The notes under the pieces: model-generated
Seen by the model: the letters and a program-made list of their open reading frames with translations, nothing else
Database searches by the model: none
What the model was told of the DNA's origin: nothing
Shown here: positions 1 through 64,000 of the stretch, piece by piece
Layout: the number at the start of each line of letters is the position of its first letter
Position numbering within the stretch: position 1 is the stretch's first letter
Position numbers and translations under genes: made by a program
Assembly (NCBI RefSeq): GCF_002257665.1
Contig: NZ_MQWB01000001.1
Location: 1,779,954 to 1,843,953 of the forward strand
Length of the DNA stretch: 64,000 nucleotides
Direction: 5' to 3'
From: Rubricoccus marinus
GTDB lineage: Bacteria > Bacteroidota > Rhodothermia > Rhodothermales > Rubricoccaceae

Positions 1-255
1 GGCACCACCTTCGAGCACTTCCAAAAGATGTCTGACGACGCCCTGACGCAGGACCCGGAGACCGGAGAGCCCGTCGAGCGCGTGATCTCCGGTGGCGCCG
101 GCCTGCAGTTCAAAGGCTCCGGCTTCTACCTGACGGACTACGTCAAGAAAAGCGGCGGCGAGGACAAGAAGGCCTCTGGCGACGCGAAGCCGGCCAAGGC
201 AGAAAAGGCCACCGCGAAGCCCGCAGCGAAACCCAGCACGAGCAGCTCCGACTAG
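1..255 (+). CDS. FmdB-like regulatory protein, C-terminal part (5' end outside window)
   Basis: The reading frame is open from base 1, and the visible residues GTTFEHFQKMS lead into VERVISGGAGLQFKGSGFYLTDY. That is the conserved C-terminal half of the FmdB/putative zinc-ribbon family. The N-terminal zinc-ribbon half lies off the window. Family members usually carry a second Cys-x-x-Cys just before this block; here the equivalent stretch reads TQDPETGEPVERV with no cysteine, so zinc binding may be lost. The tail is Lys/Ala/Pro-rich and low complexity. Function of the family is poorly defined. A hairpin at 330-364 follows the stop. Confidence 0.75.
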   Translation, partial: GTTFEHFQKMSDDALTQDPETGEPVERVISGGAGLQFKGSGFYLTDYVKKSGGEDKKASGDAKPAKAEKATAKPAAKPSTSSSD

Positions 256-303
256 AGACCGCGCGCGTCCGATGTAGCCTGGACGCGTTGCTCGCCGTGC
301 ACC

Positions 304-319
304 GCCAGAGGCCTCTGGC
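304..319. repeat. Palindromic pair of the 9-mer motif at a convergent gene junction
   Basis: GCCAGAGGCCTCTGGC is a perfect 16-bp palindrome made of two overlapping copies of the window-wide 9-mer. It lies between the ends of two convergent genes (255 and 384). Confidence 0.9.
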
Positions 320-329
320 GCACAAGCAA

Positions 330-364
330 AGCGCCCACCTGGAGATCCGGGTGGGCGCTGTTTC
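330..364. terminator. Bidirectional hairpin terminator candidate
   Basis: AGCGCCCAC (330-338) pairs with GTGGGCGCT (351-359). A T-rich run follows on the plus strand and TTTGCTTG follows on the minus strand. It sits between two convergent genes, so it could stop transcription from both sides. Confidence 0.6.
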
Positions 365-383
365 GTTCGGCGGACGCCAGAGG

Positions 384-1052
384 CTAGTCGCGGAACTTCT
401 TGATCCAACCGTCAGCCTTCTTAGCGACGACGCCGGTCACGGCGACCTTGACGGCGTCGCTCATCACGTCGGCGAAGTCTTTCGCCTTGTCGACGCCTTC
501 CTCGGCGGCTTCGCCTGCGCGCTCAGCGACGTGCTCGGCGGCTTCCTTCAATGCGACCGCGGCGGCAGCCAGGGCTGCTGCGGAGGCGGTTGCGGCGTCG
601 CCAGCGGTGTGCTTGGCTTCGGCGTACGATCCTTTCGCCTGCTTCTGAAGCACCTTCGCGCGCTTCTCGACGCGCTCGGTCAGGGTCGGAGGCTCAGGAT
701 CGGGCGACATCGCGATAAGCAAACGACCGACTACGAGGCCGACGCCGCTGGCGGCGAGAAGCGCCAGGCCGGGGTGCGCCTCTGCCCACTGCTTCACCTT
801 CTCGACGGGGCTGTCGCTCGCGTAATCGTCGGGCATCTCGTATTCCCCCGGCGTAGGCATGGCGACGCGGCCTGGAGCGGGCGAGGCTGAGCCAGAAACG
901 GCCTGCTTGGCAGGCTCAGCCGAACCGGTGGGCACAACGGGAGCGGTATCGGTAACGGGCTCGGGGCCGCCAGCCGTCTTGTCGGAGCCGACGTTGGCGC
1001 GGTCCGCGAGAGGCTCGTCGGTGGAATCGGTGTTGGGGTTCGAAGTGGCCAT
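384..1052 (-). CDS. Ala-rich single-pass membrane protein with long amphipathic helix
   Basis: The 222-residue protein starts at ATG 1052 (MATSNPN); the open frame runs further upstream but that part looks like shadow coding. The first ~95 residues are a Pro/Ser/Thr/Glu-rich, probably disordered segment. One hydrophobic segment follows (LALLAASGVGLVVGRLL). The C-terminal ~100 residues are an Ala/Lys/Glu helix (AEAKHTAGDAATASAAAL) like apolipoprotein or YtxH/DUF883-type stress proteins. The GxGLVxGRLL pattern recalls the DUF883/ElaB membrane anchor, but the order differs (anchor in the middle). No enzymatic motif is visible. It is probably an inner-membrane-tethered structural or stress protein, and this is only a guess. 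Confidence 0.6.
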   Translation of the reverse strand: MATSNPNTDSTDEPLADRANVGSDKTAGGPEPVTDTAPVVPTGSAEPAKQAVSGSASPAPGRVAMPTPGEYEMPDDYASDSPVEKVKQWAEAHPGLALLAASGVGLVVGRLLIAMSPDPEPPTLTERVEKRAKVLQKQAKGSYAEAKHTAGDAATASAAALAAAAVALKEAAEHVAERAGEAAEEGVDKAKDFADVMSDAVKVAVTGVVAKKADGWIKKFRD

Positions 1053-1297
1053 GGTGAGAGGGAGAGTTCGGAGATGGGGGCCCTTGGGAGGGCGGTAAAA
1101 GGTGGTACGCCATCTCTCTCGGATCGTTTCTCGAAGAGCGTGCGTGATGCCGTACGCCTCGGCGAGAGCAGGCCTACCGAAGGCATAGAGCCTGTCTCGA
1201 CGCGCCAGAGGCCGCGCGGGGCTCTTGCGCGAGGTGTCGCGCAACGTGACCGAATGGAGCGGCTGACTCGTAGATTGCCGAATCACCGGTCCCGCTC

Positions 1298-3529
1298 ATG
1301 CCTTCTCGTACCTACGTCGCACAGCGCCCCGGCGCCTTTGGAGGCCTTGTCCAGGCGCGGGACCTCGCGGGCTACCAGTTGGAGGCCCTCCCGTCGGTCA
1401 ACATCCGCGATTACTACTTCGACACGGAGGACGCGGAGTTGCTGCGGCAGGGCATGTGCCTGCGCGTCCGCGAGCAAGGCGGCGAGCGGCGCGCCCTTCT
1501 GCGTGGCGTCCGGCCGGACGACCCGAGGCTGGAGATCGAGGCGACCCTGGACGGCCCGCACACCGAGGTGTTCGACACTCCCAGAGGACTGCTCCATGAA
1601 GCGCTCGAATCGCTCGTCGGCGGTAGCGCGCCGGGACTGGTGGAGCCGTTGCATCCCCTGATCCGATTCCGGCAGTACCGCACCCCCCGGATGGCGTACG
1701 ACGGCACCCGCCTTCTCGGCCTGCTCTCGTTCGACGTGGTCGTGATCGAGTTGCCCGAGGGGCCGTACGCGACCAACGAATTGGACATCGAGCTATCAGA
1801 CGCGGGGCACGAAGCCGACCTGTACGCCCTCGACCCGTTGCTCCGAGAAGGTGGCCTCGTACCGGTCGCGCTTACCAAGTTCGAGCGTGGCGTGATGCGC
1901 CTCCCCCGCTCCTTGACGGAGCCCTTGTTGCTGCTGCCCGACGAGCGCGAGGCGCTTGAGATCCTCGCGGAGTCGGACCAGGCTCTCCACCGCCGCCGCG
2001 CGCGTGTGCTCCTGCTCGACGCCAGAGGCTTCCGCTCGTCCACGATCGCGAACCAGGTCGAACTCAGCACGGCGCGCGTGAGGCACTGGAAGCAGCAATT
2101 CCGGGAACAGCGGATGGCCATTTTCGAGATGCAAACCCGAGCGCCCGCCTCCGACCACCACGCGTACCGCGTGTCGGAGATGATGGCCGGTGGCGCGGAG
2201 GCCGTCGCGCCGGTGGCGATCTCGCCCGACCGCGTCCCCCCGATGGACTCGGCTCCGCGCCCCAAATCTGCGCGCGCCGAGGTTCCGTCCGAGCCCCAGG
2301 CCTCTGGCGACGGCGCCCCCCCGATGCGTCCCGAGATCGCGCTGCCGTCCGGAGAGGTCAGCGACATCGAGGATCTTCTCGCCCTGTTTCAGCCCGGCGA
2401 AACGACGACACCCATCCTCCACGACCCCGTGGACGAAGACGGCGTCCCCGAGCCCGACGCAGAGCCGCACGAGGCCTCTGGCGATGTGGCGGAGCCCGCA
2501 CTCACGGAGCCCGCCGCGACGCCAGACGACCGGGAGAGCGTTCCGGGACTTCGAGTCGAAGCGCCGGAGTCAGCATCGCCCCCAGAAGTACGGCCCTCGC
2601 CGACGGTCCACTCCGTTGCTCGCTCGGCCGTCTCGCCGATCGGGCTGACCGCAGCGGAGACCGCGCCAGAGGCCTCTGGCGACCGGCCCACGGCCCGACG
2701 TCCCCGCATCCAGCCCGACGATTCCATTTTGGAGGCGGCGCTGCAGATCCTCTCGTACCACTTCGGCCAACTCGGGTGGTGCGCGGCAGACCTGGACCGG
2801 CCACGAGGGCCGTTCCGGCTGCTGCTGGCGGTGCACCGCGTCCGCCTTTCGCTGGAGGTCTTCGAGCCCATCTTGCCCCGCGAGACGGTCGAATCGCTGC
2901 ACCGCGGGCTCCGGCGCCTCGCGTACGGACTCAACCACACGTTCGACCTCGAACGACTGATCGAAGACAACCCCGGGGATGACGCCATCGAGTTGCGCCG
3001 CCAGAGGTCGCTCGATTCGCTTCGCACCGTTCTCCAGGGCCACTCTTTCGAGTCGTGGATCGGGCGCGCGCAGCGGCTCGTCGAGCGACTGGCGTCCCAA
3101 CAGCGCGCGGGCGTCGAGACGCCAGACGACGCGCCCCACGTGTGGGACGACTACGTCGCGGACCCCGGCGTGATTCCGGGCCGCACGCGGGTCCGCCACC
3201 TGCTCGGCAGCGCGCTCTGGCAACGCATTGAGGCCTTGATCTCCTGGGAAAAGGACGGCGCCGCGCCAGAGGCCGACGTCGCGTACCACCTCGCTTTGGC
3301 TTGCTCCGGCATCCGCTTCGTGCTCGGCATCGCGGAAACCACCGCCCCCGGGCCCGTGCGCCAGGCCGACGCGATCCTGGACCGGGCGGAAGCGCGTCTG
3401 ATGTCGCTGCACCTCTCGCGCGAGACCACGCCAGAGGCCGAGCGCCAACGGGAACTGCACGAAACGTGGGCCGAGCTCCGCGGCCCCGAACTCCGGCACG
3501 CCTTTGCCGAGACGCTCGTCGCGCTCTAG
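1298..3529 (+). CDS. CYTH-HTH-CHAD domain protein
   Basis: 743 residues. Residues ~20-210 form a CYTH/triphosphate-tunnel-like domain (IRDYYFDTEDAELL, LRVREQGGERRALLRG, EIEATLDG, ELDIELSD, VALTKFERG). Residues ~215-275 form a transposase-type helix-turn-helix (RARVLLLDARGFRSSTIANQ, then VELSTARVRHWKQQF). After ~200 Pro/Glu-rich linker residues comes a CHAD domain from ~475 (LLLAVHRVRLSLEVFEPIL, GLRRLAYGLNHTFDLERLIED). CYTH and CHAD domains bind polyphosphate or triphosphates; CHAD proteins associate with polyphosphate granules. The inserted HTH is unusual and suggests a link to DNA or simple module shuffling. The linker carries several in-frame copies of the repeat motif, read as EASGD. The ATG start is at 1298, with no Shine-Dalgarno. 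Confidence 0.8.
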   Translation: MPSRTYVAQRPGAFGGLVQARDLAGYQLEALPSVNIRDYYFDTEDAELLRQGMCLRVREQGGERRALLRGVRPDDPRLEIEATLDGPHTEVFDTPRGLLHEALESLVGGSAPGLVEPLHPLIRFRQYRTPRMAYDGTRLLGLLSFDVVVIELPEGPYATNELDIELSDAGHEADLYALDPLLREGGLVPVALTKFERGVMRLPRSLTEPLLLLPDEREALEILAESDQALHRRRARVLLLDARGFRSSTIANQVELSTARVRHWKQQFREQRMAIFEMQTRAPASDHHAYRVSEMMAGGAEAVAPVAISPDRVPPMDSAPRPKSARAEVPSEPQASGDGAPPMRPEIALPSGEVSDIEDLLALFQPGETTTPILHDPVDEDGVPEPDAEPHEASGDVAEPALTEPAATPDDRESVPGLRVEAPESASPPEVRPSPTVHSVARSAVSPIGLTAAETAPEASGDRPTARRPRIQPDDSILEAALQILSYHFGQLGWCAADLDRPRGPFRLLLAVHRVRLSLEVFEPILPRETVESLHRGLRRLAYGLNHTFDLERLIEDNPGDDAIELRRQRSLDSLRTVLQGHSFESWIGRAQRLVERLASQQRAGVETPDDAPHVWDDYVADPGVIPGRTRVRHLLGSALWQRIEALISWEKDGAAPEADVAYHLALACSGIRFVLGIAETTAPGPVRQADAILDRAEARLMSLHLSRETTPEAERQRELHETWAELRGPELRHAFAETLVAL

Positions 3530-3684
3530 GAATACGAAGCGCGCGTGGACAGGGCCTCTGGCGCGCTGCAATCGCCACGCCGCAGCGCGGCAGTATTCAG
3601 GTACAGTCAAAACCGGAGGTCCCGGCCACGCTTCACCCTCTCGCCATGCGCGGGGGGGACGCGATGGAGTTACTTGCTCATACG

Positions 3685-3705
3685 AGCCCGGGGAAATCCC
3701 CGGCT
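3685..3705 (+). promoter_or_regulatory. Hairpin in the hemH leader
   Basis: AGCCCGGGGA pairs with TCCCCGGCT around an AA loop, with one bulged C. It lies 30 bases before the hemH start in a 205-base leader. It could be a regulatory stem or attenuator. I recognise no known riboswitch class. Confidence 0.4.
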
Positions 3706-3734
3706 GTTTCCGTTCACCGCAGCGTCGAAACGAG

Positions 3735-5000
3735 ATGACCCCACGCGAGTACCTCGCAGGCTTTCAAGATGACCCCCGATTGATCTCGGGGGCGTTCTAC
3801 GATCAGGCCCCGGTGGAGGTACGGCGTGGCGAGACTGTCGGTGTGGTGCTCATGAACCACGGGGGCCCGCTAGAGCGTGCCGACGTGGAGCCCTTCCTGT
3901 ACAACCGGCTCATGGACCCCGCCGCGATGCGGATGCGCGTCCCGGGATTCATCCGCGACCGGTTTTCGCGGCTGTACGCCAAGCGCCGGGCTCGCAAGCT
4001 CATGCGCGAGTACGAGCTAATTGGCGGGGAAAGCCCGGTGGTCCGCCACGCGAGAGAGCAGGCCAAAGCGCTCCAGCGGGAGCTCCAGGACCGCTACGGC
4101 GACTCGCTCGGCGTTCAGTTCAAGACGTTTGTCGCGATGCGGTACGGGCACCCGACGTGCTACAACGCCGCGCGCGAGATGGTGGCCGCTGGCGTGGACC
4201 GGCTGGTCCTTCTCCCGTTGCACCCGCACTACTCCAGCACGACGACCGGTACTTCGCTCGCCTTCTGGAAGGCGTTGGAGGACAACGGCGAGATCGAGTC
4301 TCGCCCGACCAGCTACGTCTACGAGTACGCCGCCCACCCCAAGTACATCCGCGCGCTTTCTGAGCGGATCGACGAGGGATTGCAGCGGTTTCCCTCTTCC
4401 GTGCGTGACCGCGTCAACATCGTGTTCACGGCGCACGGCGCGCCGCTGCACGCGCTGAAGGAAAGCCGCGACCCGTACTGCTGCCTGGTCCACGCGACCG
4501 TGCAAGAGGTCACCAAGTACCGCGCAGATACCGACGGCGGGCGCTTTTCCCACGTCTCCTTCCACCGCGTCGGCGTGCCCGGCCGTGGCCTGGGACCGAG
4601 TACGGGAGAGGTCATCGAGCAGATCGCGGACGAAGGCTTCGAGGGCATCCTCGTGGTGCCGGTCACGTTCACATCTGACCACATCGAGACCGCGTACGGC
4701 CTGGACGTGGTGGAGCGTGCTCGCGCTGTGACGGCGGGAATCGAGCATTACGAGGTCGCCAGCGGCCTCAACTGCCACCCCCTGTTTATCACCGCGCTCG
4801 CGGAGACCGCGACGGCCCAGATGCAGGTGGCCTCTGGCGACAACGGGGACGTGACGCTTCCGCCCTCTATCGCCTCGCTTCCGCGACTGGACCCCGCCTG
4901 CCGCGCCGTGCGCTGCCGCTGGTGCGCCCACATGCGCGAGGCAACAGATTGGAGCACGGTTCAGGACGAGTCCACCGTCGAGGAAACCGTCACGTTGTAG
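3735..5000 (+). CDS. hemH: Ferrochelatase
   Basis: 421 residues. It inserts iron into a porphyrin at the end of haem synthesis (protoporphyrin or coproporphyrin; which one cannot be decided here). Visible family signatures are MNHGGPL near residue 40 (the LLNxGGP block), FTAHGAPLHAL near 230 with the catalytic His, DPYCCLV, and FTSDHIETAYGLD near 312 with the conserved Glu. A C-terminal extension holds CRAVRCRWC (~388-396), reminiscent of the cysteine cluster that binds a [2Fe-2S] centre in some bacterial ferrochelatases. It is longer than the usual ~320-350 residues. ATG 3735 was chosen because the upstream open frame has no family similarity. It is followed 4 bases later by a methyltransferase, probably co-transcribed. 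Confidence 0.92.
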   Translation: MTPREYLAGFQDDPRLISGAFYDQAPVEVRRGETVGVVLMNHGGPLERADVEPFLYNRLMDPAAMRMRVPGFIRDRFSRLYAKRRARKLMREYELIGGESPVVRHAREQAKALQRELQDRYGDSLGVQFKTFVAMRYGHPTCYNAAREMVAAGVDRLVLLPLHPHYSSTTTGTSLAFWKALEDNGEIESRPTSYVYEYAAHPKYIRALSERIDEGLQRFPSSVRDRVNIVFTAHGAPLHALKESRDPYCCLVHATVQEVTKYRADTDGGRFSHVSFHRVGVPGRGLGPSTGEVIEQIADEGFEGILVVPVTFTSDHIETAYGLDVVERARAVTAGIEHYEVASGLNCHPLFITALAETATAQMQVASGDNGDVTLPPSIASLPRLDPACRAVRCRWCAHMREATDWSTVQDESTVEETVTL

Positions 5001-5004
5001 CCGG

Positions 5005-5487
5005 ATGGACCACCTGCTCAGAACACTGGCAGCGGTCCCGCCCCTGGCCCGCATCCTGCACGTCGGCTGTGGGGATGGCACCTTGACGGCTAACATCGCC
5101 CGACTCGGATTCGAGGTCTGGGCCTGCGACGCCAACCCGGAGCCTGCCCGCGACGCACTCGCGGCCGTCCTCGGCCCTGATGTGGCCGAGGCGCGCGTCT
5201 CCCGAGCAACCCCGGATTCGCTCGGCTTTGCCGACGACACATTTGACTGGGTGGCGGTGCATTTCGAAGCGCTCCCTACGCCAGAAGATTTCGCCTACGT
5301 GCACCGCGTGATGCACCCTGGAGCTTGGGTCTGGGCCAGCGCACCGGCCGGCTCGCCAGAGGCCCTGGAAGCGGCAGCCTCTGGCGCAGGCCTCGCGCTC
5401 TCCGAACGCGCGGCGGCGGACGAGAAGAACGGCGAGCCGGTGGTCCGAGGCATCTTTCGCCGGGTCGGGGACGACGTGAGGGGGTAG
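5005..5487 (+). CDS. Class I SAM-dependent methyltransferase, short form
   Basis: 160 residues with a typical motif I (ILHVGCGDGTLTANIA, ~17-32), an acidic motif II end (VWACDANPEP) and a motif IV-like region (DTFDWVAVHFEALPTPEDF). The substrate is unknown. The start lies 4 bases after the hemH stop, so the two are likely one transcript; a link to haem chemistry is only contextual. The C-terminal third contains two repeat-motif copies read as ASG/EA, which may explain poor conservation there. A back-to-back motif palindrome (5490-5507) follows directly after the stop. Confidence 0.75.
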   Translation: MDHLLRTLAAVPPLARILHVGCGDGTLTANIARLGFEVWACDANPEPARDALAAVLGPDVAEARVSRATPDSLGFADDTFDWVAVHFEALPTPEDFAYVHRVMHPGAWVWASAPAGSPEALEAAASGAGLALSERAAADEKNGEPVVRGIFRRVGDDVRG

Positions 5488-5489
5488 AC

Positions 5490-5507
5490 GCCTCTGGCGC
5501 CAGAGGC
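5490..5507. repeat. GCCTCTGGCGCCAGAGGC palindrome after methyltransferase gene
   Basis: A perfect 18-bp palindrome formed by two inverted copies of the 9-mer. It starts 3 bases after the stop codon and can form a hairpin, so a terminator-like role is plausible. Confidence 0.9.
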
Positions 5508-5568
5508 GCGCACGTGGATCGTTTTGCAAGGGTCACAGCACCGGTCGGGAAGCAGCGGCCGCGCTCGG

Positions 5569-5576
5569 TATCTTCG
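5569..5576 (+). promoter_or_regulatory. Candidate -7 box for tpiA
   Basis: TATCTTCG fits the Bacteroidota/Rhodothermota TAnnTTTG -7 consensus with one mismatch. It lies 26 bases before the tpiA ATG. No clear -33 TTG was seen at the usual distance. Confidence 0.35.
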
Positions 5577-5601
5577 GGCCCCTCCCCCACCCTGAACTGC
5601 A

Positions 5602-6357
5602 ATGCTCGTCGTCGGCAACTGGAAAATGAACACCTCGCACGCAGAGGCGATCGCCCTCGCGGCCGACGTGGTTCGGGAAACTGAGGGCATCGCGGGGAAG
5701 GCCGGCGTGGGCGTGTGCCCGCCGTTCGTGTGGCTGGACGCCGTCGCAGAGCGCGTGCGGGGTACCCAGGTGGCACTCGGCGCGCAGAACGTCGCCGCCG
5801 AGGCCTCTGGCGCGTTTACCGGCGAGACCTCGGCGCCGATGCTGAGCGACCTGGGATGCACCTACGCCATCGTCGGCCACTCTGAACGCCGCGCCCTTTT
5901 CGGAGAGACCGACGCGGATGTAGCCGCCCGCGCCAGAGGCGCGATGGCGCACGGGCTGGTGCCCATCGTGTGCGTCGGCGAGACGCTGGAGGAGCGCAAA
6001 TCGGGCGACGCGGAAGCAGTCGTGCGGCGCCAGCTAGAGGGGTCGCTCGACGGCCTCGACGTGGCCTCTGACGACGCCCTCGTGATCGCGTACGAGCCCG
6101 TCTGGGCCATCGGCACGGGCGAGACGGCGTCTCCCGAGCAGGCGCAAGACATGCACGCCACCATTCGCGCAGCGCTCCGCCAGAGGCTGGGCGACCTCGC
6201 CTCTGGCGTGCAAATCCTCTACGGCGGCAGCGTCAAGCCCGGCAACGCCGCGACGCTGTTCGCGCAAGAGGACGTCGACGGCGGGCTCGTCGGTGGCGCG
6301 TCGCTGGATGCGGCAGGCTTTGCCGCGATCGTGCGCGCAGCGGCCGAGGCTGCGTGA
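5602..6357 (+). CDS. tpiA: Triosephosphate isomerase
   Basis: 251 residues, the standard length. It interconverts dihydroxyacetone phosphate and glyceraldehyde-3-phosphate in glycolysis and gluconeogenesis. The catalytic set is complete: Lys8 in GNWKMN, His in IVGHSERR (~92), Glu in AYEPVWAIGTG (~164), and the phosphate-binding YGGSVKPGN near the C terminus. Repeat-motif copies are embedded in frame at surface positions (AAEASGAF, ARARGAMA, LASGVQI) without disturbing the catalytic motifs. The stop overlaps the next gene's GTG start by 3 bases (GTGA), so the two are translationally coupled. Confidence 0.97.
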   Translation: MLVVGNWKMNTSHAEAIALAADVVRETEGIAGKAGVGVCPPFVWLDAVAERVRGTQVALGAQNVAAEASGAFTGETSAPMLSDLGCTYAIVGHSERRALFGETDADVAARARGAMAHGLVPIVCVGETLEERKSGDAEAVVRRQLEGSLDGLDVASDDALVIAYEPVWAIGTGETASPEQAQDMHATIRAALRQRLGDLASGVQILYGGSVKPGNAATLFAQEDVDGGLVGGASLDAAGFAAIVRAAAEAA

Positions 6358-7715
6358 GCCGAGCCGCGCTCGCGTTTGCCTTCTGCGGCCTCGCCCTTCT
6401 CGCGGGCTGCGGCGGCGCGCGGCCGTCGGCCGACGGCCGCGCCAACGGTTACACCCCCGGCGTGCCGGATTTCGATCTGGACGCGAGCGTCATCTCGGCG
6501 GTCGACCCGGTCGAGATCGAAGCGCTGGTCTCGATTCCGCGTTCGTCGCTCGTGTTCACGCGTGATGACGAGGGCTTCCGCACGATCGTCCGAACGGCGT
6601 TCCGGCTGTCCGACCTCGAGAACACGCCTCTGGCGTCGCCCGCCCGCGCAGACACGCTGCGCGTGGCGACCTACGCCGAGACGGCCTCGTTCGTGCCGCT
6701 CGTTGTACGCCAGCGGCTGCCTGCCGTTGCCGGCGCGCTCGTGGTACAGGCCGAAGTGGAGGACGTGCGGACAGGCCGGACGGCGCTCCGACGCCTCAGC
6801 ATCCGGGTCCCGGAGCCGAGCGAGGGGCTGGCGCTCGGCCTCCCCCGCCTCCGCGGCATCCTGGCCACCACGCAGGCCTATCAACCACTCCTCGCTCTCG
6901 GCGTGCCCTCAGACCTGGACTCCCTCCAGGTCCGCCTCGACGTGTTCGGTGCCGCCGGGGCCGTTTCGGTCCGCGCCGACCTCTTGCGGCTCCGCGCGGA
7001 CACGACGGTTGCGGAGCCGCCCTCGGCGTTTGCCCCCTCGCGCGTTTCGCTTCGCGCCAGAGGCGTTCTCGCGAGCGACCCCGACACCGTTCTCGTCTCG
7101 CGCCAGAGGATCCCATCTCCAGATGCGCGCCTGACCATCGAGACCGCGCTGCCGCCTCTGGCGCCGGGCGTGTACCGGATCGTCATGACGGCCGAGGGCG
7201 ACGCGCGCGAAGAAGCCACCACGGAGCGTACGTTCGTCGTCCGGCCCGAGGATTTTCCCCTGCTCGTCGGCGTGGAGGACTTGGTTCAGCCTCTGGCGTA
7301 CCTCGCCACGCCTCGCGAGAAGAACCTCTTGCGCGATGCCGGCCCCGACTCGCTCCGCTTCGCGTTCGACGCGTTCTGGGGCGGACTTTTCCGCGACCGC
7401 CGCCAGGCTGCTGCCACCTTCCGCGCCTACTACGAGCGCGTCGAAGAAGCCAACCGGCGCTTTTCGACCTACACCGAAGGGTGGAAAACGGACCGCGGCA
7501 TGATCTACGTCATCTTCGGACCGCCCGAGCGTGTCGAAAACCGCTTCGACCGCGAAGTGTGGTCGTACGCCAGCGGCGTCTTCGCCTTTGAGCGCACGGC
7601 GCGGCGCGAGAGCGGCGACGCCCCGTTCGACGTGTGGACTCTCGTGCGAGACCGTGCCTATGACGCGCAGTGGCGCCGCGCAATCCGCCTCTGGCGCAAC
7701 GGCCAGCCCCCGTGA
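6354..7715 (+). CDS. GWxTD domain lipoprotein
   Basis: 453 residues starting at GTG 6354, overlapping the tpiA stop. A lipoprotein signal is clear (ALLAGC, Cys19). The middle ~300 residues are beta-rich and unassigned. The C-terminal ~100 residues carry the GWxTD domain: EGWKTDRGMIYVIFGPPERV and EVWSYASGVFAFERT. GWxTD proteins are widespread in Bacteroidota, Rhodothermota and related phyla and their role is unknown; the lipobox places this one at the envelope. Six repeat-motif copies are embedded in the gene in several frames. Confidence 0.85.
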   Translation: MSRAALAFAFCGLALLAGCGGARPSADGRANGYTPGVPDFDLDASVISAVDPVEIEALVSIPRSSLVFTRDDEGFRTIVRTAFRLSDLENTPLASPARADTLRVATYAETASFVPLVVRQRLPAVAGALVVQAEVEDVRTGRTALRRLSIRVPEPSEGLALGLPRLRGILATTQAYQPLLALGVPSDLDSLQVRLDVFGAAGAVSVRADLLRLRADTTVAEPPSAFAPSRVSLRARGVLASDPDTVLVSRQRIPSPDARLTIETALPPLAPGVYRIVMTAEGDAREEATTERTFVVRPEDFPLLVGVEDLVQPLAYLATPREKNLLRDAGPDSLRFAFDAFWGGLFRDRRQAAATFRAYYERVEEANRRFSTYTEGWKTDRGMIYVIFGPPERVENRFDREVWSYASGVFAFERTARRESGDAPFDVWTLVRDRAYDAQWRRAIRLWRNGQPP

Positions 7716-7847
7716 GTCCGTGCGTTGCGCGAAGTGGTCTCGGCGACGATGCACCTGCCTGACTGGCCAGTTGCTCTCTTGCAGCCGCTCCTACTTCGCC
7801 TGCACAGCCCGCGGGAAGTGCAGACATGAACCTCTAGGCGAAACCGG

Positions 7848-7865
7848 GCCTCTGGCGCCAGAGGC
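7848..7865. repeat. GCCTCTGGCGCCAGAGGC palindrome between lipoprotein gene and ileS
   Basis: An 18-bp palindrome of two inverted 9-mer copies, 133 bases after the GWxTD gene stop and upstream of the ileS promoter candidate. The rest of the 195-base gap shows no gene. Confidence 0.9.
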
Positions 7866-7879
7866 CTGAGGTGTAGCGG

Positions 7880-7888
7880 TACCTTTCG
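7880..7888 (+). promoter_or_regulatory. Candidate -7 box for ileS
   Basis: TACCTTTCG is close to TAnnTTTG and lies 23 bases before the ileS ATG, after the palindrome that may insulate it from the upstream gene. Confidence 0.4.
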
Positions 7889-7910
7889 CGCTCCACTTCC
7901 AGAGCCGCAG

Positions 7911-10900
7911 ATGCCCACCGCTTCCCGCTACCCCGACGCCGACGCCTTCGACCAGGTCACGGTAGAGAAGGCGATTCTGGACCGGTGGGACGCCGAGGAC
8001 ACGTTCCAGCGCAGCCTCGATCTCCGCGACCGCGCGCCGACGTTCGCCTTCTACGAAGGCCCGCCGACGGCGAACGGTAAACCCGGCATTCACCACGTTC
8101 TCGCGCGGACGCTGAAGGACCTCTTCTGCCGCTACAAGACGATGAAGGGCTTCCGCGTGGACCGCAAGGCGGGCTGGGACACGCACGGCCTCCCGGTCGA
8201 GATCGAGGTCGAAAAGGCGCTCGGGCTCGAAGGGCGTCACGCCGTCGAGGAGTACGGCATCGCGGAGTACAACGCGGCCTGCCGCGAGAGCGTACTCAAG
8301 TACAAGGGCCTTTGGGACTCTCTGACGGTCCGCATGGGCTACTGGGTGGACCTCTCGGCGCCCTACGTCACGTACGAGAACGAGTACATCGAGAGCGTCT
8401 GGGCGTTGCTCCAAGTGCTACACCAGAAGGGGCTGCTCTACCGCGGGCACAAGATTCAGTGGTACAGCCCCGCCAACGGGACCGTTCTCTCCAGCCACGA
8501 GGTGAGCCTGGGTTACGAGGAGGTGCAGGACCCGAGCATCATCGTCCGCGCGCCTCTGGCGGACGAGCCTGGCACGTCGCTCTTGGCGTGGACCACGACG
8601 CCCTGGACGGTCCCCAGCAACGCCGCGATGGCCGTCGGCCCGAAGATCCGGTACGTCAAGGTCCGCGTCGCGAAAGAAGGCGGCGGGACGGAGCACCTCA
8701 TCGTCGCCGAGAGCCGCATGGCCGCGACGATCAAAGACGAGAACGCCGTCATCGTGGAGCACCTTACGGGCGCCGACCTCATCGGGCGCCGCTACGAGCC
8801 CATGATGCCCGAAGCGGGCGAGTGGTTCGTGGACCGCGCCACGGGCGACGAAGCGTTTGCGCGCGAAGGCCTCTGGCGCGTTGTCGGCGCCAACTACGTC
8901 ACGACGGACGACGGCACCGGCATCGTCCACACCGCACCCGCCTTCGGCGCCGATGACAACCTGACGGGCCAACGTGAGGGCATTCCGCTGCTCAACCCCG
9001 TCGAGCCCGACGGCACGTTTGCCGAGGGCTTCCCGGTTTGCGGCGGCCTCTGGTTCAAGGACGCCGACCGCCCGATCATCCGCGACCTCGCCGCCCGAGG
9101 CCTCCTCTGGCGCGAGGACTCCTACGTCCACAACTACCCGCACGATTGGCGCAAGGGCACGCCGCTGATGTCGTACCCGGTAGACTCGTGGTTCGTGGAG
9201 ACGACGCGGGTCAAGGATCGGATGGTGGAGCTCAACCAAACGATCAACTGGCAGCCGGAAGCCATTGGTACAGGCCGGTTTGGCCAATGGCTGGAGAACA
9301 ACGTGGACTGGGCACTCAGCCGGATGCGCTACTGGGGCACGCCGCTTCCCATCTGGGTGAGTGACGAGGACCCGGACTACGTGGAAGTCATCGGCAGCAT
9401 CGAGCAGCTCCGCGAGAAGTGCGGCGGCACGTTCCCGCCAGAGGCGCTCAACCCGGCCTCTGGCGAGGTAGACCTGCACCGCCCCTACGTGGACGCGCTG
9501 ACGTGGCCGGCGCCCAACGGCGGGACCATGCGCCGCATCCCGGACCTGCTGGACGTGTGGTTCGACTCGGGCGCGATGCCGTTCGCGCAGTGGCACCAAC
9601 CCTTCGAGAACGATGACGCCTTTGCGCGCAACTACCCGGCGGACTTTATCGCCGAAGGCGTAGACCAGACGCGCGGGTGGTTCTACACGCTCCACGCACT
9701 CGGCACGCTCATCACGGACTCGGTCGCCTTCAAGAACGTCGTCGTGAATGGCCTTGTGTTGGACGCCAGCGGCCAGAAGATGTCGAAGTCCAAGGGCAAC
9801 GCTGTGGACCCGTTCGCCGCCATCGCGACGCACGGCGCAGACCCGGTGCGCTGGAACATGATGGCCGCGAGCCCGCCGTGGGAAAGCCTGCGCTACTCCG
9901 ACGACGCCGTTCTGGAGACGCGCCGCAAGTTTTTCGGCACGCTCGTCAACACGTACCGCTTTTTCGCGACCTACGCGAACGTGGACGGCTACCACTACGA
10001 CGAGGACGCCGCGACGCCTCTGGCGCGCCGGAGCGAGCTGGACCGCTGGGTGCTCTCGCGCCTGCAGAGCACGATCGCGGAGACCGACGAGGCCCTCGAC
10101 GGCTACCACCCGACGCGCGCGGCCCGCTCCATCCAGACGTTCGTGGACGACATGTCCAACTGGTACGTCCGCCGCAGCCGACGCCGGTTCTGGAAGAGCA
10201 CGGACGACGCCGACAAGCGCGCCGCCTACGACACTCTCTACGAGTGCCTACGGACCGTCGCGCAGCTCATGGCGCCTCTGGCGCCGTTCACCGCTGAGTG
10301 GTTGTACAGCCAACTCCGCCCCGGCAAAAGCGTCCACCTTACCGATTTCCCCGAGGCCTCTGGCGAGCGGTTGGACACCGACCTCGAAGACCGGATGGCA
10401 CTCGCGCGGGCCGTCGTAACCGCCGCGCTCGCGCTCCGCAACGATGCTGGCATCGGCGTGCGTCAGCCTCTGGCGGAGTTGCTTGTTGTGACCGACGTGG
10501 ACGGCGTGGACGAGGCAACGCTCCGGTCCGTCGAGGACGTGATCTTGGACGAGGTGAACGTCAAGCGGCTCGAAACGGTGAGCGGCAGCGGCGGGCTCGT
10601 CAACAAGAGCGCACGGCCCAACTTCAAGACGCTCGGCCGCCGGCTGGGCAAGAACATGGGCGCGGCCAAGGCACTTATCACCACGCTCTCGCCAGAGGCC
10701 ATCGTGGCCTACGAGCGCGACGGCACGCTTACGCTGCCGCTGGCGGGCGAGGACGTGACGTTCGTCGCGGGCGACATCGAGGTCGTCAGCGAAGGCGTGG
10801 AGGGCCGCCCCGTGCGTCAGGAGACCACGGGCGACCGGACGGTCACCGTCTCGCTGGACACGGCGTTGACCGACGACCTTCGCGCCGAGGGCATTGCGCG

Positions 10901-11144
10901 TGAGTTCGTCAACCGCGTGCAGGCGCTCCGCAAGGACGCGGACTACGAGGTGACAGACCGCATCGAGATCGTCTACGCGGCGCCAGAGGCCGTCTCCGCG
11001 GCCCTTCTGGCGCACCACGAGTACGTGAGCGCGGAAACCCTCGCGCTCGCGCTTTCGTCCGGTGACGCCTCTGGCGACGCCGCGACGGAGACGGATTTCG
11101 GCCACGGCCCCGTTACCATCGCCGTTCGCCGCCCCGCGGCTTAG
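7911..11144 (+). CDS. ileS: Isoleucyl-tRNA synthetase
   Basis: 1077 residues. It charges tRNA-Ile. Class I signatures are present: GKPGIHHVLARTLKDL (HIGH-type motif, ~57) and GQKMSKSKGN (~621). The CP1 editing domain is visible between them (GTGIVHTAPAFGADDN, WTTTPWTVPSNAA), followed by the helical anticodon-binding region (DDMSNWYVRRSRRRFW) and a long C-terminal domain. The length and LARTLKDL-type sequence fit the longer, IleS2-like branch rather than the ~940-residue E. coli form. Many in-frame repeat-motif copies occur, most in loops (ALNPASGEVDLH, FPEASGERLD, SSGDASGDAATE). Confidence 0.96.
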   Translation: MPTASRYPDADAFDQVTVEKAILDRWDAEDTFQRSLDLRDRAPTFAFYEGPPTANGKPGIHHVLARTLKDLFCRYKTMKGFRVDRKAGWDTHGLPVEIEVEKALGLEGRHAVEEYGIAEYNAACRESVLKYKGLWDSLTVRMGYWVDLSAPYVTYENEYIESVWALLQVLHQKGLLYRGHKIQWYSPANGTVLSSHEVSLGYEEVQDPSIIVRAPLADEPGTSLLAWTTTPWTVPSNAAMAVGPKIRYVKVRVAKEGGGTEHLIVAESRMAATIKDENAVIVEHLTGADLIGRRYEPMMPEAGEWFVDRATGDEAFAREGLWRVVGANYVTTDDGTGIVHTAPAFGADDNLTGQREGIPLLNPVEPDGTFAEGFPVCGGLWFKDADRPIIRDLAARGLLWREDSYVHNYPHDWRKGTPLMSYPVDSWFVETTRVKDRMVELNQTINWQPEAIGTGRFGQWLENNVDWALSRMRYWGTPLPIWVSDEDPDYVEVIGSIEQLREKCGGTFPPEALNPASGEVDLHRPYVDALTWPAPNGGTMRRIPDLLDVWFDSGAMPFAQWHQPFENDDAFARNYPADFIAEGVDQTRGWFYTLHALGTLITDSVAFKNVVVNGLVLDASGQKMSKSKGNAVDPFAAIATHGADPVRWNMMAASPPWESLRYSDDAVLETRRKFFGTLVNTYRFFATYANVDGYHYDEDAATPLARRSELDRWVLSRLQSTIAETDEALDGYHPTRAARSIQTFVDDMSNWYVRRSRRRFWKSTDDADKRAAYDTLYECLRTVAQLMAPLAPFTAEWLYSQLRPGKSVHLTDFPEASGERLDTDLEDRMALARAVVTAALALRNDAGIGVRQPLAELLVVTDVDGVDEATLRSVEDVILDEVNVKRLETVSGSGGLVNKSARPNFKTLGRRLGKNMGAAKALITTLSPEAIVAYERDGTLTLPLAGEDVTFVAGDIEVVSEGVEGRPVRQETTGDRTVTVSLDTALTDDLRAEGIAREFVNRVQALRKDADYEVTDRIEIVYAAPEAVSAALLAHHEYVSAETLALALSSGDASGDAATETDFGHGPVTIAVRRPAA

Positions 11145-11223
11145 CGCGCAACGTCTCGCGCGTTCGCTCGTCTACGCCCGACGGCCTCTGACGCCAGAGG
11201 CCACCACTCCCCCGCTCTGGCTC

Positions 11224-11868
11224 ATGCGCGCTCTCTGGTATACTCTCGCCATCGTCCTCGTGGATCAGGTCACGAAGGTGATCGTCAAGTCCACGATGCG
11301 GCTCGGCGAGTCGATCTCGGTCGTGGGCGACGTGTTCAAGTGGACGTTCACCGAAAACCCGGGCATGGCGTTCGGGATGGAGCTGTGGGACGGGGAGCCC
11401 ATTGGCAAGCTGCTCTTGAGCATCTTCTCGGTCGTCGCGACCGTGGCCATCTTCTTCTACCTCCGCCACGTGCGGGACGCCCCGGCGGGGTACCGCGTCT
11501 CGCTCGCGCTGATCCTCGGGGGCGCGCTCGGCAACGTGATCGACCGCGTGTTCTACGCCGAGATCTGGGGCTACGGCCACATCTTCTTCGGCAAGGTCGT
11601 GGACTTCGTGCACCTCGACGTATGGAGCGGCTATCCGCCGGACTGGCTCCCCATTTGGGGGGGCAAGTACGTCGCCCTGTTCCCCATCGGCAACATCGCG
11701 GACCTCGCGATCATCGCGGGCGTGGTCGGCGTCCTGGTGACGCAGAAGGCGTTCCAGGAGTACGTCCACGACCGGAACCGCCCCGCGACGCCAGAGGCCG
11801 TCACCGTTGTGGACGAGCCCGTTGTAGCCGAGCCGCACACCGACCCGGCGCCTCCGCCGGTCGTGTAG
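11224..11868 (+). CDS. lspA: Lipoprotein signal peptidase (signal peptidase II)
   Basis: 214 residues. It cleaves prolipoprotein signals in the inner membrane, serving lipoproteins such as the GWxTD protein upstream. Four membrane segments are recognisable (MRALWYTLAIVLVDQVTKVI; LLLSIFSVVATVAIFFYL; VSLALILGGALGNVIDR; IADLAIIAGVVGVLVT). The catalytic aspartates are in GNVIDR (~107) and NIADLAI (~158). ATG 11224 gives a standard N terminus; the longer open frame overlaps ileS. The ~35-residue C-terminal tail is Pro/Val-rich and not conserved. Confidence 0.93.
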   Translation: MRALWYTLAIVLVDQVTKVIVKSTMRLGESISVVGDVFKWTFTENPGMAFGMELWDGEPIGKLLLSIFSVVATVAIFFYLRHVRDAPAGYRVSLALILGGALGNVIDRVFYAEIWGYGHIFFGKVVDFVHLDVWSGYPPDWLPIWGGKYVALFPIGNIADLAIIAGVVGVLVTQKAFQEYVHDRNRPATPEAVTVVDEPVVAEPHTDPAPPPVV

Positions 11869-11872
11869 CGGC

Positions 11873-11888
11873 GCCAGAGGCCTCTGGC
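11873..11888. terminator. Motif palindrome at convergent junction lspA / CarboxypepD gene
   Basis: GCCAGAGGCCTCTGGC fills the 21-base gap between two convergent stops (11868 and 11890). It can fold on either strand, so a bidirectional terminator role is inferred. There is no T-run. Confidence 0.5.
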
Positions 11889-11889
11889 G

Positions 11890-12948
11890 TCAGCGCGCGC
11901 TCGGCACGTAGTCCGTCGGCAGGAGATCGGCCACGCGCTCCCAGTCCCAGTAGCCATAGCGGACCACGTCGAGCGGGTCGAGCACCTGGCCGGATGGCGT
12001 GAGGCTCACGTCGCCGCCCTTGAGCACGAGGTATGAAACCTGCCCGCCGCCGCGGCTCCGCGCTGCGGTGGAACGTGGGTCTTCCTCGCGGAGATACCGG
12101 ACGTGCCACGCGGCGGGAACGCTCAACCGGAGCACGCCGGGATCGACGACAGTGATGGCGTCCTGTAGTTGGTCCTCGCTGAGCGTCAGCGTGTTGATCG
12201 AGATCCGCGTGCCCGGCCGCGAGGTCGGCAGCACGCGGTAGCCTGCGGCGTAGGCGTCGCCAGAGGCCAGCCGCGCTGCGAAATGCGGCCACGAGCCGTT
12301 GTAAGCACTTTCGCGCGCCCGCTCCCACCGGCGCCTCTGGCGGCCCGTCCCCTCCATCTCGCGGAACGTGACCTCGCCCTGCCACTGCCACCGGTCCCCG
12401 GTAGAAGTGAACCGAAGGCCGTAGAGCGTCAGGCTGTACCCAAGCGATGCGTTCTCGACCTCCAGCGTAGCCTCGGCTTCCGCCATGAACAACCCGCCTT
12501 CGGACTCACGCAGGTCCAGAACCTCCGGGTTCAGAATGCGCACGCCTCTGGCGTTGCGCGACGTGCCGATAAACTCGCGCTCGAACCGCCGCAGCCGCTG
12601 GCGCCAGAGGCGCGGCTGCTCGCGCTCGACGACGGCCTCGCCGAGACTCAGCGTGGCAGGGCTCAGCCGAACCGTCAGGCCATCGGTCGGGAGCACGACC
12701 GGGCGCGTTTCGGTCTCGTATCCCACGGCCGAGATCACGAGCGTACGCGAGCCCGCCAGAGGCGTCACGAGCGCGAACCGGCCGTCGGCGTCGGTCGCGT
12801 CGCCGGTTTGGGAGCCGGCGAGAAGCACGTTGGCGCCAGGGATCGGCTGGCCGCTCTCGGCGTCTAGCACGACGCCGCTGGCGGCTTGAGCGTGCGCGCG
12901 GGGGAGCGCGAGGGAAAGCAGGATGAGGCAGGTCAACGCGATACGCAT
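11890..12948 (-). CDS. Exported protein with carboxypeptidase-regulatory-like domain
   Basis: 352 residues. A clean signal peptide (MRIALTCLILLSLALPRAHAQ) is followed by a CarboxypepD_reg-like beta-sandwich at ~22-100 (ASGVVLDAESGQPIPGANVL, TDADGRFALVTP, ISAVGYETETRPV). That domain is common at the N terminus of Bacteroidota TonB-dependent receptors and outer-membrane proteins. The remainder (~110-352) resembles the unassigned C-terminal regions of such proteins, with no plug or barrel repeats evident. It is probably periplasmic or outer-membrane associated. Repeat-motif copies read as LWRQ and RLASGD. Confidence 0.7.
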   Translation of the reverse strand: MRIALTCLILLSLALPRAHAQAASGVVLDAESGQPIPGANVLLAGSQTGDATDADGRFALVTPLAGSRTLVISAVGYETETRPVVLPTDGLTVRLSPATLSLGEAVVEREQPRLWRQRLRRFEREFIGTSRNARGVRILNPEVLDLRESEGGLFMAEAEATLEVENASLGYSLTLYGLRFTSTGDRWQWQGEVTFREMEGTGRQRRRWERARESAYNGSWPHFAARLASGDAYAAGYRVLPTSRPGTRISINTLTLSEDQLQDAITVVDPGVLRLSVPAAWHVRYLREEDPRSTAARSRGGGQVSYLVLKGGDVSLTPSGQVLDPLDVVRYGYWDWERVADLLPTDYVPSAR

Positions 12949-12999
12949 GGCGAAATGTAGAGCGCGACCCTAGCCTTTACGCCTGCCACCGCACCATCC

Positions 13000-13557
13000 A
13001 TGCGCCTGCTCATTCTGCTGCTCGTACTGGCCGCCCCTGGCGCCCTGGCTCAATCCGAGTCCGACGCGCGCTCCCCGCGCACGCCAGAGGCTCGGCCATG
13101 GCGGGTTGCGGCCTCTGGCGGTCTCCATGCGGCGCTCGGTACGGCGGTCGCCGTTTCCGCGGACAAAAGCGTTCTGAGTCCTCTCGCGCTGGGCGTCCGA
13201 ACGACCGCGTTCGGCGGCGGGGGCATCCCCGTTGATGATGGCGGAGGCCAGACCGGCGCGACCGGCGACGTGTACCTCGCTCTGCAGACGAACGGGCGCG
13301 TCCGCTTTCGGCTCATCGGCGGGCTTGGGCTCGGCATCCTGGAGGGATACTCGGGCGGCCTCCCGTGCGAGCCCGAGTTCGGAGCCTGCACCGGATCCCA
13401 AGGCTTTTCGGGCCTCTACACATATTCCATCGTCGGACTCGGGACCGACCTTCACCTCACGCACGCCGTCGCGATCGGCGCGGAGTACCGCGTGGACCCA
13501 TCGTTTTCCGGCCCCAACGCGTCCACGCTGGATGCGGGCCTACGCCTCCGCTTCTGA
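13000..13557 (+). CDS. Small outer-membrane beta-barrel protein, copy 1
   Basis: 185 residues with a signal peptide (MRLLILLLVLAAPGALAQ). The mature part is Gly-rich with alternating hydrophobic strands (RFRLIGGLGLGILEGYSGG) and ends in aromatic Phe (GLRLRF*), typical of outer-membrane barrels. Two cysteines (LPCEPEFGACTG) may form a disulphide in a loop. It is a clear paralogue of the next gene: both share PWRVAASGG, DDGG-TG, GLGLDL/GLGLDY and the Cys-x-PEFG-Cys loop. No function is assignable. Confidence 0.7.
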   Translation: MRLLILLLVLAAPGALAQSESDARSPRTPEARPWRVAASGGLHAALGTAVAVSADKSVLSPLALGVRTTAFGGGGIPVDDGGGQTGATGDVYLALQTNGRVRFRLIGGLGLGILEGYSGGLPCEPEFGACTGSQGFSGLYTYSIVGLGTDLHLTHAVAIGAEYRVDPSFSGPNASTLDAGLRLRF

Positions 13558-13583
13558 GCCTCTGGCGCTGTTTCCAGAATCCC

Positions 13584-14150
13584 ATGCGTCGGCTCTCCCT
13601 CGTCTTTCTTCTCGCGGTGTCCCACGTGGCTGCGCAAACAGCGCCAGAGACGCGGTCCACGGTCGCGCCAGAGGCCAAACCGTGGCGGGTTGCGGCTTCT
13701 GGCGGTATCGCGGGCCCGTGGCTCAACGCCGCAGTCTCGTTGAGCGCGGAGCGAACCGTTCGAGGCCCCGTTGCCGTTGGCGGTCGGCTCGCCCGCTTTG
13801 CTGAGAGCGACGTCGGGATCGACGATGGCGGCTCCATGACCGGGGGCTCCGGCGAGGTCTTCGCATCGCTAGCCACTCGCGGCAGCGGGCTCGGCCTCCG
13901 CGCGCTTGCAGGCCTCGGCGTAGCCGTCCTGGACTACGACGGGGGCGGCTTCGGGTGCTTCCCCGAGTTCGGCGACGTGTGCTCCCCGTCGTCCAGTTTC
14001 AGCGGCGCACGGCCGTACGCGGTTGTGGGATTGGGCCTGGACTACTACCCGCAGCGCAGCGTAGGCATCGGCGCGGAAGGGCGCGCAGCGCTCATGGACG
14101 GCCCCGCGAACGTGTCGTCCTTCGAGGTGGGCTTGCGCGTGCGCCTCTGA
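13584..14150 (+). CDS. Small outer-membrane beta-barrel protein, copy 2
   Basis: 188 residues from ATG 13584. Signal peptide MRRLSLVFLLAVSHVAAQ, then KPWRVAASGGI, IDDGGSMTGGSGEVFASL, CFPEFGDVCSPS and a C-terminal strand EVGLRVRL. The alignment with the preceding gene runs over the whole length, so the pair arose by tandem duplication. The 26-base gap suggests one transcript. The intergenic repeat cluster 14151-14223 follows. Confidence 0.7.
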   Translation: MRRLSLVFLLAVSHVAAQTAPETRSTVAPEAKPWRVAASGGIAGPWLNAAVSLSAERTVRGPVAVGGRLARFAESDVGIDDGGSMTGGSGEVFASLATRGSGLGLRALAGLGVAVLDYDGGGFGCFPEFGDVCSPSSSFSGARPYAVVGLGLDYYPQRSVGIGAEGRAALMDGPANVSSFEVGLRVRL

Positions 14151-14223
14151 TCCTCTGGCGCCAGAGGAGCGGCACGCCAGAGGCCCCACGCACCCAAGGC
14201 GCTGAGTGCCAGAGGCCTCTGGC
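14151..14223. repeat. Cluster of five 9-mer-type copies before lepA
   Basis: TCCTCTGGCGCCAGAGGA (14151-14168), a single GCCAGAGGC (14176-14184) and GCCAGAGGCCTCTGGC (14208-14223) lie in one 73-base stretch with no gene. This is the densest cluster in the window. Confidence 0.9.
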
Positions 14224-14312
14224 GACGGGGCCTGCGCGCCACCGCGTGCCGGTGGCTCTAGCCCGCTGTACCGCTTCCCCGCTTCTTGGGCCTCCACAGG
14301 CACGCTCGGCGG

Positions 14313-14320
14313 TACTTTCG
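14313..14320 (+). promoter_or_regulatory. Candidate -7 box for lepA
   Basis: TACTTTCG lies 35 bases before the GTG start, with a TTG at 14286-14288 about 24 bases upstream. It fits a Bacteroidota-type promoter, although the spacing is slightly long. Confidence 0.35.
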
Positions 14321-14355
14321 CGTTCGATCTCCCCTCGCACGTCCAACACCGCTCC

Positions 14356-16167
<1,812 letters not shown>

Positions 16168-16235
16168 GTCGCCAGAGGCCCGTACACCCTCGGCCTCTGG
16201 CGCGCTGGCGGCCGGTTGGGAGCAGCCGGCTCCTG

Positions 16236-17048
16236 ATGGCGGTGCTCGTCGCCCTCGCGTGCGTAGCCGGCGCGTCCGCGCCAGCGGCGCAGGACGTCGT
16301 GCAAATGTTGCAGGACGACGCCAACCGCGTGCGCTCCGCTCAGGCCGCAGCCGAAGCCGACCTCACGACGGTCCACCCGCTTCCTGTCCGCGCCTACCCG
16401 CAGTCCGACTGGGCCCTCCGCCGCCTCGACGCCGACGCGGAGCGCCAGAGGCAGCGCGAGGCCGACTCCCTCGCGGCGCGCGCCGATAGCCTCTTGCGGG
16501 CCTCGCGGCGGCTCACCGTACTCGATTGGGAAAAGACGGACCCCGGCGCACAGGAGCCGTTTCTGGAGGACTTCCGCGAGACGTACTGGAAGGCCGCTAG
16601 CGCCCTGATCCCGTCGCCCATCGACACGATGGGGACGCTGGAGTTGCGCACGAGGCTGACCCAGCTGTTCGGGACCCCGACGCGCAACGCGGCCGCCGCA
16701 GCGCAGGAGCGGTACCTCGGCAGCGAGTTCGTGCAGTTCGAGTACTGGTTCGTCGTCAACGACACGATCCCGCTGCTCGTCCTCGATACCGCCGGACCGT
16801 TCGGGCGCGGGCTGCTCATCGCTGGCCGGGAGTCGCAGTCCACGCTCATGCCGAAGATCAAGGCTGACCTATCGGCCCGGCTTCTGGCGGCGCCTGCCAC
16901 CGTCCCGTATGTGGACTACTACCACGACTTCGAGCGCAAGCAGTGGTTCAAGACCGGCTTCGACGGCGAGGCCTACTTCACCGAACGCATCCGGACGCCC
17001 CGGTGGGCGCGCAACTTCGTCGACACGAAGTGGCTGATCCACCGCTGA
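16236..17048 (+). CDS. Secreted protein of unknown function
   Basis: 270 residues from ATG 16236 with a signal peptide (MAVLVALACVAGASAPAAQ). A GTG at 16164 that overlaps the lepA stop (GTGA) is in frame and would add 24 residues before the hydrophobic stretch; it is possible but includes a motif pair that looks intergenic. The mature protein has a Gln/Arg/Asp-rich helical N-terminal part and a conserved-looking C-terminal part rich in aromatics (FVQFEYWFVVNDTIPLLVLD, YVDYYHDFERKQWFKTGFDG). I do not recognise a family. Its position after lepA suggests co-transcription. Confidence 0.6.
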   Translation: MAVLVALACVAGASAPAAQDVVQMLQDDANRVRSAQAAAEADLTTVHPLPVRAYPQSDWALRRLDADAERQRQREADSLAARADSLLRASRRLTVLDWEKTDPGAQEPFLEDFRETYWKAASALIPSPIDTMGTLELRTRLTQLFGTPTRNAAAAAQERYLGSEFVQFEYWFVVNDTIPLLVLDTAGPFGRGLLIAGRESQSTLMPKIKADLSARLLAAPATVPYVDYYHDFERKQWFKTGFDGEAYFTERIRTPRWARNFVDTKWLIHR

Positions 17049-17143
17049 GCGCCGCCTCGGCAGTAGCCCCAGGCCTCTGGCGCTGCACCGCTCGTACCAT
17101 TCGGCCGCTTTGCTCGTAGAGCCGGCCCCCTCCCTCTCCGCCC

Positions 17144-18334
17144 GTGCCCAGTACCCCTCCCGACGCCTCGGTGACCCCTGACCGCCCGTCTCGCAAGAGG
17201 CCGGGGCGCACCACGCGCCAGAGGTCTGGCCGCAAGCCGGAAAAGATCAAGCCGACGTTCAAGGAGAACGTCTCGTTCTGGATCAAGGCGATCGTCGTCA
17301 TCCTGTTCCTGCGGGCGTTCATCTTCGAGCCCTACCGGATCCCGTCGGAGTCGATGGAGGACACGCTGCTGGTGGGCGACTTCCTGATCGTGAGCAAGCT
17401 GCACTACGGGGCACGCACGCCGAACACGATCGGCATCCCGTTTACGCGGATCTACGTCCCCGGCCTCGTTTTCCCGCAGACGCGCCTGCCCGGGTTCTCG
17501 GAGCCCGCCAGAGGCGACGTGGCCGTGTTCAACTACCCGGCGGCGGTCGACGTGGAGCGGGGTGTGATCCCGGCAGACACGCCTATCGAGCGGCGCGCGC
17601 CATACATCAAGCGCATCGTGGCCGTGCCTGGTGACACGCTCGCGATGGTCGACAAGATGCTGATCCTCAACGGCTCGCCCGTGCCCCTCGGTGCGACTCT
17701 GAAGCAGCGCTGGCGCGCCTTCTCGGCCGATGGCGACCGGCCGACCGCTCGCGAGATGCTGGACATGAACGTGCAGTACCTGGAAGGCACGGACGGACAG
17801 GCAGCAGACGGCGTCCGTCAATTCGACATCACCACGACGCCCGGCGGCGCCCAGCTTCTGGCGGCGGACCCCGAAGTCGCGCGCGTGGAGCCGTTCGTGC
17901 TTCCGGACTCGATTTCCTTTAGCGATCCCCGCTTGTTCGACCCGCGCGCGATCGACCTCATCTACGACCCCGCCCTGGCGTGGAACGCGGACCAGTACGG
18001 CCCGCTCGTGGTGCCCGGTGTGGGCATGACCATCGACGTCACCGCCGAAACGATGGAGACTTATGCCGACGTGCTGGAGCAGTACGAAGGCGTCGAGGTC
18101 GCCGAGGCGCGCGGGGGCGGCTACCTCCTCAACGGCGTCGCGCGGGACACGTACACGTTCAAAGCCGACTACTACTTCGCGATGGGCGACAACCGCGACA
18201 ACTCGGTCGACAGCCGCTACTGGGGCTTCGTGCCCAAAACGCACCTCGTAGGCAAGGCCGTCTTCAAGTTCCTGTCGTTCAAGGGCGAGTTCCCCTTTGT
18301 CCGTCCGAGTCGGTTTTTCCGCCCCATTCGCTGA
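17144..18334 (+). CDS. lepB: Signal peptidase I, paralogue 1
   Basis: 396 residues from GTG 17144. It cleaves secretory signal peptides at the inner membrane. There is one N-terminal membrane anchor (ENVSFWIKAIVVILFLRAFI) followed by box B with the catalytic Ser (YRIPSESMEDTLLVGD, Ser ~69), box D with the catalytic Lys (YIKRIVAVPGD, ~156) and box E (GDNRDNSVDSRYWGFVP, ~347). About 185 residues separate boxes D and E, more than in E. coli, so the non-catalytic cap is enlarged, as in many Bacteroidota. It is followed 16 bases later by a second paralogue. Confidence 0.92.
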   Translation: MPSTPPDASVTPDRPSRKRPGRTTRQRSGRKPEKIKPTFKENVSFWIKAIVVILFLRAFIFEPYRIPSESMEDTLLVGDFLIVSKLHYGARTPNTIGIPFTRIYVPGLVFPQTRLPGFSEPARGDVAVFNYPAAVDVERGVIPADTPIERRAPYIKRIVAVPGDTLAMVDKMLILNGSPVPLGATLKQRWRAFSADGDRPTAREMLDMNVQYLEGTDGQAADGVRQFDITTTPGGAQLLAADPEVARVEPFVLPDSISFSDPRLFDPRAIDLIYDPALAWNADQYGPLVVPGVGMTIDVTAETMETYADVLEQYEGVEVAEARGGGYLLNGVARDTYTFKADYYFAMGDNRDNSVDSRYWGFVPKTHLVGKAVFKFLSFKGEFPFVRPSRFFRPIR

Positions 18335-18350
18335 TGGGTAGCGGCGCCCT

Positions 18351-19511
18351 GTGAGCGACGATCCCACCCCGCAGCGGGCGCCAGAGGTCACGCCTCTGGC
18401 GTCGCCGCTCGTGCCGCGCTGGCGCGTGCATCCGCCGAGGATGGACGCGCACCTCGCGCGAGAGGCGGTCCCGCCTCTGGCGCCAGAGGCCACGGCGCCG
18501 GCCGTGCCGCACCGGAGCGGGTGGTCGGTGTTCCGCGTGATCGCGAGCGCGTTCCTAGCGGCGTTCCTCTTACGGGCCTGCGTGTTCGAGGCCTACCGCA
18601 TCCCGTCGTCGTCGATGGAGCAGACGCTTCAGCCGGGCGACTACGTGTTCGTGAGCAAGCTGGGCTATGGGACACGCATCCCGGAGACCTTCCGGCTTCC
18701 GCTCTCGCGCCGGGAACGCGCGAACCCGATTCTGCCCGGCGTGCGCCTCCCCGGGATCGGCGCGCCCGCCAGAGGCGACGTGGTCGTGTTCCACTACCCC
18801 GCCGATGGCGGCCCGATCCACCGGCGGACGCCGTACGTGAAGCGGCTGGTGGGGCTTCCTGGCGAGGTCGTGGAGATCCGCGAGAAGCAGGTGTTCGCGG
18901 ACGGCGCGCCCGTCGAAAGGGCGCCGACAGGACGCCAGTTCTGGGTGGTGCTCCTCGCAGAGCGCGCGTTTCTCCAACCCGACAGCCTCACTTCTGTTGG
19001 ACTCACGGGGCGGATCGAGCGCGTGAGCGACCGCGAGCGGGTGATCGAGGCCACGCAAGAGGTCGCCGCCCGCGTGCGCCGCCTGCCGGGCGTCGAATCC
19101 GTCGAGGCGCTGGTGCGCCGCCCGGGCGACGGCAGCGCCGATTTCCCCGCCTCTGGCGCTTACAGCCTGGACGACTGGGGACCCGTCCGCGTCCCGTTCA
19201 GGGACTGGACGATCCCGCTCGACAGCGAGACGTGGAGCCTCTACCGCGCTGCGATCCTCAAGCACGAGCCTCTGGCGGTGGAGCGCGTCGCGGGCGGCTT
19301 CCGAGTGGAGGGCGTGCCCGCGGACTCGTTCACGTTCTCCCAGGACTACTACGTCGTCCTCGGCGATCACCGCGACGACTCGGCGGACAGCCGCTCGTGG
19401 GGGTTTGTGCCGGACACGCACCTCGTGGGCCGCGCGCGCCTCATTTATTTCTCGTGGGACCCCGAGTCTGGAAAGGCGCGCTGGGACCGCGCGCTGCACA
19501 TCGTGCGGTAG
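18351..19511 (+). CDS. lepB: Signal peptidase I, paralogue 2
   Basis: 386 residues from GTG 18351. An N-terminal ~55-residue Pro-rich stretch is built partly from repeat-motif copies (VTPLASPLVP, PPLAPEATAPAVP). Then come a membrane anchor (SVFRVIASAFLAAFLLRACV), box B (YRIPSSSMEQTLQPGDYVF), box D (YVKRLVGLPGEVVEI) and box E (GDHRDDSADSRSWGFVPDTH). Catalytic Ser and Lys are both kept, so it is probably active. It differs from copy 1 mainly in the cap region, which suggests a different substrate range. Confidence 0.9.
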   Translation: MSDDPTPQRAPEVTPLASPLVPRWRVHPPRMDAHLAREAVPPLAPEATAPAVPHRSGWSVFRVIASAFLAAFLLRACVFEAYRIPSSSMEQTLQPGDYVFVSKLGYGTRIPETFRLPLSRRERANPILPGVRLPGIGAPARGDVVVFHYPADGGPIHRRTPYVKRLVGLPGEVVEIREKQVFADGAPVERAPTGRQFWVVLLAERAFLQPDSLTSVGLTGRIERVSDRERVIEATQEVAARVRRLPGVESVEALVRRPGDGSADFPASGAYSLDDWGPVRVPFRDWTIPLDSETWSLYRAAILKHEPLAVERVAGGFRVEGVPADSFTFSQDYYVVLGDHRDDSADSRSWGFVPDTHLVGRARLIYFSWDPESGKARWDRALHIVR

Positions 19512-19533
19512 GCGGTAGCGCTGAGCAGGCTAG

Positions 19534-19551
19534 GCCTCTGGCGCCAGAGGC
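19534..19551. terminator. Motif palindrome at convergent junction lepB2 / VWA gene
   Basis: GCCTCTGGCGCCAGAGGC lies between two convergent stops (19511 and 19583). A bidirectional terminator role is inferred from position and hairpin potential. Confidence 0.5.
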
Positions 19552-19582
19552 CACACGTGTCGCAGCGGGATTGGCCTCCCTG

Positions 19583-21703
19583 CTACACCATGCCCGCGCG
19601 CTTGCGGACCACCCACTCGGTGGTGAGCAGGGCGACAATGATCGCCAGAAGCCACGGCAAGGCGAGCAGCGGCGTCTCCTCGACGCGCTCCACAGGACGG
19701 TCCGCGAGGCCGCCCGCTTCGCGGAGGCCAGCCAGCCACGGCGCGAGGCTGTCCAACGGAACCGTTCGCCCGCCGGAGCGCTCCGCCAGGAGCCGCATCA
19801 ACCCCACGTCAGCCCCAGGTTCGCGGAACTCGACGCCCACCTCCCCAACGCCGAACACGGCGCGGTCCGACCCCAGGCGTGCGCCTCTGGCGGTGGCGAC
19901 ACCTTCGACGGTGTACGAGCCGGGCGCGAGCGAGCCTGCGTCGGCGACGTAGCGCCCGTTGCCGACGGGGCGCATGGGGAGTTCGACCGGCGCGCCGGCG
20001 CCGCGGATGGTGAGCGCGACCTCGGCATCCTCGACGGGTTCTAACGTCTCGGTGTAGACCTCCCCGGAGAGCGTGACCCTCTCGCGGGCGTCGAACAGCG
20101 CGCGGTCGGCGCGGATGCGGACCGGGCGGCGATCGCGGACGGCGGTGGTCCACCGCACGAGTCCCGACGTGAGGCCAGAGAGCACGGGCGCGAGCACGTC
20201 TAGGTCGGGCGGGAGCGTGCGCCAGCGCCAGAGGCCCGTGCCCAGGACCGCGGCGGAGCGGACGGCGCCCTGCTGCCGAACCGCCAGAAGCGGCGCGTCG
20301 AAGGTCTGCCCCCCGCGGCGCACGGCGAGCAGCGTGCGGGCGCCAGGCTGGAGCACCCACCGCGTCGTGCTGATCTGCAGCGGCGGGAGCGCCTGCAGCC
20401 GCGCCGGGTCCACGCCGGTCTCGCTCAGGATCGGGTGCGCCTCGCCAGCGGCCGTCGCGGCGGCGCCCGCCTCGACGAACGCCGAGCGGATCTGCGCGGG
20501 CTCAACGGGGAGCACGTCTCCAAAGGAGCGCCCCAGCGTGGCGAGATCGGTCTGGGTGCCCAGCACGAACAGGGTCGCCAGGCCGCCTCTGGCGGCTTCC
20601 GCGAGGCGCTCCACTTCAGCGCCAGAGGCCGCCCCGCCCGGGTAGCCAACGAGCACGAGGAGATCGAACGCCGTCAGGTTCGCGGGCAGCGGGCCCTCGT
20701 AGAACTGGCCGGGGCTGCGCTGCGTGCGCGTGGTCACGCGTAGTTGGCGGTCGGTTTCGAGGACCGAGCGCATCGCGACGAGATCCGGCCCCGGCCCGGC
20801 GCCGACGAGCAGCACGCGGCGCGCTCCGCTCAGCACGCGGACCGAAAACGTCTCGGTGTTGTTGCGCGTCGTGGCCTCGCCCGCAAGAGGCCCAACGGTC
20901 ACGGTGTAGCGCCGGAGCCCCTCGCCGCTCGGCGTGATGTCGAGCTCGGCGGTCGCCTCGGCGCCAGACGGGGCCAACGCCACGCTCGTGCGGGCTACAA
21001 CCGCCCCGCCAGAGGCAATGGTGACGGGCACGGTCTGCCCGTCGTAGCCCTGCTGCCGCACGCCGACGCGGACGGGCAGCGGGCTCCCGGCGTACGCGAT
21101 CTCGTTGGTGACGACGCGCGCGAGCTGGATGTCGCGCGTGGAGAGGCTGTCCCCCGCGACGGCGGTAAAAATGGGGACCGGGAAACGCTCTGCCAGGGTG
21201 GCGGGACTGCGGCCCTGCGTCACGCGGCCGTCGGAGACGAGGAGCACGCCGCGGAGATTCCGCCCCGCGAAGTCGGCTTCGATGCGCCCGAGCGCGCTCG
21301 CGATATCCGTCCGCGGATCGACAAACGCGAGGCTGTCCCGCGAGACCGGCGCGGCATCGGCGCCGAAGCCGTAGAAGCGGAGCGCGTCATCATCGGGGAG
21401 CGCGCCCAACGCCTCCCGAACGGCGGCCTCTGGCGGCCCGACGCCCAGCGTCAGGCTTTCGCTCTCGTCCACGAGCACGGCGAGAAGCGGCGCGTCGCCA
21501 GAGGCGGAGATCGAGCGCCAGACCGGCCCGAAAAGCAGCAGGAGAACGAGGAACAGCGCGGCGCTCCGAAGGGCCGTCAGGACGCCTCGCCTCCAGCCCG
21601 TGACCGTAGGCGTCGTGCGGCCGTAGGTCCACCACGCGAGCGCGGCGGCGAGCAGCGCGCAGAGCGCGAGAAGCCAGGGAGGAGCGGCGAGGGCGAGGTC
21701 CAC
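19583..21703 (-). CDS. Membrane protein with von Willebrand A-like and glutamine-amidotransferase-like regions
   Basis: 706 residues. Two N-terminal membrane segments (WLLALCALLAAALAWWTYG; SAALFLVLLLLFGPVW) precede a VWA-like domain with MIDAS DESES (79-83) and VLLVSDGRV (~160). The middle has Ig-like and class I amidotransferase-like stretches (RRVLLVGAGPGPDLVAMRS, LLVLVGYPGGAASG). The C terminus has a last membrane helix (TPLLALPWLLAIIVALLTTEWVV). The layout matches the large uncharacterised BatA-related VWA membrane proteins of Bacteroidota, possibly sensing or envelope homeostasis. No enzymatic activity can be assigned. Confidence 0.75.
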   Translation of the reverse strand: MDLALAAPPWLLALCALLAAALAWWTYGRTTPTVTGWRRGVLTALRSAALFLVLLLLFGPVWRSISASGDAPLLAVLVDESESLTLGVGPPEAAVREALGALPDDDALRFYGFGADAAPVSRDSLAFVDPRTDIASALGRIEADFAGRNLRGVLLVSDGRVTQGRSPATLAERFPVPIFTAVAGDSLSTRDIQLARVVTNEIAYAGSPLPVRVGVRQQGYDGQTVPVTIASGGAVVARTSVALAPSGAEATAELDITPSGEGLRRYTVTVGPLAGEATTRNNTETFSVRVLSGARRVLLVGAGPGPDLVAMRSVLETDRQLRVTTRTQRSPGQFYEGPLPANLTAFDLLVLVGYPGGAASGAEVERLAEAARGGLATLFVLGTQTDLATLGRSFGDVLPVEPAQIRSAFVEAGAAATAAGEAHPILSETGVDPARLQALPPLQISTTRWVLQPGARTLLAVRRGGQTFDAPLLAVRQQGAVRSAAVLGTGLWRWRTLPPDLDVLAPVLSGLTSGLVRWTTAVRDRRPVRIRADRALFDARERVTLSGEVYTETLEPVEDAEVALTIRGAGAPVELPMRPVGNGRYVADAGSLAPGSYTVEGVATARGARLGSDRAVFGVGEVGVEFREPGADVGLMRLLAERSGGRTVPLDSLAPWLAGLREAGGLADRPVERVEETPLLALPWLLAIIVALLTTEWVVRKRAGMV

Positions 21704-21786
21704 GGGTCAGCGGCGGCCTCTGGCGGCGCTGCCAGAGGCGGGTTCAACGACGTCTCGCGCGCGTTCGTGCGGCATCGTCCGGTGCG

Positions 21787-22548
21787 TCATCCCAGGAGAC
21801 GGTCGGCCTCGAAGGCGCCCGGCAGCAGGTCGGCGGGCGTCGTCACGATGGGCGCGCCGTCGCCGTTCCAAATGTGGACCTCCGCCTGAGGCGCGTGCTC
21901 AGCGAGAAGCTGTCGGCAGCCGCCGCACGGCGTCGCCCCGGGGGCTTTGGGGCAAGCGAGCCAGATGCGCGAGATCGCGCCCGCGCCAGAGGCGACGGCG
22001 GCCGAAAGCGCGACGCGCTCGCCGCACAGCCCGCGCGTCCAGTCGGCGGCGTGCTCCACGTTGGAGCCGGCCACCCAGCCGCTGGCGGTCTCGAGCACGC
22101 ACCCAACGGGGAAGTCGGAAACCGGCGCGTGGGCGTGGGTCGCGGCACGCAGCGCGGCGTCGAACGGGTCGCCAGAGGCCTCCACAACTGCAGAGATCGG
22201 GGCCTTGGATTCGTGAAGAGCGACCCCGTCAACGGCCGCGATCTCGCCGTCGAAGGCCTTCCAACGGCGGCGCGTGTCCTCGGAGAGGAACGTGAGTTCG
22301 GACGGCGCCAGAGGCCGGCTCGCGGCAACGGCGACGATGTCGGACCGGCCGGCGGCGCGCGTTCGTGCCCAGGCGGCCTGCAATGCGGGAATCGTCAGCG
22401 GGTACGAGGCGCTTTCGATGCGCGCCCCAGTCATCACCGAGCCGTCGGTGAGCAGCAGCGCCACCCCGACCGGCGTGTTCGAGAACGGGACCACCGCTTG
22501 GCTTGCGGTGCGGCGGGCGATCTGGCGAAGGGCGTCGTGTGGATCCAT
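21787..22548 (-). CDS. cdd: Tandem-domain cytidine deaminase with degenerate N-terminal half
   Basis: 253 residues. It deaminates (deoxy)cytidine to (deoxy)uridine in pyrimidine salvage. The C-terminal half has the zinc site: GSNVEHAADWTRGLCGERVAL (Cys and the catalytic Glu, ~172) and TPCGGCRQLLAEH (two Cys, ~207). The N-terminal half keeps the fold (SNTPVGVALLLTDGSVMTGA, IESASYPLTIPALQAAW) but lacks the CxE and PCxxC ligands. In E. coli Cdd the order is opposite (active first, broken second). The start is 42 bases from the interrupted tRNA-Leu promoter, divergently oriented. Confidence 0.85.
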   Translation of the reverse strand: MDPHDALRQIARRTASQAVVPFSNTPVGVALLLTDGSVMTGARIESASYPLTIPALQAAWARTRAAGRSDIVAVAASRPLAPSELTFLSEDTRRRWKAFDGEIAAVDGVALHESKAPISAVVEASGDPFDAALRAATHAHAPVSDFPVGCVLETASGWVAGSNVEHAADWTRGLCGERVALSAAVASGAGAISRIWLACPKAPGATPCGGCRQLLAEHAPQAEVHIWNGDGAPIVTTPADLLPGAFEADRLLG

Positions 22549-22572
22549 CGCGCAAGGTACCGCCCGACGTCC

Positions 22573-22580
22573 CTACCTTC
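22573..22580 (+). promoter_or_regulatory. Original host promoter -7 box of the interrupted tRNA-Leu
   Basis: TACCTTCC ends 9 bases before the tRNA 5' end, the same layout as the tRNA-Phe promoter in this window. After integration it drives only the truncated 5' half. Confidence 0.45.
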
Positions 22581-22589
22581 CGCCGCCCC

Positions 22590-22628
22590 GCCGGGGTGGC
22601 GAAATGGTAAACGCAGCAGACTTAAAAT
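22590..22628 (+). pseudogene. tRNA-Leu(UAA) 5' half left at the left junction (attL)
   Basis: This is the acceptor 5' strand, D-arm and anticodon arm up to the loop (GCCGGGG...ACTTAAAAT), after which the sequence diverges with no T-arm. Its acceptor strand pairs perfectly with the 3' strand of the intact gene at 28661-28745, so the two were once one gene. Bases 22592-22628 are identical to 28663-28699. Confidence 0.85.
22592..22628 (+). repeat. Left 37-bp att direct repeat
   Basis: Identical base for base to 28663-28699. The likely crossover lies within this stretch, probably in the anticodon loop. Confidence 0.85.
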
Positions 22629-22713
22629 AGTCTTCAGGCTCTACCTCACCATATGGCAGAATCGCCCAAATCCTTCGGATTTAGCCGATCCGTTACAGAT
22701 TTCGGGCCTTGCC

Positions 22714-22742
22714 CACTACGATTCGTAGCAATGCCGTAGCAG
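22714..22742. repeat. Left arm-type recombinase site module
   Basis: One inverted copy (CACTACG), 3 bases, CGTAGCA (22724), 4 bases, CGTAGCAG (22735). The two direct copies are 11 bp apart, one helical turn. The same architecture recurs at 28581-28609 inside the right end. Confidence 0.65.
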
Positions 22743-22770
22743 TTTTTGTGCGCTCGCATCCATTTCCCAA

Positions 22771-23832
22771 ATGGCGAGCCTAATCCAGCAAGACGGCCTC
22801 TACTCACTACAGTTCTACAAGGCCGACCGATCCCCGAAGCGGAAGCGCGTCCCGCTCCGCGTACGTGTCAAGCGAGACGCTGAAACGATCCGACGCAAGC
22901 TGGAACGCGATTACTCGGTCGGGACCTTTGATCCGTGGACTGATGATCCCCTGGCTTACGATAGGAAGCCGCTGAAGCCAGAAGGGATTGCGGAGGCTTC
23001 AGAAGCGTTCTTCGATGCCAAGAGCCATAAAGCTTCCCTCACGCTCAAAGACTATCGCAAGGTCATTAGCCGATTCGTGCTCCACGTAGGGCCTAGCACG
23101 CCCGTAGGCCGCGTTACTGCTAAAGACGTGGAAGAATGGCTAGACAGCACTGAGGCGAAGGATGTAACTCGGCACGCCTACTGCCGCAACCTTAAGGTCT
23201 TTTTCCGCTGGGCGCGGAAGGAAGGGCTGACTGACGTTGTAGCGACTGAGAACGTTCGGCTTAGAAAGCTCCCCCGCAAGTATCCGCGCTTCCTGACCCA
23301 CGCTGAGGTTGAGCGCTTTGCAATAACGGTTCGAAGAGAGGCGCGTAGCGTGCAATGGCTAGCTGACTTGGTTGTTTTCGCCTGCCACACTGGATTGAGG
23401 CGGAGCGAGCTAGTCAATCTTCGGTGGGATGCCGTTGACCTCGATAGCGGAATGCTAACCGTTGCGAACACTGAATCTTTTAGGACGAAGAGCGGCGCTG
23501 ACCGAAAGGTCCCTCTCTCCGAAACGGCTAAGGCAGTCCTAGGACGGGTAGAAGCGGCTCCTAACTGCGAATACGTGTTTACGTGCTCCAATGGCAAGAT
23601 CAGCCCCGACTATTTATCTCAAGCCTTCAAGAAATATGCGACCAAGGCTGGGCTCAAGGGAGTACATCTCCATCACACCCGACATACTGCGTGCTCTTGG
23701 CTAGCACAGAGAGGTGTACCGATTGAAGCAATTCGCAGATTCGCAGGACATTCAACCATTACCGTAACAGAGAGATACATGCATCTAAGCGACAGCATGT
23801 TCAGCAGTAGTATTCGTAAAGCACTCGCATAA
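22771..23832 (+). CDS. int: Tyrosine recombinase / integrase of the element
   Basis: 353 residues. It catalyses site-specific integration and excision at tRNA-Leu. The N-terminal ~70 residues are basic and likely bind arm sites. Residues ~80-165 form the SAM-like core-binding domain. The catalytic domain has Arg in TGLRRSELVNL (~209), Lys near SFRTKSGADRKVPLSE, HxxR in HHTRHTACSWLAQRG (~302), the second His in FAGHSTITVTERYMHL (~326), and the Tyr nucleophile in that same block (~335). The set is complete, so it should be active. Its codon use is less GC-biased than the flanking genes. It lies 142 bases inside the left att site, the typical position. Confidence 0.95.
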   Translation: MASLIQQDGLYSLQFYKADRSPKRKRVPLRVRVKRDAETIRRKLERDYSVGTFDPWTDDPLAYDRKPLKPEGIAEASEAFFDAKSHKASLTLKDYRKVISRFVLHVGPSTPVGRVTAKDVEEWLDSTEAKDVTRHAYCRNLKVFFRWARKEGLTDVVATENVRLRKLPRKYPRFLTHAEVERFAITVRREARSVQWLADLVVFACHTGLRRSELVNLRWDAVDLDSGMLTVANTESFRTKSGADRKVPLSETAKAVLGRVEAAPNCEYVFTCSNGKISPDYLSQAFKKYATKAGLKGVHLHHTRHTACSWLAQRGVPIEAIRRFAGHSTITVTERYMHLSDSMFSSSIRKALA

Positions 23833-23892
23833 AAACAAGCACGCACCTATTGATTAACCCAGTGGTGTCTGCACGAACGATACCAGGGCAGC

Positions 23893-23924
23893 GGGGCATC
23901 TTCCACAGAATTGGGAGATGCCCC
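23893..23924 (+). terminator. Hairpin downstream of integrase
   Basis: GGGGCATCT pairs perfectly with AGATGCCCC across a 14-base loop, 60 bases after the integrase stop. No T-run follows. The ATG of a small open frame (23918) lies in its 3' arm, so it may regulate translation instead. Confidence 0.4.
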
Positions 23925-24175
23925 AAATTATGAGGGGGTGGGGGCATTGGACGGTGGGGGGTGCCGCTCTTGCGTTAGACCCTAAAACACGAGGGGGCGT
24001 TAACTCCATCTTGAAACGCGGAGCCTTCCAGCCCCCTCATGCGCCGTTCGAGCAGGGGTTTAGGTCCATCCGTGGTGGTGTCGCCTTAGTGCTAGACAAG
24101 CGCTTAAGAGCTGAGTGGGCAGAGAGTCTACCGACTGCCGCAAGCGAAGCGGCGCGGAGGCTACCCGTCGCTTAG
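23918..24175 (+). CDS. Small open frame in the element, doubtful
   Basis: 85 residues, with two related stretches (GGAALALDPKTRGG and GGVALVLDKRLR) that suggest an internal duplication. I recognise no family. The ATG sits inside a stable hairpin arm and there is no ribosome-binding site. It could be a small regulator such as an excisionase substitute, or non-coding repeats that happen to be open. Codon use resembles the integrase gene, which is the only support for coding. Confidence 0.25.
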   Translation: MPQIMRGWGHWTVGGAALALDPKTRGGVNSILKRGAFQPPHAPFEQGFRSIRGGVALVLDKRLRAEWAESLPTAASEAARRLPVA

Positions 24176-24482
24176 AAGAGACTGATGTGTAAGGGGGAGC
24201 CGAACGTATCGATCACTATCACATTCGATAAGACGGTAAGGAGAACCGTACCAGGAGAGGCGAGCGAGGAAGAAGTCATGCCCTCGGCGCTATTGCCCTA
24301 AGAGTTACCGCGCTCAACCGATGCCGCCAATAGCCGACACAGTCCAGAATACTAGACAATTGTTTTTTGCATGACTTAGGCGAGGCCCCTGCTCGGTGAA
24401 AACGTGTATTTCAGAAGAGCCAAATGGTGGAACGCACATTGCATAGACCGATTGCAGTCATACCCAACACTAGCAGTCCGCT

Positions 24483-26297
24483 ATGCACCACGCTACACCG
24501 AAGAATCGACAGATCGCCGTATCGCGCCAGAGGCCGCAACCCGAAAAGGAAGGGGGAGGCCAAGGGGGAAGGAAGGCAACAGGGACACAAGGAGGAACAG
24601 GGCACCCCACCCCCCAACACAAGGCAGGACGCACCACGCTATGTATCGGTGCTCAACCCGAGCCTCTGGCGCCCAAAATCGCTCCAAAATCGTCCCTAGA
24701 GGTCGATTTAACTACGTCCAACGAGAGCACACCCGCTGTAATAAGTGTACCGAAGCAGCACACTCACGCCACCACTAATACCAAACCGACAAATGACTAC
24801 ACGGAGTACAAACCTCCAAGTACCCGCCCCTACACACGTATACACCAACGTGGTACGGTGCCTAGCGCGTTTCGCGCCCTAGCAATTGAGCGTCACCCAG
24901 AGATAAAGCACAACGCCGACTACGCCCGTCTCTTCGGCGCCTTGCTGAGCCCGAACCACAAAGGCGAGACAAAGGACGGTCGGGCCGCCATCGTTCTCCC
25001 TGGTACTGTTCTCGCAGGCTGTATGGGATCTGAGAGGGAGTACGTCAACGGAAGCCTTGCAGGGGCCGACAGCACAGGAAGCGTCCTTCACCGCTTCAAT
25101 AAAGACGTGTTCGGCGGAGCACTTGTAATAGAGGAGAGCAATTGGGCGGAAGGCTTAGCCAGATGCGTGCCTGTGGACTCCATTGAGGCCTGCATAGACA
25201 AGGACGTTCTTGACGGGTGGGCCTCCCTCCCACTCCCCCATGAGTCTCCAGACCGCGTCTACTTTGATACTGGAGCGGGATTCTCTGCGACAAGTAGGAG
25301 CCGAGAGAGAAGTCGAGCGCGATCCATCCTAGCTGGTAGAGAGGAACCCGAAGCTCACTGCGACTTGGCAGCCCGAGTCGGTCGCTACATGAACAGCTTG
25401 CCTGCTCATTACTTCGAGCGACTGGATTTTGCCCCTGCTGAGGATGCAGCGCGCGCGCTCGACAACCCTAGGGCGGCAGCTGACCAATTGAGACTTCTAA
25501 GGGCGATCAAAGACCAGCCACAGCCGTTCTACGGCTACTCTAGGCACTCGCCCCGAGTCTGGGGCATTGGACAGGCTATTACAGGCTTGCATCACACTGT
25601 GAGACGTGCGTTCATGCCCGATGCCGTAGAGCTTGACCTTAGCTCCGCTCATTTCGCTATCGCCGCGAAGGATTGGGGACTCCCCGACCTATACGACTTC
25701 CTCTCTACAGGTCAGTCCCTGTGGATGCCCCTGTTGGAGCATGTAGGGTTACCGCCCGAACTGAGGTTCAAGAAGGTCGTCAAGAGCGGTAGCTATGGAG
25801 TCGTCTACGGCGCTGGGGAGCGACGGATCATCTCGGATATGCAAGCGGAACACGAAGCGCTCACAGGCTCCCAGATGCCCGCCGAGCAAGCATCCCGACT
25901 CCTTACCCACCCTCTCATTCGGGAGACGCTAGAGGGGCGCACACGAGAGCTTGAGAGCATCCGAGAGGCGATTCGTGACCGTGGCTACGTGCTAGACTGC
26001 TTCGGCAAGCAAATCAGCCGTGGGAAAAACGGCTTCGGCCATGCCAACGAGCGTGACTTTAGCCGTTCCATCCTCGCGCAATTGAATCAGGCTCGTGAGC
26101 TACGGCTCATGGAGCCACTTCTAGAGTTGGCTGAAGCTGAGTCTAGGAAAGCGCGTCCAAACTGGCGAATCGTGCTCTGGCAACACGACGGCGTGAGCAT
26201 TCGAGCAACTAGACGCACAGAAAAAGTTATCGAGCAAATACAGCTCATCTGCCGCTTGCGCAGAACGGACGACTACCCTACACACCTACATGGCTAA
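24483..26297 (+). CDS. Reduced family-A (Pol I-like) DNA polymerase of the element
   Basis: 604 residues as opened at ATG 24483; the true start is unsure because the first ~110 residues are low complexity and contain the only two motif copies in this part of the element. The C-terminal ~250 residues show the family-A palm and fingers. Motif A is VELDLSSAHFAIAAKDWG (Asp ~384). Motif B is FKKVVKSGSYGVVYGAGERR (~429-448) with the Lys and Tyr-Gly of the O-helix. Motif C is VLWQHDGVSI (~566) with His-Asp. No 3'-5' exonuclease motifs (DxE, YxxxD) or 5' nuclease domain are seen. Replication of the element is the likely role. It could also be a primase-polymerase, but no primase motif is visible. It ends 3 bases from a convergent gene. 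Confidence 0.75.
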   Translation: MHHATPKNRQIAVSRQRPQPEKEGGGQGGRKATGTQGGTGHPTPQHKAGRTTLCIGAQPEPLAPKIAPKSSLEVDLTTSNESTPAVISVPKQHTHATTNTKPTNDYTEYKPPSTRPYTRIHQRGTVPSAFRALAIERHPEIKHNADYARLFGALLSPNHKGETKDGRAAIVLPGTVLAGCMGSEREYVNGSLAGADSTGSVLHRFNKDVFGGALVIEESNWAEGLARCVPVDSIEACIDKDVLDGWASLPLPHESPDRVYFDTGAGFSATSRSRERSRARSILAGREEPEAHCDLAARVGRYMNSLPAHYFERLDFAPAEDAARALDNPRAAADQLRLLRAIKDQPQPFYGYSRHSPRVWGIGQAITGLHHTVRRAFMPDAVELDLSSAHFAIAAKDWGLPDLYDFLSTGQSLWMPLLEHVGLPPELRFKKVVKSGSYGVVYGAGERRIISDMQAEHEALTGSQMPAEQASRLLTHPLIRETLEGRTRELESIREAIRDRGYVLDCFGKQISRGKNGFGHANERDFSRSILAQLNQARELRLMEPLLELAEAESRKARPNWRIVLWQHDGVSIRATRRTEKVIEQIQLICRLRRTDDYPTHLHG

Positions 26298-26300
26298 GAG

Positions 26301-27971
26301 CTAACCAGGAATAACAGGACATATGGATATAAATGCGTCCCTTACGCCGCTGCAATGATCCGACGATAGATATCTCATAATTTGCTCCTCATATGACACA
26401 ACACTAAGGCCCAGACCGCTTGCCACTGCATATAACGCACCCTTTTTTGCAGAGTATAGCTTCAACATATTGTCTATATCACCGCTTGCTATATAAGCGT
26501 CTACAGTAGCACTCACATCTTCAATCATTTTGTCCAAATCTACGCTGTTATATACGCTTGCTACATTATGTCTTAGACTATCAGCGTCGGCATGACCCAA
26601 TCCTATGCTTCTGAATTTTTCCCTAACACTAGAAGCAACTGCATTTGCGACTATTCTATCTCTGTTTTCCTTAATCTTCTCCTTGACACCCAATATTATA
26701 TGATCCATAGCTTTAGATGCCTGATCTTTTGTATACGAAGCGCATTCCATGAATGCCTCTATAACCACCCTTGAGACGAGCAAGTTTTCTACCTTATACG
26801 TGTTAATAGCATAGATGCCCTTCGCCTCAAGACTAGATATATCCATATCTGTTCTAAAATCTCTATCTATTATACCAACAGGCTTAAGCCTATGCATATG
26901 GTCCATACCTCTTAAAGTATTTGTATAGTTAATCACACTCCTAGCACCACCCCCACTTGGCAGAACTGTAAAGTCACTATAAACGACTGAGTATATTTTG
27001 TAATCCCAGCTATCATAATCGCCTTCTACTAATACAACAGATTCCCTGCTTCCCTTAACTCTCAGCGAAAGCAATTCTGGGAGTCCATCAACATTATCGA
27101 ACTCTTCCCAGTCCCAAGCCTTCCCATTATATCCTTTTACCCATACATTCACTGCATTCCTTCTTGAAACAGCAAAATCAAGATCATGAGTCACGTACAC
27201 GAACACGCAATCATCTCTTTCGGATTCCAGTAGATCAAAAATTTTGTTTTGTATTACCTTATGAAGATGCAGTTCTGGTTCATCAATTATGATCACAGAT
27301 GACTTCGGGGCGGTCACCACATGGCCTATCAGGTAAAACCCAACCCTTTCCCCATCACTCATATCCGAAGCCCTATAAGACTCCTCTTGCTTGCCATCGT
27401 GTATCACTCTAGGCTCGTTAGATGACATCACAAACTCCTTAAGAGGGAATATAATACTCCACAGTCTTTTAACGTTGTCTAAAAGTGTTTCCGCTGGCGC
27501 TTCCAAAGTCGCATCCTCTTCTAGATTCGTATAACTCTGCAAAAAGTCACTAGCCTTCGCAGTGTAATCTGAATAAAGAACATCTAAAAGCTGTTGATAA
27601 TCATCTAGCGCTCCAACAAAGTAATCACCACCGTACTTGACATTTCTTTTACTTTGATCTAGATTTTTCTTAGTATATGATCTATAAGAACTTAGAGAAC
27701 CGTGTTTTATACTATAATCTAACATTAGACTATAATCAGACTCTTTAGCTAAATGCGTCAGTGTAGGAAACTTTATAGATTTTTGTGCACTTATCCTTTT
27801 GACAATAACATTCGATTGAGCATTTATCTCTATCCATGCGCCCATTCTTGTTTTTCCCGATCCGTTTGCTCCAGTTATCACCACCTGTTTCCCGCTCACA
27901 TCGATCTTGTTATTCGACTGATTGGCAGATGTTGACACGGGAAGCATGATCTCCACAGCACGCTCTGTCAT
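26301..27971 (-). CDS. ATPase-TOPRIM (DUF4435-like) fusion, PARIS-type anti-phage candidate
   Basis: 556 residues. The N-terminal ABC/AAA15-type ATPase has Walker A GANGSGKT (34-41), signature MSDGERVGFYLIG (~205), Walker B SSVIIIDEPELHLH (~225) and an H-loop VTHDLDFA (~260). From ~305 comes a TOPRIM region of the DUF4435 kind: SVVLVEGDYDSWDYKIY (acidic Glu), LPSGGGARSV, VGIIDRDFR (Asp-x-Asp) and YKVENLL. In PARIS systems AriA is such an ATPase and AriB a DUF4435 TOPRIM effector that cuts tRNA; fused one-gene forms are known. An OLD-family nuclease is the alternative. The gene is markedly AT-rich with AGA/ATA codons, unlike anything else in the window, so it is a recent acquisition. It has no copy of the host 9-mer. 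Confidence 0.75.
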   Translation of the reverse strand: MTERAVEIMLPVSTSANQSNNKIDVSGKQVVITGANGSGKTRMGAWIEINAQSNVIVKRISAQKSIKFPTLTHLAKESDYSLMLDYSIKHGSLSSYRSYTKKNLDQSKRNVKYGGDYFVGALDDYQQLLDVLYSDYTAKASDFLQSYTNLEEDATLEAPAETLLDNVKRLWSIIFPLKEFVMSSNEPRVIHDGKQEESYRASDMSDGERVGFYLIGHVVTAPKSSVIIIDEPELHLHKVIQNKIFDLLESERDDCVFVYVTHDLDFAVSRRNAVNVWVKGYNGKAWDWEEFDNVDGLPELLSLRVKGSRESVVLVEGDYDSWDYKIYSVVYSDFTVLPSGGGARSVINYTNTLRGMDHMHRLKPVGIIDRDFRTDMDISSLEAKGIYAINTYKVENLLVSRVVIEAFMECASYTKDQASKAMDHIILGVKEKIKENRDRIVANAVASSVREKFRSIGLGHADADSLRHNVASVYNSVDLDKMIEDVSATVDAYIASGDIDNMLKLYSAKKGALYAVASGLGLSVVSYEEQIMRYLSSDHCSGVRDAFISICPVIPG

Positions 27972-28098
27972 TTTTTATTTTTGCCTCGTTAATGTATTGA
28001 CGGTCGCAGCTGCGGGACTCACCCGCACCAGAGACTCGCTTGGCACAAGTTAGCCTTGAACTACTAGGAAAAGCTCACATCTAGCATGGGCGCAGCCA

Positions 28099-28135
28099 TT
28101 TACACTTGAGCATCTAATTCGACGGGAAGTGTAAA
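28099..28135. promoter_or_regulatory. Inverted repeat upstream of the ATPase-TOPRIM gene
   Basis: TTTACACTT and AAGTGTAAA are perfect complements separated by 19 bases, 128 bases before the defence gene start. This could be an operator or a stem-loop. Confidence 0.4.
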
Positions 28136-28248
28136 GCGTCAACGCCCCGCAAATGCCCCTAGCGGCTTCCTGTGGCGTATTTCGATCCCGCCAGAGGCTT
28201 AACGACTTGAGCGACATTGTAAAGCCGTAAAGTTTTGCGCGAAGCTCG

Positions 28249-28266
28249 GCCTCTGGCGCCAGAGGC
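28249..28266. repeat. GCCTCTGGCGCCAGAGGC palindrome inside the element
   Basis: The only complete back-to-back motif pair within the element, in its right non-coding region. It shows that the motif can enter acquired DNA. Confidence 0.9.
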
Positions 28267-28580
28267 GAACGGGCGGGCCTACTCCGTCCGATGGGTGAAC
28301 TGGGTAGGCTGGGTAGGGCTTGCCCCCTGGTTATGGTTCACGTGCTAGACTTCGGGCTCATGTAGATCTTCGAAGCGATACATTCCCATACTCATAAACG
28401 TCGAATCTAGCCCAATAAGCCCGATTATGCCTGGCCTTTGGCGCTGACCATAGTTACATTCGGGATGTGAGGGACCCCCTGACCTAGCGAGGCACCTGAG
28501 CCCGCTCGATTTGACAACCTGAGCGCACACTACATGACGGCACACGCCCTCTTGCTAAAGTCACAAGTCAAGGGCCGCTG

Positions 28581-28609
28581 TGCTACGGGTCGTAGCAGTA
28601 TCGTAGCAG
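28581..28609. repeat. Right arm-type recombinase site module
   Basis: TGCTACG, 3 bases, CGTAGCA (28591), 4 bases, CGTAGCAG (28602). Spacing and order match the left module at 22714-22742 exactly. It lies 52 bases inside the right att repeat. Confidence 0.65.
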
Positions 28610-28660
28610 CCTAGCACGATCTCCCCTCGTTTGAGGTGGTGAAACGCGCTAGATGCCCCT

Positions 28661-28745
28661 GTCGGGGTGGCGAAATGGTAAACGCAGCAGACTTAAAATC
28701 TGCCGGAGCCTCCGCTCCTTACGGGTTCGAGCCCCGTTCCCGGCA
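28661..28745 (+). tRNA. tRNA-Leu (anticodon UAA), reconstituted at the right junction
   Basis: 85 bases, class II tRNA with a long variable arm. Anticodon TAA is at 28694-28696, T-arm ACGGG-TTCGAGC-CCCGT, acceptor 3' strand TCCCGGC plus discriminator A; CCA is not encoded. The acceptor 5' strand GTCGGGG gives a G-U wobble at position 2, where the abandoned left half (GCCGGGG) would pair perfectly. The 5' half therefore came from the element. A -7 box at the expected distance is not seen (TAGATGCC at 28650 is too close), though TTTGAGG at 28630 could be a -33. Confidence 0.93.
28663..28699 (+). repeat. Right 37-bp att direct repeat
   Basis: Identical to 22592-22628. It ends in the anticodon loop of the intact tRNA-Leu. 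Confidence 0.85.
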
Positions 28746-28750
28746 CTTCC

Positions 28751-28766
28751 GCCAGAGGCCTCTGGC
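28751..28766. repeat. Motif palindrome after tRNA-Leu
   Basis: GCCAGAGGCCTCTGGC begins 6 bases after the tRNA 3' end. It is host DNA just outside the element and may help end the tRNA transcript. Confidence 0.85.
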
Positions 28767-28786
28767 GCCCCCTTCCCCACCCGCAC

Positions 28787-29122
28787 ATGATCCCGATCAC
28801 CGTCTACCTCCAGACCCCCGACGAAGGCGAGCCTTACCGCCAGCTGTTCCAGCAGCAGTTCTACGAGGTGCCGGCGGTCGGGAGCTTGGTGCGCGTGTTC
28901 GTCGCGGACCGGGTGGACGTGTACGTCGTGCAGGAGATCTACCACGACTTCCGCTCCGGCCCGCAAGGCCCGTCCCCGCTCCCCATCTCCATCGTGGTCA
29001 CGACTCCGAATACCGACTCGCCGAAAGAGGCGGAGGCACGGGCGCACTCCGAGATCGATGGCGCCTGGGGGAGCGAGTTCCAAGGGTTCGCCCGCGAGAC
29101 CAACAGCCCACGGTTGGGCTAA
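28787..29122 (+). CDS. Conserved-looking small protein of unknown function
   Basis: 111 residues starting at ATG 28787 (MIPITVYLQTPDEGEPYRQL). It has no signal or membrane segment. It shows a mixed alpha/beta pattern (SLVRVFVADRVDVYVVQEIY, PISIVVTTPN) and an acidic C-terminal half. I do not recognise a family. It lies 41 bases after tRNA-Leu and converges on the next gene with a 13-base gap. Confidence 0.6.
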   Translation: MIPITVYLQTPDEGEPYRQLFQQQFYEVPAVGSLVRVFVADRVDVYVVQEIYHDFRSGPQGPSPLPISIVVTTPNTDSPKEAEARAHSEIDGAWGSEFQGFARETNSPRLG

Positions 29123-29135
29123 CGAGCGCCGGCCG

Positions 29136-30005
29136 CTATCCGATCGCGCGGCGGCGGTTGGGAAGCCGGCTTTCCGGTTCGTCGACCTCTGGCGCGAACG
29201 GCTCGGCGTCCGGGTCCGCCAGCGGCGAGGCGTCTTGCACCACGTAGACGGTCTGGAAGCCCCACTCCACCGCCCACGTCGCCGCCTCTGGCGCGTCGGG
29301 GCCTGCGAGGATAACCGGCGTGAGCGCGTTGACCGGCAGCACGTCCGGCGCGAAGTCCTCTAGCGAGCAGATGTAGGCGTTCGGGATCGCGCCGTCGGCG
29401 CTCTGCTCCTGCGCGGAGCGGAGGTCGAACAGCGCCGCACCGTCGCGCACCTTGCCGGCCACGGCCTCTGGCGCCAGAGGCTTCGGGTCGCGGGATTCGG
29501 AGGCCGAGGCCATCGGCATGTCCACCTCGTCGACTTCGAGCAGCGCGCTCGCGGCGAGGTTAAAGAACTGGTCCGTCGTCGTCACGTCCTCAGAGCGCGA
29601 GCGCAAGCGGCCCTCGGCGTCGATCACGACGACGAGCGGACGGCCGGCGTATCCGTACAACTCGGCGATCTCGGCGCCGGGGTCTGCAACGGTCGCGAAC
29701 GGGAGGCGGAGGCTCCCCACGTGCTCGTCCGTCACGGCGCCAACGACGAGCGCGCCAGCGGCCTCCAGGTCCAGGTGCGCCTCGCGCAGGCCGTCCCACG
29801 TGCCGTCATCCGACGGGCCGAACTGCAGCACCACCGGCCGCCCGGCGGCATCGGCGAGCGAGAACGTCCCGCCGGGACCGGTCATCACCCACGTGGGGGC
29901 CGCGAGGCCGGAGGCCGAGGCCTCTGGCGTGGGCGTGTCCGCATCGGTGCACGCCGCCAGAGGCAGCGAGAGTGAGGCGAGGAGCAGGAATCCAGAACGG
30001 GTCAC
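29136..30005 (-). CDS. Lipoprotein with thioredoxin-like and rhodanese-like domains
   Basis: 289 residues from GTG 30005, with a lipobox SLPLAAC. Residues ~45-165 look like an AhpC/TSA-type thioredoxin fold (PTWVMTGPGGTFSLADAAGR, PVVLQFGPSDDGTWDGLREA, YGYAGRPLVVVIDAEGRL). The CxxC/peroxidatic Cys position is taken by DDGTW, so it has no redox cysteine there. Residues ~190-265 form a rhodanese-like domain (DGAALFDLRSAQEQSADGAI, PNAYICSLEDFAPD) without the catalytic Cys loop. It is probably a binding or scaffold protein. The upstream gene ytxJ ends 7 bases before this start, so they are coupled. Confidence 0.65.
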   Translation of the reverse strand: MTRSGFLLLASLSLPLAACTDADTPTPEASASGLAAPTWVMTGPGGTFSLADAAGRPVVLQFGPSDDGTWDGLREAHLDLEAAGALVVGAVTDEHVGSLRLPFATVADPGAEIAELYGYAGRPLVVVIDAEGRLRSRSEDVTTTDQFFNLAASALLEVDEVDMPMASASESRDPKPLAPEAVAGKVRDGAALFDLRSAQEQSADGAIPNAYICSLEDFAPDVLPVNALTPVILAGPDAPEAATWAVEWGFQTVYVVQDASPLADPDAEPFAPEVDEPESRLPNRRRAIG

Positions 30006-30012
30006 AAAAGGG

Positions 30013-30354
30013 TTAGGCGGCGTTCTGCGCGGCCTCGCGGAGATCGGCGGTCTTGATGCGGTGATGGTTGAACACGCTTGCAGGCTCCCCATCCTTCAGG
30101 ATGATCGCCTGCGGGGTCTCGTGCTGGACGTCCAGCGTTTCGGCGATGTAGCCCGAAAGCTCGCGGGCGTACTGCACCACGACGGCGTACAGCTTGGGGT
30201 CGCCCTCGCCTTCTAGGCCAACAAACTGCTCCTGGCCTCTGGCGGAGATGGGGCACGCCACGGAGTGCTTGAGCAGGGCGACGGGGCCATCGTGCGACGC
30301 TTTGAGCATCGCGTCGACGTCGTCTTGAGTCTTGAGTTCGGTAACGCTGGCCAT
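30013..30354 (-). CDS. ytxJ: YtxJ-type monothiol glutaredoxin-like protein
   Basis: 113 residues. The family is called bacillithiol-system redox-active YtxJ and has a thioredoxin-like fold. Visible marks are LLKHSVACPISARGQEQF with the single active-site Cys (~34) and the cis-Pro loop HETPQAIILKDGEP (~79). It implies bacillithiol-type thiol chemistry in this organism, as in many Bacteroidota and Rhodothermota. It likely forms an operon with the following lipoprotein gene, which also has thioredoxin-like features. Confidence 0.85.
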   Translation of the reverse strand: MASVTELKTQDDVDAMLKASHDGPVALLKHSVACPISARGQEQFVGLEGEGDPKLYAVVVQYARELSGYIAETLDVQHETPQAIILKDGEPASVFNHHRIKTADLREAAQNAA

Positions 30355-30485
30355 GAGGGGGCTGTCGATTCAGAGGAGACCGGGGGCCGGGCAGACGTAG
30401 CTTCCACAAGCGCTGCGCCGGAAACACAATGTAGGCGCCAGAGGCCCCGTTTGCGGCTCTTTTCTTGCTCACACCTGATTTGTTC

Positions 30486-32300
30486 ATGTCCTCCACCGAG
30501 GCCACACCCGCCCCCACCTCCACCGGTGCCGAAGCCGTCCGCTGGGACCTCACCGACCTCTACCCCTCCGTCGAGGACCTCGACGCGGCCCTGCTCGCGA
30601 CCGAGAGCGACGCCGCAGCGTTCGGTGACATGTACCGAGGCCACATCGCGTCGTTAGAGGCCGAGCCTCTGGCGATGGCGCTCCACGCCCTCGGCGAGAT
30701 CTACGACCGCGCGGGCCGCGCCTACACCTACGCGTACCTCGCGTGGAGCGTAGACACGGAGAACGCTGCCAGCGGCGCGCTGCTGCAACGCGTGCGCGAG
30801 TCGTACACGCGCATCAGCCAGTCGCTGCTCTTTTTCGACGTGGAGTGGGCCAAGATGGACGAGGCCCGCGCCAGAGGCCTGCTGGACGCCGAGCCGCTGG
30901 CGCCCTACCGTCACAGCCTGGAGCTCAAGCTGGACGCGCGCGATCACGTGCTCACCGAGCCCGAGGAGAAGATCCTCTCCGAGAAAGCCGTCACGGGCTG
31001 GAGCGCCTGGAACCGGTTCTTCGACGAGACGCTGGGCGCCGCTCGCTTCTCTTTCGAAGGCGACGAGCTGCCGCTTCAGAAAGTGCTGACGCGCCTGCAC
31101 GACGCCGACCGCAACGTCCGCCGCCGCGCCGCAGAGGCGATCTCCGAGGGCCTGGAGGACCTTTCGCGACCGCTGACCTACGTGTTCAACACGATCCTGG
31201 CCGACAAAGCGAGCTCGGACACGCTCCGCGGCTACCCCTCGTGGGACGCCTCGCGTCACGAGTCCAACGAGACCGACGCCGCGAGCGTGGACGCGCTCAT
31301 CACGGCCGTGACCGGCCGCTACGAGCTCGCTCAGCGCTTTTACGACCTCAAGCGGCGCCTGCTCGGCCTGAACGAGATGAAGGACTACGACCGCTACGCG
31401 CCGCTCGGCGAGGCGGACCGCTTTGTCCCGTTCGACGAGGCCAAGGCAACCGTTCTCGACGCGTACGGCGACTTCCACCCGGAGATGGGGCGCATCGCGG
31501 AGATGTTCTTCGATGGCTGGATCGACGCGCCGCCCGCTCCGGGCAAGCGCGGCGGGGCGTTCTCGCACGGCGCCGTGCCCAGCACGCACCCGTACATCCT
31601 GCTCAACTACGACGGCAAGCTCCGCGACGTGTCCACGCTTGCGCACGAGTTGGGCCACGGCGTGCACCAGTACCTCTCGCGAGACCAGGGCGTCTTCCAC
31701 GCCGATACGCCGCTTACGACCGCCGAGACGGCCAGCGTCTTCGGCGAGATGCTCACCTTCCAGCGCGTGCTCAAAACGCTGGACAACGACGCGGACCGAC
31801 TCGCGATGCTCGTCGAGAAGATCGACGACACGATGGCGACGGTTTTCCGGCAGGTGACCATGAACCGTTTCGAGGCCGCCATCCACGAGCACCGGCGGGT
31901 CACGGGTGAGCTGACGCCAGAGGACTTCGCGCAGCACTGGATGGAGACGCAGCGCGCGATGTACGGCGACGTCGTGGAGCTCGGCGAGGACTACGGCAAG
32001 TGGTGGAGCTACATCCCGCACTTCGTCCACACCCCTGGCTACGTCTACGCCTACGCGTTCGGCGAACTCCTCGTGCTCGCGCTCTACGACAAGTACCTCG
32101 AGGTTGGCCCTGCGTTTGCCGAGCAGTACGTGGACCTCTTGCGTGCGGGCGGCTCGGACTACCCGCACGTGCTCGTCGGCGCGCTCGGCATCGACCTCCG
32201 CGACCCCGGCTTCTGGGACCGCGGGCTCGACGCCATCGCGGCTCTCGTCGATCAGGCCGAGGCCCTCGCGGCCCGGCTTACGCCAGAGGCCTCCGCCTGA
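30486..32300 (+). CDS. pepF: Oligoendopeptidase F (M3 metallopeptidase)
   Basis: 604 residues, close to the usual ~600. It is a cytosolic zinc peptidase that degrades oligopeptides. The zinc motif is LAHELGHGVHQYL (HExGH, ~385), with the third ligand Glu in the downstream TTAETASVFGEM helix. The N-terminal PepF domain starts with VRWDLTDLYPSVEDLD. ATG 30486 (MSSTEA) is preferred over an in-frame ATG 21 bases upstream. A strong hairpin (32320-32352) follows the stop. Confidence 0.95.
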   Translation: MSSTEATPAPTSTGAEAVRWDLTDLYPSVEDLDAALLATESDAAAFGDMYRGHIASLEAEPLAMALHALGEIYDRAGRAYTYAYLAWSVDTENAASGALLQRVRESYTRISQSLLFFDVEWAKMDEARARGLLDAEPLAPYRHSLELKLDARDHVLTEPEEKILSEKAVTGWSAWNRFFDETLGAARFSFEGDELPLQKVLTRLHDADRNVRRRAAEAISEGLEDLSRPLTYVFNTILADKASSDTLRGYPSWDASRHESNETDAASVDALITAVTGRYELAQRFYDLKRRLLGLNEMKDYDRYAPLGEADRFVPFDEAKATVLDAYGDFHPEMGRIAEMFFDGWIDAPPAPGKRGGAFSHGAVPSTHPYILLNYDGKLRDVSTLAHELGHGVHQYLSRDQGVFHADTPLTTAETASVFGEMLTFQRVLKTLDNDADRLAMLVEKIDDTMATVFRQVTMNRFEAAIHEHRRVTGELTPEDFAQHWMETQRAMYGDVVELGEDYGKWWSYIPHFVHTPGYVYAYAFGELLVLALYDKYLEVGPAFAEQYVDLLRAGGSDYPHVLVGALGIDLRDPGFWDRGLDAIAALVDQAEALAARLTPEASA

Positions 32301-32319
32301 CCCCGCCTCTGGCGACGAC

Positions 32320-32352
32320 CGCGCCCGGAGACCGCTCTGGTCTCCGGGCGCG
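32320..32352 (+). terminator. Strong hairpin after pepF
   Basis: CGCGCCCGGAGACC (32320-32333) pairs perfectly with GGTCTCCGGGCGCG (32339-32352) around a 5-base loop. It lies 20 bases after the stop. No T-run, which may be normal in this GC-rich genome. Confidence 0.65.
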
Positions 32353-32479
32353 CCTGTACCCCCCGCTCTCGCGCCAGAGGCCGTTTTTCCACCTCGCGCA
32401 CCTAGCCGCCCCTCTTCTGCGTTGGCAGGCCGCGCCCCGTAGTTTCGGGCGCCCCGGCCTCCTCCCCTCTCCCTGCCGC

Positions 32480-35215
32480 ATGTCGCTCCGTTTCTGGCCC
32501 GCGATCCTCGCGCTTCTCCTCGCCGGTCCTCTCGCCGCGCAGCCGCTCCCGAGCGCCACCGCGCCGCCCGCCGACCCCGCCCGCGCCGAAGCCGCGTACG
32601 ACGCCGCCCGGTCCCTATATGACGGCCGGCTCTACGCACCCGCCTCTCGCGCCTTTGCGGCGTTCCGCGAGACGTACCCTCGCGACATCCACGGACCGCA
32701 GGCGCTGTTCTTCCAGGCCGAAGCCACACTCGCCTCTGGCGACGATGTGGGCGCGGCGGCGCTGTTCTCGCAGTTCGAGACCGGCTACCCGCTCCACCCG
32801 TTCGCGTCGCAGGCGCGGCTCGCGCTGGGCCGCTACTACTGGGCCGCCGGTCGGCTGGACGAAGCCGAGGGCGCGCTGAACCAGGCGCTCGGCCGCAACC
32901 TGCCGCCAGAGGACCGCGCCGAGGCGCAGTACCTCCTGGGCCTCGTGTTCCGCGAGCAAGGCCGCCCGGGCCCCGCCATCGAGTCGTTCCTCGCCGCCGC
33001 CGACGGCGAGACGCCTCTGGCGCCAGCGGCCCTGTACGCTGCGGGCGAGACGGAGGCCGGCCGCGAAAACTGGAGCGGTGTTGCGGAGGTCTTCGGGCTT
33101 CTCAACGACCGGTATCCCGCGTCGGCCGAGAACGCGCAGGTTGGACTTGCGCGCGCCGAAGCGTTTGCGCGCCTGGGCCAGTATGAGGACGTCGCCGCTG
33201 AGGCGTCGAGCCGGCGCAGCACGCTCTCGGGCGCAGACGTCGCCCGCGCCGATCTGCTCGCGGGTGAGGCGCTTGTGCGTCTGGGCCGCGCCGACGAAGC
33301 CCAGGCCCGTTTCGAGCGCGTTCCGGACTCGACGCTGTATGACCGCCGCGCCACGTTTGGACGCGCCCGCATCGCGTACGACCGCGGCAACTACGGCCTC
33401 GCCGCGTCCCTGTTTGAGGTTGTCCGCGCCGGAGCGCCAGAGGCTTCGGCCGACGCGCTCGCGCACGAGTCGACGTACTACGTCGGGCTCTCCCTCAAGC
33501 GCACGGGTCAGCTTGGTGATGCCGAGCAACGCTTGCGCGAGGCGGCAAACCAGACCGGTGGCGCGTACGTCAGCGAAGCGCTCCTCGAACTCGGTCTGTT
33601 GCTGTACGAGCGGCGGCGCTACGAGGAGGCTGCTAACGCGTTTGGCCGGATCGTGGCGGATTTCCGCGGGAAGCCGTTCGTCGGCGAGGCCGCGCGGATG
33701 CAAGGCGAGAGCTTTGCCGCGCTCGGCCGCGTAGAAGACGCACGGCGCGCCTACGAGCTCGCCGAGAGCCTGGGCGCCGCAACGTCGGAGACCCGGGCCG
33801 AGATCGCGTTTCAAGACGCGTATGGGCGCTTCCGCGCCGGCAACTACGCCGAAGCGATCCCGGCGCTGCTGACCGTTGCGCGGTCGACGCCCGACGGCCC
33901 CCGCGCCGGCGAGGCGCTGTTCTGGGCCGGCGAAGCCGCCTTCCAGATCCAGCAATACGCCCGCGCTGAGGAGATCCTCCGCGAGTTCCTGGCGACCAAC
34001 GCCGCGCACCCCCGCGCCGATGCTGCTCGCTACGCGCTCGCCTACACCCACTTCCGCCGCCGGGACTACGGCGCCGCGGCCGACGCGTTCGAGCGCTTCC
34101 TCTCGGCATACACCGGGAGCCAGGCCGCCGTCCCCTACCGACCGGACGCGTTGTTCCGCCTCGCGGACAGCTACTTCGCGCTCGGCCGCTTTGCCGACGC
34201 CCGCGCCGTATACCAGCGCGCTGCCGAAGACGCCCCTGGCGGGCAAGGGCGCGACTACGCCCTGTTCCAGGTTGCCCAGGCCTACGCCGCCGAAGGCCGT
34301 ACGGACGACGCCATCGCGGCCTACGAACAGCTCGCGACCAACTTCTCGGCAAGTGACCTTCTCGATGAGGCGCTCTACTCCGAGGGCGCCCTGCTCCTCC
34401 AGGCCGGCCGAGACCAAGAAGCAGCCACCCTCTTCAACCGCGCCGCGACTGTTCGGCCCGGCAGCGCCATCGCGCCTCGCGCCCTCGTTGGCGAGGGCGA
34501 CGCGCGCTACAACGCCGAGGACTACGAAGGCGCTGAGCAGGCCTACCGGCGTGCCCTGACGCGCTACCCCGAGAGCGACTTCGCCGCCGACGCCCTTGAA
34601 GGGCTGGGCTACGCGCTCGACGCCCTCGGCCGCGCGGACGAGTTCGAGGATGCCGTGTCCCGGTTCGAGCGCACGACGACGAACCCTCTGGCGCGCGCAC
34701 GCGTGCAGCTCCGCCGCGGCGAGGTCGCCCTGGAGGCCGGCGACAACGCGCTCGCCGCCCAGCGCATCGAGGCGCTTCTGGCGATCAGCCCGCCAGCTGA
34801 GATCGAGCCACAGGCGCTGCTCACGCTTGCAGCGGCCTACACCGGCATGAGCGAGTACAACGCCGCCGCGACCGCCCTCCGCCGCTTGCTGGACCGCTAC
34901 CCCAGCGGGCCTCTGGCGCCAGAGGCCTCGCTCCGCCTCGCGGAAACGCGGTTCTCGGCTGGAGACGCCAACCTCGCGCTCTTGGAATCCCAGCGGTTCC
35001 AGCAGCGCTTTCCGGACGACGCCGAGCGCGTCGCGCAGGCCATCCTGATCGAGGCGCGCGCCCTCAGCACGCTCGGCCGCACCGACGACCTCCGCCAGAG
35101 GCTCGCGGTCCTCGCGACGACCTACCCGGACTCGGCCGCGGCAGAAGAGGCCGCGCGCCTGTTCCCGACGGCCATGCCGGACCGCGTCCGTTCCGGACAG
35201 GGTGATGACAACTAG
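32480..35215 (+). CDS. Large exported TPR protein
   Basis: 911 residues from ATG 32480 with signal peptide MSLRFWPAILALLLAGPLAAQ. The mature protein is almost entirely tetratricopeptide repeats (for example LFFQAEATLASGDDVGAAAL, GLVFREQGRPGPAIESFLAA, LADSYFALGRFADARAVYQR, LVGEGDARYNAEDYEGAEQA), on the order of 18-20 units. Such proteins act as periplasmic or outer-membrane scaffolds. A TAGTTTCG box at 32440 may be its promoter. Its stop overlaps the open frame of the next gene, a barrel protein, so the pair may work together, followed by SPOR and ExbB/ExbD genes. Confidence 0.85.
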   Translation: MSLRFWPAILALLLAGPLAAQPLPSATAPPADPARAEAAYDAARSLYDGRLYAPASRAFAAFRETYPRDIHGPQALFFQAEATLASGDDVGAAALFSQFETGYPLHPFASQARLALGRYYWAAGRLDEAEGALNQALGRNLPPEDRAEAQYLLGLVFREQGRPGPAIESFLAAADGETPLAPAALYAAGETEAGRENWSGVAEVFGLLNDRYPASAENAQVGLARAEAFARLGQYEDVAAEASSRRSTLSGADVARADLLAGEALVRLGRADEAQARFERVPDSTLYDRRATFGRARIAYDRGNYGLAASLFEVVRAGAPEASADALAHESTYYVGLSLKRTGQLGDAEQRLREAANQTGGAYVSEALLELGLLLYERRRYEEAANAFGRIVADFRGKPFVGEAARMQGESFAALGRVEDARRAYELAESLGAATSETRAEIAFQDAYGRFRAGNYAEAIPALLTVARSTPDGPRAGEALFWAGEAAFQIQQYARAEEILREFLATNAAHPRADAARYALAYTHFRRRDYGAAADAFERFLSAYTGSQAAVPYRPDALFRLADSYFALGRFADARAVYQRAAEDAPGGQGRDYALFQVAQAYAAEGRTDDAIAAYEQLATNFSASDLLDEALYSEGALLLQAGRDQEAATLFNRAATVRPGSAIAPRALVGEGDARYNAEDYEGAEQAYRRALTRYPESDFAADALEGLGYALDALGRADEFEDAVSRFERTTTNPLARARVQLRRGEVALEAGDNALAAQRIEALLAISPPAEIEPQALLTLAAAYTGMSEYNAAATALRRLLDRYPSGPLAPEASLRLAETRFSAGDANLALLESQRFQQRFPDDAERVAQAILIEARALSTLGRTDDLRQRLAVLATTYPDSAAAEEAARLFPTAMPDRVRSGQGDDN

Positions 35216-35246
35216 ATCCGACCGCGCCCCCCTCTGCCTCTCTCCC

Positions 35247-36905
35247 ATGGTCGCTCCGATTCGTTCCGCTCTCGTCCTCTTCCTCCTCGGCGCCGCCTCG
35301 GCCGCGTCGGCGCAGGACCCGACTCCGGACCCTCGCGTCCCGAGCCTCACCCCTCGCGAGTTCGAGATCCGGGGCGACGTCCGCGTCGCGCTCCCGCAGA
35401 TCGAGCGCCAGCCGCTGTCGGGGTTTGGGCCGCCGCCGCGCAACTACGTGGTCCCCGCCGACCGCGCCGCCGTTACGGCCGCATACGATCCAGACCTGGC
35501 CGACCTCCCGGCTCTCGTGTTGGCCCCGCCGTCGCAGCCGGACGCAGACATCCTCGTGCCTGAGCGGCTCCGCGCGGAAGGCACCTACGGCAACAGCGCG
35601 GCCCGGACCGGACGGTTCAACCTCGCCCTTCCGGTCGCCTCCGGTCAGCTTCTGGCGGATGCTGACTACGACGGCCTGGGCGCCTCGGACGACGCCGACG
35701 AGGTCGGTTTTGACCGGCTGAGCGGGGGCGCGAGCATCCGCACGGGCGGAGCCGTTCAGTTTGAGCTCTTCGGGCGCGGGCTCTTCGACCGCTACGGTCT
35801 CCCGGGCATTCGAGAGCGCCAGAACCTCACGTCGACGCCGATCCGGAGCCTCACGCAATTCGAAGGCGGAGTCGGCGTGGAAGGCCTCGGCGCGACGCCG
35901 TTTCTGCTCCAGGCGCGCTACTCCGCCGACCGGCTCGAACCGGAAAACGCCAGCTTGATGTCGGGGATTGGTGAGGATCAGAGCGCGGGGCAGGTCGACG
36001 CCAGAGGCGAGATCACGCTTTTTGACCGCGTCCGTGTAGACGCGGGCGGCGGCGTGATCGGGCTGGATGGAGGCCTGGGCCAAGACGTCCAGTACGGCGC
36101 CGCTGGCGCCGCCATCCGGCTGGGCCGCCCCGGCGGGCCGGAGCTCACGCTTGGCGCCAGAGGCTTGGCCTACACCGTGGCCTCTGGCGCGGGAGACGGC
36201 GACGCCACGGCGATTGCGCCCATCGTTGACCTCTCGATCCCTGCGGGGCCCACAATTCGGTTGTTCGCGTCGAACGATCCGATGCTCGTCACGCGCGGCC
36301 TAGCCGATCACTTCCAAGTCAACCCCTTTGCGACGGCGCAGCCCGTTCTCGCCCCCGACGTGTTGCGAGTGAACGCGCGCGCAGGTGCTGAGATCACTAA
36401 TGGACCCGTCCGCCTCCGAGGCTTCGCGCACTACGTCGAGGCGCCTACGTGGCTCGTCTTCGATCGCTCAGGCGATGGGCTGTTCATTGAGGGATACGAG
36501 AGCGTGCGGGTTCAAGGTGTCACGGCAGAGGCCGCGATCGTCTCAAGGTCCGGCATCTCGTTTGAGGCGGGGGTCACGCTTCGCGAGTCGCGGATCAGCG
36601 ACAGCGGGGGCGTGAACGTGATCCCGTTTTACGCGCCCAACACGGCACGTGCTGGGGTCCAAGTTCCGTTCTCGCGCGGACGCCTAGCCCTTACGGCGTA
36701 CCGCGTCGCAGAGCGCCCCGCAGACCGGGCGGACCGGACATCTGCCCCCGCCTACGGCGTTCTCTCAGCCGATGCGAGGTTCGATATCGCGTCGATGATT
36801 TCCGTGGTGGCGCAGGCAGACCGACTCGCGGGAACGGTGGAAGAGTGGCCCGGCTACCGCCTGCCCGGCACGACGGTGCGTGCAGGACTTCGAGTTACAC
36901 TTTAA
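35247..36905 (+). CDS. Outer-membrane beta-barrel protein (TonB-receptor-like)
   Basis: 552 residues from ATG 35247 with signal peptide MVAPIRSALVLFLLGAASAASAQ. The N-terminal ~80 residues are Pro-rich (FEIRGDVRVALPQIERQPL). The rest is a long series of amphipathic strands (FNLALPVASGQLLADADYDG, AVQFELFGRGLFDRYGLPGI) ending in TTVRAGLRVTL*, typical of outer-membrane barrels. No plug domain is clear, so it may be a plugless receptor-like or porin-type barrel. The in-frame ATG at 35202 overlaps the preceding stop and is less likely because it precedes the signal peptide by 15 residues. Confidence 0.75.
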   Translation: MVAPIRSALVLFLLGAASAASAQDPTPDPRVPSLTPREFEIRGDVRVALPQIERQPLSGFGPPPRNYVVPADRAAVTAAYDPDLADLPALVLAPPSQPDADILVPERLRAEGTYGNSAARTGRFNLALPVASGQLLADADYDGLGASDDADEVGFDRLSGGASIRTGGAVQFELFGRGLFDRYGLPGIRERQNLTSTPIRSLTQFEGGVGVEGLGATPFLLQARYSADRLEPENASLMSGIGEDQSAGQVDARGEITLFDRVRVDAGGGVIGLDGGLGQDVQYGAAGAAIRLGRPGGPELTLGARGLAYTVASGAGDGDATAIAPIVDLSIPAGPTIRLFASNDPMLVTRGLADHFQVNPFATAQPVLAPDVLRVNARAGAEITNGPVRLRGFAHYVEAPTWLVFDRSGDGLFIEGYESVRVQGVTAEAAIVSRSGISFEAGVTLRESRISDSGGVNVIPFYAPNTARAGVQVPFSRGRLALTAYRVAERPADRADRTSAPAYGVLSADARFDIASMISVVAQADRLAGTVEEWPGYRLPGTTVRAGLRVTL

Positions 36906-36950
36906 GTCCGTATCGTTCCAGAAAGCCGGTTCTTAGCGCCGGAACGCCTC

Positions 36951-36958
36951 TACCTTCA
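36951..36958 (+). promoter_or_regulatory. Candidate -7 box for the HU/SPOR gene
   Basis: TACCTTCA lies 24 bases before the GTG start at 36982. It is similar in form to other boxes in the window. Confidence 0.3.
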
Positions 36959-36981
36959 CACCGCACTCGCCCGCGCGTACC

Positions 36982-39219
36982 GTGGCCTCGTTGACCGCTC
37001 TCGCCGCCGCCATCCGTGAACGTCTCCTCGCGGAGGAGCCCGCTCCTCTCCCAGGTTTCGGGACCCTCCAGCGCGTTCATCTGCCCGCGCGGGTAGAGAC
37101 GCGTCCGGACGGCTCGAAGTCGCTTCAGCCGCCGCGCGAATCTCTCCGGCTGATCCTCGGCGACGTACAAGACTCCGATCCCATCGCGCTCGCGCTCGCT
37201 CGCAACCTCGGGCTGCCCGTTGCCCAGGGGCGTGCGGCGCTCAAGAAGCACGTTGACCAAGTGGAGGCCCTTCTCTCAGCGCGTGGGGACGTCCCGCTAG
37301 AAGGCGTCGGCATTATCCGACGGACGGACCGCGGCATCCTGTTCGGCGCGGACCCCTCGCTCTTGGCGACGATCAACGCTTCCTTCGAAGGCTTGACAAC
37401 GGTCGGCACCGGGACGGAGGCCTCTGACGCGGACGAGCCGGAGTCCGACACCGGAGAAACCGAGCCACGCGCCGAAGCAGAGCCCCTCACGACCGACGAC
37501 GCTCCGCAAGAGGCCGAAGAGATCGAGTCAGAGGAGGCAGACGCATCACACGTGCCGTCCGCAGATCTTACCGAGGTCGATCCGCCAGAGGCCGAAACCA
37601 TTCCTCTCGCGAGCCTCCAATCGACGGACGTCCCGTCTCCGGAGAGCGCACCTGCACAAACCGAAGAGGAAGGCGAGGTCTCGGAGGCTCCCGAGCACGA
37701 TGCTGCAGGCGCGGCTCCGCCTATCGCTGCAGCGGCGATGCCCTTCGAAGTGGAAGTGGGTCCGCTCGGTGACGAACCGTACACGTTCGGAACGCCAGAG
37801 GCCTCTGGCGCTGCAGACGTACAGGCGGGCTCGGAGGCTGGAGCGGAGCCCAACCTGGAGCCGGAACCCAACCCGGAGCACACGGAGCCGACTCCGCAAA
37901 GCGACGAAGTCGTCGTGGACGACGAGATCTACTCGCTCACGCTTCCAGAAGAAGCAGACGCCAGCACGGCCGCGGCCGAACCATCCGACGAAGCCGCGCC
38001 GCCAGACAGCGCAGCAGGCGAGCCCGACGATTCCGATTCTGCCGTCGATGACCTCCTGGCTGGCATCTGGGCCGGCGGCACTCCCGTCGCCTCTGGCCTT
38101 CTCGGCGCGCAGCCTCTGGCGGACTCTCCGGCACCCGACGCCCCGGAACCGGACCTCTCGGACGAGGAGGAGTCACTGTTCCGTGCGGCTCCCGCGGGGA
38201 CGCCAGAGGCCTCATCGGATTCTGTCGACAACTGGTTCACGGCGGACATCGGTCCGATTTCGGACGCAGACGCGGACGTAGGCCCACCTCCTCCGCCCCC
38301 TCCAGCCACTCCCACGCCGGTTGTGCCGGTTCCGGGTCCCCCCAAGGTCTCCGAGCCGCTCCTTCCCCCTACGTCGCCGTCGCTCGATTGGAGCTCCGAC
38401 GCCGCTGCGAGCGTCGCGTCAGGAACCGCAAAGCGGAGCGATCAGCTCCCGCCGGCACAGAGAGAGGAGGGTTGGACCGCCTACGAAGAGGCGCCCGCCT
38501 ATGCAGAAGCAGACGCCCGTACATCCTCCCCGCTGCCCTGGATCCTTCTCGCCGGTATCGCTGCCCTCGCGATCGCCGCGTTTTTCCTGTGGCCTCGTGA
38601 GGAGGAGCCCGTTGCACCCGCCCCGGCCGCCGTTGTAGCCCCGGAGCCTCTGGCGCCAGAGGCCTCGGCCACCGAGGACTCCTTGCTCTCGGCCGACATG
38701 ATGAGCGACGAGCAATTGGACTCACTCGCTGCGGCGCTCAACGCGTCCATGACAGAGGACGAGGGTTTGCCGGCCATCGAACAAGACCTCATCCCGCCCC
38801 GTCCTGCCGCCACCGCGGACGTAGCGCCAGCGGCCCCTCGCGACGCGGCGCCCGCGCGCCCACAGGCGGCCCCGTCCTCGTCGACGGGGAGCATCCAACC
38901 TCCGAGTGTGGCCGGCCTCCCGCCTGCGCTGGCGTCTGGCCTCACAGGCAGCGGCCGCATCGAGATCGGGGCCCGTGGATACACGTGGGTCGTCACGTCA
39001 ATCTCGAACCTGGCCGAGGCGGACCGTCTGGCCGCACGGTACCGCCAAGCCGGCTTCCGCTCCAACGTGATCGAAAGCACGCCGGGCGGCCGGACGACGT
39101 ACCGCGTCGCCATCGGGCAATTCGACACGCAGGCCAACGCTCTGCTCGTACGCGACCGGCTCCCGGCCGACATCCGGAGCCGCGACGACATCTGGACCCT
39201 CAACCTCGCCGACCTCTAA
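36982..39219 (+). CDS. HU-CCDC81-type and SPOR domain cell-division/envelope protein
   Basis: 745 residues from GTG 36982. Residues ~1-140 resemble the paired bacterial HU-CCDC81 domains found in Bacteroidota SPOR proteins (LPGFGTLQRVHLPARVETRP, RAALKKHVDQVEALLSARGD, VPLEGVGIIRRTDRGILFG). Then come ~360 acidic, Pro/Glu-rich residues, one membrane helix (PWILLAGIAALAIAAFFLWP, ~515) and another linker. The C-terminal SPOR domain is YTWVVTSISNLAEADRLAAR with YRVAIGQFDTQANALLVRD. SPOR binds denuded peptidoglycan at division septa; the cytoplasmic HU-like part may bind DNA or filaments. ExbB/ExbD genes follow 12 bases later. Confidence 0.8.
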   Translation: MASLTALAAAIRERLLAEEPAPLPGFGTLQRVHLPARVETRPDGSKSLQPPRESLRLILGDVQDSDPIALALARNLGLPVAQGRAALKKHVDQVEALLSARGDVPLEGVGIIRRTDRGILFGADPSLLATINASFEGLTTVGTGTEASDADEPESDTGETEPRAEAEPLTTDDAPQEAEEIESEEADASHVPSADLTEVDPPEAETIPLASLQSTDVPSPESAPAQTEEEGEVSEAPEHDAAGAAPPIAAAAMPFEVEVGPLGDEPYTFGTPEASGAADVQAGSEAGAEPNLEPEPNPEHTEPTPQSDEVVVDDEIYSLTLPEEADASTAAAEPSDEAAPPDSAAGEPDDSDSAVDDLLAGIWAGGTPVASGLLGAQPLADSPAPDAPEPDLSDEEESLFRAAPAGTPEASSDSVDNWFTADIGPISDADADVGPPPPPPPATPTPVVPVPGPPKVSEPLLPPTSPSLDWSSDAAASVASGTAKRSDQLPPAQREEGWTAYEEAPAYAEADARTSSPLPWILLAGIAALAIAAFFLWPREEEPVAPAPAAVVAPEPLAPEASATEDSLLSADMMSDEQLDSLAAALNASMTEDEGLPAIEQDLIPPRPAATADVAPAAPRDAAPARPQAAPSSSTGSIQPPSVAGLPPALASGLTGSGRIEIGARGYTWVVTSISNLAEADRLAARYRQAGFRSNVIESTPGGRTTYRVAIGQFDTQANALLVRDRLPADIRSRDDIWTLNLADL

Positions 39220-39231
39220 CCCGGCGCGCTC

Positions 39232-39963
39232 ATGCCCTTCTACCTCGCGCTTCAAACGGCGGTCTCGGATTCCCTCCCCGCCGACACGCTCGCCGCCGTC
39301 GCGTCTGAACCCGAGACGCTTTCCTTCCTGGACCTCCTCTGGAAGGGCGGGTGGACGATGATCCCCATCGCGATCCTGTCCGTCCTCGCGCTGTTCCTGT
39401 TCGCCGAGCGGATGCTCGCGCTTAACCGCGCGAAGGGCAACCCGGAGAAGTTGACCCGGACGGTCGCCGACTACGTGGAAGCTGGGGACCTCTCGGGCGC
39501 GATCGGCTTCTGCCGAGCGCAGGACACGCCGACCGCGCGCATCGTTCAGCGCGGGCTAGAGCGCGTGGGACGGCCCATCGGCGAGATCAAAGACGCTGTT
39601 GAAGAGGCCGGACGCCGGGAGACCTACGAGCTCGAAAAGCGGATGGACCTCCTCGCCTCCACGGCTGCTATCGCGCCGATGCTCGGCTTCCTTGGCACCG
39701 TGGTCGGCATGATCGGCGCGTTCCAGCAGCTGCAGCGCTTCGAAGGGCTCGTCAACCCCGCGCTGCTCGCGGGCGGGATCTGGGAAGCGCTCGTGACCAC
39801 GGCAGCGGGCCTCGCCGTCGGCGTGGCTGCCCTGTTCGCCTACAACTTCCTCGTCAGCCGGATCAACCGGACCATCAACGACCTAGAGACCGCGTCCACA
39901 GACTTCCTCGACATCCTGCAGACGCCTGCGGGCGAACGCCGCCGCGCGCCCCTTCCCGCCTGA
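39232..39963 (+). CDS. exbB: MotA/TolQ/ExbB proton channel protein
   Basis: 243 residues with three membrane segments: GWTMIPIAILSVLALFLFAE, the conserved MLGFLGTVVGMIGAFQQL, and AAGLAVGVAALFAYNFLVS. It forms the proton-conducting stator with the ExbD-like partner 30 bases downstream and energises TonB or Tol functions at the outer membrane. Whether it is a TolQ or ExbB type cannot be settled. The N-terminal ~30 residues are periplasmic. Confidence 0.9.
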   Translation: MPFYLALQTAVSDSLPADTLAAVASEPETLSFLDLLWKGGWTMIPIAILSVLALFLFAERMLALNRAKGNPEKLTRTVADYVEAGDLSGAIGFCRAQDTPTARIVQRGLERVGRPIGEIKDAVEEAGRRETYELEKRMDLLASTAAIAPMLGFLGTVVGMIGAFQQLQRFEGLVNPALLAGGIWEALVTTAAGLAVGVAALFAYNFLVSRINRTINDLETASTDFLDILQTPAGERRRAPLPA

Positions 39964-39968
39964 CCTGC

Positions 39969-39986
39969 GCCTCTGGCGCCAGAGGC
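39969..39986. repeat. Motif palindrome between exbB and exbD
   Basis: GCCTCTGGCGCCAGAGGC fills most of the 30-base gap between two co-directional genes. It is therefore not only found at transcript ends; it could cause processing or attenuation between the two genes. Confidence 0.85.
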
Positions 39987-39993
39987 CTGACCT

Positions 39994-40407
39994 ATGCCGC
40001 TCAACTTCTCGTCGGGACGGAAGCCGCTGACCGCGTTCAGCCTCGCCTCGCTGACCGACATTGTCCTGCTCCTGCTGATCTTTTTCCTGCTCACGTCGTC
40101 CTTCGTGACGCAGCGCGGGATTGAGGTCAACCTCCCCGATACGGCGAGTGCCACGCCGTTGGAGGCGCAGTACGTCGCGGTCTCCATCCTGCCGGACGGA
40201 AGCCTCTTTGTGGACGAGATCCCAACGACCGCCGACAGCCTGACTGCGCTTCTCGCGTCCGTCAAAGGAGAGCGGGATGCGATCGCGGTCTATGCGGACA
40301 CCGAGGCGCAGATCGGCTCCTTGGCCGCCGTCGCGGGCGCCGCCGCCGAGTTGAACATGCGCGTGTCCGTCGCCACGGACCCCAGTTCCGGCACCTCTGG
40401 CGAGTAG
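39994..40407 (+). CDS. exbD: ExbD/TolR-type biopolymer transport protein
   Basis: 137 residues. A short cytoplasmic N terminus is followed by one membrane helix with the conserved functional Asp (FSLASLTDIVLLLLIFFLLT, Asp ~18-19) and a periplasmic TolR/ExbD domain (GIEVNLPDTASATPLEAQ, VSILPDGSLFVDEIP). The partner of the upstream channel. The C terminus ends in SGTSGE, read through a motif copy, right before the palindrome at the convergent junction with comM. Confidence 0.9.
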   Translation: MPLNFSSGRKPLTAFSLASLTDIVLLLLIFFLLTSSFVTQRGIEVNLPDTASATPLEAQYVAVSILPDGSLFVDEIPTTADSLTALLASVKGERDAIAVYADTEAQIGSLAAVAGAAAELNMRVSVATDPSSGTSGE

Positions 40408-40410
40408 CTG

Positions 40411-40428
40411 GCCTCTGGCGCCAGAGGC
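40411..40428. terminator. Motif palindrome at convergent junction exbD / comM
   Basis: GCCTCTGGCGCCAGAGGC occupies the 20-base gap between two convergent stop codons and touches the comM stop. It is a prime case for a bidirectional terminator role. Confidence 0.55.
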
Positions 40429-41984
40429 TAGCCCATTCCCCACCCGCTCCGATCGAGCGAGCGGTACTGGACGGCTTCGGCGACGTGCTCGGCGCTCACG
40501 CCAGAGGCCCCGGCGAGATCGGCGATGGTGCGGGCGACCTTGAGGACACGGTCGTGCGCGCGGGCGGACAGCCCAAGGCGCGCGATGGCGGCTTTGAGAA
40601 GCGCCAGGCCGCCCGCGTCGGGCTTGCAATAGCGACGTACGTCGCGGGCAGGCATCTGCGCGTTGCAGTGTGCGGACGTGCCCGCAAAGCGCTCCGCCTG
40701 CCTCTGGCGCGCCGCGACGACGCGCTCGCGGACGTTTGTGCTCGGCTCGGCGGGCCGGTCGCGGTTGAGGTCGTCGAACGGGACCGGCGTGACCTCCACG
40801 TGGAGATCGATACGATCCAATAACGGACCCGACACCTTTGCGAGGTAGCGCTGGACCTGCCCCGGCGCGCAGACGCACGGCTTGTGCGGATCGCCAGCGT
40901 GTCCGCACGGGCACGGATTCATACTGGCCAGAAGCATAAAGCGCGCTGGGAAGTGGACCGTCGCGCGGGCTCTCGCAATCGTGATCGCGCCCTCTTCGAG
41001 AGGCTGGCGCAGAACTTCGAGGACCGACCGCTCGAACTCCGGCAACTCATCCAAGAACAGCACGCCGTGATGCGCGAGCGATATCTCGCCCGGCATCGGG
41101 TTGGAGCCGCCACCGCAGAGCCCCGCATTCGAGATGGTGTGGTGAGGCGCCCGAAACGGCCGCTCAGTTACCAACCCGGAGCGCGCCTGTCCATTGAGCA
41201 TCCCACCGACCGAATGAATCTTTGTGGTCTCCAGCGCCTCGGCGTTAGTCAGCGGCGGCAGGATGCCGGGAAGCCGCCGCGCCAGCATCGTCTTGCCCGA
41301 TCCCGGAGGCCCCACCATGAGCGCGTTGTGCCCGCCAGCTGCCGCCACCTCAAGGGCGCGCTTGACGCCTTCCTGACCTTTCACGTCCGAGAAGTCATCC
41401 AGTCGATCGCCTCTGGCGTGGGGCGGAGACTCTTGCCGGACAAACTGGACGCCTCTCCCCTGCTCCTCCGCGAGGAACGTGTACGCCTCGCGCAGCGACT
41501 CGACCGCGTATACCTCCAGCCCCTCCACGACCGCCGCCTCTGGCGCGTTCTCCTTCGGGACCACCATCGCGCGGACGCCAGAGGCCGCCGCGTGGGCCGC
41601 CATGGGAAGCACGCCGCGCACCGGGCGAACGGACCCGTCTAGCGACAGCTCGCCTACGATTACGATCTCGTCCAGCACCTCTGGCGCGATAAGCGGCCCG
41701 TTTCGTCCCGTCGCCGCCAGGAGACCCAACGCCATGGGGAGGTCGAAGGCCGAGCCTTCTTTGCGCACGTCGGCGGGCGCGAGGTTGATCGTGATCGCGC
41801 CGCGCGGGCGCGGCAGGTCGCTGTTGGTCAGCGCGGCGATAATGCGGTCGCGGCTTTCGCGCACGGCCCCATCGGGCAACCCCACCACGGTCCATCGAGG
41901 CAGGTTGGGCTCGATGTGGGTCTCGATTTCGATGGGCAGCGCGTCGACGCCGAGCACGGCGCGACTCCAAACGCGGGAGAACAT
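40428..41984 (-). CDS. comM: YifB/ComM family AAA ATPase
   Basis: 518 residues. ComM is a hexameric helicase that promotes branch migration during natural transformation in Gram-negative bacteria. N-terminal ChlI-like domain (GVDALPIEIETHIEPNLPRW, VGLPDGAVRESRDRI), Walker A VGPPGSGKTMLARRLPG (~220), Walker B GVLFLDELPEF, sensor region (ATVHFPARFMLLASMNPCPC), and C-terminal Mg-chelatase-C domain (RARAHDRVLKVARTIADL). A Cys cluster (PCPCGHAGDPHKPCVC) may bind zinc. In this genome it is notable because the abundant 9-mer may be an uptake sequence. Confidence 0.93.
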   Translation of the reverse strand: MFSRVWSRAVLGVDALPIEIETHIEPNLPRWTVVGLPDGAVRESRDRIIAALTNSDLPRPRGAITINLAPADVRKEGSAFDLPMALGLLAATGRNGPLIAPEVLDEIVIVGELSLDGSVRPVRGVLPMAAHAAASGVRAMVVPKENAPEAAVVEGLEVYAVESLREAYTFLAEEQGRGVQFVRQESPPHARGDRLDDFSDVKGQEGVKRALEVAAAGGHNALMVGPPGSGKTMLARRLPGILPPLTNAEALETTKIHSVGGMLNGQARSGLVTERPFRAPHHTISNAGLCGGGSNPMPGEISLAHHGVLFLDELPEFERSVLEVLRQPLEEGAITIARARATVHFPARFMLLASMNPCPCGHAGDPHKPCVCAPGQVQRYLAKVSGPLLDRIDLHVEVTPVPFDDLNRDRPAEPSTNVRERVVAARQRQAERFAGTSAHCNAQMPARDVRRYCKPDAGGLALLKAAIARLGLSARAHDRVLKVARTIADLAGASGVSAEHVAEAVQYRSLDRSGWGMG

Positions 41985-42077
41985 GTGGTGGGGCAGCGGT
42001 ACGCCGCCTAGACCCCCAACCTCACGGCGCCTAACACAGCCTCTAGCGGAGCGTGCCCGCTCTCTTGCGCCAGAGGC

Positions 42078-42296
42078 TCAACCCTCCGCCACGCGGCGCG
42101 CCAGCCGGTACGCGATAAACCCGGTCACGCCGAACGTGATGGCGTAAACGTTGGGATCGTAGCCGTCCCGCGCGATGGCTTCAAAGACGAACGCCATGAT
42201 GCCCGCCGCGAGACCGCCGCCGACGGCGAACACGACGGTGTACACCACGAAGAGAACAACGGCGCGAGCGGGCGTCAGAGGAGTAGACGATGGCAT
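42078..42296 (-). CDS. Small two-helix membrane protein
   Basis: 72 residues from ATG 42296. Two hydrophobic helices (AVVLFVVYTVVFAVGGGLAA and VYAITFGVTGFIAYRLARR) are separated by a short polar loop (FEAIARDGYDPN). I recognise no family. It is possibly a small inner-membrane protein. It is flanked by comM and a methyltransferase gene on the same strand. Confidence 0.55.
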   Translation of the reverse strand: MPSSTPLTPARAVVLFVVYTVVFAVGGGLAAGIMAFVFEAIARDGYDPNVYAITFGVTGFIAYRLARRVAEG

Positions 42297-42360
42297 GGGT
42301 GCGGTGGAGGTGAGCGGGAATGTACCCGGCCTCTGGCGCGAGCGGCGGGCGCGCCGCAGC

Positions 42361-43137
42361 TCAAGCCTTCGTGCAGAGAGCCGCGCAGTGCGCGTGATAG
42401 AGCGAGGTCCACACACCTCCGAGGAAACGTGGCAGGGCTTGCTCTGTGAGCCGCTTGATAAGGCGAGTCTTCGCGCCAGCGGCTCCGTGAGCGAACGCGA
42501 ACGTGTCCGCGTCCAGCATCGGCGCATAGGTCACCACATCTTCGACCCGCCACCCGCTGCGTTCCAGAAGTGCGACAAATGAGCGGCGGTCGAAAAACTG
42601 TACGTGCCCGGCGGCATTCGTAGACCGATCCTTGAACTGGGCTTTGAGCTTTCCACCCGGCAGGTTTTCAAGCGGTACCTCCGCGATGAAATGCTGAATG
42701 GGAACCGAGCGGAGAGCCGTCAAGAACTGCCTTGGCTCTTCCAGGTGCTCAATCACGTGGCTCGCAAGTCCCAGATCGTACGCGCCAACCCCAAATGGAT
42801 CTGGGGAGGCGGTGATGTCGGCCACCGCCGCATGGATATCCGGCTCGGCGCGCTGCAAGGCCGCGATGGCCTCTGGCGAGAAGTCAACAGCGTAGTGATC
42901 CCGCCCGACACCACGCTCACGAAGGGCCCCAATTACGGCTCCCGTCCCCGACCCTATCTCCAAAACGGTCTCGGGCCTAAGCGATCGCCGCGATAGCAAC
43001 TCCCGTACGGCCTCCACCTTTTGTGGCGCCGTGCGCCTTAACCACTCTGCCTCTCGTTCCAAGTCGTTCTGGTACAGATCGGCGTAGTAGTCGCGGCCGG
43101 TCTGACCGGATGCGAGGTGGGAAACGTCGGTAGACAT
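42361..43137 (-). CDS. Class I SAM-dependent methyltransferase
   Basis: 258 residues from ATG 43137 (MSTDVSHLASGQTGRDYYAD). Motif I is VLEIGSGTGAVIGALRERG (~62), with acidic loop YAVDFSPEAI and motif IV region YDLGLASHVIEHLEEPRQFL. The HVIEHL and QFFDRRSFVALLERSGW blocks are typical of Methyltransf_11/23-type enzymes acting on lipids, quinones or sugars; the substrate is unknown. The gene is somewhat less GC-rich than its neighbours, so transfer is possible. Confidence 0.8.
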   Translation of the reverse strand: MSTDVSHLASGQTGRDYYADLYQNDLEREAEWLRRTAPQKVEAVRELLSRRSLRPETVLEIGSGTGAVIGALRERGVGRDHYAVDFSPEAIAALQRAEPDIHAAVADITASPDPFGVGAYDLGLASHVIEHLEEPRQFLTALRSVPIQHFIAEVPLENLPGGKLKAQFKDRSTNAAGHVQFFDRRSFVALLERSGWRVEDVVTYAPMLDADTFAFAHGAAGAKTRLIKRLTEQALPRFLGGVWTSLYHAHCAALCTKA

Positions 43138-43184
43138 ACAGCCCAGGAGATGGACCGCCAACGTAGGGAGGAATCTCTGCGGAC

Positions 43185-43217
43185 GCCAGAGGCTGAGCCA
43201 TCGGTGGGGCCTCTGGC
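43185..43217 (-). terminator. Spaced inverted motif pair after the cytochrome gene
   Basis: GCCAGAGGC (43185) and GCCTCTGGC (43209) are separated by 15 bases and lie 24 bases past the cytochrome stop on the minus strand. The same layout, with the same TGAGC start of the spacer, recurs at 46464-46496. Confidence 0.45.
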
Positions 43218-43240
43218 GCCAACGATTTATACCCTACGGG

Positions 43241-43684
43241 CTATCGCTGAGGCTCCGAAGGCGAAGGCAACGCGCGGGGTTTAGCGTCTCCACGGTGGCA
43301 GGTCCAGCACGTCACGTCGACCTGTGGCTCGGCCGCCTCATCGGTAGACCGGTCGATCGCGGGGAGGATCTCCGTGTTGATCTGCCGCACCATGCGGATC
43401 ATGCCTCTGGCGACCTCTTTCTCCGGCTTCGCGTCAGAGCCAAACGCGAACTCGCCGTCCTCGCGAACGTGGCAGTACCCGCACTTCACACCCAGCCCGT
43501 CCGCGTACCCGCGCATCATGCCGATCAACTCGTCGCGCGAGAGCGAGTCAGGGAGGACCTGAAGGTTTTCCCACTCCGTCGAGTCCGCCTTCGCCTCTGG
43601 CGCCGAGGGGGCCGCCGACAGGTGGGGCGCGTAGGCCGAGAGGGTGACAAACAGCAGAGCGGCGACGAGGAGAGTGAGGCGCAT
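43241..43684 (-). CDS. Exported dihaem c-type cytochrome
   Basis: 147 residues from ATG 43684 with signal peptide MRLTLLVAALLFVTLSAYAP. Two haem-binding sites are visible: CGYCH (~67) and CWTCH (~130). The spacing and the KCGYCHVREDGEFAFGSDAK context match the photosynthetic-reaction-centre-cytochrome-like small cytochromes common in non-phototrophic Bacteroidota. It probably carries electrons in the periplasm for the FeS/FAD genes upstream in the same direction (gap 70 bases). Confidence 0.8.
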   Translation of the reverse strand: MRLTLLVAALLFVTLSAYAPHLSAAPSAPEAKADSTEWENLQVLPDSLSRDELIGMMRGYADGLGVKCGYCHVREDGEFAFGSDAKPEKEVARGMIRMVRQINTEILPAIDRSTDEAAEPQVDVTCWTCHRGDAKPRALPSPSEPQR

Positions 43685-43754
43685 ACGAGGAGAGGAGGGC
43701 ACGCCGCAGATTCCGACTCGGGCTGTTCACATGCAAGCCCGGCCCGGGCCCCTT

Positions 43755-45164
43755 TTAGTCCATCGCTCCGTCTAGGATGGACAGTTCGGAGATGAGAGCC
43801 GGGGCACCGAGTGGAGCCGCAGTAGCCCGGTCGCCGCGCGGCCCGTTTTCCAGCTTCAGCACGCCTCGTGGGCAGACGGTGGAGCAGATCCCGCAGCCCA
43901 CGCAAGAGGCCCGCACGATGTTCTGTCCGCGCTGCGCGTACCACCGCACGTCGATGCCCATCTCGCAGTAGGCAGAGCAGTTGCCGCACGAGATGCACTG
44001 ACCGCCATTCGTGGTGATTCGGAAGCGCGAGAAAAAGCGCTGCTGCAATCCCAGGACCGCAGCCATCGGGCAGCCGAAGCGGCACCACACGCGGCTCCCC
44101 ATCAGCGGGTAGAACCCGACACCGACGACGCCCGCAAAGATGCTCCCGATGATCAGGCCGTACAGCCACGAGAACGTTCCCGCAACCGCGTCGAGCCAGC
44201 CGACATCGAGAAGCGCCGCCACCCACAACACGGCCGTTCCCACCACGATCGCCGCGAGCACGCCGTGGACCATCCAACGCTCCACCTTCCAGGCGCCCAG
44301 GCTCGTGTCCGAAAGGTGCCGGTATGGGTCGCCAGCGGTCTCAGCGAGGCCTCCACACCCGCACACCCAGGAGCAGTACCACCGCTTGCCGAAGTAGAAC
44401 GTCAGGATGGGCGTCACGACCGCGATCAGGATCGCGCCCCAAATCAGCATCGCGACGCCGAGTTGGCCGCTGGCGCGAAGCTCCTCCATCTTCCAGGGGA
44501 AGAACAAATCGTAGTCCAGCGGCCACGTGTAGTGCAGGAACAGTTCGGGCTGCTGCAGTCGCATCAGCAGGTACGGCAGCGCGAACGCGAGGATCGTCTG
44601 GAAGAACACCACGCTCAGCGTCCGAACCACGTGGTAGCGCGAGTGCCTGTAGCGCACGAGGGCGCGTACGCCCATCGCGCCAACGGCGAGGGTGTAGAAC
44701 GTGGAGTAAAGGAACCACTGCCCCCCGTTCGCGACCGTCGCCGGTTGATCCCGCAAGAGGCGGCTCAGCGGGTCCCCCAGGGGAATCAGCCCCGCGAGGG
44801 CCTCTGGCGCGAAGTACAGCACCACGTAGAGCCCCGTCAGGACCAAACCTGAGATCCATCCGACCGCGCCCCGTGCCTGGTTGGAGGAGAACATCTTGCC
44901 GTCGTTGCGGACGCCAGAGGCGCGTCGGAGCCCGCCAAGGGCGAACACGACGCCACCCACGCCGAAGCCGCCGAAGACGAGCCACGCGAAAAGCCCCGGC
45001 CTCTGGCGCCCCAGGTCGCTCGCGAGCGCCACGACGGTCGCCACGACGGCGAGCGCGACGAGCGCGAGGCCTGCTTTCTCCAGTGACTTCGCGCGCCACG
45101 CCGGGTTGTCAAACAGCCCCAGGCTGCGGTCGGCGTCGGCGTTGTAGATCGGGATGTCGGACAT
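43755..45164 (-). CDS. Polytopic NapH/NosR-like membrane ferredoxin
   Basis: 469 residues. There are about six membrane helices with Cys motifs (FYFGKRWYCSWVCGCGGLAE, SRVWCRFGCPMAAVLG) and two C-terminal [4Fe-4S] clusters (CISCGNCSAYCEMGI and CVGCGICSTVCPRGVL). NapH/NosR-like proteins move electrons between the quinone pool or cytoplasmic donors and periplasmic partners. The start abuts the stop of the FAD oxidoreductase gene with no gap, so the two are translationally linked; a c-type cytochrome follows. The set forms a plausible electron-transfer chain of unknown substrate. Confidence 0.82.
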   Translation of the reverse strand: MSDIPIYNADADRSLGLFDNPAWRAKSLEKAGLALVALAVVATVVALASDLGRQRPGLFAWLVFGGFGVGGVVFALGGLRRASGVRNDGKMFSSNQARGAVGWISGLVLTGLYVVLYFAPEALAGLIPLGDPLSRLLRDQPATVANGGQWFLYSTFYTLAVGAMGVRALVRYRHSRYHVVRTLSVVFFQTILAFALPYLLMRLQQPELFLHYTWPLDYDLFFPWKMEELRASGQLGVAMLIWGAILIAVVTPILTFYFGKRWYCSWVCGCGGLAETAGDPYRHLSDTSLGAWKVERWMVHGVLAAIVVGTAVLWVAALLDVGWLDAVAGTFSWLYGLIIGSIFAGVVGVGFYPLMGSRVWCRFGCPMAAVLGLQQRFFSRFRITTNGGQCISCGNCSAYCEMGIDVRWYAQRGQNIVRASCVGCGICSTVCPRGVLKLENGPRGDRATAAPLGAPALISELSILDGAMD

Positions 45165-46454
45165 TTAGCCGAGGTTGGCGATGCGCTGAGACTGGCGCGA
45201 GAGGTCGGGAACGAGGATCGCGCGCGAGAACTCGGGATCGAAGCTCGCCAGAGGCAGGTCGCGGAGGGCGTCGTCCAAAGACACACCTCTAGCGATCCAG
45301 TCCGAGATCACGGACTGGCGCAGACGGATGCCGAGCGCGTGGACGCCGAGCAACGCGCCAGAGGCGGTGTCAGCTTGGAGACGGATAAGCCGCGGCCCGT
45401 GTGGCGTCTCGTCCTCGGTGTAGGCGTCCACAATCTCCGGCGAGGGCTCCGGCGCGATGCGGCCCACCACCTGCCACTCGATGTCGAAGAACTTCGCCGA
45501 GTTGAAAAACACCCCGGGCGCGTATGGGGTCGGCGACCCCGCGAGGCCCATGCCCGCTGTAGCGCCTTGGATCCTGCCGGTGTACCACAGCGGCTCGATC
45601 GCCGCGCGGCCGGCCAGAGGCTCGCGCGCCTCGGCGCAATCGCCCGCAGCGAACACGTCGGGCGCAGACGTGCGCATCTGGCGGTCCACCAGAATGCCTC
45701 TGGCGGTGTCGATCCCGGCATCCTTCAGCCAGTCGATGTTGGGGCGCACGCCAGTCGCGATGCCCACCCAGTCGGCCATAAGGGTGACGTCGGTCGACGT
45801 GCGGACGCTTTGAACACGGTCCTTCCCTTGAAACGTGACGGGCTCGGTGCGGAGGTGAAGGTCGACGTGGTGCCGAGCGATCTCGTGCTCCAAAAGACGC
45901 GACTCGCGCTTTGGCATCGCGTGAGCCATGTACCGGCCCTCGCGGATCAAAAAGCTGACGTGCGTGCCCCGGGTCCTGAGCATCTCCGCCATCTCAACCC
46001 CGATCAGCCCCCCGCCGACGACAACGGCGCGCTTGGCGCTCCCCGCCTCGCGCTCCATCCGATCGAGGTCTTGGAGGTGGTAGAGCCCCTGGATGCCCGC
46101 TAAGTCTTGCCCCGGCCAGCCGTAGAACGCCGGAATCGAGCCCGTCGCGAGGAGAAGCCGGTCCCACGCCAGAGGCCCGCCCTTCTGCAGCCTCAGCGTT
46201 TTGCCTCTGGCGTCGAGGTGCGTCACGCGGTCGTGGACTCGCTCGATGCGGTTGTCGGTCCAGAAGTGCTCGGCGTACGGCTGCGTGTGCTCGCGGGTGA
46301 GGTGGCCCATATAGACGTACATCCACGCCGTGCGGGCGTAGTGCGTTGGGGCCTCGTCGCTGATCACCGTGATGCGCCAGTCGGGATGCCGGCGGCGCAC
46401 GACGCGCGAGGCGGTCACGCCTGTGATTCCGTTTCCGACGATTGCGATGTGCAT
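45165..46454 (-). CDS. FAD-dependent pyridine nucleotide-disulphide-type oxidoreductase
   Basis: 429 residues from ATG 46454. FAD-binding GxGxxG is at the N terminus (MHIAIVGNGITGVTASRVVR), the NAD(P)-binding GGGLIG is at ~150 (AVVVGGGLIGVEMAEML), and the second FAD motif is DVFAAGDCAEA (~285). It resembles NADH-dependent rubredoxin, nitrite-reductase or ferredoxin reductases in fold. No redox-active CxxC pair is visible. It is the first gene of the FAD oxidoreductase - polyferredoxin - cytochrome unit, so it probably feeds NAD(P)H electrons into it. Confidence 0.82.
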   Translation of the reverse strand: MHIAIVGNGITGVTASRVVRRRHPDWRITVISDEAPTHYARTAWMYVYMGHLTREHTQPYAEHFWTDNRIERVHDRVTHLDARGKTLRLQKGGPLAWDRLLLATGSIPAFYGWPGQDLAGIQGLYHLQDLDRMEREAGSAKRAVVVGGGLIGVEMAEMLRTRGTHVSFLIREGRYMAHAMPKRESRLLEHEIARHHVDLHLRTEPVTFQGKDRVQSVRTSTDVTLMADWVGIATGVRPNIDWLKDAGIDTARGILVDRQMRTSAPDVFAAGDCAEAREPLAGRAAIEPLWYTGRIQGATAGMGLAGSPTPYAPGVFFNSAKFFDIEWQVVGRIAPEPSPEIVDAYTEDETPHGPRLIRLQADTASGALLGVHALGIRLRQSVISDWIARGVSLDDALRDLPLASFDPEFSRAILVPDLSRQSQRIANLG

Positions 46455-46463
46455 GGGTGGGGC

Positions 46464-46496
46464 GCCAGAGGCTGAGCTACGGGTTCCGCCTCTGGC
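46464..46496. repeat. Spaced inverted motif pair in divergent region
   Basis: GCCAGAGGC (46464) and GCCTCTGGC (46488) with a 15-base spacer lie between the divergent oxidoreductase and nadK starts, so this pair is not at a transcript end. Confidence 0.8.
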
Positions 46497-46577
46497 GAGG
46501 GGACGCGCCGGGAGCCGCGCTGACTGCGCAACTCCGCGGGGGGTGGCGGAGTGTACCCATCCCCTCCCCCTTTTGGC

Positions 46578-47471
46578 ATGGCGTACGGGATCACCGGCAA
46601 CCCGCACAAAGACGGCATCTGGCAGCCCATCGCAGAACTCACGCGATGGCTCCACCAGCGCGACATCGATTTCTGCCTCACCGATGAGATTGCAAACGGG
46701 CTACTGTCGCGCGACCTGGTGGACCAGGCCTTTTGCTCGCAGTACACCTCGGCCGACGTGGCCTCTGGCGCCGAGGTGCTCTTGTCGTTCGGCGGCGACG
46801 GCACGTTTCTCCGTAGCGCGCACGCGGCAGGCCTGGACGGGCCGCCGATCCTCGGCGTGAACGTGGGCCGCCTCGGGTTCCTCGCACGCGTCGAGGTCAA
46901 CGAGACCATCGCGGCCATCGAGAAGGTGGATGCCGGGGAAACAGGAGTCGAAGAACGTCTCGCGCTCGCCGTGGAGATCGAGGGCGACGCCAGAGGCCTC
47001 CAGGGGATGTACCCGTGGGCGCTCAACGATCTCGTTGTGGACAAGTCCGGCACGGCCAGCATGATCGCCGTTGAGGCGACTGTTGACGGGCTCGCGCTCA
47101 ACACCTACTGGGCGGATGGCCTCATCACCGCCACGCCTACGGGCTCAACGGCGTACGCGCTCTCCGTCGGCGGTCCCATCGTGACCCCGCAGGTCGATGG
47201 CATCGTGCTCGCGCCCATCGCGCCGCACACGCTGACGGCGCGGCCCATCATGCTTCCGGGCTCGTGCGAGTTGGAGATCCACGTGACCACGCGCGACCAC
47301 CCGTACGTCCTCGCCATCGACGGCCGCTCCGGCATCGTGCAGCCGGAGGAGGACCTCGTGATCCGGGTCCGGCGAGCCTCTGGCGTCGTCCGGTTGGTCA
47401 CGCTTCCTGGCGAGGACTACTTCAAAACGGTCCGCACCAAGCTCTCATGGGGCCAGAGCGCCGTTTTCTAA
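46578..47471 (+). CDS. nadK: NAD kinase
   Basis: 297 residues from ATG 46578. It phosphorylates NAD to NADP. Key motifs are LLSFGGDGTFLRSAH (GGDGT, ~72), GVNVGRLGFLARV, and TATPTGSTAYALSVGGPIV (~190). The C-terminal beta domain ends in RTKLSWGQSAVF. The longer frame at 46551 would add nine residues and is less likely. It is divergent from the FAD oxidoreductase unit, sharing a 123-base upstream region. Confidence 0.94.
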   Translation: MAYGITGNPHKDGIWQPIAELTRWLHQRDIDFCLTDEIANGLLSRDLVDQAFCSQYTSADVASGAEVLLSFGGDGTFLRSAHAAGLDGPPILGVNVGRLGFLARVEVNETIAAIEKVDAGETGVEERLALAVEIEGDARGLQGMYPWALNDLVVDKSGTASMIAVEATVDGLALNTYWADGLITATPTGSTAYALSVGGPIVTPQVDGIVLAPIAPHTLTARPIMLPGSCELEIHVTTRDHPYVLAIDGRSGIVQPEEDLVIRVRRASGVVRLVTLPGEDYFKTVRTKLSWGQSAVF

Positions 47472-47494
47472 ACGATCGCGACCCGCGACTGTGG

Positions 47495-47512
47495 GCCTCT
47501 GGCGCCAGAGGC
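47495..47512. terminator. Motif palindrome between nadK and the tRNA-Asp terminator
   Basis: GCCTCTGGCGCCAGAGGC lies 24 bases after the nadK stop, converging with the tRNA transcripts. It is a possible nadK terminator. Confidence 0.5.
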
Positions 47513-47519
47513 CAAACGC

Positions 47520-47553
47520 AAAAACGGCCGCCCTCGGTGTGAGAGCGGCCGTT
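47520..47553 (-). terminator. Intrinsic terminator of the tRNA-Phe/tRNA-Asp transcript
   Basis: On the minus strand AACGGCCGC pairs with GCGGCCGTT and is followed by TTTTTGCGTTT. This is the clearest classical rho-independent terminator in the window. Confidence 0.8.
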
Positions 47554-47556
47554 CTG

Positions 47557-47630
47557 CGACCCGGACGAGACTTGAACTCGCGACCTCCTGCGTGACAGGC
47601 AGGCGTTCTAACCAACTGAACTACCGGGCC
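47557..47630 (-). tRNA. tRNA-Asp (anticodon GUC)
   Basis: 74 bases. The acceptor stem GGCCCGG pairs with CCGGGTC, the anticodon loop is CTGTCAC and the T-loop is TTCAAGT; CCA is not encoded. A TACCTTCG box (47664-47657) lies upstream on the minus strand. It is likely followed by the terminator at 47520-47553. Confidence 0.95.
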
Positions 47631-47744
47631 AAACATCCTCCCTTTCGGGCGGAGCACGAAGGTACCGCTTAAGTGGTCCCTCCGCCAAAGCCTCAGAGCG
47701 TGCTCCATCGTGTCTTCGCAACAACGCTGGCGCCAGAGGCTTTG

Positions 47745-47817
47745 TGGTCGGGGGCGGACTTGAACCGCCGACACCTGCATTTTCAGTGCAGTGCTCTACC
47801 AACTGAGCTACCCGACC
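47745..47817 (-). tRNA. tRNA-Phe (anticodon GAA)
   Basis: 73 bases. The acceptor stem GGTCGGG pairs with CCCGACC plus discriminator A, D-arm GCTC-AGTTGGTA-GAGC, anticodon loop CTGAAAA, T-arm with TTCAAGT. CCA is not encoded. Confidence 0.95.
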
Positions 47818-47824
47818 GGGGGCG

Positions 47825-47832
47825 CCAAGATA
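47825..47832 (-). promoter_or_regulatory. Candidate -7 box of tRNA-Phe
   Basis: TATCTTGG (minus strand) ends 8 bases before the tRNA 5' end and matches TAnnTTTG with one mismatch. It is the best-placed example of this box in the window. Confidence 0.5.
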
Positions 47833-47969
47833 GGGCTTCTCTGACCCGCGCTGCGCTCTCATCGCCAGAGGTTGTGTGAATCGGTAGCCGGTCTCCCCCT
47901 GCTGTGCCAGCCGCCCACACGAAGCGGCGGCCTCTGTGCGTAGCCTGGCGAACCCTTGATCCCACCTCG

Positions 47970-48620
47970 ATGCCCCGATTTCTCGCCCTTGCCTGCCTGT
48001 TTCTCGCCGTCGGGTGCAGTTCCTCCCGTCCGGATTCGGCCCCTGGCGCCAGAGGCGACGTGGACTCGGGCCCCTCGCTCGAAGCGCGCGTGGACTCTCT
48101 CGCAGCAAGACTGGAGTTGAACGACGAGCAGCGCGAGTCGGTGTCTGAGACATTATCGGAGCGTGCGACGGCACTTCGGACCGCCCGCGCGTTGCCCACG
48201 CGCCGGGAGCGCCGCGTCGCGATGGAGCGCGCTCAGGTGGAAGCGGACTCCCGCATCGCCGCGACGCTTACACGCTCCCAACGTGAGACCTACGATGTGA
48301 TCCGGGCAGAGCGCGCGGAAACGGCGGACCCCTTGGTGGAGCGCCAGCTTGCCCGGCTCCGGGAGCCTCTGGCGCTCACAAGCGAGCAAGAGGCCGCCAT
48401 CGCAGCGCTTCTCAACGAGCAGGCGGACGAGATCGAGACGCTCGTGGATGTCTACCTGCGCCGTGGTGGCCAGGACGTTTCCGACGTCCGCGACGATATC
48501 CGCGCCATCCGCGAGAGCTACGACGCGCGTATCAAGGCCGAGCTGACACCGGTACAAATCGAGGCGCTCGAGAGGTTGCGCCGGGACGAACAACGCCCCG
48601 GCCAGCGCCGCCGACGCTAA
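47970..48620 (+). CDS. Helical lipoprotein with LTxxQ-like repeats (Spy/CpxP-like)
   Basis: 216 residues from ATG 47970 with lipobox FLAVGC. The mature protein is almost all helix with repeated L-x-x-x-Q/E-R units (LELNDEQRESVSETL, LTRSQRETYDVIRAE, LTSEQEAAIAALLNEQ, LTPVQIEALERLRRD). This LTxxQ pattern is seen in the periplasmic chaperone family Spy/CpxP. It may be a membrane-anchored periplasmic chaperone or stress sensor. A hairpin (48628-48659) follows. Confidence 0.65.
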   Translation: MPRFLALACLFLAVGCSSSRPDSAPGARGDVDSGPSLEARVDSLAARLELNDEQRESVSETLSERATALRTARALPTRRERRVAMERAQVEADSRIAATLTRSQRETYDVIRAERAETADPLVERQLARLREPLALTSEQEAAIAALLNEQADEIETLVDVYLRRGGQDVSDVRDDIRAIRESYDARIKAELTPVQIEALERLRRDEQRPGQRRRR

Positions 48621-48627
48621 CACAAGA

Positions 48628-48659
48628 GCGCCCCCGCCGACGGCTGTCAGCGGGGGCGC
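48628..48659. terminator. GC-rich hairpin after the Spy-like gene
   Basis: GCGCCCCCGC pairs with GCGGGGGCGC around a 12-base loop, 7 bases after the stop, at a convergent junction. There is no T-run. Confidence 0.5.
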
Positions 48660-48746
48660 GGTGCATCCGGCCTCTGGCGCGGCGCGGAGAATGGCGAGCA
48701 GCTGTTGCTCTCACTGAATCCGACCGCGCCAGAGGCCTCCATCGTT

Positions 48747-49934
48747 CTACATCTGGAGGTTCTCGAAGACGGCGCTCGCACCCATGCCGCCACCGATGCA
48801 CATGGTCACGATGCCGTACTGCACCTTCTGACGGCGCATCTCGTGGAGCAGCGTCGCGGTGAGCTTAGCGCCGGTGCACCCGAGCGGGTGCCCAAGCGCG
48901 ATGGCACCGCCGTGGACGTTGACGCGCGCCGGGTCAAGACCCACCTCGCGGATAACGGCGAGAGACTGGCTCGCAAACGCCTCGTTGAGCTCTAAGAGGC
49001 CGATGTCGTCCACGCTCAGGCCGACCTGCTTGAGCACCTTGGGGATGGACTCTTTCGGGCCGATGCCCATGATCTCGGGCGCAACGCCGGCGACAGCGAA
49101 GCCCAGCATCCGCGCCAGAGGCGTCGCTCCGGTCTCATCCAGCATCTTCTTGCTCATGATGACGGTCGCCGCGGCGGCGTCGTTCATCTGCGAGGAGTTT
49201 CCGGCCGTCACGCTGCCGCCGATCTTGAACGCGGGGCGGAGCTTGCTGAGCGCTTCCACGCTCGTGCCCGCGCGAGGGCCTTCGTCGGTGTCATGCGTGA
49301 ACGTGTGCTCCTTGGCCTCTCCGTCCTCGTAGAGCGTCTCGGTCACCTCGACCGGCACGATCTCGTCCTCGAACACGCCGCTCTCGATGGCTTCGAGCGC
49401 TTTGCGGTGGGAGTGGTACGCGAACTCGTCCTGATCCTCTCGCGAGACGTTGAACTGATCGGCCACGTTCTCGGCCGTGATGCCCATGCTGGCGTAATGG
49501 CCGGGCTTGTCGGTTGCGAGGGTGGGATCGGGCGCGAAGTAGAACCCGCCCATGGGCACGCTCGACATGCTCTCGACGCCGCCGGCGACGACGCAGTCGG
49601 CCTGCCCCATCGCGACGGAGTTGTAGGCCTGCGCGATGGTCTGCACGCCAGAGGAGCAGAACCGGTTAACGGTCACGCCGGGGACGCTGTTAGGCAGCCC
49701 GGCTTTCTGGACGATGGCGCGGGCCATGTTCATGCCCTGCGGTCCTTCGGGGAAGGCGCAGCCGAGCACGACGTCGTCAATAAGGGCAGGATCGATCTCG
49801 CCAGAGGCGCCGAGGGCGCCGTTGACGGCCACGGCGCCGAGGTACTCGGGCCGGACGTTTCGGAGGGCCCCACGGTTCGCTTTGCCGACAGGCGTGCGAA
49901 CGGCGGAGACGATATAAGCTTCGTTGATTTGCAT
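48747..49934 (-). CDS. fadA: Acetyl-CoA acyltransferase (thiolase)
   Basis: 395 residues. It cleaves 3-ketoacyl-CoA in beta-oxidation, or condenses acetyl-CoA. The acyl-enzyme Cys is in VNRFCSSGVQTIAQ (~91), the catalytic His in GGAIALGHPLGCTGAK (~350) and the second Cys in TMCIGGGMGASAVFE (~380). It lies directly downstream of fadN on the same strand (74-base gap with a motif palindrome), forming the usual fadN-fadA pair of beta-oxidation, so the degradative role is favoured over biosynthetic AtoB/PhaA. Confidence 0.92.
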   Translation of the reverse strand: MQINEAYIVSAVRTPVGKANRGALRNVRPEYLGAVAVNGALGASGEIDPALIDDVVLGCAFPEGPQGMNMARAIVQKAGLPNSVPGVTVNRFCSSGVQTIAQAYNSVAMGQADCVVAGGVESMSSVPMGGFYFAPDPTLATDKPGHYASMGITAENVADQFNVSREDQDEFAYHSHRKALEAIESGVFEDEIVPVEVTETLYEDGEAKEHTFTHDTDEGPRAGTSVEALSKLRPAFKIGGSVTAGNSSQMNDAAAATVIMSKKMLDETGATPLARMLGFAVAGVAPEIMGIGPKESIPKVLKQVGLSVDDIGLLELNEAFASQSLAVIREVGLDPARVNVHGGAIALGHPLGCTGAKLTATLLHEMRRQKVQYGIVTMCIGGGMGASAVFENLQM

Positions 49935-49974
49935 TTCAGGAGGGATGGAGGGATCGGGGATGCGGGATCTGTCC

Positions 49975-49990
49975 GCCAGAGGCCTCTGGC
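49975..49990. repeat. Motif palindrome between fadN and fadA
   Basis: GCCAGAGGCCTCTGGC lies in the 74-base gap of a probable operon, again in a non-terminal place. Confidence 0.85.
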
Positions 49991-50008
49991 GGGATCGGGC
50001 GGGTCCCT

Positions 50009-52426
50009 CTAGTTCCGAAGCGGTTTGTTGGTCGTAAGGATGCTCGTGATGCGGGCCTGCGTCTTCTCCTCGCCGAGGAGGGACAGGAAGACCTCGCGCT
50101 CCAGCTCGAACAGGTACTCTTCGTGGACCTCAGCAGGCGCACTCAGGTCGCCGCCGGTCATGATCCACGCCAGCTTGCTGCCGAGGTAGTGGTCGTACTC
50201 GCTGGCGTAGCCGCCGGCCTCGAACTGGTGCAGCGCGATCTCGAACTGCGCGCGCCCGGGGGCGCCGAGAACGGGGATGGCGTTGCGGACAGCCGGCGGG
50301 AGGTAGCCCATCTCGCTGAGCGCGATCACCTTGGCGCGAGCCACGTGGAAGCGGCGCGCGTCGTTCATCACGATGGTCGCGTTGTCATCCAGCATGTTCA
50401 TCTCGCGGGCCATCGTCGCGCTGGTCGCCACCTTCGCGGTCGCGATCTGCTCGAAGTGCTGGCGCAGGAACGGCTGGACCTCACTCGGACGGCCGCTATC
50501 GGCGGCGAGCTCAGCAGCGCGAGCCGTCATAAACGTCGTGCCGCAGCCGGCGGGGATCAGACCCACGCCGAGCTCGACGAGGCCCATGTAGGTCTCCGCC
50601 GAGGCGACCGGGTTGGGGCTCGCCATCGTCATCTCGCAACCGCCACCCAGCACGCGCTGATGCACGGTGGTCACGACGGGCTTGCTGGAGTACCGAACCT
50701 TCTTGATCGCGGCCTGGAAGCCTTCGAGGAAGGGGCCCAACTGATCGATCTGGCCCATCGCGAGCGCCATCGCGACCTCGCCGAGGTTGGCACCGACGGA
50801 GAAGTTGGACCCCTCGTTGCCGATCACCATGCCGCGCAGGTCGCGGTCGTTCTCGACTTTGTCGATGGCCTGCACCAGCCCTTCCATGACCTGCTGGCCG
50901 AGGGAGTTGGACTTGGAGCGGAACTCGAACAGCGCGACGCCATCGCCGATGTCGATCAGCGCGGCCTCGTCGTTCTCCCAGAGCGTGTTCTTCTTGTCCT
51001 CCTTGAGGTACGTCAGGCCCCACTCGTCGCTTGGACGCGGGTCCGCCTTGTACTCGCCAGAGGCAGGAATCCAGACCTCTGGCGTGCCGCTCTCGCTGTC
51101 GCGGTAGAAGCCGCTGGCGGGAACGTCGGCCACCCAGTCGGGCACGTCAATGTCGGAGTCCTTGAGCGCGTCGCGGACGGCGTCGACGCCGAGGGCGTCC
51201 CAGATCTGGAACGGGCCCATCTCCCACCCGAAGCCCCAGCGCATGGCGCGGTCGGCGTCGGCGGGCGAGTCGGTGATCTCGGGGATGCGGCGAGCCGCGT
51301 AGCCCGAGAGGTCGAGCGTGGTGCGGCGGAAGAAGTCGCCGGCGCGGCCGTCGTCGGCCCAGAGCGCCTGGAGGCGAGCGGGCAGATCGCCGGCCTTCTT
51401 AAACGCCTTGATGTCGAGGTCGCTCTCCGGCGCCTCGCGGTACTCCATCGTTTCGGGATCGATGGAGAGGATGCTCTTGCCCTCCTTCTTGTAGAAGCCA
51501 GCCTTCGCCTTCGCGCCGGTCTGCTTGAGCTCGACAAGGCGCGAGAGGACGTCCGGCACCTGGAAAGCGTCGCGGCTCTCGTCGTCCGGGACGGCCTCGT
51601 AAAGGTTGCTCGCGACGTGGTTGAGCGTGTCCAGTCCGACAACGTCCGCCGTGCGGAACGTGGCGCTCTTGGCGTGGCCGATCAGAGTGCCCGTCAGCTG
51701 GTCGATCTCCTCAATCGTGAACCGGCCGCTCTCGAACTCGCGGAGCGCCTGCATCATGCCGTAGACGCCGATCCGGTTGCCGATAAAGTTCGGCGTGTCC
51801 TTCGCGACGACGACGCCCTTGCCGAGGTGGACGCGCGCGAACTCACTCACGCGATGCGTGACCTCTGGCGACGTGTCCTCCGTCGGGATCACCTCGAAGA
51901 GCTTGAGGTAGCGCGGCGGGTTGAAAAAGTGCGTGCCGATAAAGCGGCTCTTGAAATCGTCGCTGCGGCCCTCGGCGATCTCGCCGATGGGCAGGCCGCT
52001 CGTGTTGGTCGAGATCACGGCGTCGCCAGAGGCGTGCTCCTCGATCCGCTTCATGACGTCGCGCTTGATGTCCATGCGCTCGACCACGACCTCGATGATC
52101 CAGTCGGCGTCGGCGATGCGCTCGAAGTCGTCGTCGAAGTTGCCGAGCGTGACGCGCTTCTGGGCCTCTGGCGTGAAGAACGGCGCCGGGTTCATCTTCG
52201 TGGCCGCCTTGAAGGCGCCCTCCACGATGGAGTTTGGCGCGCCCTCCCTGCCGATGGACTCGGGCGTGACGTCGAGCAGCGTGACTTGCAAGCCGGCGTT
52301 GGCGAGGTGAGCGGCGATCTGGCTGCCCATGACGCCCGCGCCGAGGACGGCGGCGGTGCGGAACGGCTTGACGGGCCCGCCAGAGGCGGCCTGGCCGTTC
52401 GTGGTCGGTGCGGTGAGGGTTTCCAT
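50009..52426 (-). CDS. fadN: 3-hydroxyacyl-CoA dehydrogenase / enoyl-CoA hydratase (FadN type)
   Basis: 805 residues. It is a bifunctional beta-oxidation enzyme: hydrates enoyl-CoA and oxidises 3-hydroxyacyl-CoA. The dehydrogenase part comes first: NAD-binding VLGAGVMGSQIAAHLANAG (~28), ISTNTSGLPIGEIAE, RFIGTHFFNPPRYLKLFEVI and KDTPNFIGNRIGVYG. The crotonase part comes last: MVIGNEGSNFSVGANLGEV and RVLGGGCEMTMASPNPVASA. This order is that of Bacillus FadN and is opposite to E. coli FadB. It forms the operon head with fadA downstream. Confidence 0.92.
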   Translation of the reverse strand: METLTAPTTNGQAASGGPVKPFRTAAVLGAGVMGSQIAAHLANAGLQVTLLDVTPESIGREGAPNSIVEGAFKAATKMNPAPFFTPEAQKRVTLGNFDDDFERIADADWIIEVVVERMDIKRDVMKRIEEHASGDAVISTNTSGLPIGEIAEGRSDDFKSRFIGTHFFNPPRYLKLFEVIPTEDTSPEVTHRVSEFARVHLGKGVVVAKDTPNFIGNRIGVYGMMQALREFESGRFTIEEIDQLTGTLIGHAKSATFRTADVVGLDTLNHVASNLYEAVPDDESRDAFQVPDVLSRLVELKQTGAKAKAGFYKKEGKSILSIDPETMEYREAPESDLDIKAFKKAGDLPARLQALWADDGRAGDFFRRTTLDLSGYAARRIPEITDSPADADRAMRWGFGWEMGPFQIWDALGVDAVRDALKDSDIDVPDWVADVPASGFYRDSESGTPEVWIPASGEYKADPRPSDEWGLTYLKEDKKNTLWENDEAALIDIGDGVALFEFRSKSNSLGQQVMEGLVQAIDKVENDRDLRGMVIGNEGSNFSVGANLGEVAMALAMGQIDQLGPFLEGFQAAIKKVRYSSKPVVTTVHQRVLGGGCEMTMASPNPVASAETYMGLVELGVGLIPAGCGTTFMTARAAELAADSGRPSEVQPFLRQHFEQIATAKVATSATMAREMNMLDDNATIVMNDARRFHVARAKVIALSEMGYLPPAVRNAIPVLGAPGRAQFEIALHQFEAGGYASEYDHYLGSKLAWIMTGGDLSAPAEVHEEYLFELEREVFLSLLGEEKTQARITSILTTNKPLRN

Positions 52427-52577
52427 CGGGAGGGGTCAGAGAGTGAGACGTGATCGAACGGAGGGAGATTAACACCGTTAACCTCCTCCCTGCGTGTCGC
52501 TCCTCTTGGATGCCCGGCGGCCCGTCGCCGTTCCCTCTCCCCGACCGGTTGGCCTCTGGCGGACGGCACTTCCACAC

Positions 52578-52614
52578 GAGAGCCTCTGGCGCAACGGCGG
52601 CGCCAGAGGCTCTC
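52578..52614 (-). terminator. Perfect hairpin built from the 9-mer pair after the phosphohexomutase gene
   Basis: GAGAGCCTCTGGCGC (52578-52592) and GCGCCAGAGGCTCTC (52600-52614) are perfectly complementary over 15 bp with a 7-base loop, 19 bases past the mutase stop on the minus strand. Arms extend beyond the motif, which strongly supports a selected stem. Confidence 0.65.
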
Positions 52615-52633
52615 AACCAGATGCAGACCGTCG

Positions 52634-54040
52634 CTATCCGTTTTCCACGAACGCGACGCCAGAGGCCACCATCGCCTCCGCCTTCTCCTGCGACTCGGCC
52701 TCGGAGTAGATCCGAAGGACGGGCTCTGTCCCCGAAGGCCTGAACATGAGCCAGCCGCTGTCGGTGCGGAACTTGAAGCCGTCCAGATCCTCGGTCGAGA
52801 CCACGTCGGCGCCGTCCACTTGGGGGAGCCCCTTAGTGCTCAGCTCCGCGAGTACGGCCTCCTTGCGTTCGGGCGTGGTGTGGAGATCGGAGCGGGCTTG
52901 GTAATGCGGGCCGAACTCGTCCATGAGCTCGCGGACCAAGCCGGAAAGCGCGCGCTCGCGCTTGACGATCATCTCCAAAACCGTGAGGCCGATAAAGAGG
53001 CCGTCGCGCTCTGGGACGTGGCCCTTGACGGCGATCCCGCCCGACTCCTCGCCACCGACCAGCACGTCCCCCTCGACGATTTTAGGCGCGATGTACTTGA
53101 ACCCGATGGGAGTCGTGTCCACATCGAGCCGATACGCCTTCCCCATCTTGGCGAGCATGTCCGTGGTGGAGAACGTTTTGACAACGGAGCCGCTCATCCC
53201 CTTTTCCTGGTGCAGGTACTTCACCAGCAACGCCAGAATCTTGTGGGAGTCCACGTACACGCCCTCCTCGTCCACGAGCCCGATCCGGTCGGCGTCGCCG
53301 TCGGTCGCGAGGCCCATCGTGCAGTTCTGCGCGGGCACGGCCTCCATCAGCTCAGCGAGGTTGCGCTCGATGGGCTCGGGCGCCTGGCCGTGCATCCCCG
53401 GGTTCACGTCGTGATGCAGCTCGACCGTTCGAGGCGTGCCGAGGAGCTCGGCGACGATGCCCTGACCGGCGCCGTACATCGCGTCGTACGCGACGCGGAC
53501 GCCAGCCTCTTTGATGGCTTCCAGGTCCAGCCTCTGGCGGAGGAGGTCTACGTATCCGCCGCGGAGGTCGAAGGTCTCGATGAGGCCGCTGGCTACGAAA
53601 TCGTCGTACGCCGAGGCTTCGTACGTCTCGCCAGAGGCCGGGATCTCGGCCTCAACGGCGCGGATCATGTCGGGCGTCGCGGGGCCGCCAAAGGAGGCCT
53701 TGATCTTGAAACCGCTGTACTCCGGCGGGTTGTGGCTCGCGGTGATAACGATGCCCGCCGTGTGGCCTTCCTCTTGCGTGGCCCAGCTGACTGCGGGCGT
53801 GGTGACGAACGAATCCGCGAGGCGGACGCGGATGCCCTCCGTCGCGAAAATGCGCGCGACGTGACGGGAGAAATCAGCGCCCAGAAACCGAGTGTCGTAC
53901 CCGATAACGACGCTGGGAGCGTCGGACTGGGAGTGGAGCCACTTCGCGGTGCCGAGGGCAACGCGGGTGAGGTTTTCTAGCGTGAAGGCGTCTCCAATGA
54001 CGGCGCGCCAGCCGTCGGTTCCGAACCGAATGTCGGACAT
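52634..54040 (-). CDS. Phosphohexomutase (phosphoglucomutase/phosphomannomutase family)
   Basis: 468 residues. It interconverts hexose 1- and 6-phosphates for cell-wall and polysaccharide precursors. N-terminal RFGTDGWRAVIGDAFT, the phosphoserine loop IVITASHNPPEYSGFKIKAS (~95-114), the metal loop ATDGDADRIGLVDEEG (~243), the sugar loop GGEESGGIAVKGHVPERDG and the C-terminal phosphate loop MFRPSGTEPVLRIYSEA. GlmM, ManB or Pgm specificity cannot be decided; the GlmM hallmark order is not exact. A promoter region of ~100 bases separates it from a TerB-like gene. Confidence 0.9.
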   Translation of the reverse strand: MSDIRFGTDGWRAVIGDAFTLENLTRVALGTAKWLHSQSDAPSVVIGYDTRFLGADFSRHVARIFATEGIRVRLADSFVTTPAVSWATQEEGHTAGIVITASHNPPEYSGFKIKASFGGPATPDMIRAVEAEIPASGETYEASAYDDFVASGLIETFDLRGGYVDLLRQRLDLEAIKEAGVRVAYDAMYGAGQGIVAELLGTPRTVELHHDVNPGMHGQAPEPIERNLAELMEAVPAQNCTMGLATDGDADRIGLVDEEGVYVDSHKILALLVKYLHQEKGMSGSVVKTFSTTDMLAKMGKAYRLDVDTTPIGFKYIAPKIVEGDVLVGGEESGGIAVKGHVPERDGLFIGLTVLEMIVKRERALSGLVRELMDEFGPHYQARSDLHTTPERKEAVLAELSTKGLPQVDGADVVSTEDLDGFKFRTDSGWLMFRPSGTEPVLRIYSEAESQEKAEAMVASGVAFVENG

Positions 54041-54146
54041 GAGATGAGGGGAAGGCGTGTGTTACGATGCAGCCGCCGAAGCTACCGACGCGCCACCGCC
54101 CCTGCCCTCGACGGCAATCCACAGAGCCTTTCGGGAGGCCGCGAGG

Positions 54147-54563
54147 CTACTCGTCCAAGGCCGGCTGCTTCTCGCGCCCAAACGACTTCGCCTCGGCCGC
54201 GAGGCGCGCGTACCGGTGCGACCAGTCCAAGATGTTGGACCACGTCCCCTGATCGATCTGGAGCCGCGCGGCGACGCGCTGGATCGCGCTCTCCTCGCGG
54301 GGGTGGAGCTGTCCGTCCGAGAACGCCACGAGCAAGAGCTCGACGAGGACGACCGCGCGCGAGCGCTCCGTGGGGTACAGGAAGTTGAGGTCCCCCGCCG
54401 CGTTGGGAGCGTCGGCGTGCTCCGCCGCCAAGCCGGATTCCGCGTAGAGACGGTCCAGGCTCTCCACTTCGGGGAGCGTCAGCCGGTCGTCTGCGTCGAT
54501 GATCTGGCGGGCGAGCACGAGGAACGCGCTGCGCTGATCGTGAGAGAACTCGTTGAGAAACAC
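54147..54563 (-). CDS. TerB-like helical protein
   Basis: 138 residues, all helical. The pattern SAFLVLARQIIDADDRLTLP with EVESLDRL and VLVELLLVAFSDGQLHPREE, then SAIQRVAARLQI, matches TerB/DUF533-type metal-binding helical bundles: acidic Asp/Glu placed after a hydrophobic helix, twice. TerB domains occur in tellurite and stress proteins and in phage-response modules, but alone they are common in Bacteroidota housekeeping neighbourhoods. Role unknown. Confidence 0.6.
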   Translation of the reverse strand: MFLNEFSHDQRSAFLVLARQIIDADDRLTLPEVESLDRLYAESGLAAEHADAPNAAGDLNFLYPTERSRAVVLVELLLVAFSDGQLHPREESAIQRVAARLQIDQGTWSNILDWSHRYARLAAEAKSFGREKQPALDE

Positions 54564-54827
54564 GGAGGATGCAGGAGGTGGGCAGCAAGAACGGACGCCA
54601 GAGGCCTCTCGTTACGTCCGAAACATAGCCTTAACCGCGCTCGGGCTCCTACCAGAGTTGAGCGTCCGAGAGGCGCTCCATGGCGTGAGTGCGGCCCGTC
54701 AGCGCTGGCCTAGAACGCGCGGCGGTCGGGCCACCTGCGCCCCTCGCCAGAGGCCGGCCTCTGGCGCCAGAGGAACAGTATCCGGGACGGATCGGTCCAG
54801 GGCACTCACCCGCGCCGACCGACCCGT

Positions 54828-55808
54828 ATGCAGACCGCCGCTCAGACTGACACCACCGGAGCCGCAGCCGCCGCGCAAGCGGCCGCCGCAGAGCCGAAAA
54901 GCCTTAGCGGCACGTTTGTAGACCTGGTCGACAAGGTGGAAGGCTGGGGGCGGGACATCGTCCTGCTGCTGCCGAACTTGGTGATCGCCATCTTGATCGT
55001 GATCGCTGCGGCGTTCGTGGCAAGGGTGGTCCGAGGCGGCGTAAGGAAGGTGATGGAGCGGGTGACGAACCACGCACCCCAGGCCAAGAATGTCGCCAAC
55101 CTGATCGCGACGCTGGCTTACGTGGTCGTCCTCGCGGCCGGCACGTTTATCGCGCTGGGCACGCTTGGCGCCGACGATGTGGTGACCACCCTCCTCGCCG
55201 GCGCAGGCGTTGTGGGGCTGGCGCTCGGCTTCGCGTTCCAGGACATCGCCTCTAACTTCATCGCGGGCGTCCTCATGGCCGTGCGCAACCCTTTCGTGGT
55301 CGGGCAGATCGTGGAGACCAACGGGTACATGGGCACGGTCAAGGAGCTCACGCTTCGGAGCACGCTGATCGAGACGTTTCAGGGGCAGACCGTCATCATC
55401 CCGAACGCGAAGGTGTTTCAGGAACCCATCGTCAACTTCTCCGCAACCCGGCATCGCCGCGTCGACCTCGGGTGCGGCGTTGGATACGGAGATGACCTGG
55501 AGAAAGCCGAGCGCGTCGCGCTCGAAGCCATCGAGGGGCTCGACGTCCGTAACACGAGCCGCCCGGTCCAGCTGTACTACAACGAGTTCGGCGACTCCTC
55601 GATCAACTTCACGCTGCGGTTCTGGGTCGACTTCTCGAAGCAGACGGACTTCCTGGACGCGCAGAGCCAAGCGATCAAGGCGCTGAAGGTGGCGTTCGAC
55701 CAAAACGAGATCACCATCCCGTTCCCGATCCGCACGCTCGATTTCGGTCCCAACGGAGGGGTCGCGCTCAGCGAGATGCAACTCAACACCTCACGCGGAG
55801 ACGCATGA
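54828..55808 (+). CDS. mscS: Small-conductance mechanosensitive channel (MscS)
   Basis: 326 residues. It gates on membrane tension to release solutes in osmotic downshock. Three membrane segments (IVLLLPNLVIAILIVIAAAF; NVANLIATLAYVVVLAAGTF; the pore helix VTTLLAGAGVVGLALGFAFQ), then the conserved FAFQDIASNFIAGVLMAVRNP and beta-domain VVGQIVETNGYMGTVKELTL. The Ala/Gly-packed pore helix is intact. The Ala-rich N terminus (AAAAAQAAAAEPK) is unusual. Confidence 0.93.
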   Translation: MQTAAQTDTTGAAAAAQAAAAEPKSLSGTFVDLVDKVEGWGRDIVLLLPNLVIAILIVIAAAFVARVVRGGVRKVMERVTNHAPQAKNVANLIATLAYVVVLAAGTFIALGTLGADDVVTTLLAGAGVVGLALGFAFQDIASNFIAGVLMAVRNPFVVGQIVETNGYMGTVKELTLRSTLIETFQGQTVIIPNAKVFQEPIVNFSATRHRRVDLGCGVGYGDDLEKAERVALEAIEGLDVRNTSRPVQLYYNEFGDSSINFTLRFWVDFSKQTDFLDAQSQAIKALKVAFDQNEITIPFPIRTLDFGPNGGVALSEMQLNTSRGDA

Positions 55809-55855
55809 GCTTCGTTCCCGGCTTCGCCTAGCGGGATACCGGGATGCCCTGCTAC

Positions 55856-56731
55856 TCAGCCTCTGGCGCCAGAGGCGAGCGGCATCCGCCCGCGCGCGAT
55901 GCGGTCGCGTCCCGAGAGGTCCTGCTGGAGCGCCGTTTCGGTCAGCCCCGACGCCTGGAACAACTCGACCACCGCCCTACCGTGATCGGCGTGGGTCTCC
56001 ACCACCAACCATCCCCCCGGACGCAAGAGGCCGCTGGCGTGGCCTGCGACGGCCCGGTAGAACACGAGGGGGTCGTGGTCCGGGACGAAAAGCGCCAGCC
56101 CCGGTTCGTGCTCGCGGACTTCGCGCTGAAGCGACGGGCGCTCCGCTAGCGGGACGTAAGGCGGATTGGAGAGGATGAGGTCGAACGCGGGCGGCACGCG
56201 GTCGGCGAATTGGGGGCGGAGGGCGTCCGCGTGCACGAACGACACATCCAGGCCGAGTTCGTCCGCGTTCGCCGACGCGATCTCCAGGGCCTCTGGCGAT
56301 ACGTCGGCGGCGAAGACGGTCGCGTCCGAGCGTTCCGAGGCGACGCCAAGGGCGAGGGCGCCGCTTCCCGTTCCGATGTCCAGCACCCAGGGATCGGCAC
56401 ATTCCCGAATCGCAGAGAGCGCGGCTTCCAGGACCTCTTCGGTTTCTGGACGGGGGATCAACACGCCGGGCGCCACGCGTAGGCGCAGCGTCATAAAATC
56501 GGCGTGGCCGAGGACGTACTGGATGGGCTCGCCAGAGGCCCGTCGCAAAACCATGCCTTCCATCCGCTCCCGCTCTTCGTCTCCGACCTGTGCGTTGGGC
56601 GACGCGTACAGACCGGCGCGAGAGGCCCCCGTCACGTCCTCCACGATCCATTCCGCGTTGCGCCGCGCGTCCTCGACGCCAGAGGCGTGGAGCCGCTCCG
56701 TCGCCGCTGTCAGAAATTCGAGTCGGGTCAT
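55856..56731 (-). CDS. prmC: Peptide chain release factor N5-glutamine methyltransferase
   Basis: 291 residues from ATG 56731. It methylates the GGQ glutamine of release factors. N-terminal helical domain (TRLEFLTAATERLHASGV, ARRNAEWIVEDVTGASR), SAM motif VLDIGTGSGALALGVAS (~131), and the catalytic NPPY in FDLILSNPPYVPLAERPSLQ (~188). The C-terminal residues (MPLASGARG) are encoded by the motif palindrome at 55859-55876, so the stop codon lies next to the hairpin. Confidence 0.93.
   Translation of the reverse strand: MTRLEFLTAATERLHASGVEDARRNAEWIVEDVTGASRAGLYASPNAQVGDEERERMEGMVLRRASGEPIQYVLGHADFMTLRLRVAPGVLIPRPETEEVLEAALSAIRECADPWVLDIGTGSGALALGVASERSDATVFAADVSPEALEIASANADELGLDVSFVHADALRPQFADRVPPAFDLILSNPPYVPLAERPSLQREVREHEPGLALFVPDHDPLVFYRAVAGHASGLLRPGGWLVVETHADHGRAVVELFQASGLTETALQQDLSGRDRIARGRMPLASGARG
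55859..55876. terminator. Motif palindrome overlapping the prmC 3' end, convergent with mscS
   Basis: GCCTCTGGCGCCAGAGGC lies 50 bases past the mscS stop and encodes the last prmC codons. A bidirectional terminator role is possible. Confidence 0.45.
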
Positions 56732-56790
56732 GGAGGGACTGGCGGTATCGTGCGATTCAAGCTCGCCTCCCCTTTCTCGCTCCGCCACCC

Positions 56791-57561
56791 GTGCACGAAT
56801 TCTACCGCGACACGACCGTTCTACTGACTGGCGCGTCCTCCGGGATTGGCCTGGAGATGGCGCGGCAACTCGTCCCTCTCGGGGCCCGCGTGCTCCTCGT
56901 AGCCCGGCGAGAATCAGAACTACAGGATCTCGCGCGTAGCCTCGGACCACAAACGGCCGTGTTCGCGGCGGACCTCCAGCCCTCTGGCGCGGCCGACGAT
57001 CTGGCCGACCGCGTCGGCGCGGCGGGCGAGACAGTCGACGTGTTGATCAACAACGCGGGGTTCGGCCTGGCCGGACCGTTTCTACAGCACGCCTCTGGCG
57101 CCAGTGGCATGACCGAGCTCAACGTGACGGCGCTCACGCAACTGACGGCGCGATTTGCGCCCGGTATGGCCGAGCGGGGCACCGGCGGCATCCTCAACGT
57201 GGCGAGCCTCGGGGGATTTATGCCCGTCCCACGCATGGCTGTGTACGCCGCGACGAAAGCCTACGTGCTCTCCTTCACGGATGCGCTGCACCACGAACTC
57301 CGCGCCTCTGGCGTCCACGTCTCCTCGCTCTGCCCCGGCCCGGTACGAACGGGGTTCGCCGAGCGGGCCGCAATGGACGACGCCTTTTTCAGCGGCGCAC
57401 AGCCGGTAGAGGCGGTGGCGAAGGCGGGGTTGCAGGCCCTCGCGCGTAACAGGCGCCGCGTGGTACCGGGGCTGCTCACCAAGCTCCAGGCCTTCGCGCC
57501 GCGCGTGGTCCCGCCGGGTCCCGGCCTCCGCCTGACGGAGTGGTTCTCCAGCAAAGCCTGA
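56791..57561 (+). CDS. Short-chain dehydrogenase/reductase
   Basis: 256 residues from GTG 56791. NAD(P)-binding VLLTGASSGIGLEMARQL (~11), the NNAG motif VLINNAGFGLAGPF, catalytic Ser in ILNVASLGGF and the Tyr-x3-Lys in VYAATKAYVLSFTDALHHE (~151). The RVLLVARRESEL stretch after beta-2 suggests NADP preference. Similar SDRs act on fatty-acyl or quinone-like substrates; specificity is not evident. It starts 59 bases from the divergent prmC gene. Confidence 0.9.
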   Translation: MHEFYRDTTVLLTGASSGIGLEMARQLVPLGARVLLVARRESELQDLARSLGPQTAVFAADLQPSGAADDLADRVGAAGETVDVLINNAGFGLAGPFLQHASGASGMTELNVTALTQLTARFAPGMAERGTGGILNVASLGGFMPVPRMAVYAATKAYVLSFTDALHHELRASGVHVSSLCPGPVRTGFAERAAMDDAFFSGAQPVEAVAKAGLQALARNRRRVVPGLLTKLQAFAPRVVPPGPGLRLTEWFSSKA

Positions 57562-57566
57562 ACCCC

Positions 57567-57582
57567 GCCAGAGGCCTCTGGC
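57567..57582. terminator. Motif palindrome at convergent junction SDR / aminotransferase
   Basis: GCCAGAGGCCTCTGGC fills most of the 28-base gap between two convergent stops. Confidence 0.5.
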
Positions 57583-57589
57583 GAGACGC

Positions 57590-58810
57590 CTAGCGGAGCG
57601 CGCCCAATCCGCCCTCGATACGGTCCGCGGCCTTCATCAGGTCGTCCATGCCTGCGGCGTAGGAGATCCGCACCCCGTTGTCGTCGCCAAAGGCGACGCC
57701 AGGGACGAGCGCTACTCCATGCTCTTCGAGCAGGTACAGGCACAGATCGGCGCTGCCGCTGATCGTGGCGCCAGAGGCCGTCGTGGTGCCGTAGTAGGCG
57801 GAGACGTCCGGGAAGAGGTAGAACGCACCTTCCGGCTTGGGGCACTGCACGCCGTCAATCGCGTCCAGGCGTGCGAGAAAAGCGTCCCGCCTCTGGCGGA
57901 ACGCGCCCACCATCTTGTCCAACGGCGCTGAATCCATCTCCAACGCCGCGACGCCCGCTTTTTGCGAGATCGAGGACGGTCCGCTGGTGATCTGGCTTTG
58001 GATCGTCGCCATCGCGTCGGCCCACCAGAGCGGGCCGGCGGCGTAGCCCAGGCGCCACCCGGTCATGGCATAGGCTTTGGAGAAGCCGTTGATCGTCATC
58101 GTCCGCTCCAGCATACCGGGCAGGGACGCCATCGAGAGGTGCTGCGCGTCGAACACCACCTGCGCGTAGATCTCGTCCGAGACGACGAGCAGGTTTGGAT
58201 GCTCGCGGATCACGTCGGCGAGTTCGCGGACGAGCTCCGGCGAGTACACGGCGCCCGTCGGGTTGGACGGGGAGTTGAACAGCAGCACCCGAGACTGGTC
58301 CGTGATCGCCGCCCGAAGCGCCTCTGGCGTCATCGTGTAGCCGTCCGCGACGCGGGTCGCGACGGGGACGGGCGTGGCGCCTGCAAGCCGAGCCATCTCG
58401 GGGTAGCTCACCCAGTACGGGGCGGGGATCAGCACCTCATCGCCAGGGCCGCAGACGGCGAGCACCGCCTGCGCGACGGACTGCTTCGCGCCGTTTGAGC
58501 ACAACACATTCTGGGCCTGGACGTCGATCCCGTCGCGCTGAAGCTTTGCGGCGACGGCTTCCCGGAGGGCCGGAATCCCGGCGTTCGGGGTGTAATGCGT
58601 AAACCCGTCCCGGAGCGCTTGGTGAGCGGCGTCCACGATGGGCTGCGGCGTGCCGAAGTCGGGCTCGCCTGCGGAGAGCGAGACGATATCGTGCCCCTGG
58701 CTGGACAGGGACTTCGCGCGTGCGGACACCGCCAGCGTTGCCGACGGCTGAACCGTCTCCACGTGACGATTGAGAGTTTCGGTGACGTGTGAGGTAGCGA
58801 TCTCAGTCAT
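57590..58810 (-). CDS. aspC: PLP-dependent aminotransferase (aspartate aminotransferase type)
   Basis: 406 residues from ATG 58810. Class I/II aminotransferase that probably makes or uses aspartate and glutamate. SLSAGEPDFGTPQPI (N-terminal substrate loop), AQNVLCSNGAKQSVAQA, LFNSPSNPTGAVYSPE with the Asn and Pro around PLP, and TINGFSKAYAMTGWRLGYA with the PLP Lys (~241). The protein is of the Iγ subgroup by its short arm. The start lies before a 165-base gap with no other gene. Confidence 0.88.
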   Translation of the reverse strand: MTEIATSHVTETLNRHVETVQPSATLAVSARAKSLSSQGHDIVSLSAGEPDFGTPQPIVDAAHQALRDGFTHYTPNAGIPALREAVAAKLQRDGIDVQAQNVLCSNGAKQSVAQAVLAVCGPGDEVLIPAPYWVSYPEMARLAGATPVPVATRVADGYTMTPEALRAAITDQSRVLLFNSPSNPTGAVYSPELVRELADVIREHPNLLVVSDEIYAQVVFDAQHLSMASLPGMLERTMTINGFSKAYAMTGWRLGYAAGPLWWADAMATIQSQITSGPSSISQKAGVAALEMDSAPLDKMVGAFRQRRDAFLARLDAIDGVQCPKPEGAFYLFPDVSAYYGTTTASGATISGSADLCLYLLEEHGVALVPGVAFGDDNGVRISYAAGMDDLMKAADRIEGGLGALR

Positions 58811-58975
58811 GCGGCTAGGGAGCCCCAAGGTATCAACGGCCCCTCCCACCCTGGATCAACTTTTCGGGCCTACAGCCTTACACCCAACTTTCAGCCGCGA
58901 TGCTCAAGAGCGCCACGCTCGCTCAGCCAGACCGCGAGCGGCCACAGCACGCCAGAGGCGGCCGCTCCGGTCGCG

Positions 58976-59458
58976 CTACCGCTTGGCGGCCAACGCCCTC
59001 TGAACCGCGTCGGGCACGAACCCCGACGTGTCCCCGCCCCACCGGTGCACGTCGCGCACGATGGTGCTGGACACGAACTGGAATGCCGCCTCTGGCGCCA
59101 GAAAGACAGTTTCCAATCCCGGGAGCAAGTGCCGGTTGGCCATCGCCATGCGCATCTCGTAGTCGAAATCCGCGGCGCCCCGGATCCCCCGCACGAGCGC
59201 CGTCGCGCCAGAGGCCCGGGCGCGGTCGACGAGCAGCCCCTCAAAAGCGGTCACCTCGATGCGCTCGTGCCCTTCCAGCGCTTGCGTGCTGTCTTGGATC
59301 AGGCGCACGCGTTCGTCTGAGGAAAACAGCGTCCGCTTCTCTGCATTCACCGCAACGGTCACCTCGACGCGGTCGAACAGCGCGAGGGCGCGGGCAATGA
59401 TGTCCACGTGCCCACACGTGGGTGGGTCAAACGTGCCGGCGTAGAGTGCGCGAGTCAT
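58976..59458 (-). CDS. coaD: Phosphopantetheine adenylyltransferase
   Basis: 160 residues from ATG 59458. It makes dephospho-CoA in CoA synthesis. The nucleotidyltransferase motif is GTFDPPTCGHVDIIARAL (T/HxGH, His ~18), the ISSTxVR block is FVSSTIVRDVHRWGG (~130), and RGIRGAADFDYEMRMAMANR is the substrate region. It follows rsmD with an 80-base gap on the same strand, the usual rsmD-coaD order. Confidence 0.95.
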   Translation of the reverse strand: MTRALYAGTFDPPTCGHVDIIARALALFDRVEVTVAVNAEKRTLFSSDERVRLIQDSTQALEGHERIEVTAFEGLLVDRARASGATALVRGIRGAADFDYEMRMAMANRHLLPGLETVFLAPEAAFQFVSSTIVRDVHRWGGDTSGFVPDAVQRALAAKR

Positions 59459-59538
59459 GTCAGGCTGGGAAGTGCGCCCCAAGGTCTCCCCATTCTCTGC
59501 TCGCCGCCAGCGGTAGGCGTCTGCGCCTCTGGCGTGTG

Positions 59539-60087
59539 CTACGCGTCCGCCTCGAACACGCTGATCCGCGTGCTTCCGTAGTCTCGCGAGAGGACCAGCG
59601 AAGGGTCGTCGGCGAAGTCGTGGCGGGAATCGTGCTCCAACACGAACAGGCCCTCCGGCGCGAGGTGCGCCCTCGCCAGCGGCGGAAGCTCGGGGATCGC
59701 GTCCAGCGCGTAGGGCGGGTCCGCGAAGATCAGGTCGGGCCGGGGCGCCAGAGGCGCGCGGCTGAGAAAGGCCAGGGCATCTGCGCGGAGAAACGTGCAC
59801 TGCGCGTCGACGCCGAGCGTTCGCGCATTCTTGCGCGCGAGAGACAGTGTGGGCGCGTGCGCGTCCACAAACGTCGCGTGCCGCGCGCCGCGGCTCAGCG
59901 CCTCCAACCCCAGTGCGCCGGTGCCCGCGAACAGGTCCACGACGGTCGCATCGGAAAGCAACATGCGCGAGCCCAGAATGCTGAACAGCGCCTCGCGGAC
60001 CCGGTCCGTCGTCGGGCGGACGCGGTCATCCTTCGCAGGAGGTCCGTCGATGGTTCGCCTCCCCAGCCGGCCTCCCGTGATGCGCAT
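59539..60087 (-). CDS. rsmD: 16S rRNA (guanine966-N2)-methyltransferase
   Basis: 182 residues. It methylates 16S rRNA G966. The N-terminal MRITGGRLGRRTIDGPP and VRPTTDRVREALFSILG blocks, SAM motif VVDLFAGTGALGLEALSRGA (~49) and the catalytic LIFADPPYAL (~125) are all present. Its ATG abuts the stop of the upstream DUF3822-like gene (no gap), so the two are coupled. coaD follows. Confidence 0.93.
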   Translation of the reverse strand: MRITGGRLGRRTIDGPPAKDDRVRPTTDRVREALFSILGSRMLLSDATVVDLFAGTGALGLEALSRGARHATFVDAHAPTLSLARKNARTLGVDAQCTFLRADALAFLSRAPLAPRPDLIFADPPYALDAIPELPPLARAHLAPEGLFVLEHDSRHDFADDPSLVLSRDYGSTRISVFEADA

Positions 60088-61014
60088 CTAGTCCAACCCT
60101 ACGCCCAGGAGAGGGGCGAAACCGGAGAGCTGCGCTTGCCCGGCCTCTGGCGGCCTGCGGTTGAACAGCACCAATGGGTCGAGGAGTTCGGCGGGAAGGT
60201 CCAGCATCTGCGTGAGAAGCCCGAGGCGGCCCTCGCTCGTGTCGTCGCCGTAGACGAACAGGCGGCGCGGCGCGTCGGCTTCCAAACCGAGCCGTTCCAG
60301 AAGCGCGAGCGCGTAGTAAGCGGTGTCCTCGGGGGCTGCGCCCGGTCCGTGATGGCCGTACGCCCACGCACCGCCGCGGCAGAGCGCGTATTCGGTGTGC
60401 CCGGCGTACGCGCCTACGGCGAGGGTCACGCGGTCCACGTCGCCACTCGGGTCCAGACGCTGCACGATCGCCGCCGCCGCGCGCGTCGTATCGACGAGGT
60501 CGTACGATCCCACGCCGAGCGCCCGTGCGAGGAGGGACAGCCGCGCGTGGACCGCTTCGCTCAGGTACAGCACGTGGTGCCACTGATGCGGCTCGGGCGT
60601 CGCGTCTGCGATCCTCGCCAGAGGCTCGCTCCGCACAGGAACGGCCCGGATCCGGACGGGGCGGCCAGCGGGCACGTCCGCGAGCAACGCGGCTTCCTGC
60701 CGGAGTTGCTCGTGGGTGGCCGCCGCGCCCAACGACTCGGGCAGCGGCGTCGCAAAGCTGACGGTGTGCGACGGGTGGGCCGCGACGATCAGGGCCTCTG
60801 GCGCGCCAGAGGCGTCGATCGCGAACACCTCGCGGACGGCGCGTTCCAGCGCGGGTCCAAGCGGGGGCCCGCCGTCGCCTAGCAGCGTGCGCTCCACGTC
60901 GCCGTCAAATTCAACGGTACCCAGACGGCGGAGAGACATGGCCTCCCCCATCTCGATCTCCGCGTATCGGAGAAGCGAGCCCTGGAGTCCGAGGATGGCG
61001 ACGCGTCGTGGCAC
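60088..61014 (-). CDS. DUF3822/PilM-like protein
   Basis: 308 residues. The place directly before rsmD and coaD is where Bacteroidota carry DUF3822. The fold looks actin-like: an N-terminal phosphate-1-like strand pair (RVAILGLQGSLLRYAEIEMG) and a second domain (GDVDRVTLAVGAYAGHTEYA, RRLFVYGDDTSEGRLGLLTQ). It may be related to PilM-type ATPase-like pilus proteins, which would fit the membrane-anchored gene 46 bases upstream. No motif is strong enough for a firm assignment. Confidence 0.6.
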   Translation of the reverse strand: MPRRVAILGLQGSLLRYAEIEMGEAMSLRRLGTVEFDGDVERTLLGDGGPPLGPALERAVREVFAIDASGAPEALIVAAHPSHTVSFATPLPESLGAAATHEQLRQEAALLADVPAGRPVRIRAVPVRSEPLARIADATPEPHQWHHVLYLSEAVHARLSLLARALGVGSYDLVDTTRAAAAIVQRLDPSGDVDRVTLAVGAYAGHTEYALCRGGAWAYGHHGPGAAPEDTAYYALALLERLGLEADAPRRLFVYGDDTSEGRLGLLTQMLDLPAELLDPLVLFNRRPPEAGQAQLSGFAPLLGVGLD

Positions 61015-61060
61015 GTGCGGTGGACGCGGCAGAGCTGGCGTGGGTCCCGTTACCCTCCGG

Positions 61061-61522
61061 CTACTCGAGCCAGGAGGCAGCGTTACGCAGAGCGGGGTTC
61101 AGGACGCGAGACCCGATGGAGTCGCCAAGCGCGCCGGGGTCCTGCAGCCAGTAGATCTCGTACTCGGTGGTGTCGTTCTCGACGACCTCGTAGTTGAACC
61201 GCTGGCCGTTGCGGGCGGAGAACGCGAGCGAGTCCGCGTTGAAGCTCGTCAGCCGAACGTTCTCGGGGTCCATCTCCGGCATCGCGAACGCGGTGTCGTT
61301 CTTGACGAAGTACACGAGGGAGTCCAGCGTCGAGGGGTAGCCCTCTTTGACGTCGCGGAACGCGATCAGCGCGCTGCGCACGTCGTCCATGCGTTCGCGT
61401 CCGATGGTCGTTTGCTCGATCCGAGCCTGCTCTTCCACGTACGGATCGCGGATGGCACGGAAGAGGAAGTACGCCAGGACGACGATGGCGATGGCGAGAA
61501 CCACCTGAATGGCGAGACGCAT
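61061..61522 (-). CDS. Single-pass membrane protein of unknown function
   Basis: 153 residues from ATG 61522. One N-terminal helix (MRLAIQVVLAIAIVVLAYFL) is followed by a soluble alpha/beta region with a pilin-like beginning (RERMDDVRSALIAFRDVKEG, YPSTLDSLVYFVKNDTAFA). It has no prepilin leader cut site, so it is only loosely pseudopilin-like. It heads the minus-strand run that continues with the DUF3822-like gene, rsmD and coaD, separated by 46 bases. It lies divergent from pdxJ. Confidence 0.6.
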   Translation of the reverse strand: MRLAIQVVLAIAIVVLAYFLFRAIRDPYVEEQARIEQTTIGRERMDDVRSALIAFRDVKEGYPSTLDSLVYFVKNDTAFAMPEMDPENVRLTSFNADSLAFSARNGQRFNYEVVENDTTEYEIYWLQDPGALGDSIGSRVLNPALRNAASWLE

Positions 61523-61740
61523 GTCGCTCGAAGGAAGTGCGGGTGAGGGAGGGGCCGAGGCCGAAATGAAGTCGGCCAGACAGTCATTGAGGTTACCGCC
61601 GGCGCACCCGAAAGGCAAGATGACCCACGGGCGCGCTGAGGAGACCGCCATCGTCCTCGCGAGTTTCTCTCGCGCCGCCAGAGGCCGGAACCCGCGGGCG
61701 GCATCGTGCCGTCCATGCCCCGCCCCGCCCCCGATCTGCC

Positions 61741-62517
61741 GTGACTCTCCTTAGCGTCAACCTCAACAAAGTCGCCCTCATGCGGAACGCGCGGGCCGGG
61801 ACCCACCCCGGGCCTCTGGCGCGCCCGCGCGTGGAACGCGCCGCCGAAGCGGTGCTGGACGCGGGCGCTTCGGGCCTGACGCTGCACCCCCGCCCGGACC
61901 GCCGTCACGCCCTGCCGGAGGACGCCTATGCCCTCGCGCGCATCGCGCACGCCAGAGGTGTAGAGCTCAATTTGGAGGGCAACCCGTTTTCGGCCCCTGG
62001 CGAGAGCTACCCGGGGTTCGAGTCCCTCCTGCTGGACATCGGGCCGGACCAGGCCACACTTGTGCCCGACGCGTCGGACCAACGGACGAGCGACCATGGG
62101 TGGGACCTCGCGCGAGACGGGGACCGGCTGGCACCCATCGTGCGCCGGCTGAAAGAGCGCGGGTGCCGGGTCAGCCTGTTCGTAGACCCCGTGGGAGATT
62201 CCATCCGCCGCGCCGCGGACGTGGGCGCGGACCGCGTCGAACTCTACACCGGCCCGTACGCCTGGGCCGCCGCTTCCGGTGACGCCCGCGAGGAGTTGGA
62301 CCGCCACGCCGCGGCCTCCGAGACCGCCAGAGGCCTGGGCCTGGGCGTCAACGCGGGCCACGACCTCGATCTCACCAACGTCGGGATGTACGTGCAATCG
62401 GTCCCGGGCGTGCTGGAGGTATCAATCGGGCAGGCGTTGGTCTCGGACGCTCTGGAGATGGGGTGGGCACGCGCGGTCTCAGCCTACGTCGACGCGCTCA
62501 CCGGGGCCTCCGCGTAA
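61741..62517 (+). CDS. pdxJ: Pyridoxine 5'-phosphate synthase
   Basis: 258 residues from GTG 61741. It condenses 1-deoxyxylulose-5-phosphate with aminoacetone phosphate in the last step of pyridoxine phosphate synthesis. The TIM-barrel shows LSVNLNKVALMRNARAG (start), GLTLHPRPDRRHALPEDAYA (substrate binding His/Arg), VELNLEGNP, VSLFVDPV and GLGVNAGHDLDLTNV (catalytic His ~202). The length is normal. A hairpin (62517-62544) touches the stop. Confidence 0.93.
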   Translation: MTLLSVNLNKVALMRNARAGTHPGPLARPRVERAAEAVLDAGASGLTLHPRPDRRHALPEDAYALARIAHARGVELNLEGNPFSAPGESYPGFESLLLDIGPDQATLVPDASDQRTSDHGWDLARDGDRLAPIVRRLKERGCRVSLFVDPVGDSIRRAADVGADRVELYTGPYAWAAASGDAREELDRHAAASETARGLGLGVNAGHDLDLTNVGMYVQSVPGVLEVSIGQALVSDALEMGWARAVSAYVDALTGASA

Positions 62518-62544
62518 CAATTCCGTTCCGGCCGGAAGAATTGT
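62517..62544 (+). terminator. Hairpin at the pdxJ 3' end
   Basis: ACAATTC with TTCC pairs to GGAA with GAATTGT, a 28-base inverted repeat beginning on the stop codon. It is followed by CCCTTCTCGCTTC. The rest of the 188-base gap holds no gene. Confidence 0.55.
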
Positions 62545-62705
62545 CCCTTCTCGCTTCGGTACGAGCCGCTCTCTCAGCCTGAGACCCAGGCGAGCTTGGA
62601 CGGCGCCAGGGGCATTTTGGTGTTCCAATTCGGGATCGCATCGCCCGCCAGAGGGCGTCGGCATAGAGGTGGCGTGAGGCCTCAGCACGCCCCGCACCTC
62701 TCCCG

Positions 62706-63242
62706 ATGCAGCAAACCATTCTGGCCCTCGCCGCCATCCTCATCTTCTCGCTCTACACCCTCAGCCGTCACGAGTCTGACGCGGGGCTGGAGCGGATCTC
62801 GATCACGGCCGAGTACGAGACGGCCGCAGCCGGTTTGGCCCGCGCCCGCCTCCACGAGATCCAGCGCCGCGCGTTCGACGAGGCCGATGTCGGACGTGAT
62901 GGAATGCGCTCCTCGACCCAGGGCCTCACGCCCAGCAACCAGTTGGGCCGCGAGGCCGGCGAGACGAACGAGAGCAGCTACGACGACCTGGACGACTTCA
63001 ACGGGATCGCCCGTCCCGTCTCCGCCGAGCGCAACGGGGAGACGCTGAGCTTCCGCGATTCCGTCTCCGTCCGCTACCTCGACCCCTCGGACCCGACCGC
63101 GAGCCCAAACCGGTCGCTCGCAAAGGAGATCACGGTGATCGTCACCGCCGTCCCGTCGGGCTACATCGGCAAGGCTCCTGTGATGGCCCGCCTGCGCCGC
63201 GTCGTAACGCCCGCCTCTGGCGCGGCTCACACCACCAACTAG
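62706..63242 (+). CDS. Membrane-anchored pilin-like protein of unknown function
   Basis: 178 residues. The N terminus is one helix (MQQTILALAAILIFSLYTLS) followed directly by a polar helix (AEYETAAAGLARARLHEIQR), as in pseudopilin-like proteins, then a soluble domain (RNGETLSFRDSVSVRYLD, EITVIVTAVPSGYIGKAPVM). No prepilin peptidase site is present. The next gene begins 10 bases later and has the same architecture, so they form a cluster that runs off the window. Confidence 0.65.
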   Translation: MQQTILALAAILIFSLYTLSRHESDAGLERISITAEYETAAAGLARARLHEIQRRAFDEADVGRDGMRSSTQGLTPSNQLGREAGETNESSYDDLDDFNGIARPVSAERNGETLSFRDSVSVRYLDPSDPTASPNRSLAKEITVIVTAVPSGYIGKAPVMARLRRVVTPASGAAHTTN

Positions 63243-63252
63243 TCCCGCACCC

Positions 63253-64000
63253 ATGCAAGCCATCTTCGACCATCTGACGGCGATTCTCGTGGGGGCCACC
63301 CTGCTGGGCGCGCTCCTGTTCGTCCAGATGCGGCAGCATCAGGCCGCTATTGAGACGGTCGTCCACGACCGCGCGCAAGAGCACGCCGGTTCCTTTTTCG
63401 ACACCGCGCAGCGCGAGATCGAGAACATCCGCACGCGGCAACAGGCGCAGGCGGGGATGGGCTACTACATCATGGACATCGAGGGGACGGCGGCGCGCAC
63501 CGACCGCTTCACCTTTATCACGAGCGAACCTCCGCCCGCCGGGTCCGCGACGTCGGTGGAGCACTCGCTAAAGGCCGTCTCTTACGTACTTCGCGAGACC
63601 GGGGACTCCGTCCGCGTGGGGACCTCCAAGCGCGCGACCTACCGCGTCGAGCGCTGGACCAACCAGGTGGACCCGGCCACCTCATCTGCGCCCGCCGGCT
63701 TCACGTTTGCAGGCGTCATGGCCGTGGACGTGGTCACGTTCGTCGTGCGCGCTTACGACCGCAACAACGCGCTCCGGACGTGGGCCGGCACCAGCGGCGG
63801 ATACGGCCGCCCGGGCTCCACGTGGTCCGCCAACGACCCCGTCCGGTACGAGATCGAGATCGAGACCGCCGCCAAAGCGCCTGACATGCGGGCCGGCGAC
63901 CAAAAGTCCACGTCGCAGCAAAACCTCGTGCGCGTGGCGCACAGCATCCGCCCGGTGAACTCTGGCGCGACGGGGAGCAGCACGGTCACTGGACCTAGCG
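63253..64000 (+). CDS. Membrane-anchored protein, partial (runs past window end)
   Basis: At least 249 residues from ATG 63253, open to the end. It starts with a helix (MQAIFDHLTAILVGATLLGA), then QMRQHQAAIETVVHDRAQEH as a polar helix and a beta-rich domain (YYIMDIEGTAARTDRFTFIT, FAGVMAVDVVTFVVRAYDRN). Architecture matches the preceding gene, suggesting two related components of one envelope or pilus-like apparatus. The family is not recognised. Confidence 0.7.
   Translation, partial: MQAIFDHLTAILVGATLLGALLFVQMRQHQAAIETVVHDRAQEHAGSFFDTAQREIENIRTRQQAQAGMGYYIMDIEGTAARTDRFTFITSEPPPAGSATSVEHSLKAVSYVLRETGDSVRVGTSKRATYRVERWTNQVDPATSSAPAGFTFAGVMAVDVVTFVVRAYDRNNALRTWAGTSGGYGRPGSTWSANDPVRYEIEIETAAKAPDMRAGDQKSTSQQNLVRVAHSIRPVNSGATGSSTVTGPS

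Follow-up and report, generated by a model that had tools for sequence, protein, structure and literature searches.

Uptake signals for self-DNA are known from two proteobacterial families, the Neisseriaceae (DUS) and the Pasteurellaceae (USS). In the portions of the literature on which we draw, neisserial DUS form dialects between related species, and the highest DUS density given by Frye et al. 2013 is 5,918 copies in 2.4 Mb (PMC3630211); inverted DUS often lie close together in Neisseria, and Treangen et al. place DUS in more divergent regions and describe them as missing from recently acquired genes (PMC2397512). For USS, the corresponding excerpt gives 500-800 copies per Mb for the Hin-type and ~200-500 per Mb for the Apl-type (PMC12616744). 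With the exception of one group, most cyanobacteria have 300-2,700 copies of the word HIP1 per Mb, according to the cited part of the source; in some cyanobacteria other words take its place, together with a methyltransferase specific for the word concerned (PMC4390886). For Bacteroidota and Rhodothermales we found no description of uptake sequences in the open-licence literature, and no record of natural transformation of Rubricoccus marinus in the literature examined; a search of open-licence literature for the words reported below gave, among the matches listed, titles on unrelated subjects. Here we analyse a 64-kb stretch of the R. marinus genome (the window) together with the whole genome and its relatives, and describe a ten-base word, GCCTCTGGCG, which we regard with a probability of roughly 60% as a putative self-DNA uptake signal, the counterpart of DUS and USS in the Rhodothermales (Bacteroidota).

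Abundance of the word

A preliminary description of the window had reported, by eye, a 9-mer (GCCTCTGGC) that saturates the chromosome, with about 33 copies in the first 10 kb, in both orientations and both within and between genes. The exact count for the first 10 kb is also 33, and the window holds 197 exact copies on its two strands (Table 1), compared with a mean of 1.64 and a maximum of 5 in 100 dinucleotide shuffles of the same sequence. With an order-3 Markov background estimated from the window, 5.2 copies would be expected for the 9-mer and 2.3 for the 10-mer GCCTCTGGCG; the latter is present 193 times. The final G is nearly fixed, i.e. 193 of the 197 9-mers extend to the 10-mer, and the preceding base is mixed (G 98, C 58, A 31, T 10); the best unit is the asymmetric 10-mer, not the 9-mer.

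Saturation extends to the entire genome, with 14,385 copies of the 9-mer (7,161 on the + strand and 7,224 on the - strand; 97 + 98 for the pattern read backwards) and 14,176 of the 10-mer (7,049 + and 7,127 -; ~3,200 per Mb), for which the backwards-read control gives 24 + 37 = 61. Neither a near-Markov count nor an enrichment limited to the window was seen, and the word lies, as uptake sequences do, far above expectation, chromosome-wide and on both strands. About 3% of the 4.4 Mb R. marinus genome is made up of this one species-specific word (14,176 x ten bases, overlaps ignored). Among the 114 Rhodothermales genomes searched the enrichment is confined to R. marinus; the 10-mer reaches at most 99 copies in any of the 113 others, which rules out an order-wide trait.

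Different words in related genomes

Counting in related genomes, as the preliminary description had proposed, showed that relatives have words of their own. GCTGGCGG is common to the same-genus genome G001 and to G007 from another genus, where the pattern GCTGGCGGW occurs 4,450 and 3,738 times (1,014 and 1,198 when read backwards). In three further genomes of the family, CCGAGGCGG is found 4,084 (G004), 3,300 (G006) and 2,523 times (G008), against 459, 241 and 304 backwards. Under an order-4 model, GCTGGCGG is raised 3.7-fold in G001, and CCGAGGCGG 4.9-fold in G004 and 4.1-fold in G006; G008, with 10 kb in the scanned sample, was judged by its whole-genome count. Two genomes of one genus have different words and one bacterial family at least three dialects, and dialects in related species are a mark of uptake sequences. 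The relatives' words are weaker than that of R. marinus. In samples of 28-33 kb from G002, G003 and G005 no comparably abundant word was seen. One word of G005, with 8-12 copies, resembles a local tandem repeat; genome-wide, G003 has a modest excess of CCGAGGCGG (338 vs 111 backwards). Of 80 single loci from other lineages, five exceeded the listing threshold, with 6-10 copies each.

Scarcity in putatively acquired DNA

The two widest copy-free gaps of the window (22,307-24,526 and 24,662-28,190) lie over an integrase island, which is taken as acquired because it has an integrase and a low G+C content. On the main scaffold C1 the 9-mer occurs once per 278 bp (540 kb sample), and on the side scaffolds once per 1,533 bp (C10), 947 bp (C11), 2,581 bp (C14) and 8,571 bp (C15). 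Like the island, these four scaffolds probably represent acquired or plasmid DNA, and the scarcity in recently acquired DNA that characterizes uptake sequences is found in all of them. Two 18-base inverted pairs had no match in viral_contigs, a result that excludes only perfect pairs there.

Table 1. Features of the 64-kb window
Feature	Position	Strand	Remarks
Field of 9-mer GCCTCTGGC copies	1..64000	98 +, 99 -	193 extend to the 10-mer GCCTCTGGCG; within and between genes
First 9-mer copy, example of a single copy	172..180	+	
Inverted pair with two-base overlap (-+, offset 7), GCCAGAGGCCTCTGGC	2665..2680	both	8 such in the window
Abutting inverted pair (+-, offset 9), GCCTCTGGCGCCAGAGGC	5490..5507	both	12 such in the window
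Motif-poor island	22549..28660		5 copies in 6.1 kb vs 192 in the other 57.9 kb
Tyrosine integrase of the island (PF00589)	22771..23832	+	
Fused AriAB-like (PARIS) defence protein of the island	26301..27971	-	no 9-mer inside
tRNA gene	28661..28745		directly after the island

Strand orientation and recombination

The preliminary description had considered a recombination target as well. If the word were a Chi-like site, RecBCD would read it while resecting ends and switch to recombination, the copies would protect the chromosome and the dialects would track changes in RecC. The search for RecC (PF04257) was positive in five of five genomes and, among 14 control genomes, in E. coli alone; because of its presence this reading keeps some plausibility. 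The word of G001 and G007 is also one base off the E. coli Chi word, GCTGGTGG, and the poverty of the side scaffolds and the island in R. marinus copies would likewise agree with it. However, Chi is directional and skewed, with 31 leading vs 9 lagging copies in our E. coli control (four 50 kb stretches, 200 kb), and no such leading-strand bias is seen in R. marinus: 1,152 of 2,367 copies are co-oriented with the GC skew, a skew that is itself weak and from which the replication arms were inferred. Word orientation and GC skew show a weak negative correlation (-0.36, 29 stretches), and local strand skew is absent from R. marinus (chi-square 14.2 on 28 df, 28 stretches) as well as for the words of G001, G007, G004 and G006. 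Scaffold C11 of R. marinus is skewed in word orientation. Moreover, the word, with one 9-mer in 278 bp, is ~18 times denser than Chi in E. coli (one in 5,000), and it shows inverted pairs and an intergenic preference, neither of which we know as a feature of Chi. The missing skew thus opposes a recombination target in spite of RecC, and we regard it as unlikely.

One form of the modification target that the preliminary description also named would be a HIP1-like sequence, which DNA methylation coupled to biased mismatch repair would create and maintain and which would play no part in uptake. Density and replacement by other words are similar. HIPs are palindromic, however, and the R. marinus word is not: the nearly fixed G after the 9-mer has no counterpart in the mixed base before it, and its tolerated one-base variants are asymmetric. 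Contiguous asymmetric targets of 9-10 bases are unusual for methyltransferases, which also argues against this explanation and makes it, in our judgement, rather improbable.

Placement within and between genes

In the R. marinus sample, coding DNA contains 1,499 copies of the word, compared with a mean of 63.8 in synonymous-codon shuffles (~23-fold; the gene calls come from a simple GC3-based ORF picker and not from a trained gene finder), and all six codon frames are raised. A coding artefact is ruled out by the shuffles together with this spread over six frames. About half of the sampled AGA codons (254 of 496) and 444 of 1,108 TCT codons fall inside the word; whatever its function, its shares of the genome and of the AGA codons call for explanation. 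Copies are about three times denser between genes (8.31 per kb) than within them (2.76 per kb). The words of G001, G007, G004 and G006, the genomes covered by the codon-shuffle test of the dialects, also exceed the shuffles in coding DNA and are denser intergenically.

Neighbouring copies within 40 bp lie far more often on opposite strands than on the same strand, both in R. marinus (378 vs 57) and in its relatives (83 vs 5 in G001, 15 vs 4 in G007, 26 vs 2 in G004 and 14 vs 2 in G006), and the inverted pairs prefer certain spacings (offsets 9 and 7 in R. marinus). Such pairs could mean that copies are selected to fold as hairpins, acting as terminators or as nucleoid or structure sites, and the density of single copies is indeed 13.7 per kb where genes converge, compared with 7.0 per kb where they diverge. 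Yet the majority of copies are unpaired (the 378 opposite pairs stand among 2,206 copies), 260 of the 456 opposite pairs within 60 bp overlap coding DNA, and the orientation of the adjacent genes is nearly irrelevant, with 0.479 inverted pairs per intergenic region between convergent, 0.463 between co-directional and 0.500 between divergent genes. As inverted pairs are equally frequent between divergent genes, the terminator role of the neisserial pairs is not reproduced; no T-run was found by eye in the 12-14 bases flanking the 20 tightest pairs of the window. Selection for hairpins is therefore a poor candidate for the origin of the word.

Word sites in the congener G001

Of 182 word copies of R. 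marinus aligned to G001, the only genome in this test, one is identical in the congener (alignments of <250 columns and overlapping ones were dropped; a smaller first test had comprised 96 sites for G001 and 50 for G007). Ungapped identity is 0.639 at word sites vs 0.776 at random 10-mers, a figure that leaves out 71 gapped sites, and 39% of word sites are gapped vs 12% of random 10-mers. At 27 of the 182 sites a G001 word is found no more than 15 columns from the R. marinus word (7.1% for random points), which is consistent with common permissive spots. G001 retains the hexamer CTGGCG at 17 of 132 sites located within the R. marinus word vs 33 of 134 outside; as retention is not raised inside the word, there is no sign of a direct conversion of an old GCTGGCGG into GCCTCTGGCG.

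A short repeat spreading selfishly by copying and inserting itself, the last proposal of the preliminary description, could account for the very high copy number in one species alone, for the excess of gapped sites and for the 13 of 182 sites at which seven, eight or all ten bases are missing from G001. It is very improbable, since only 6 of the 182 lack all ten bases, as whole-unit insertion of the REP-like kind would require, copies lie inside ORFs in six frames, the flanks show no longer unit that is conserved (information <=0.19 bits within 8 bases) and relatives have thousands of copies of different words.

Competence genes and a candidate receptor

Among the proposed functions, uptake fits best, in pattern only: dialects, absence of skew, inverted pairs, permissive sites, and an island and side scaffolds poor in the word. 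ComEC was found in 10 of 10 genomes searched (including R. marinus, G001 and G004, with G006, G007 and G008 outside the search) and DprA in 5 of 5; as both are also frequent in the control genomes (10 of 14 and 11 of 14), they carry little evidential weight. A secretin is present in 9 of 9 genomes searched, and in R. marinus a secretin/T2SSE cluster lies on scaffold C1 at 690-700 kb. For T2SSE there was no match in G001, despite its strong dialect; the G001 contig with the secretin ends ~4 kb upstream, so that the missing T2SSE may be an assembly gap. The search for canonical pilins (PF07963) gave two in R. marinus, which both lie on scaffold C11; none was found on its main scaffold or in G001, G004, G006 and G007. 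Two neighbours in the cluster are pilin-like in predicted layout only: the models P0001 (99% identity to the R. marinus protein; mean pLDDT 90.9) and P0041 (a homologue in another genome, with 91% identity; mean pLDDT 87.3) both combine a long N-terminal helix with antiparallel strands. Neither had a significant Foldseek match in the PDB (best E 0.15 and 0.046), and 'pilin-like' therefore refers solely to the order of helix and strands.

In an uptake system of this kind, free DNA would be bound at the word by a receptor on the cell surface, which probably belongs to the secretin/pilin-like machine; this DNA would pass through the secretin, ComEC would import it and DprA would hand it over to RecA. 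Word-bearing alleles would be taken up more often than word-less ones, and we propose that copies accumulate for this reason wherever the sequence tolerates them. A shift in receptor preference could then let a new dialect spread. We see even odds that a family of Rhodothermales represents a third independent origin of self-DNA recognition and the first in Bacteroidota, with species-private words, a record density in R. marinus, a putative receptor on a non-canonical pilus machine and word switches that would act as sexual isolation barriers between sister species. If uptake is the correct reading, this system would be the first beyond the two proteobacterial families, and the trait would have had a third origin, this time in a different phylum. 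Sequence-specific DNA receptors of a new class would then be indicated, and receptor bias versus benefit as the cause of word spread would become testable in a new group.

Comparison with known systems

With DUS, the R. marinus word shares an asymmetric ten-base unit, thousands of copies and dialects, as far as the cited text of PMC3630211 describes them, and close inverted pairs, permissive sites and scarcity in acquired DNA, following the excerpt of PMC2397512. Unlike DUS, it belongs to another phylum, has another sequence and exceeds the densest DUS given in the former source; its inverted pairs show no concentration downstream of genes, and the search for canonical pilins found none on the main scaffold. 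USS, in the cited part of PMC12616744, are likewise short, abundant words with dialects, but the R. marinus word differs in sequence and has four to six times the density of Hin-USS. HIP1, as presented in the excerpt of PMC4390886, matches it in density and in its replacement by other words in some species, whereas HIP1 is palindromic and tied to orphan methyltransferases and the R. marinus word is asymmetric and abundant in one of 114 genomes. With Chi (RecBCD) it has in common the presence of RecC and the resemblance of the G001/G007 word to the E. coli sequence; in contrast to Chi, the R. marinus word lacks replication skew, is far denser, prefers intergenic DNA and forms inverted pairs.

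Abundance of the word in window and genome

Exact matches to the 9-mer GCCTCTGGC number 197 in the window, split 98 to 99 between the strands, whereas 100 dinucleotide shuffles yield 1.64 on average. The preliminary description had counted by eye about 33 copies in the first 10 kb and noted that copies lie in both orientations; the exact count for this part is also 33, and the even strands bear out the second observation. As 193 of the 197 copies are directly followed by G, this base belongs to the unit, and the resulting 10-mer GCCTCTGGCG (hereafter the word) exceeds an order-3 Markov expectation in the window 82-fold, compared with 38-fold for the 9-mer. Rubricoccus marinus SG-29T, isolated from seawater, is a marine member of Rhodothermaceae, Bacteroidetes (PMC5609423). 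By IleS, the closest relative with a name is a Rhodothermaceae metagenome genome, at 71%. In the R. marinus genome (4,430,441 bases in 15 contigs, with the window on a scaffold of 3,954,487 bases) we counted 7,161 + 7,224 copies of the 9-mer and 7,049 + 7,127 of the word, i.e. about 3,200 per Mb for the latter, so that the supposed saturation of the chromosome is indeed a whole-genome enrichment. Over 540 kb sampled from the main scaffold, the 9-mer occurs once per 278 bases. All of 124 sampled 5 kb segments contain the 9-mer, as do 381 of the 460 called genes that are 300 bases or longer. A comparison with related genomes, also proposed in the preliminary description, places the enrichment in R. 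marinus: in 113 further genomes of the order the 10-mer reaches at most 99 copies, in G001, a genome of the same genus, which also has the highest 9-mer count (136, with 283 for the reversed control) among 118 other relatives.

Coding context

The abundance of the word as a by-product of codon use is ruled out by synonymous-codon shuffling: the coding DNA of a 624 kb portion of the main scaffold contains 1,499 copies compared with a mean of 63.8 after ten shuffles, and the enrichment (3- to 85-fold) extends over all six codon frames, in which the word reads as Ala-Ser-Gly, Pro-Leu-Ala, Arg-Gln-Arg, Pro-Glu, Ala-Arg-Gly and Leu-Trp. Of the rare codons, 254 of 496 AGA and 444 of 1,108 TCT lie within the word. 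With coding and intergenic DNA of the same 624 kb separated by a simple ORF picker, intergenic DNA carries 8.31 copies per kb and genes 2.76 per kb.

Orientation and inverted pairs

As to orientation relative to replication, which the preliminary description had suggested mapping, plus and minus copies are even on the main scaffold, with no replication-type skew; scaffold C11 is exceptional in that its copies are skewed between strands. Of the 2,367 copies of CCTCTGGCG in 29 stretches along the main scaffold, 1,152 run with the local GC skew (correlation over the stretches, -0.36), and the two putative replication arms, defined by the sign change of a weak GC skew, hold plus and minus copies at 544:530 and 654:639 (summed over stretches). 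Within single stretches the strands are balanced at least as evenly as random placement would give (chi-square 14.2 on 28 df). For comparison, four 50 kb stretches of E. coli hold 31 Chi sites on the leading strand and 9 on the lagging strand.

Where two copies lie within 40 bases of each other, they mostly face opposite ways (378 opposite vs 57 same in R. marinus; offsets peak at 9 and 7). The corresponding ratios for the words of four relatives, described below, are 83:5 (G001), 15:4 (G007), 26:2 (G004) and 14:2 (G006); inverted pairing is thus common to all five genomes despite their differing words. Paired DUS, the uptake sequences of Neisseriaceae, act as terminators in Neisseria (PMC2397512); the R. 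marinus pairs differ in that they show no concentration downstream of genes.

Different words in related genomes

G001 lacks the R. marinus word and has one of its own, GCTGGCGG, with 418 copies in 192 kb compared with 62 (order-3 model) or 112 (order-4 model) expected; genome-wide, GCTGGCGGW occurs there 4,450 times vs 1,014 times read backwards. The same word is used by G007, of another genus of the family (3,738 vs 1,198 read backwards; genus and family placements are database labels). Three further genomes of the G007 genus, G004, G006 and G008, contain CCGAGGCGG in 4,084, 3,300 and 2,523 copies (reversed controls: 459, 241 and 304), and G003 shows a modest excess of it (338 vs 111 read backwards); word counts in G002 and G005 revealed none of these words at scale. 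Words and genus labels are therefore discordant, with two words in one genus and one word in two genera. Over codon shuffles, coding DNA is enriched about fourfold in the G001/G007 word and about threefold in the G004/G006 word; in all four genomes the density is higher between genes than within them, and no local strand skew was found. Around the G001 word (loci L101-L120 and L129) we observed preferences beyond the 8-mer, namely C six bases before, often A/T right after and T at +14, which may reflect codon context or a longer motif. Separately, CGTGCACC and overlapping words recur on the Cloacimonadota contig L053, 6-7 times in 13.9 kb where 0.1 would be expected; this is probably a local repeat.

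Word-poor DNA and origin of the copies

An integrative island in the window (see table) holds 5 copies in 6.1 kb. Low counts are also found on the smaller scaffolds: 91 copies in 139 kb (C10), 169 in 160 of 168 kb (C11, where one 20 kb stretch with 51 copies is at about chromosomal level), 31 in 80 of 90 kb (C14) and 7 in 60 of 65 kb (C15). The T2SSE matches on C14 and C15 are VirB11-sized, which suggests that these two are conjugative plasmids.

Features of the window and of the main scaffold C1
Feature	Position	Strand	Remarks
Two consecutive signal peptidase I genes	window 17144-19511		family model matches each in two separate stretches
Integrative island	window 22771-28745 (about 22.5-28.7 kb)		tyrosine integrase; tRNA gene at edge; G+C down to 0.50
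604-aa protein of island	window 24483-26297	+	no Pfam or PADLOC match
Fused AriAB-like PARIS defence protein of island	window 26301-27971	-	
Secretin/T2SSE cluster	L263:6215-16006 (C1, 690-700 kb)		secretin, T2SSE ATPase, several unnamed conserved proteins

In a 63 kb alignment to G001 covering 182 R. marinus copies, only one is identical in G001. Ungapped identity is 0.639 at copies vs 0.776 at random 10-mers, and 39% vs 12% of the sites are gapped. All ten bases are missing from G001 at 6 of the 182 sites, which disfavours insertion of a whole unit, and seven or eight bases at 7 more. One-base variants are enriched (T4 to G, 242 copies; G7 to T, 98; G1 to A, 93; C3 to T, 93), with little variation tolerated at positions 2, 5, 8 and 9. 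From these alignments and variants, the copies occupy fast-evolving spots and look mostly like products of substitutions and small indels.

Candidate uptake machinery

ComEC was found in 10 of 10 genomes searched (a set that includes G000, i.e. R. marinus, G001 and G004, and none of G006-G008), DprA in 5 of 5 and, within the family, a secretin in all 9 genomes searched; control genomes contained ComEC in 10 and DprA in 11 of 14 cases. G001 has the secretin and gave no T2SSE match; the contig that carries the secretin stops roughly 4 kb upstream of it. In the R. marinus secretin/T2SSE cluster, three unnamed proteins start with a hydrophobic stretch. T2SSE occurs a second time, together with T2SSF, at 207-211 kb. 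Two cluster proteins, neither recognised by Pfam, were modelled via a 99% identical entry and a 91% identical homologue. Both models have an N-terminal helix (48 and 60 residues) followed by antiparallel strands, which is the layout of type IV pilins, and the proteins are predicted to be pilin-like; Foldseek returned no significant match for the models. Named homologues of two of the cluster proteins are few (Bacteroidota metagenome genomes, a Rubricoccaceae bacterium and a Rubrivirga), and a 3,860,468-base contig of another genome codes for close homologues of two cluster proteins (P0002, P0041). Scaffold C11 (L147, L177) has its own secretin, T2SSE and two N_methyl pilins, apart from the C1 cluster.

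Interpretation and comparison with known systems

Taken together, the word is a candidate uptake signal, a reading to which we assign a probability of roughly 0.6, because it is saturating, asymmetric, unskewed, denser between genes, arranged in inverted pairs, thin in acquired DNA, located at permissive spots and different between sister species. The best rival is a Chi site read by RecBCD, since all 5 genomes searched contain RecC and the G001 word resembles E. coli Chi; the missing strand skew and the density of the R. marinus word speak against it. Closest in density is HIP1, with up to 2,700 copies per Mb (PMC4390886), but HIP1 is palindromic and the R. marinus word asymmetric. The combination of features listed above for the word is characteristic of uptake sequences, as known from Neisseriaceae and Pasteurellaceae. 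For the Neisseriaceae, Frye et al. describe eight DUS dialects and a highest density of 5,918 copies in 2.4 Mb (PMC3630211), a value exceeded by the word in R. marinus.
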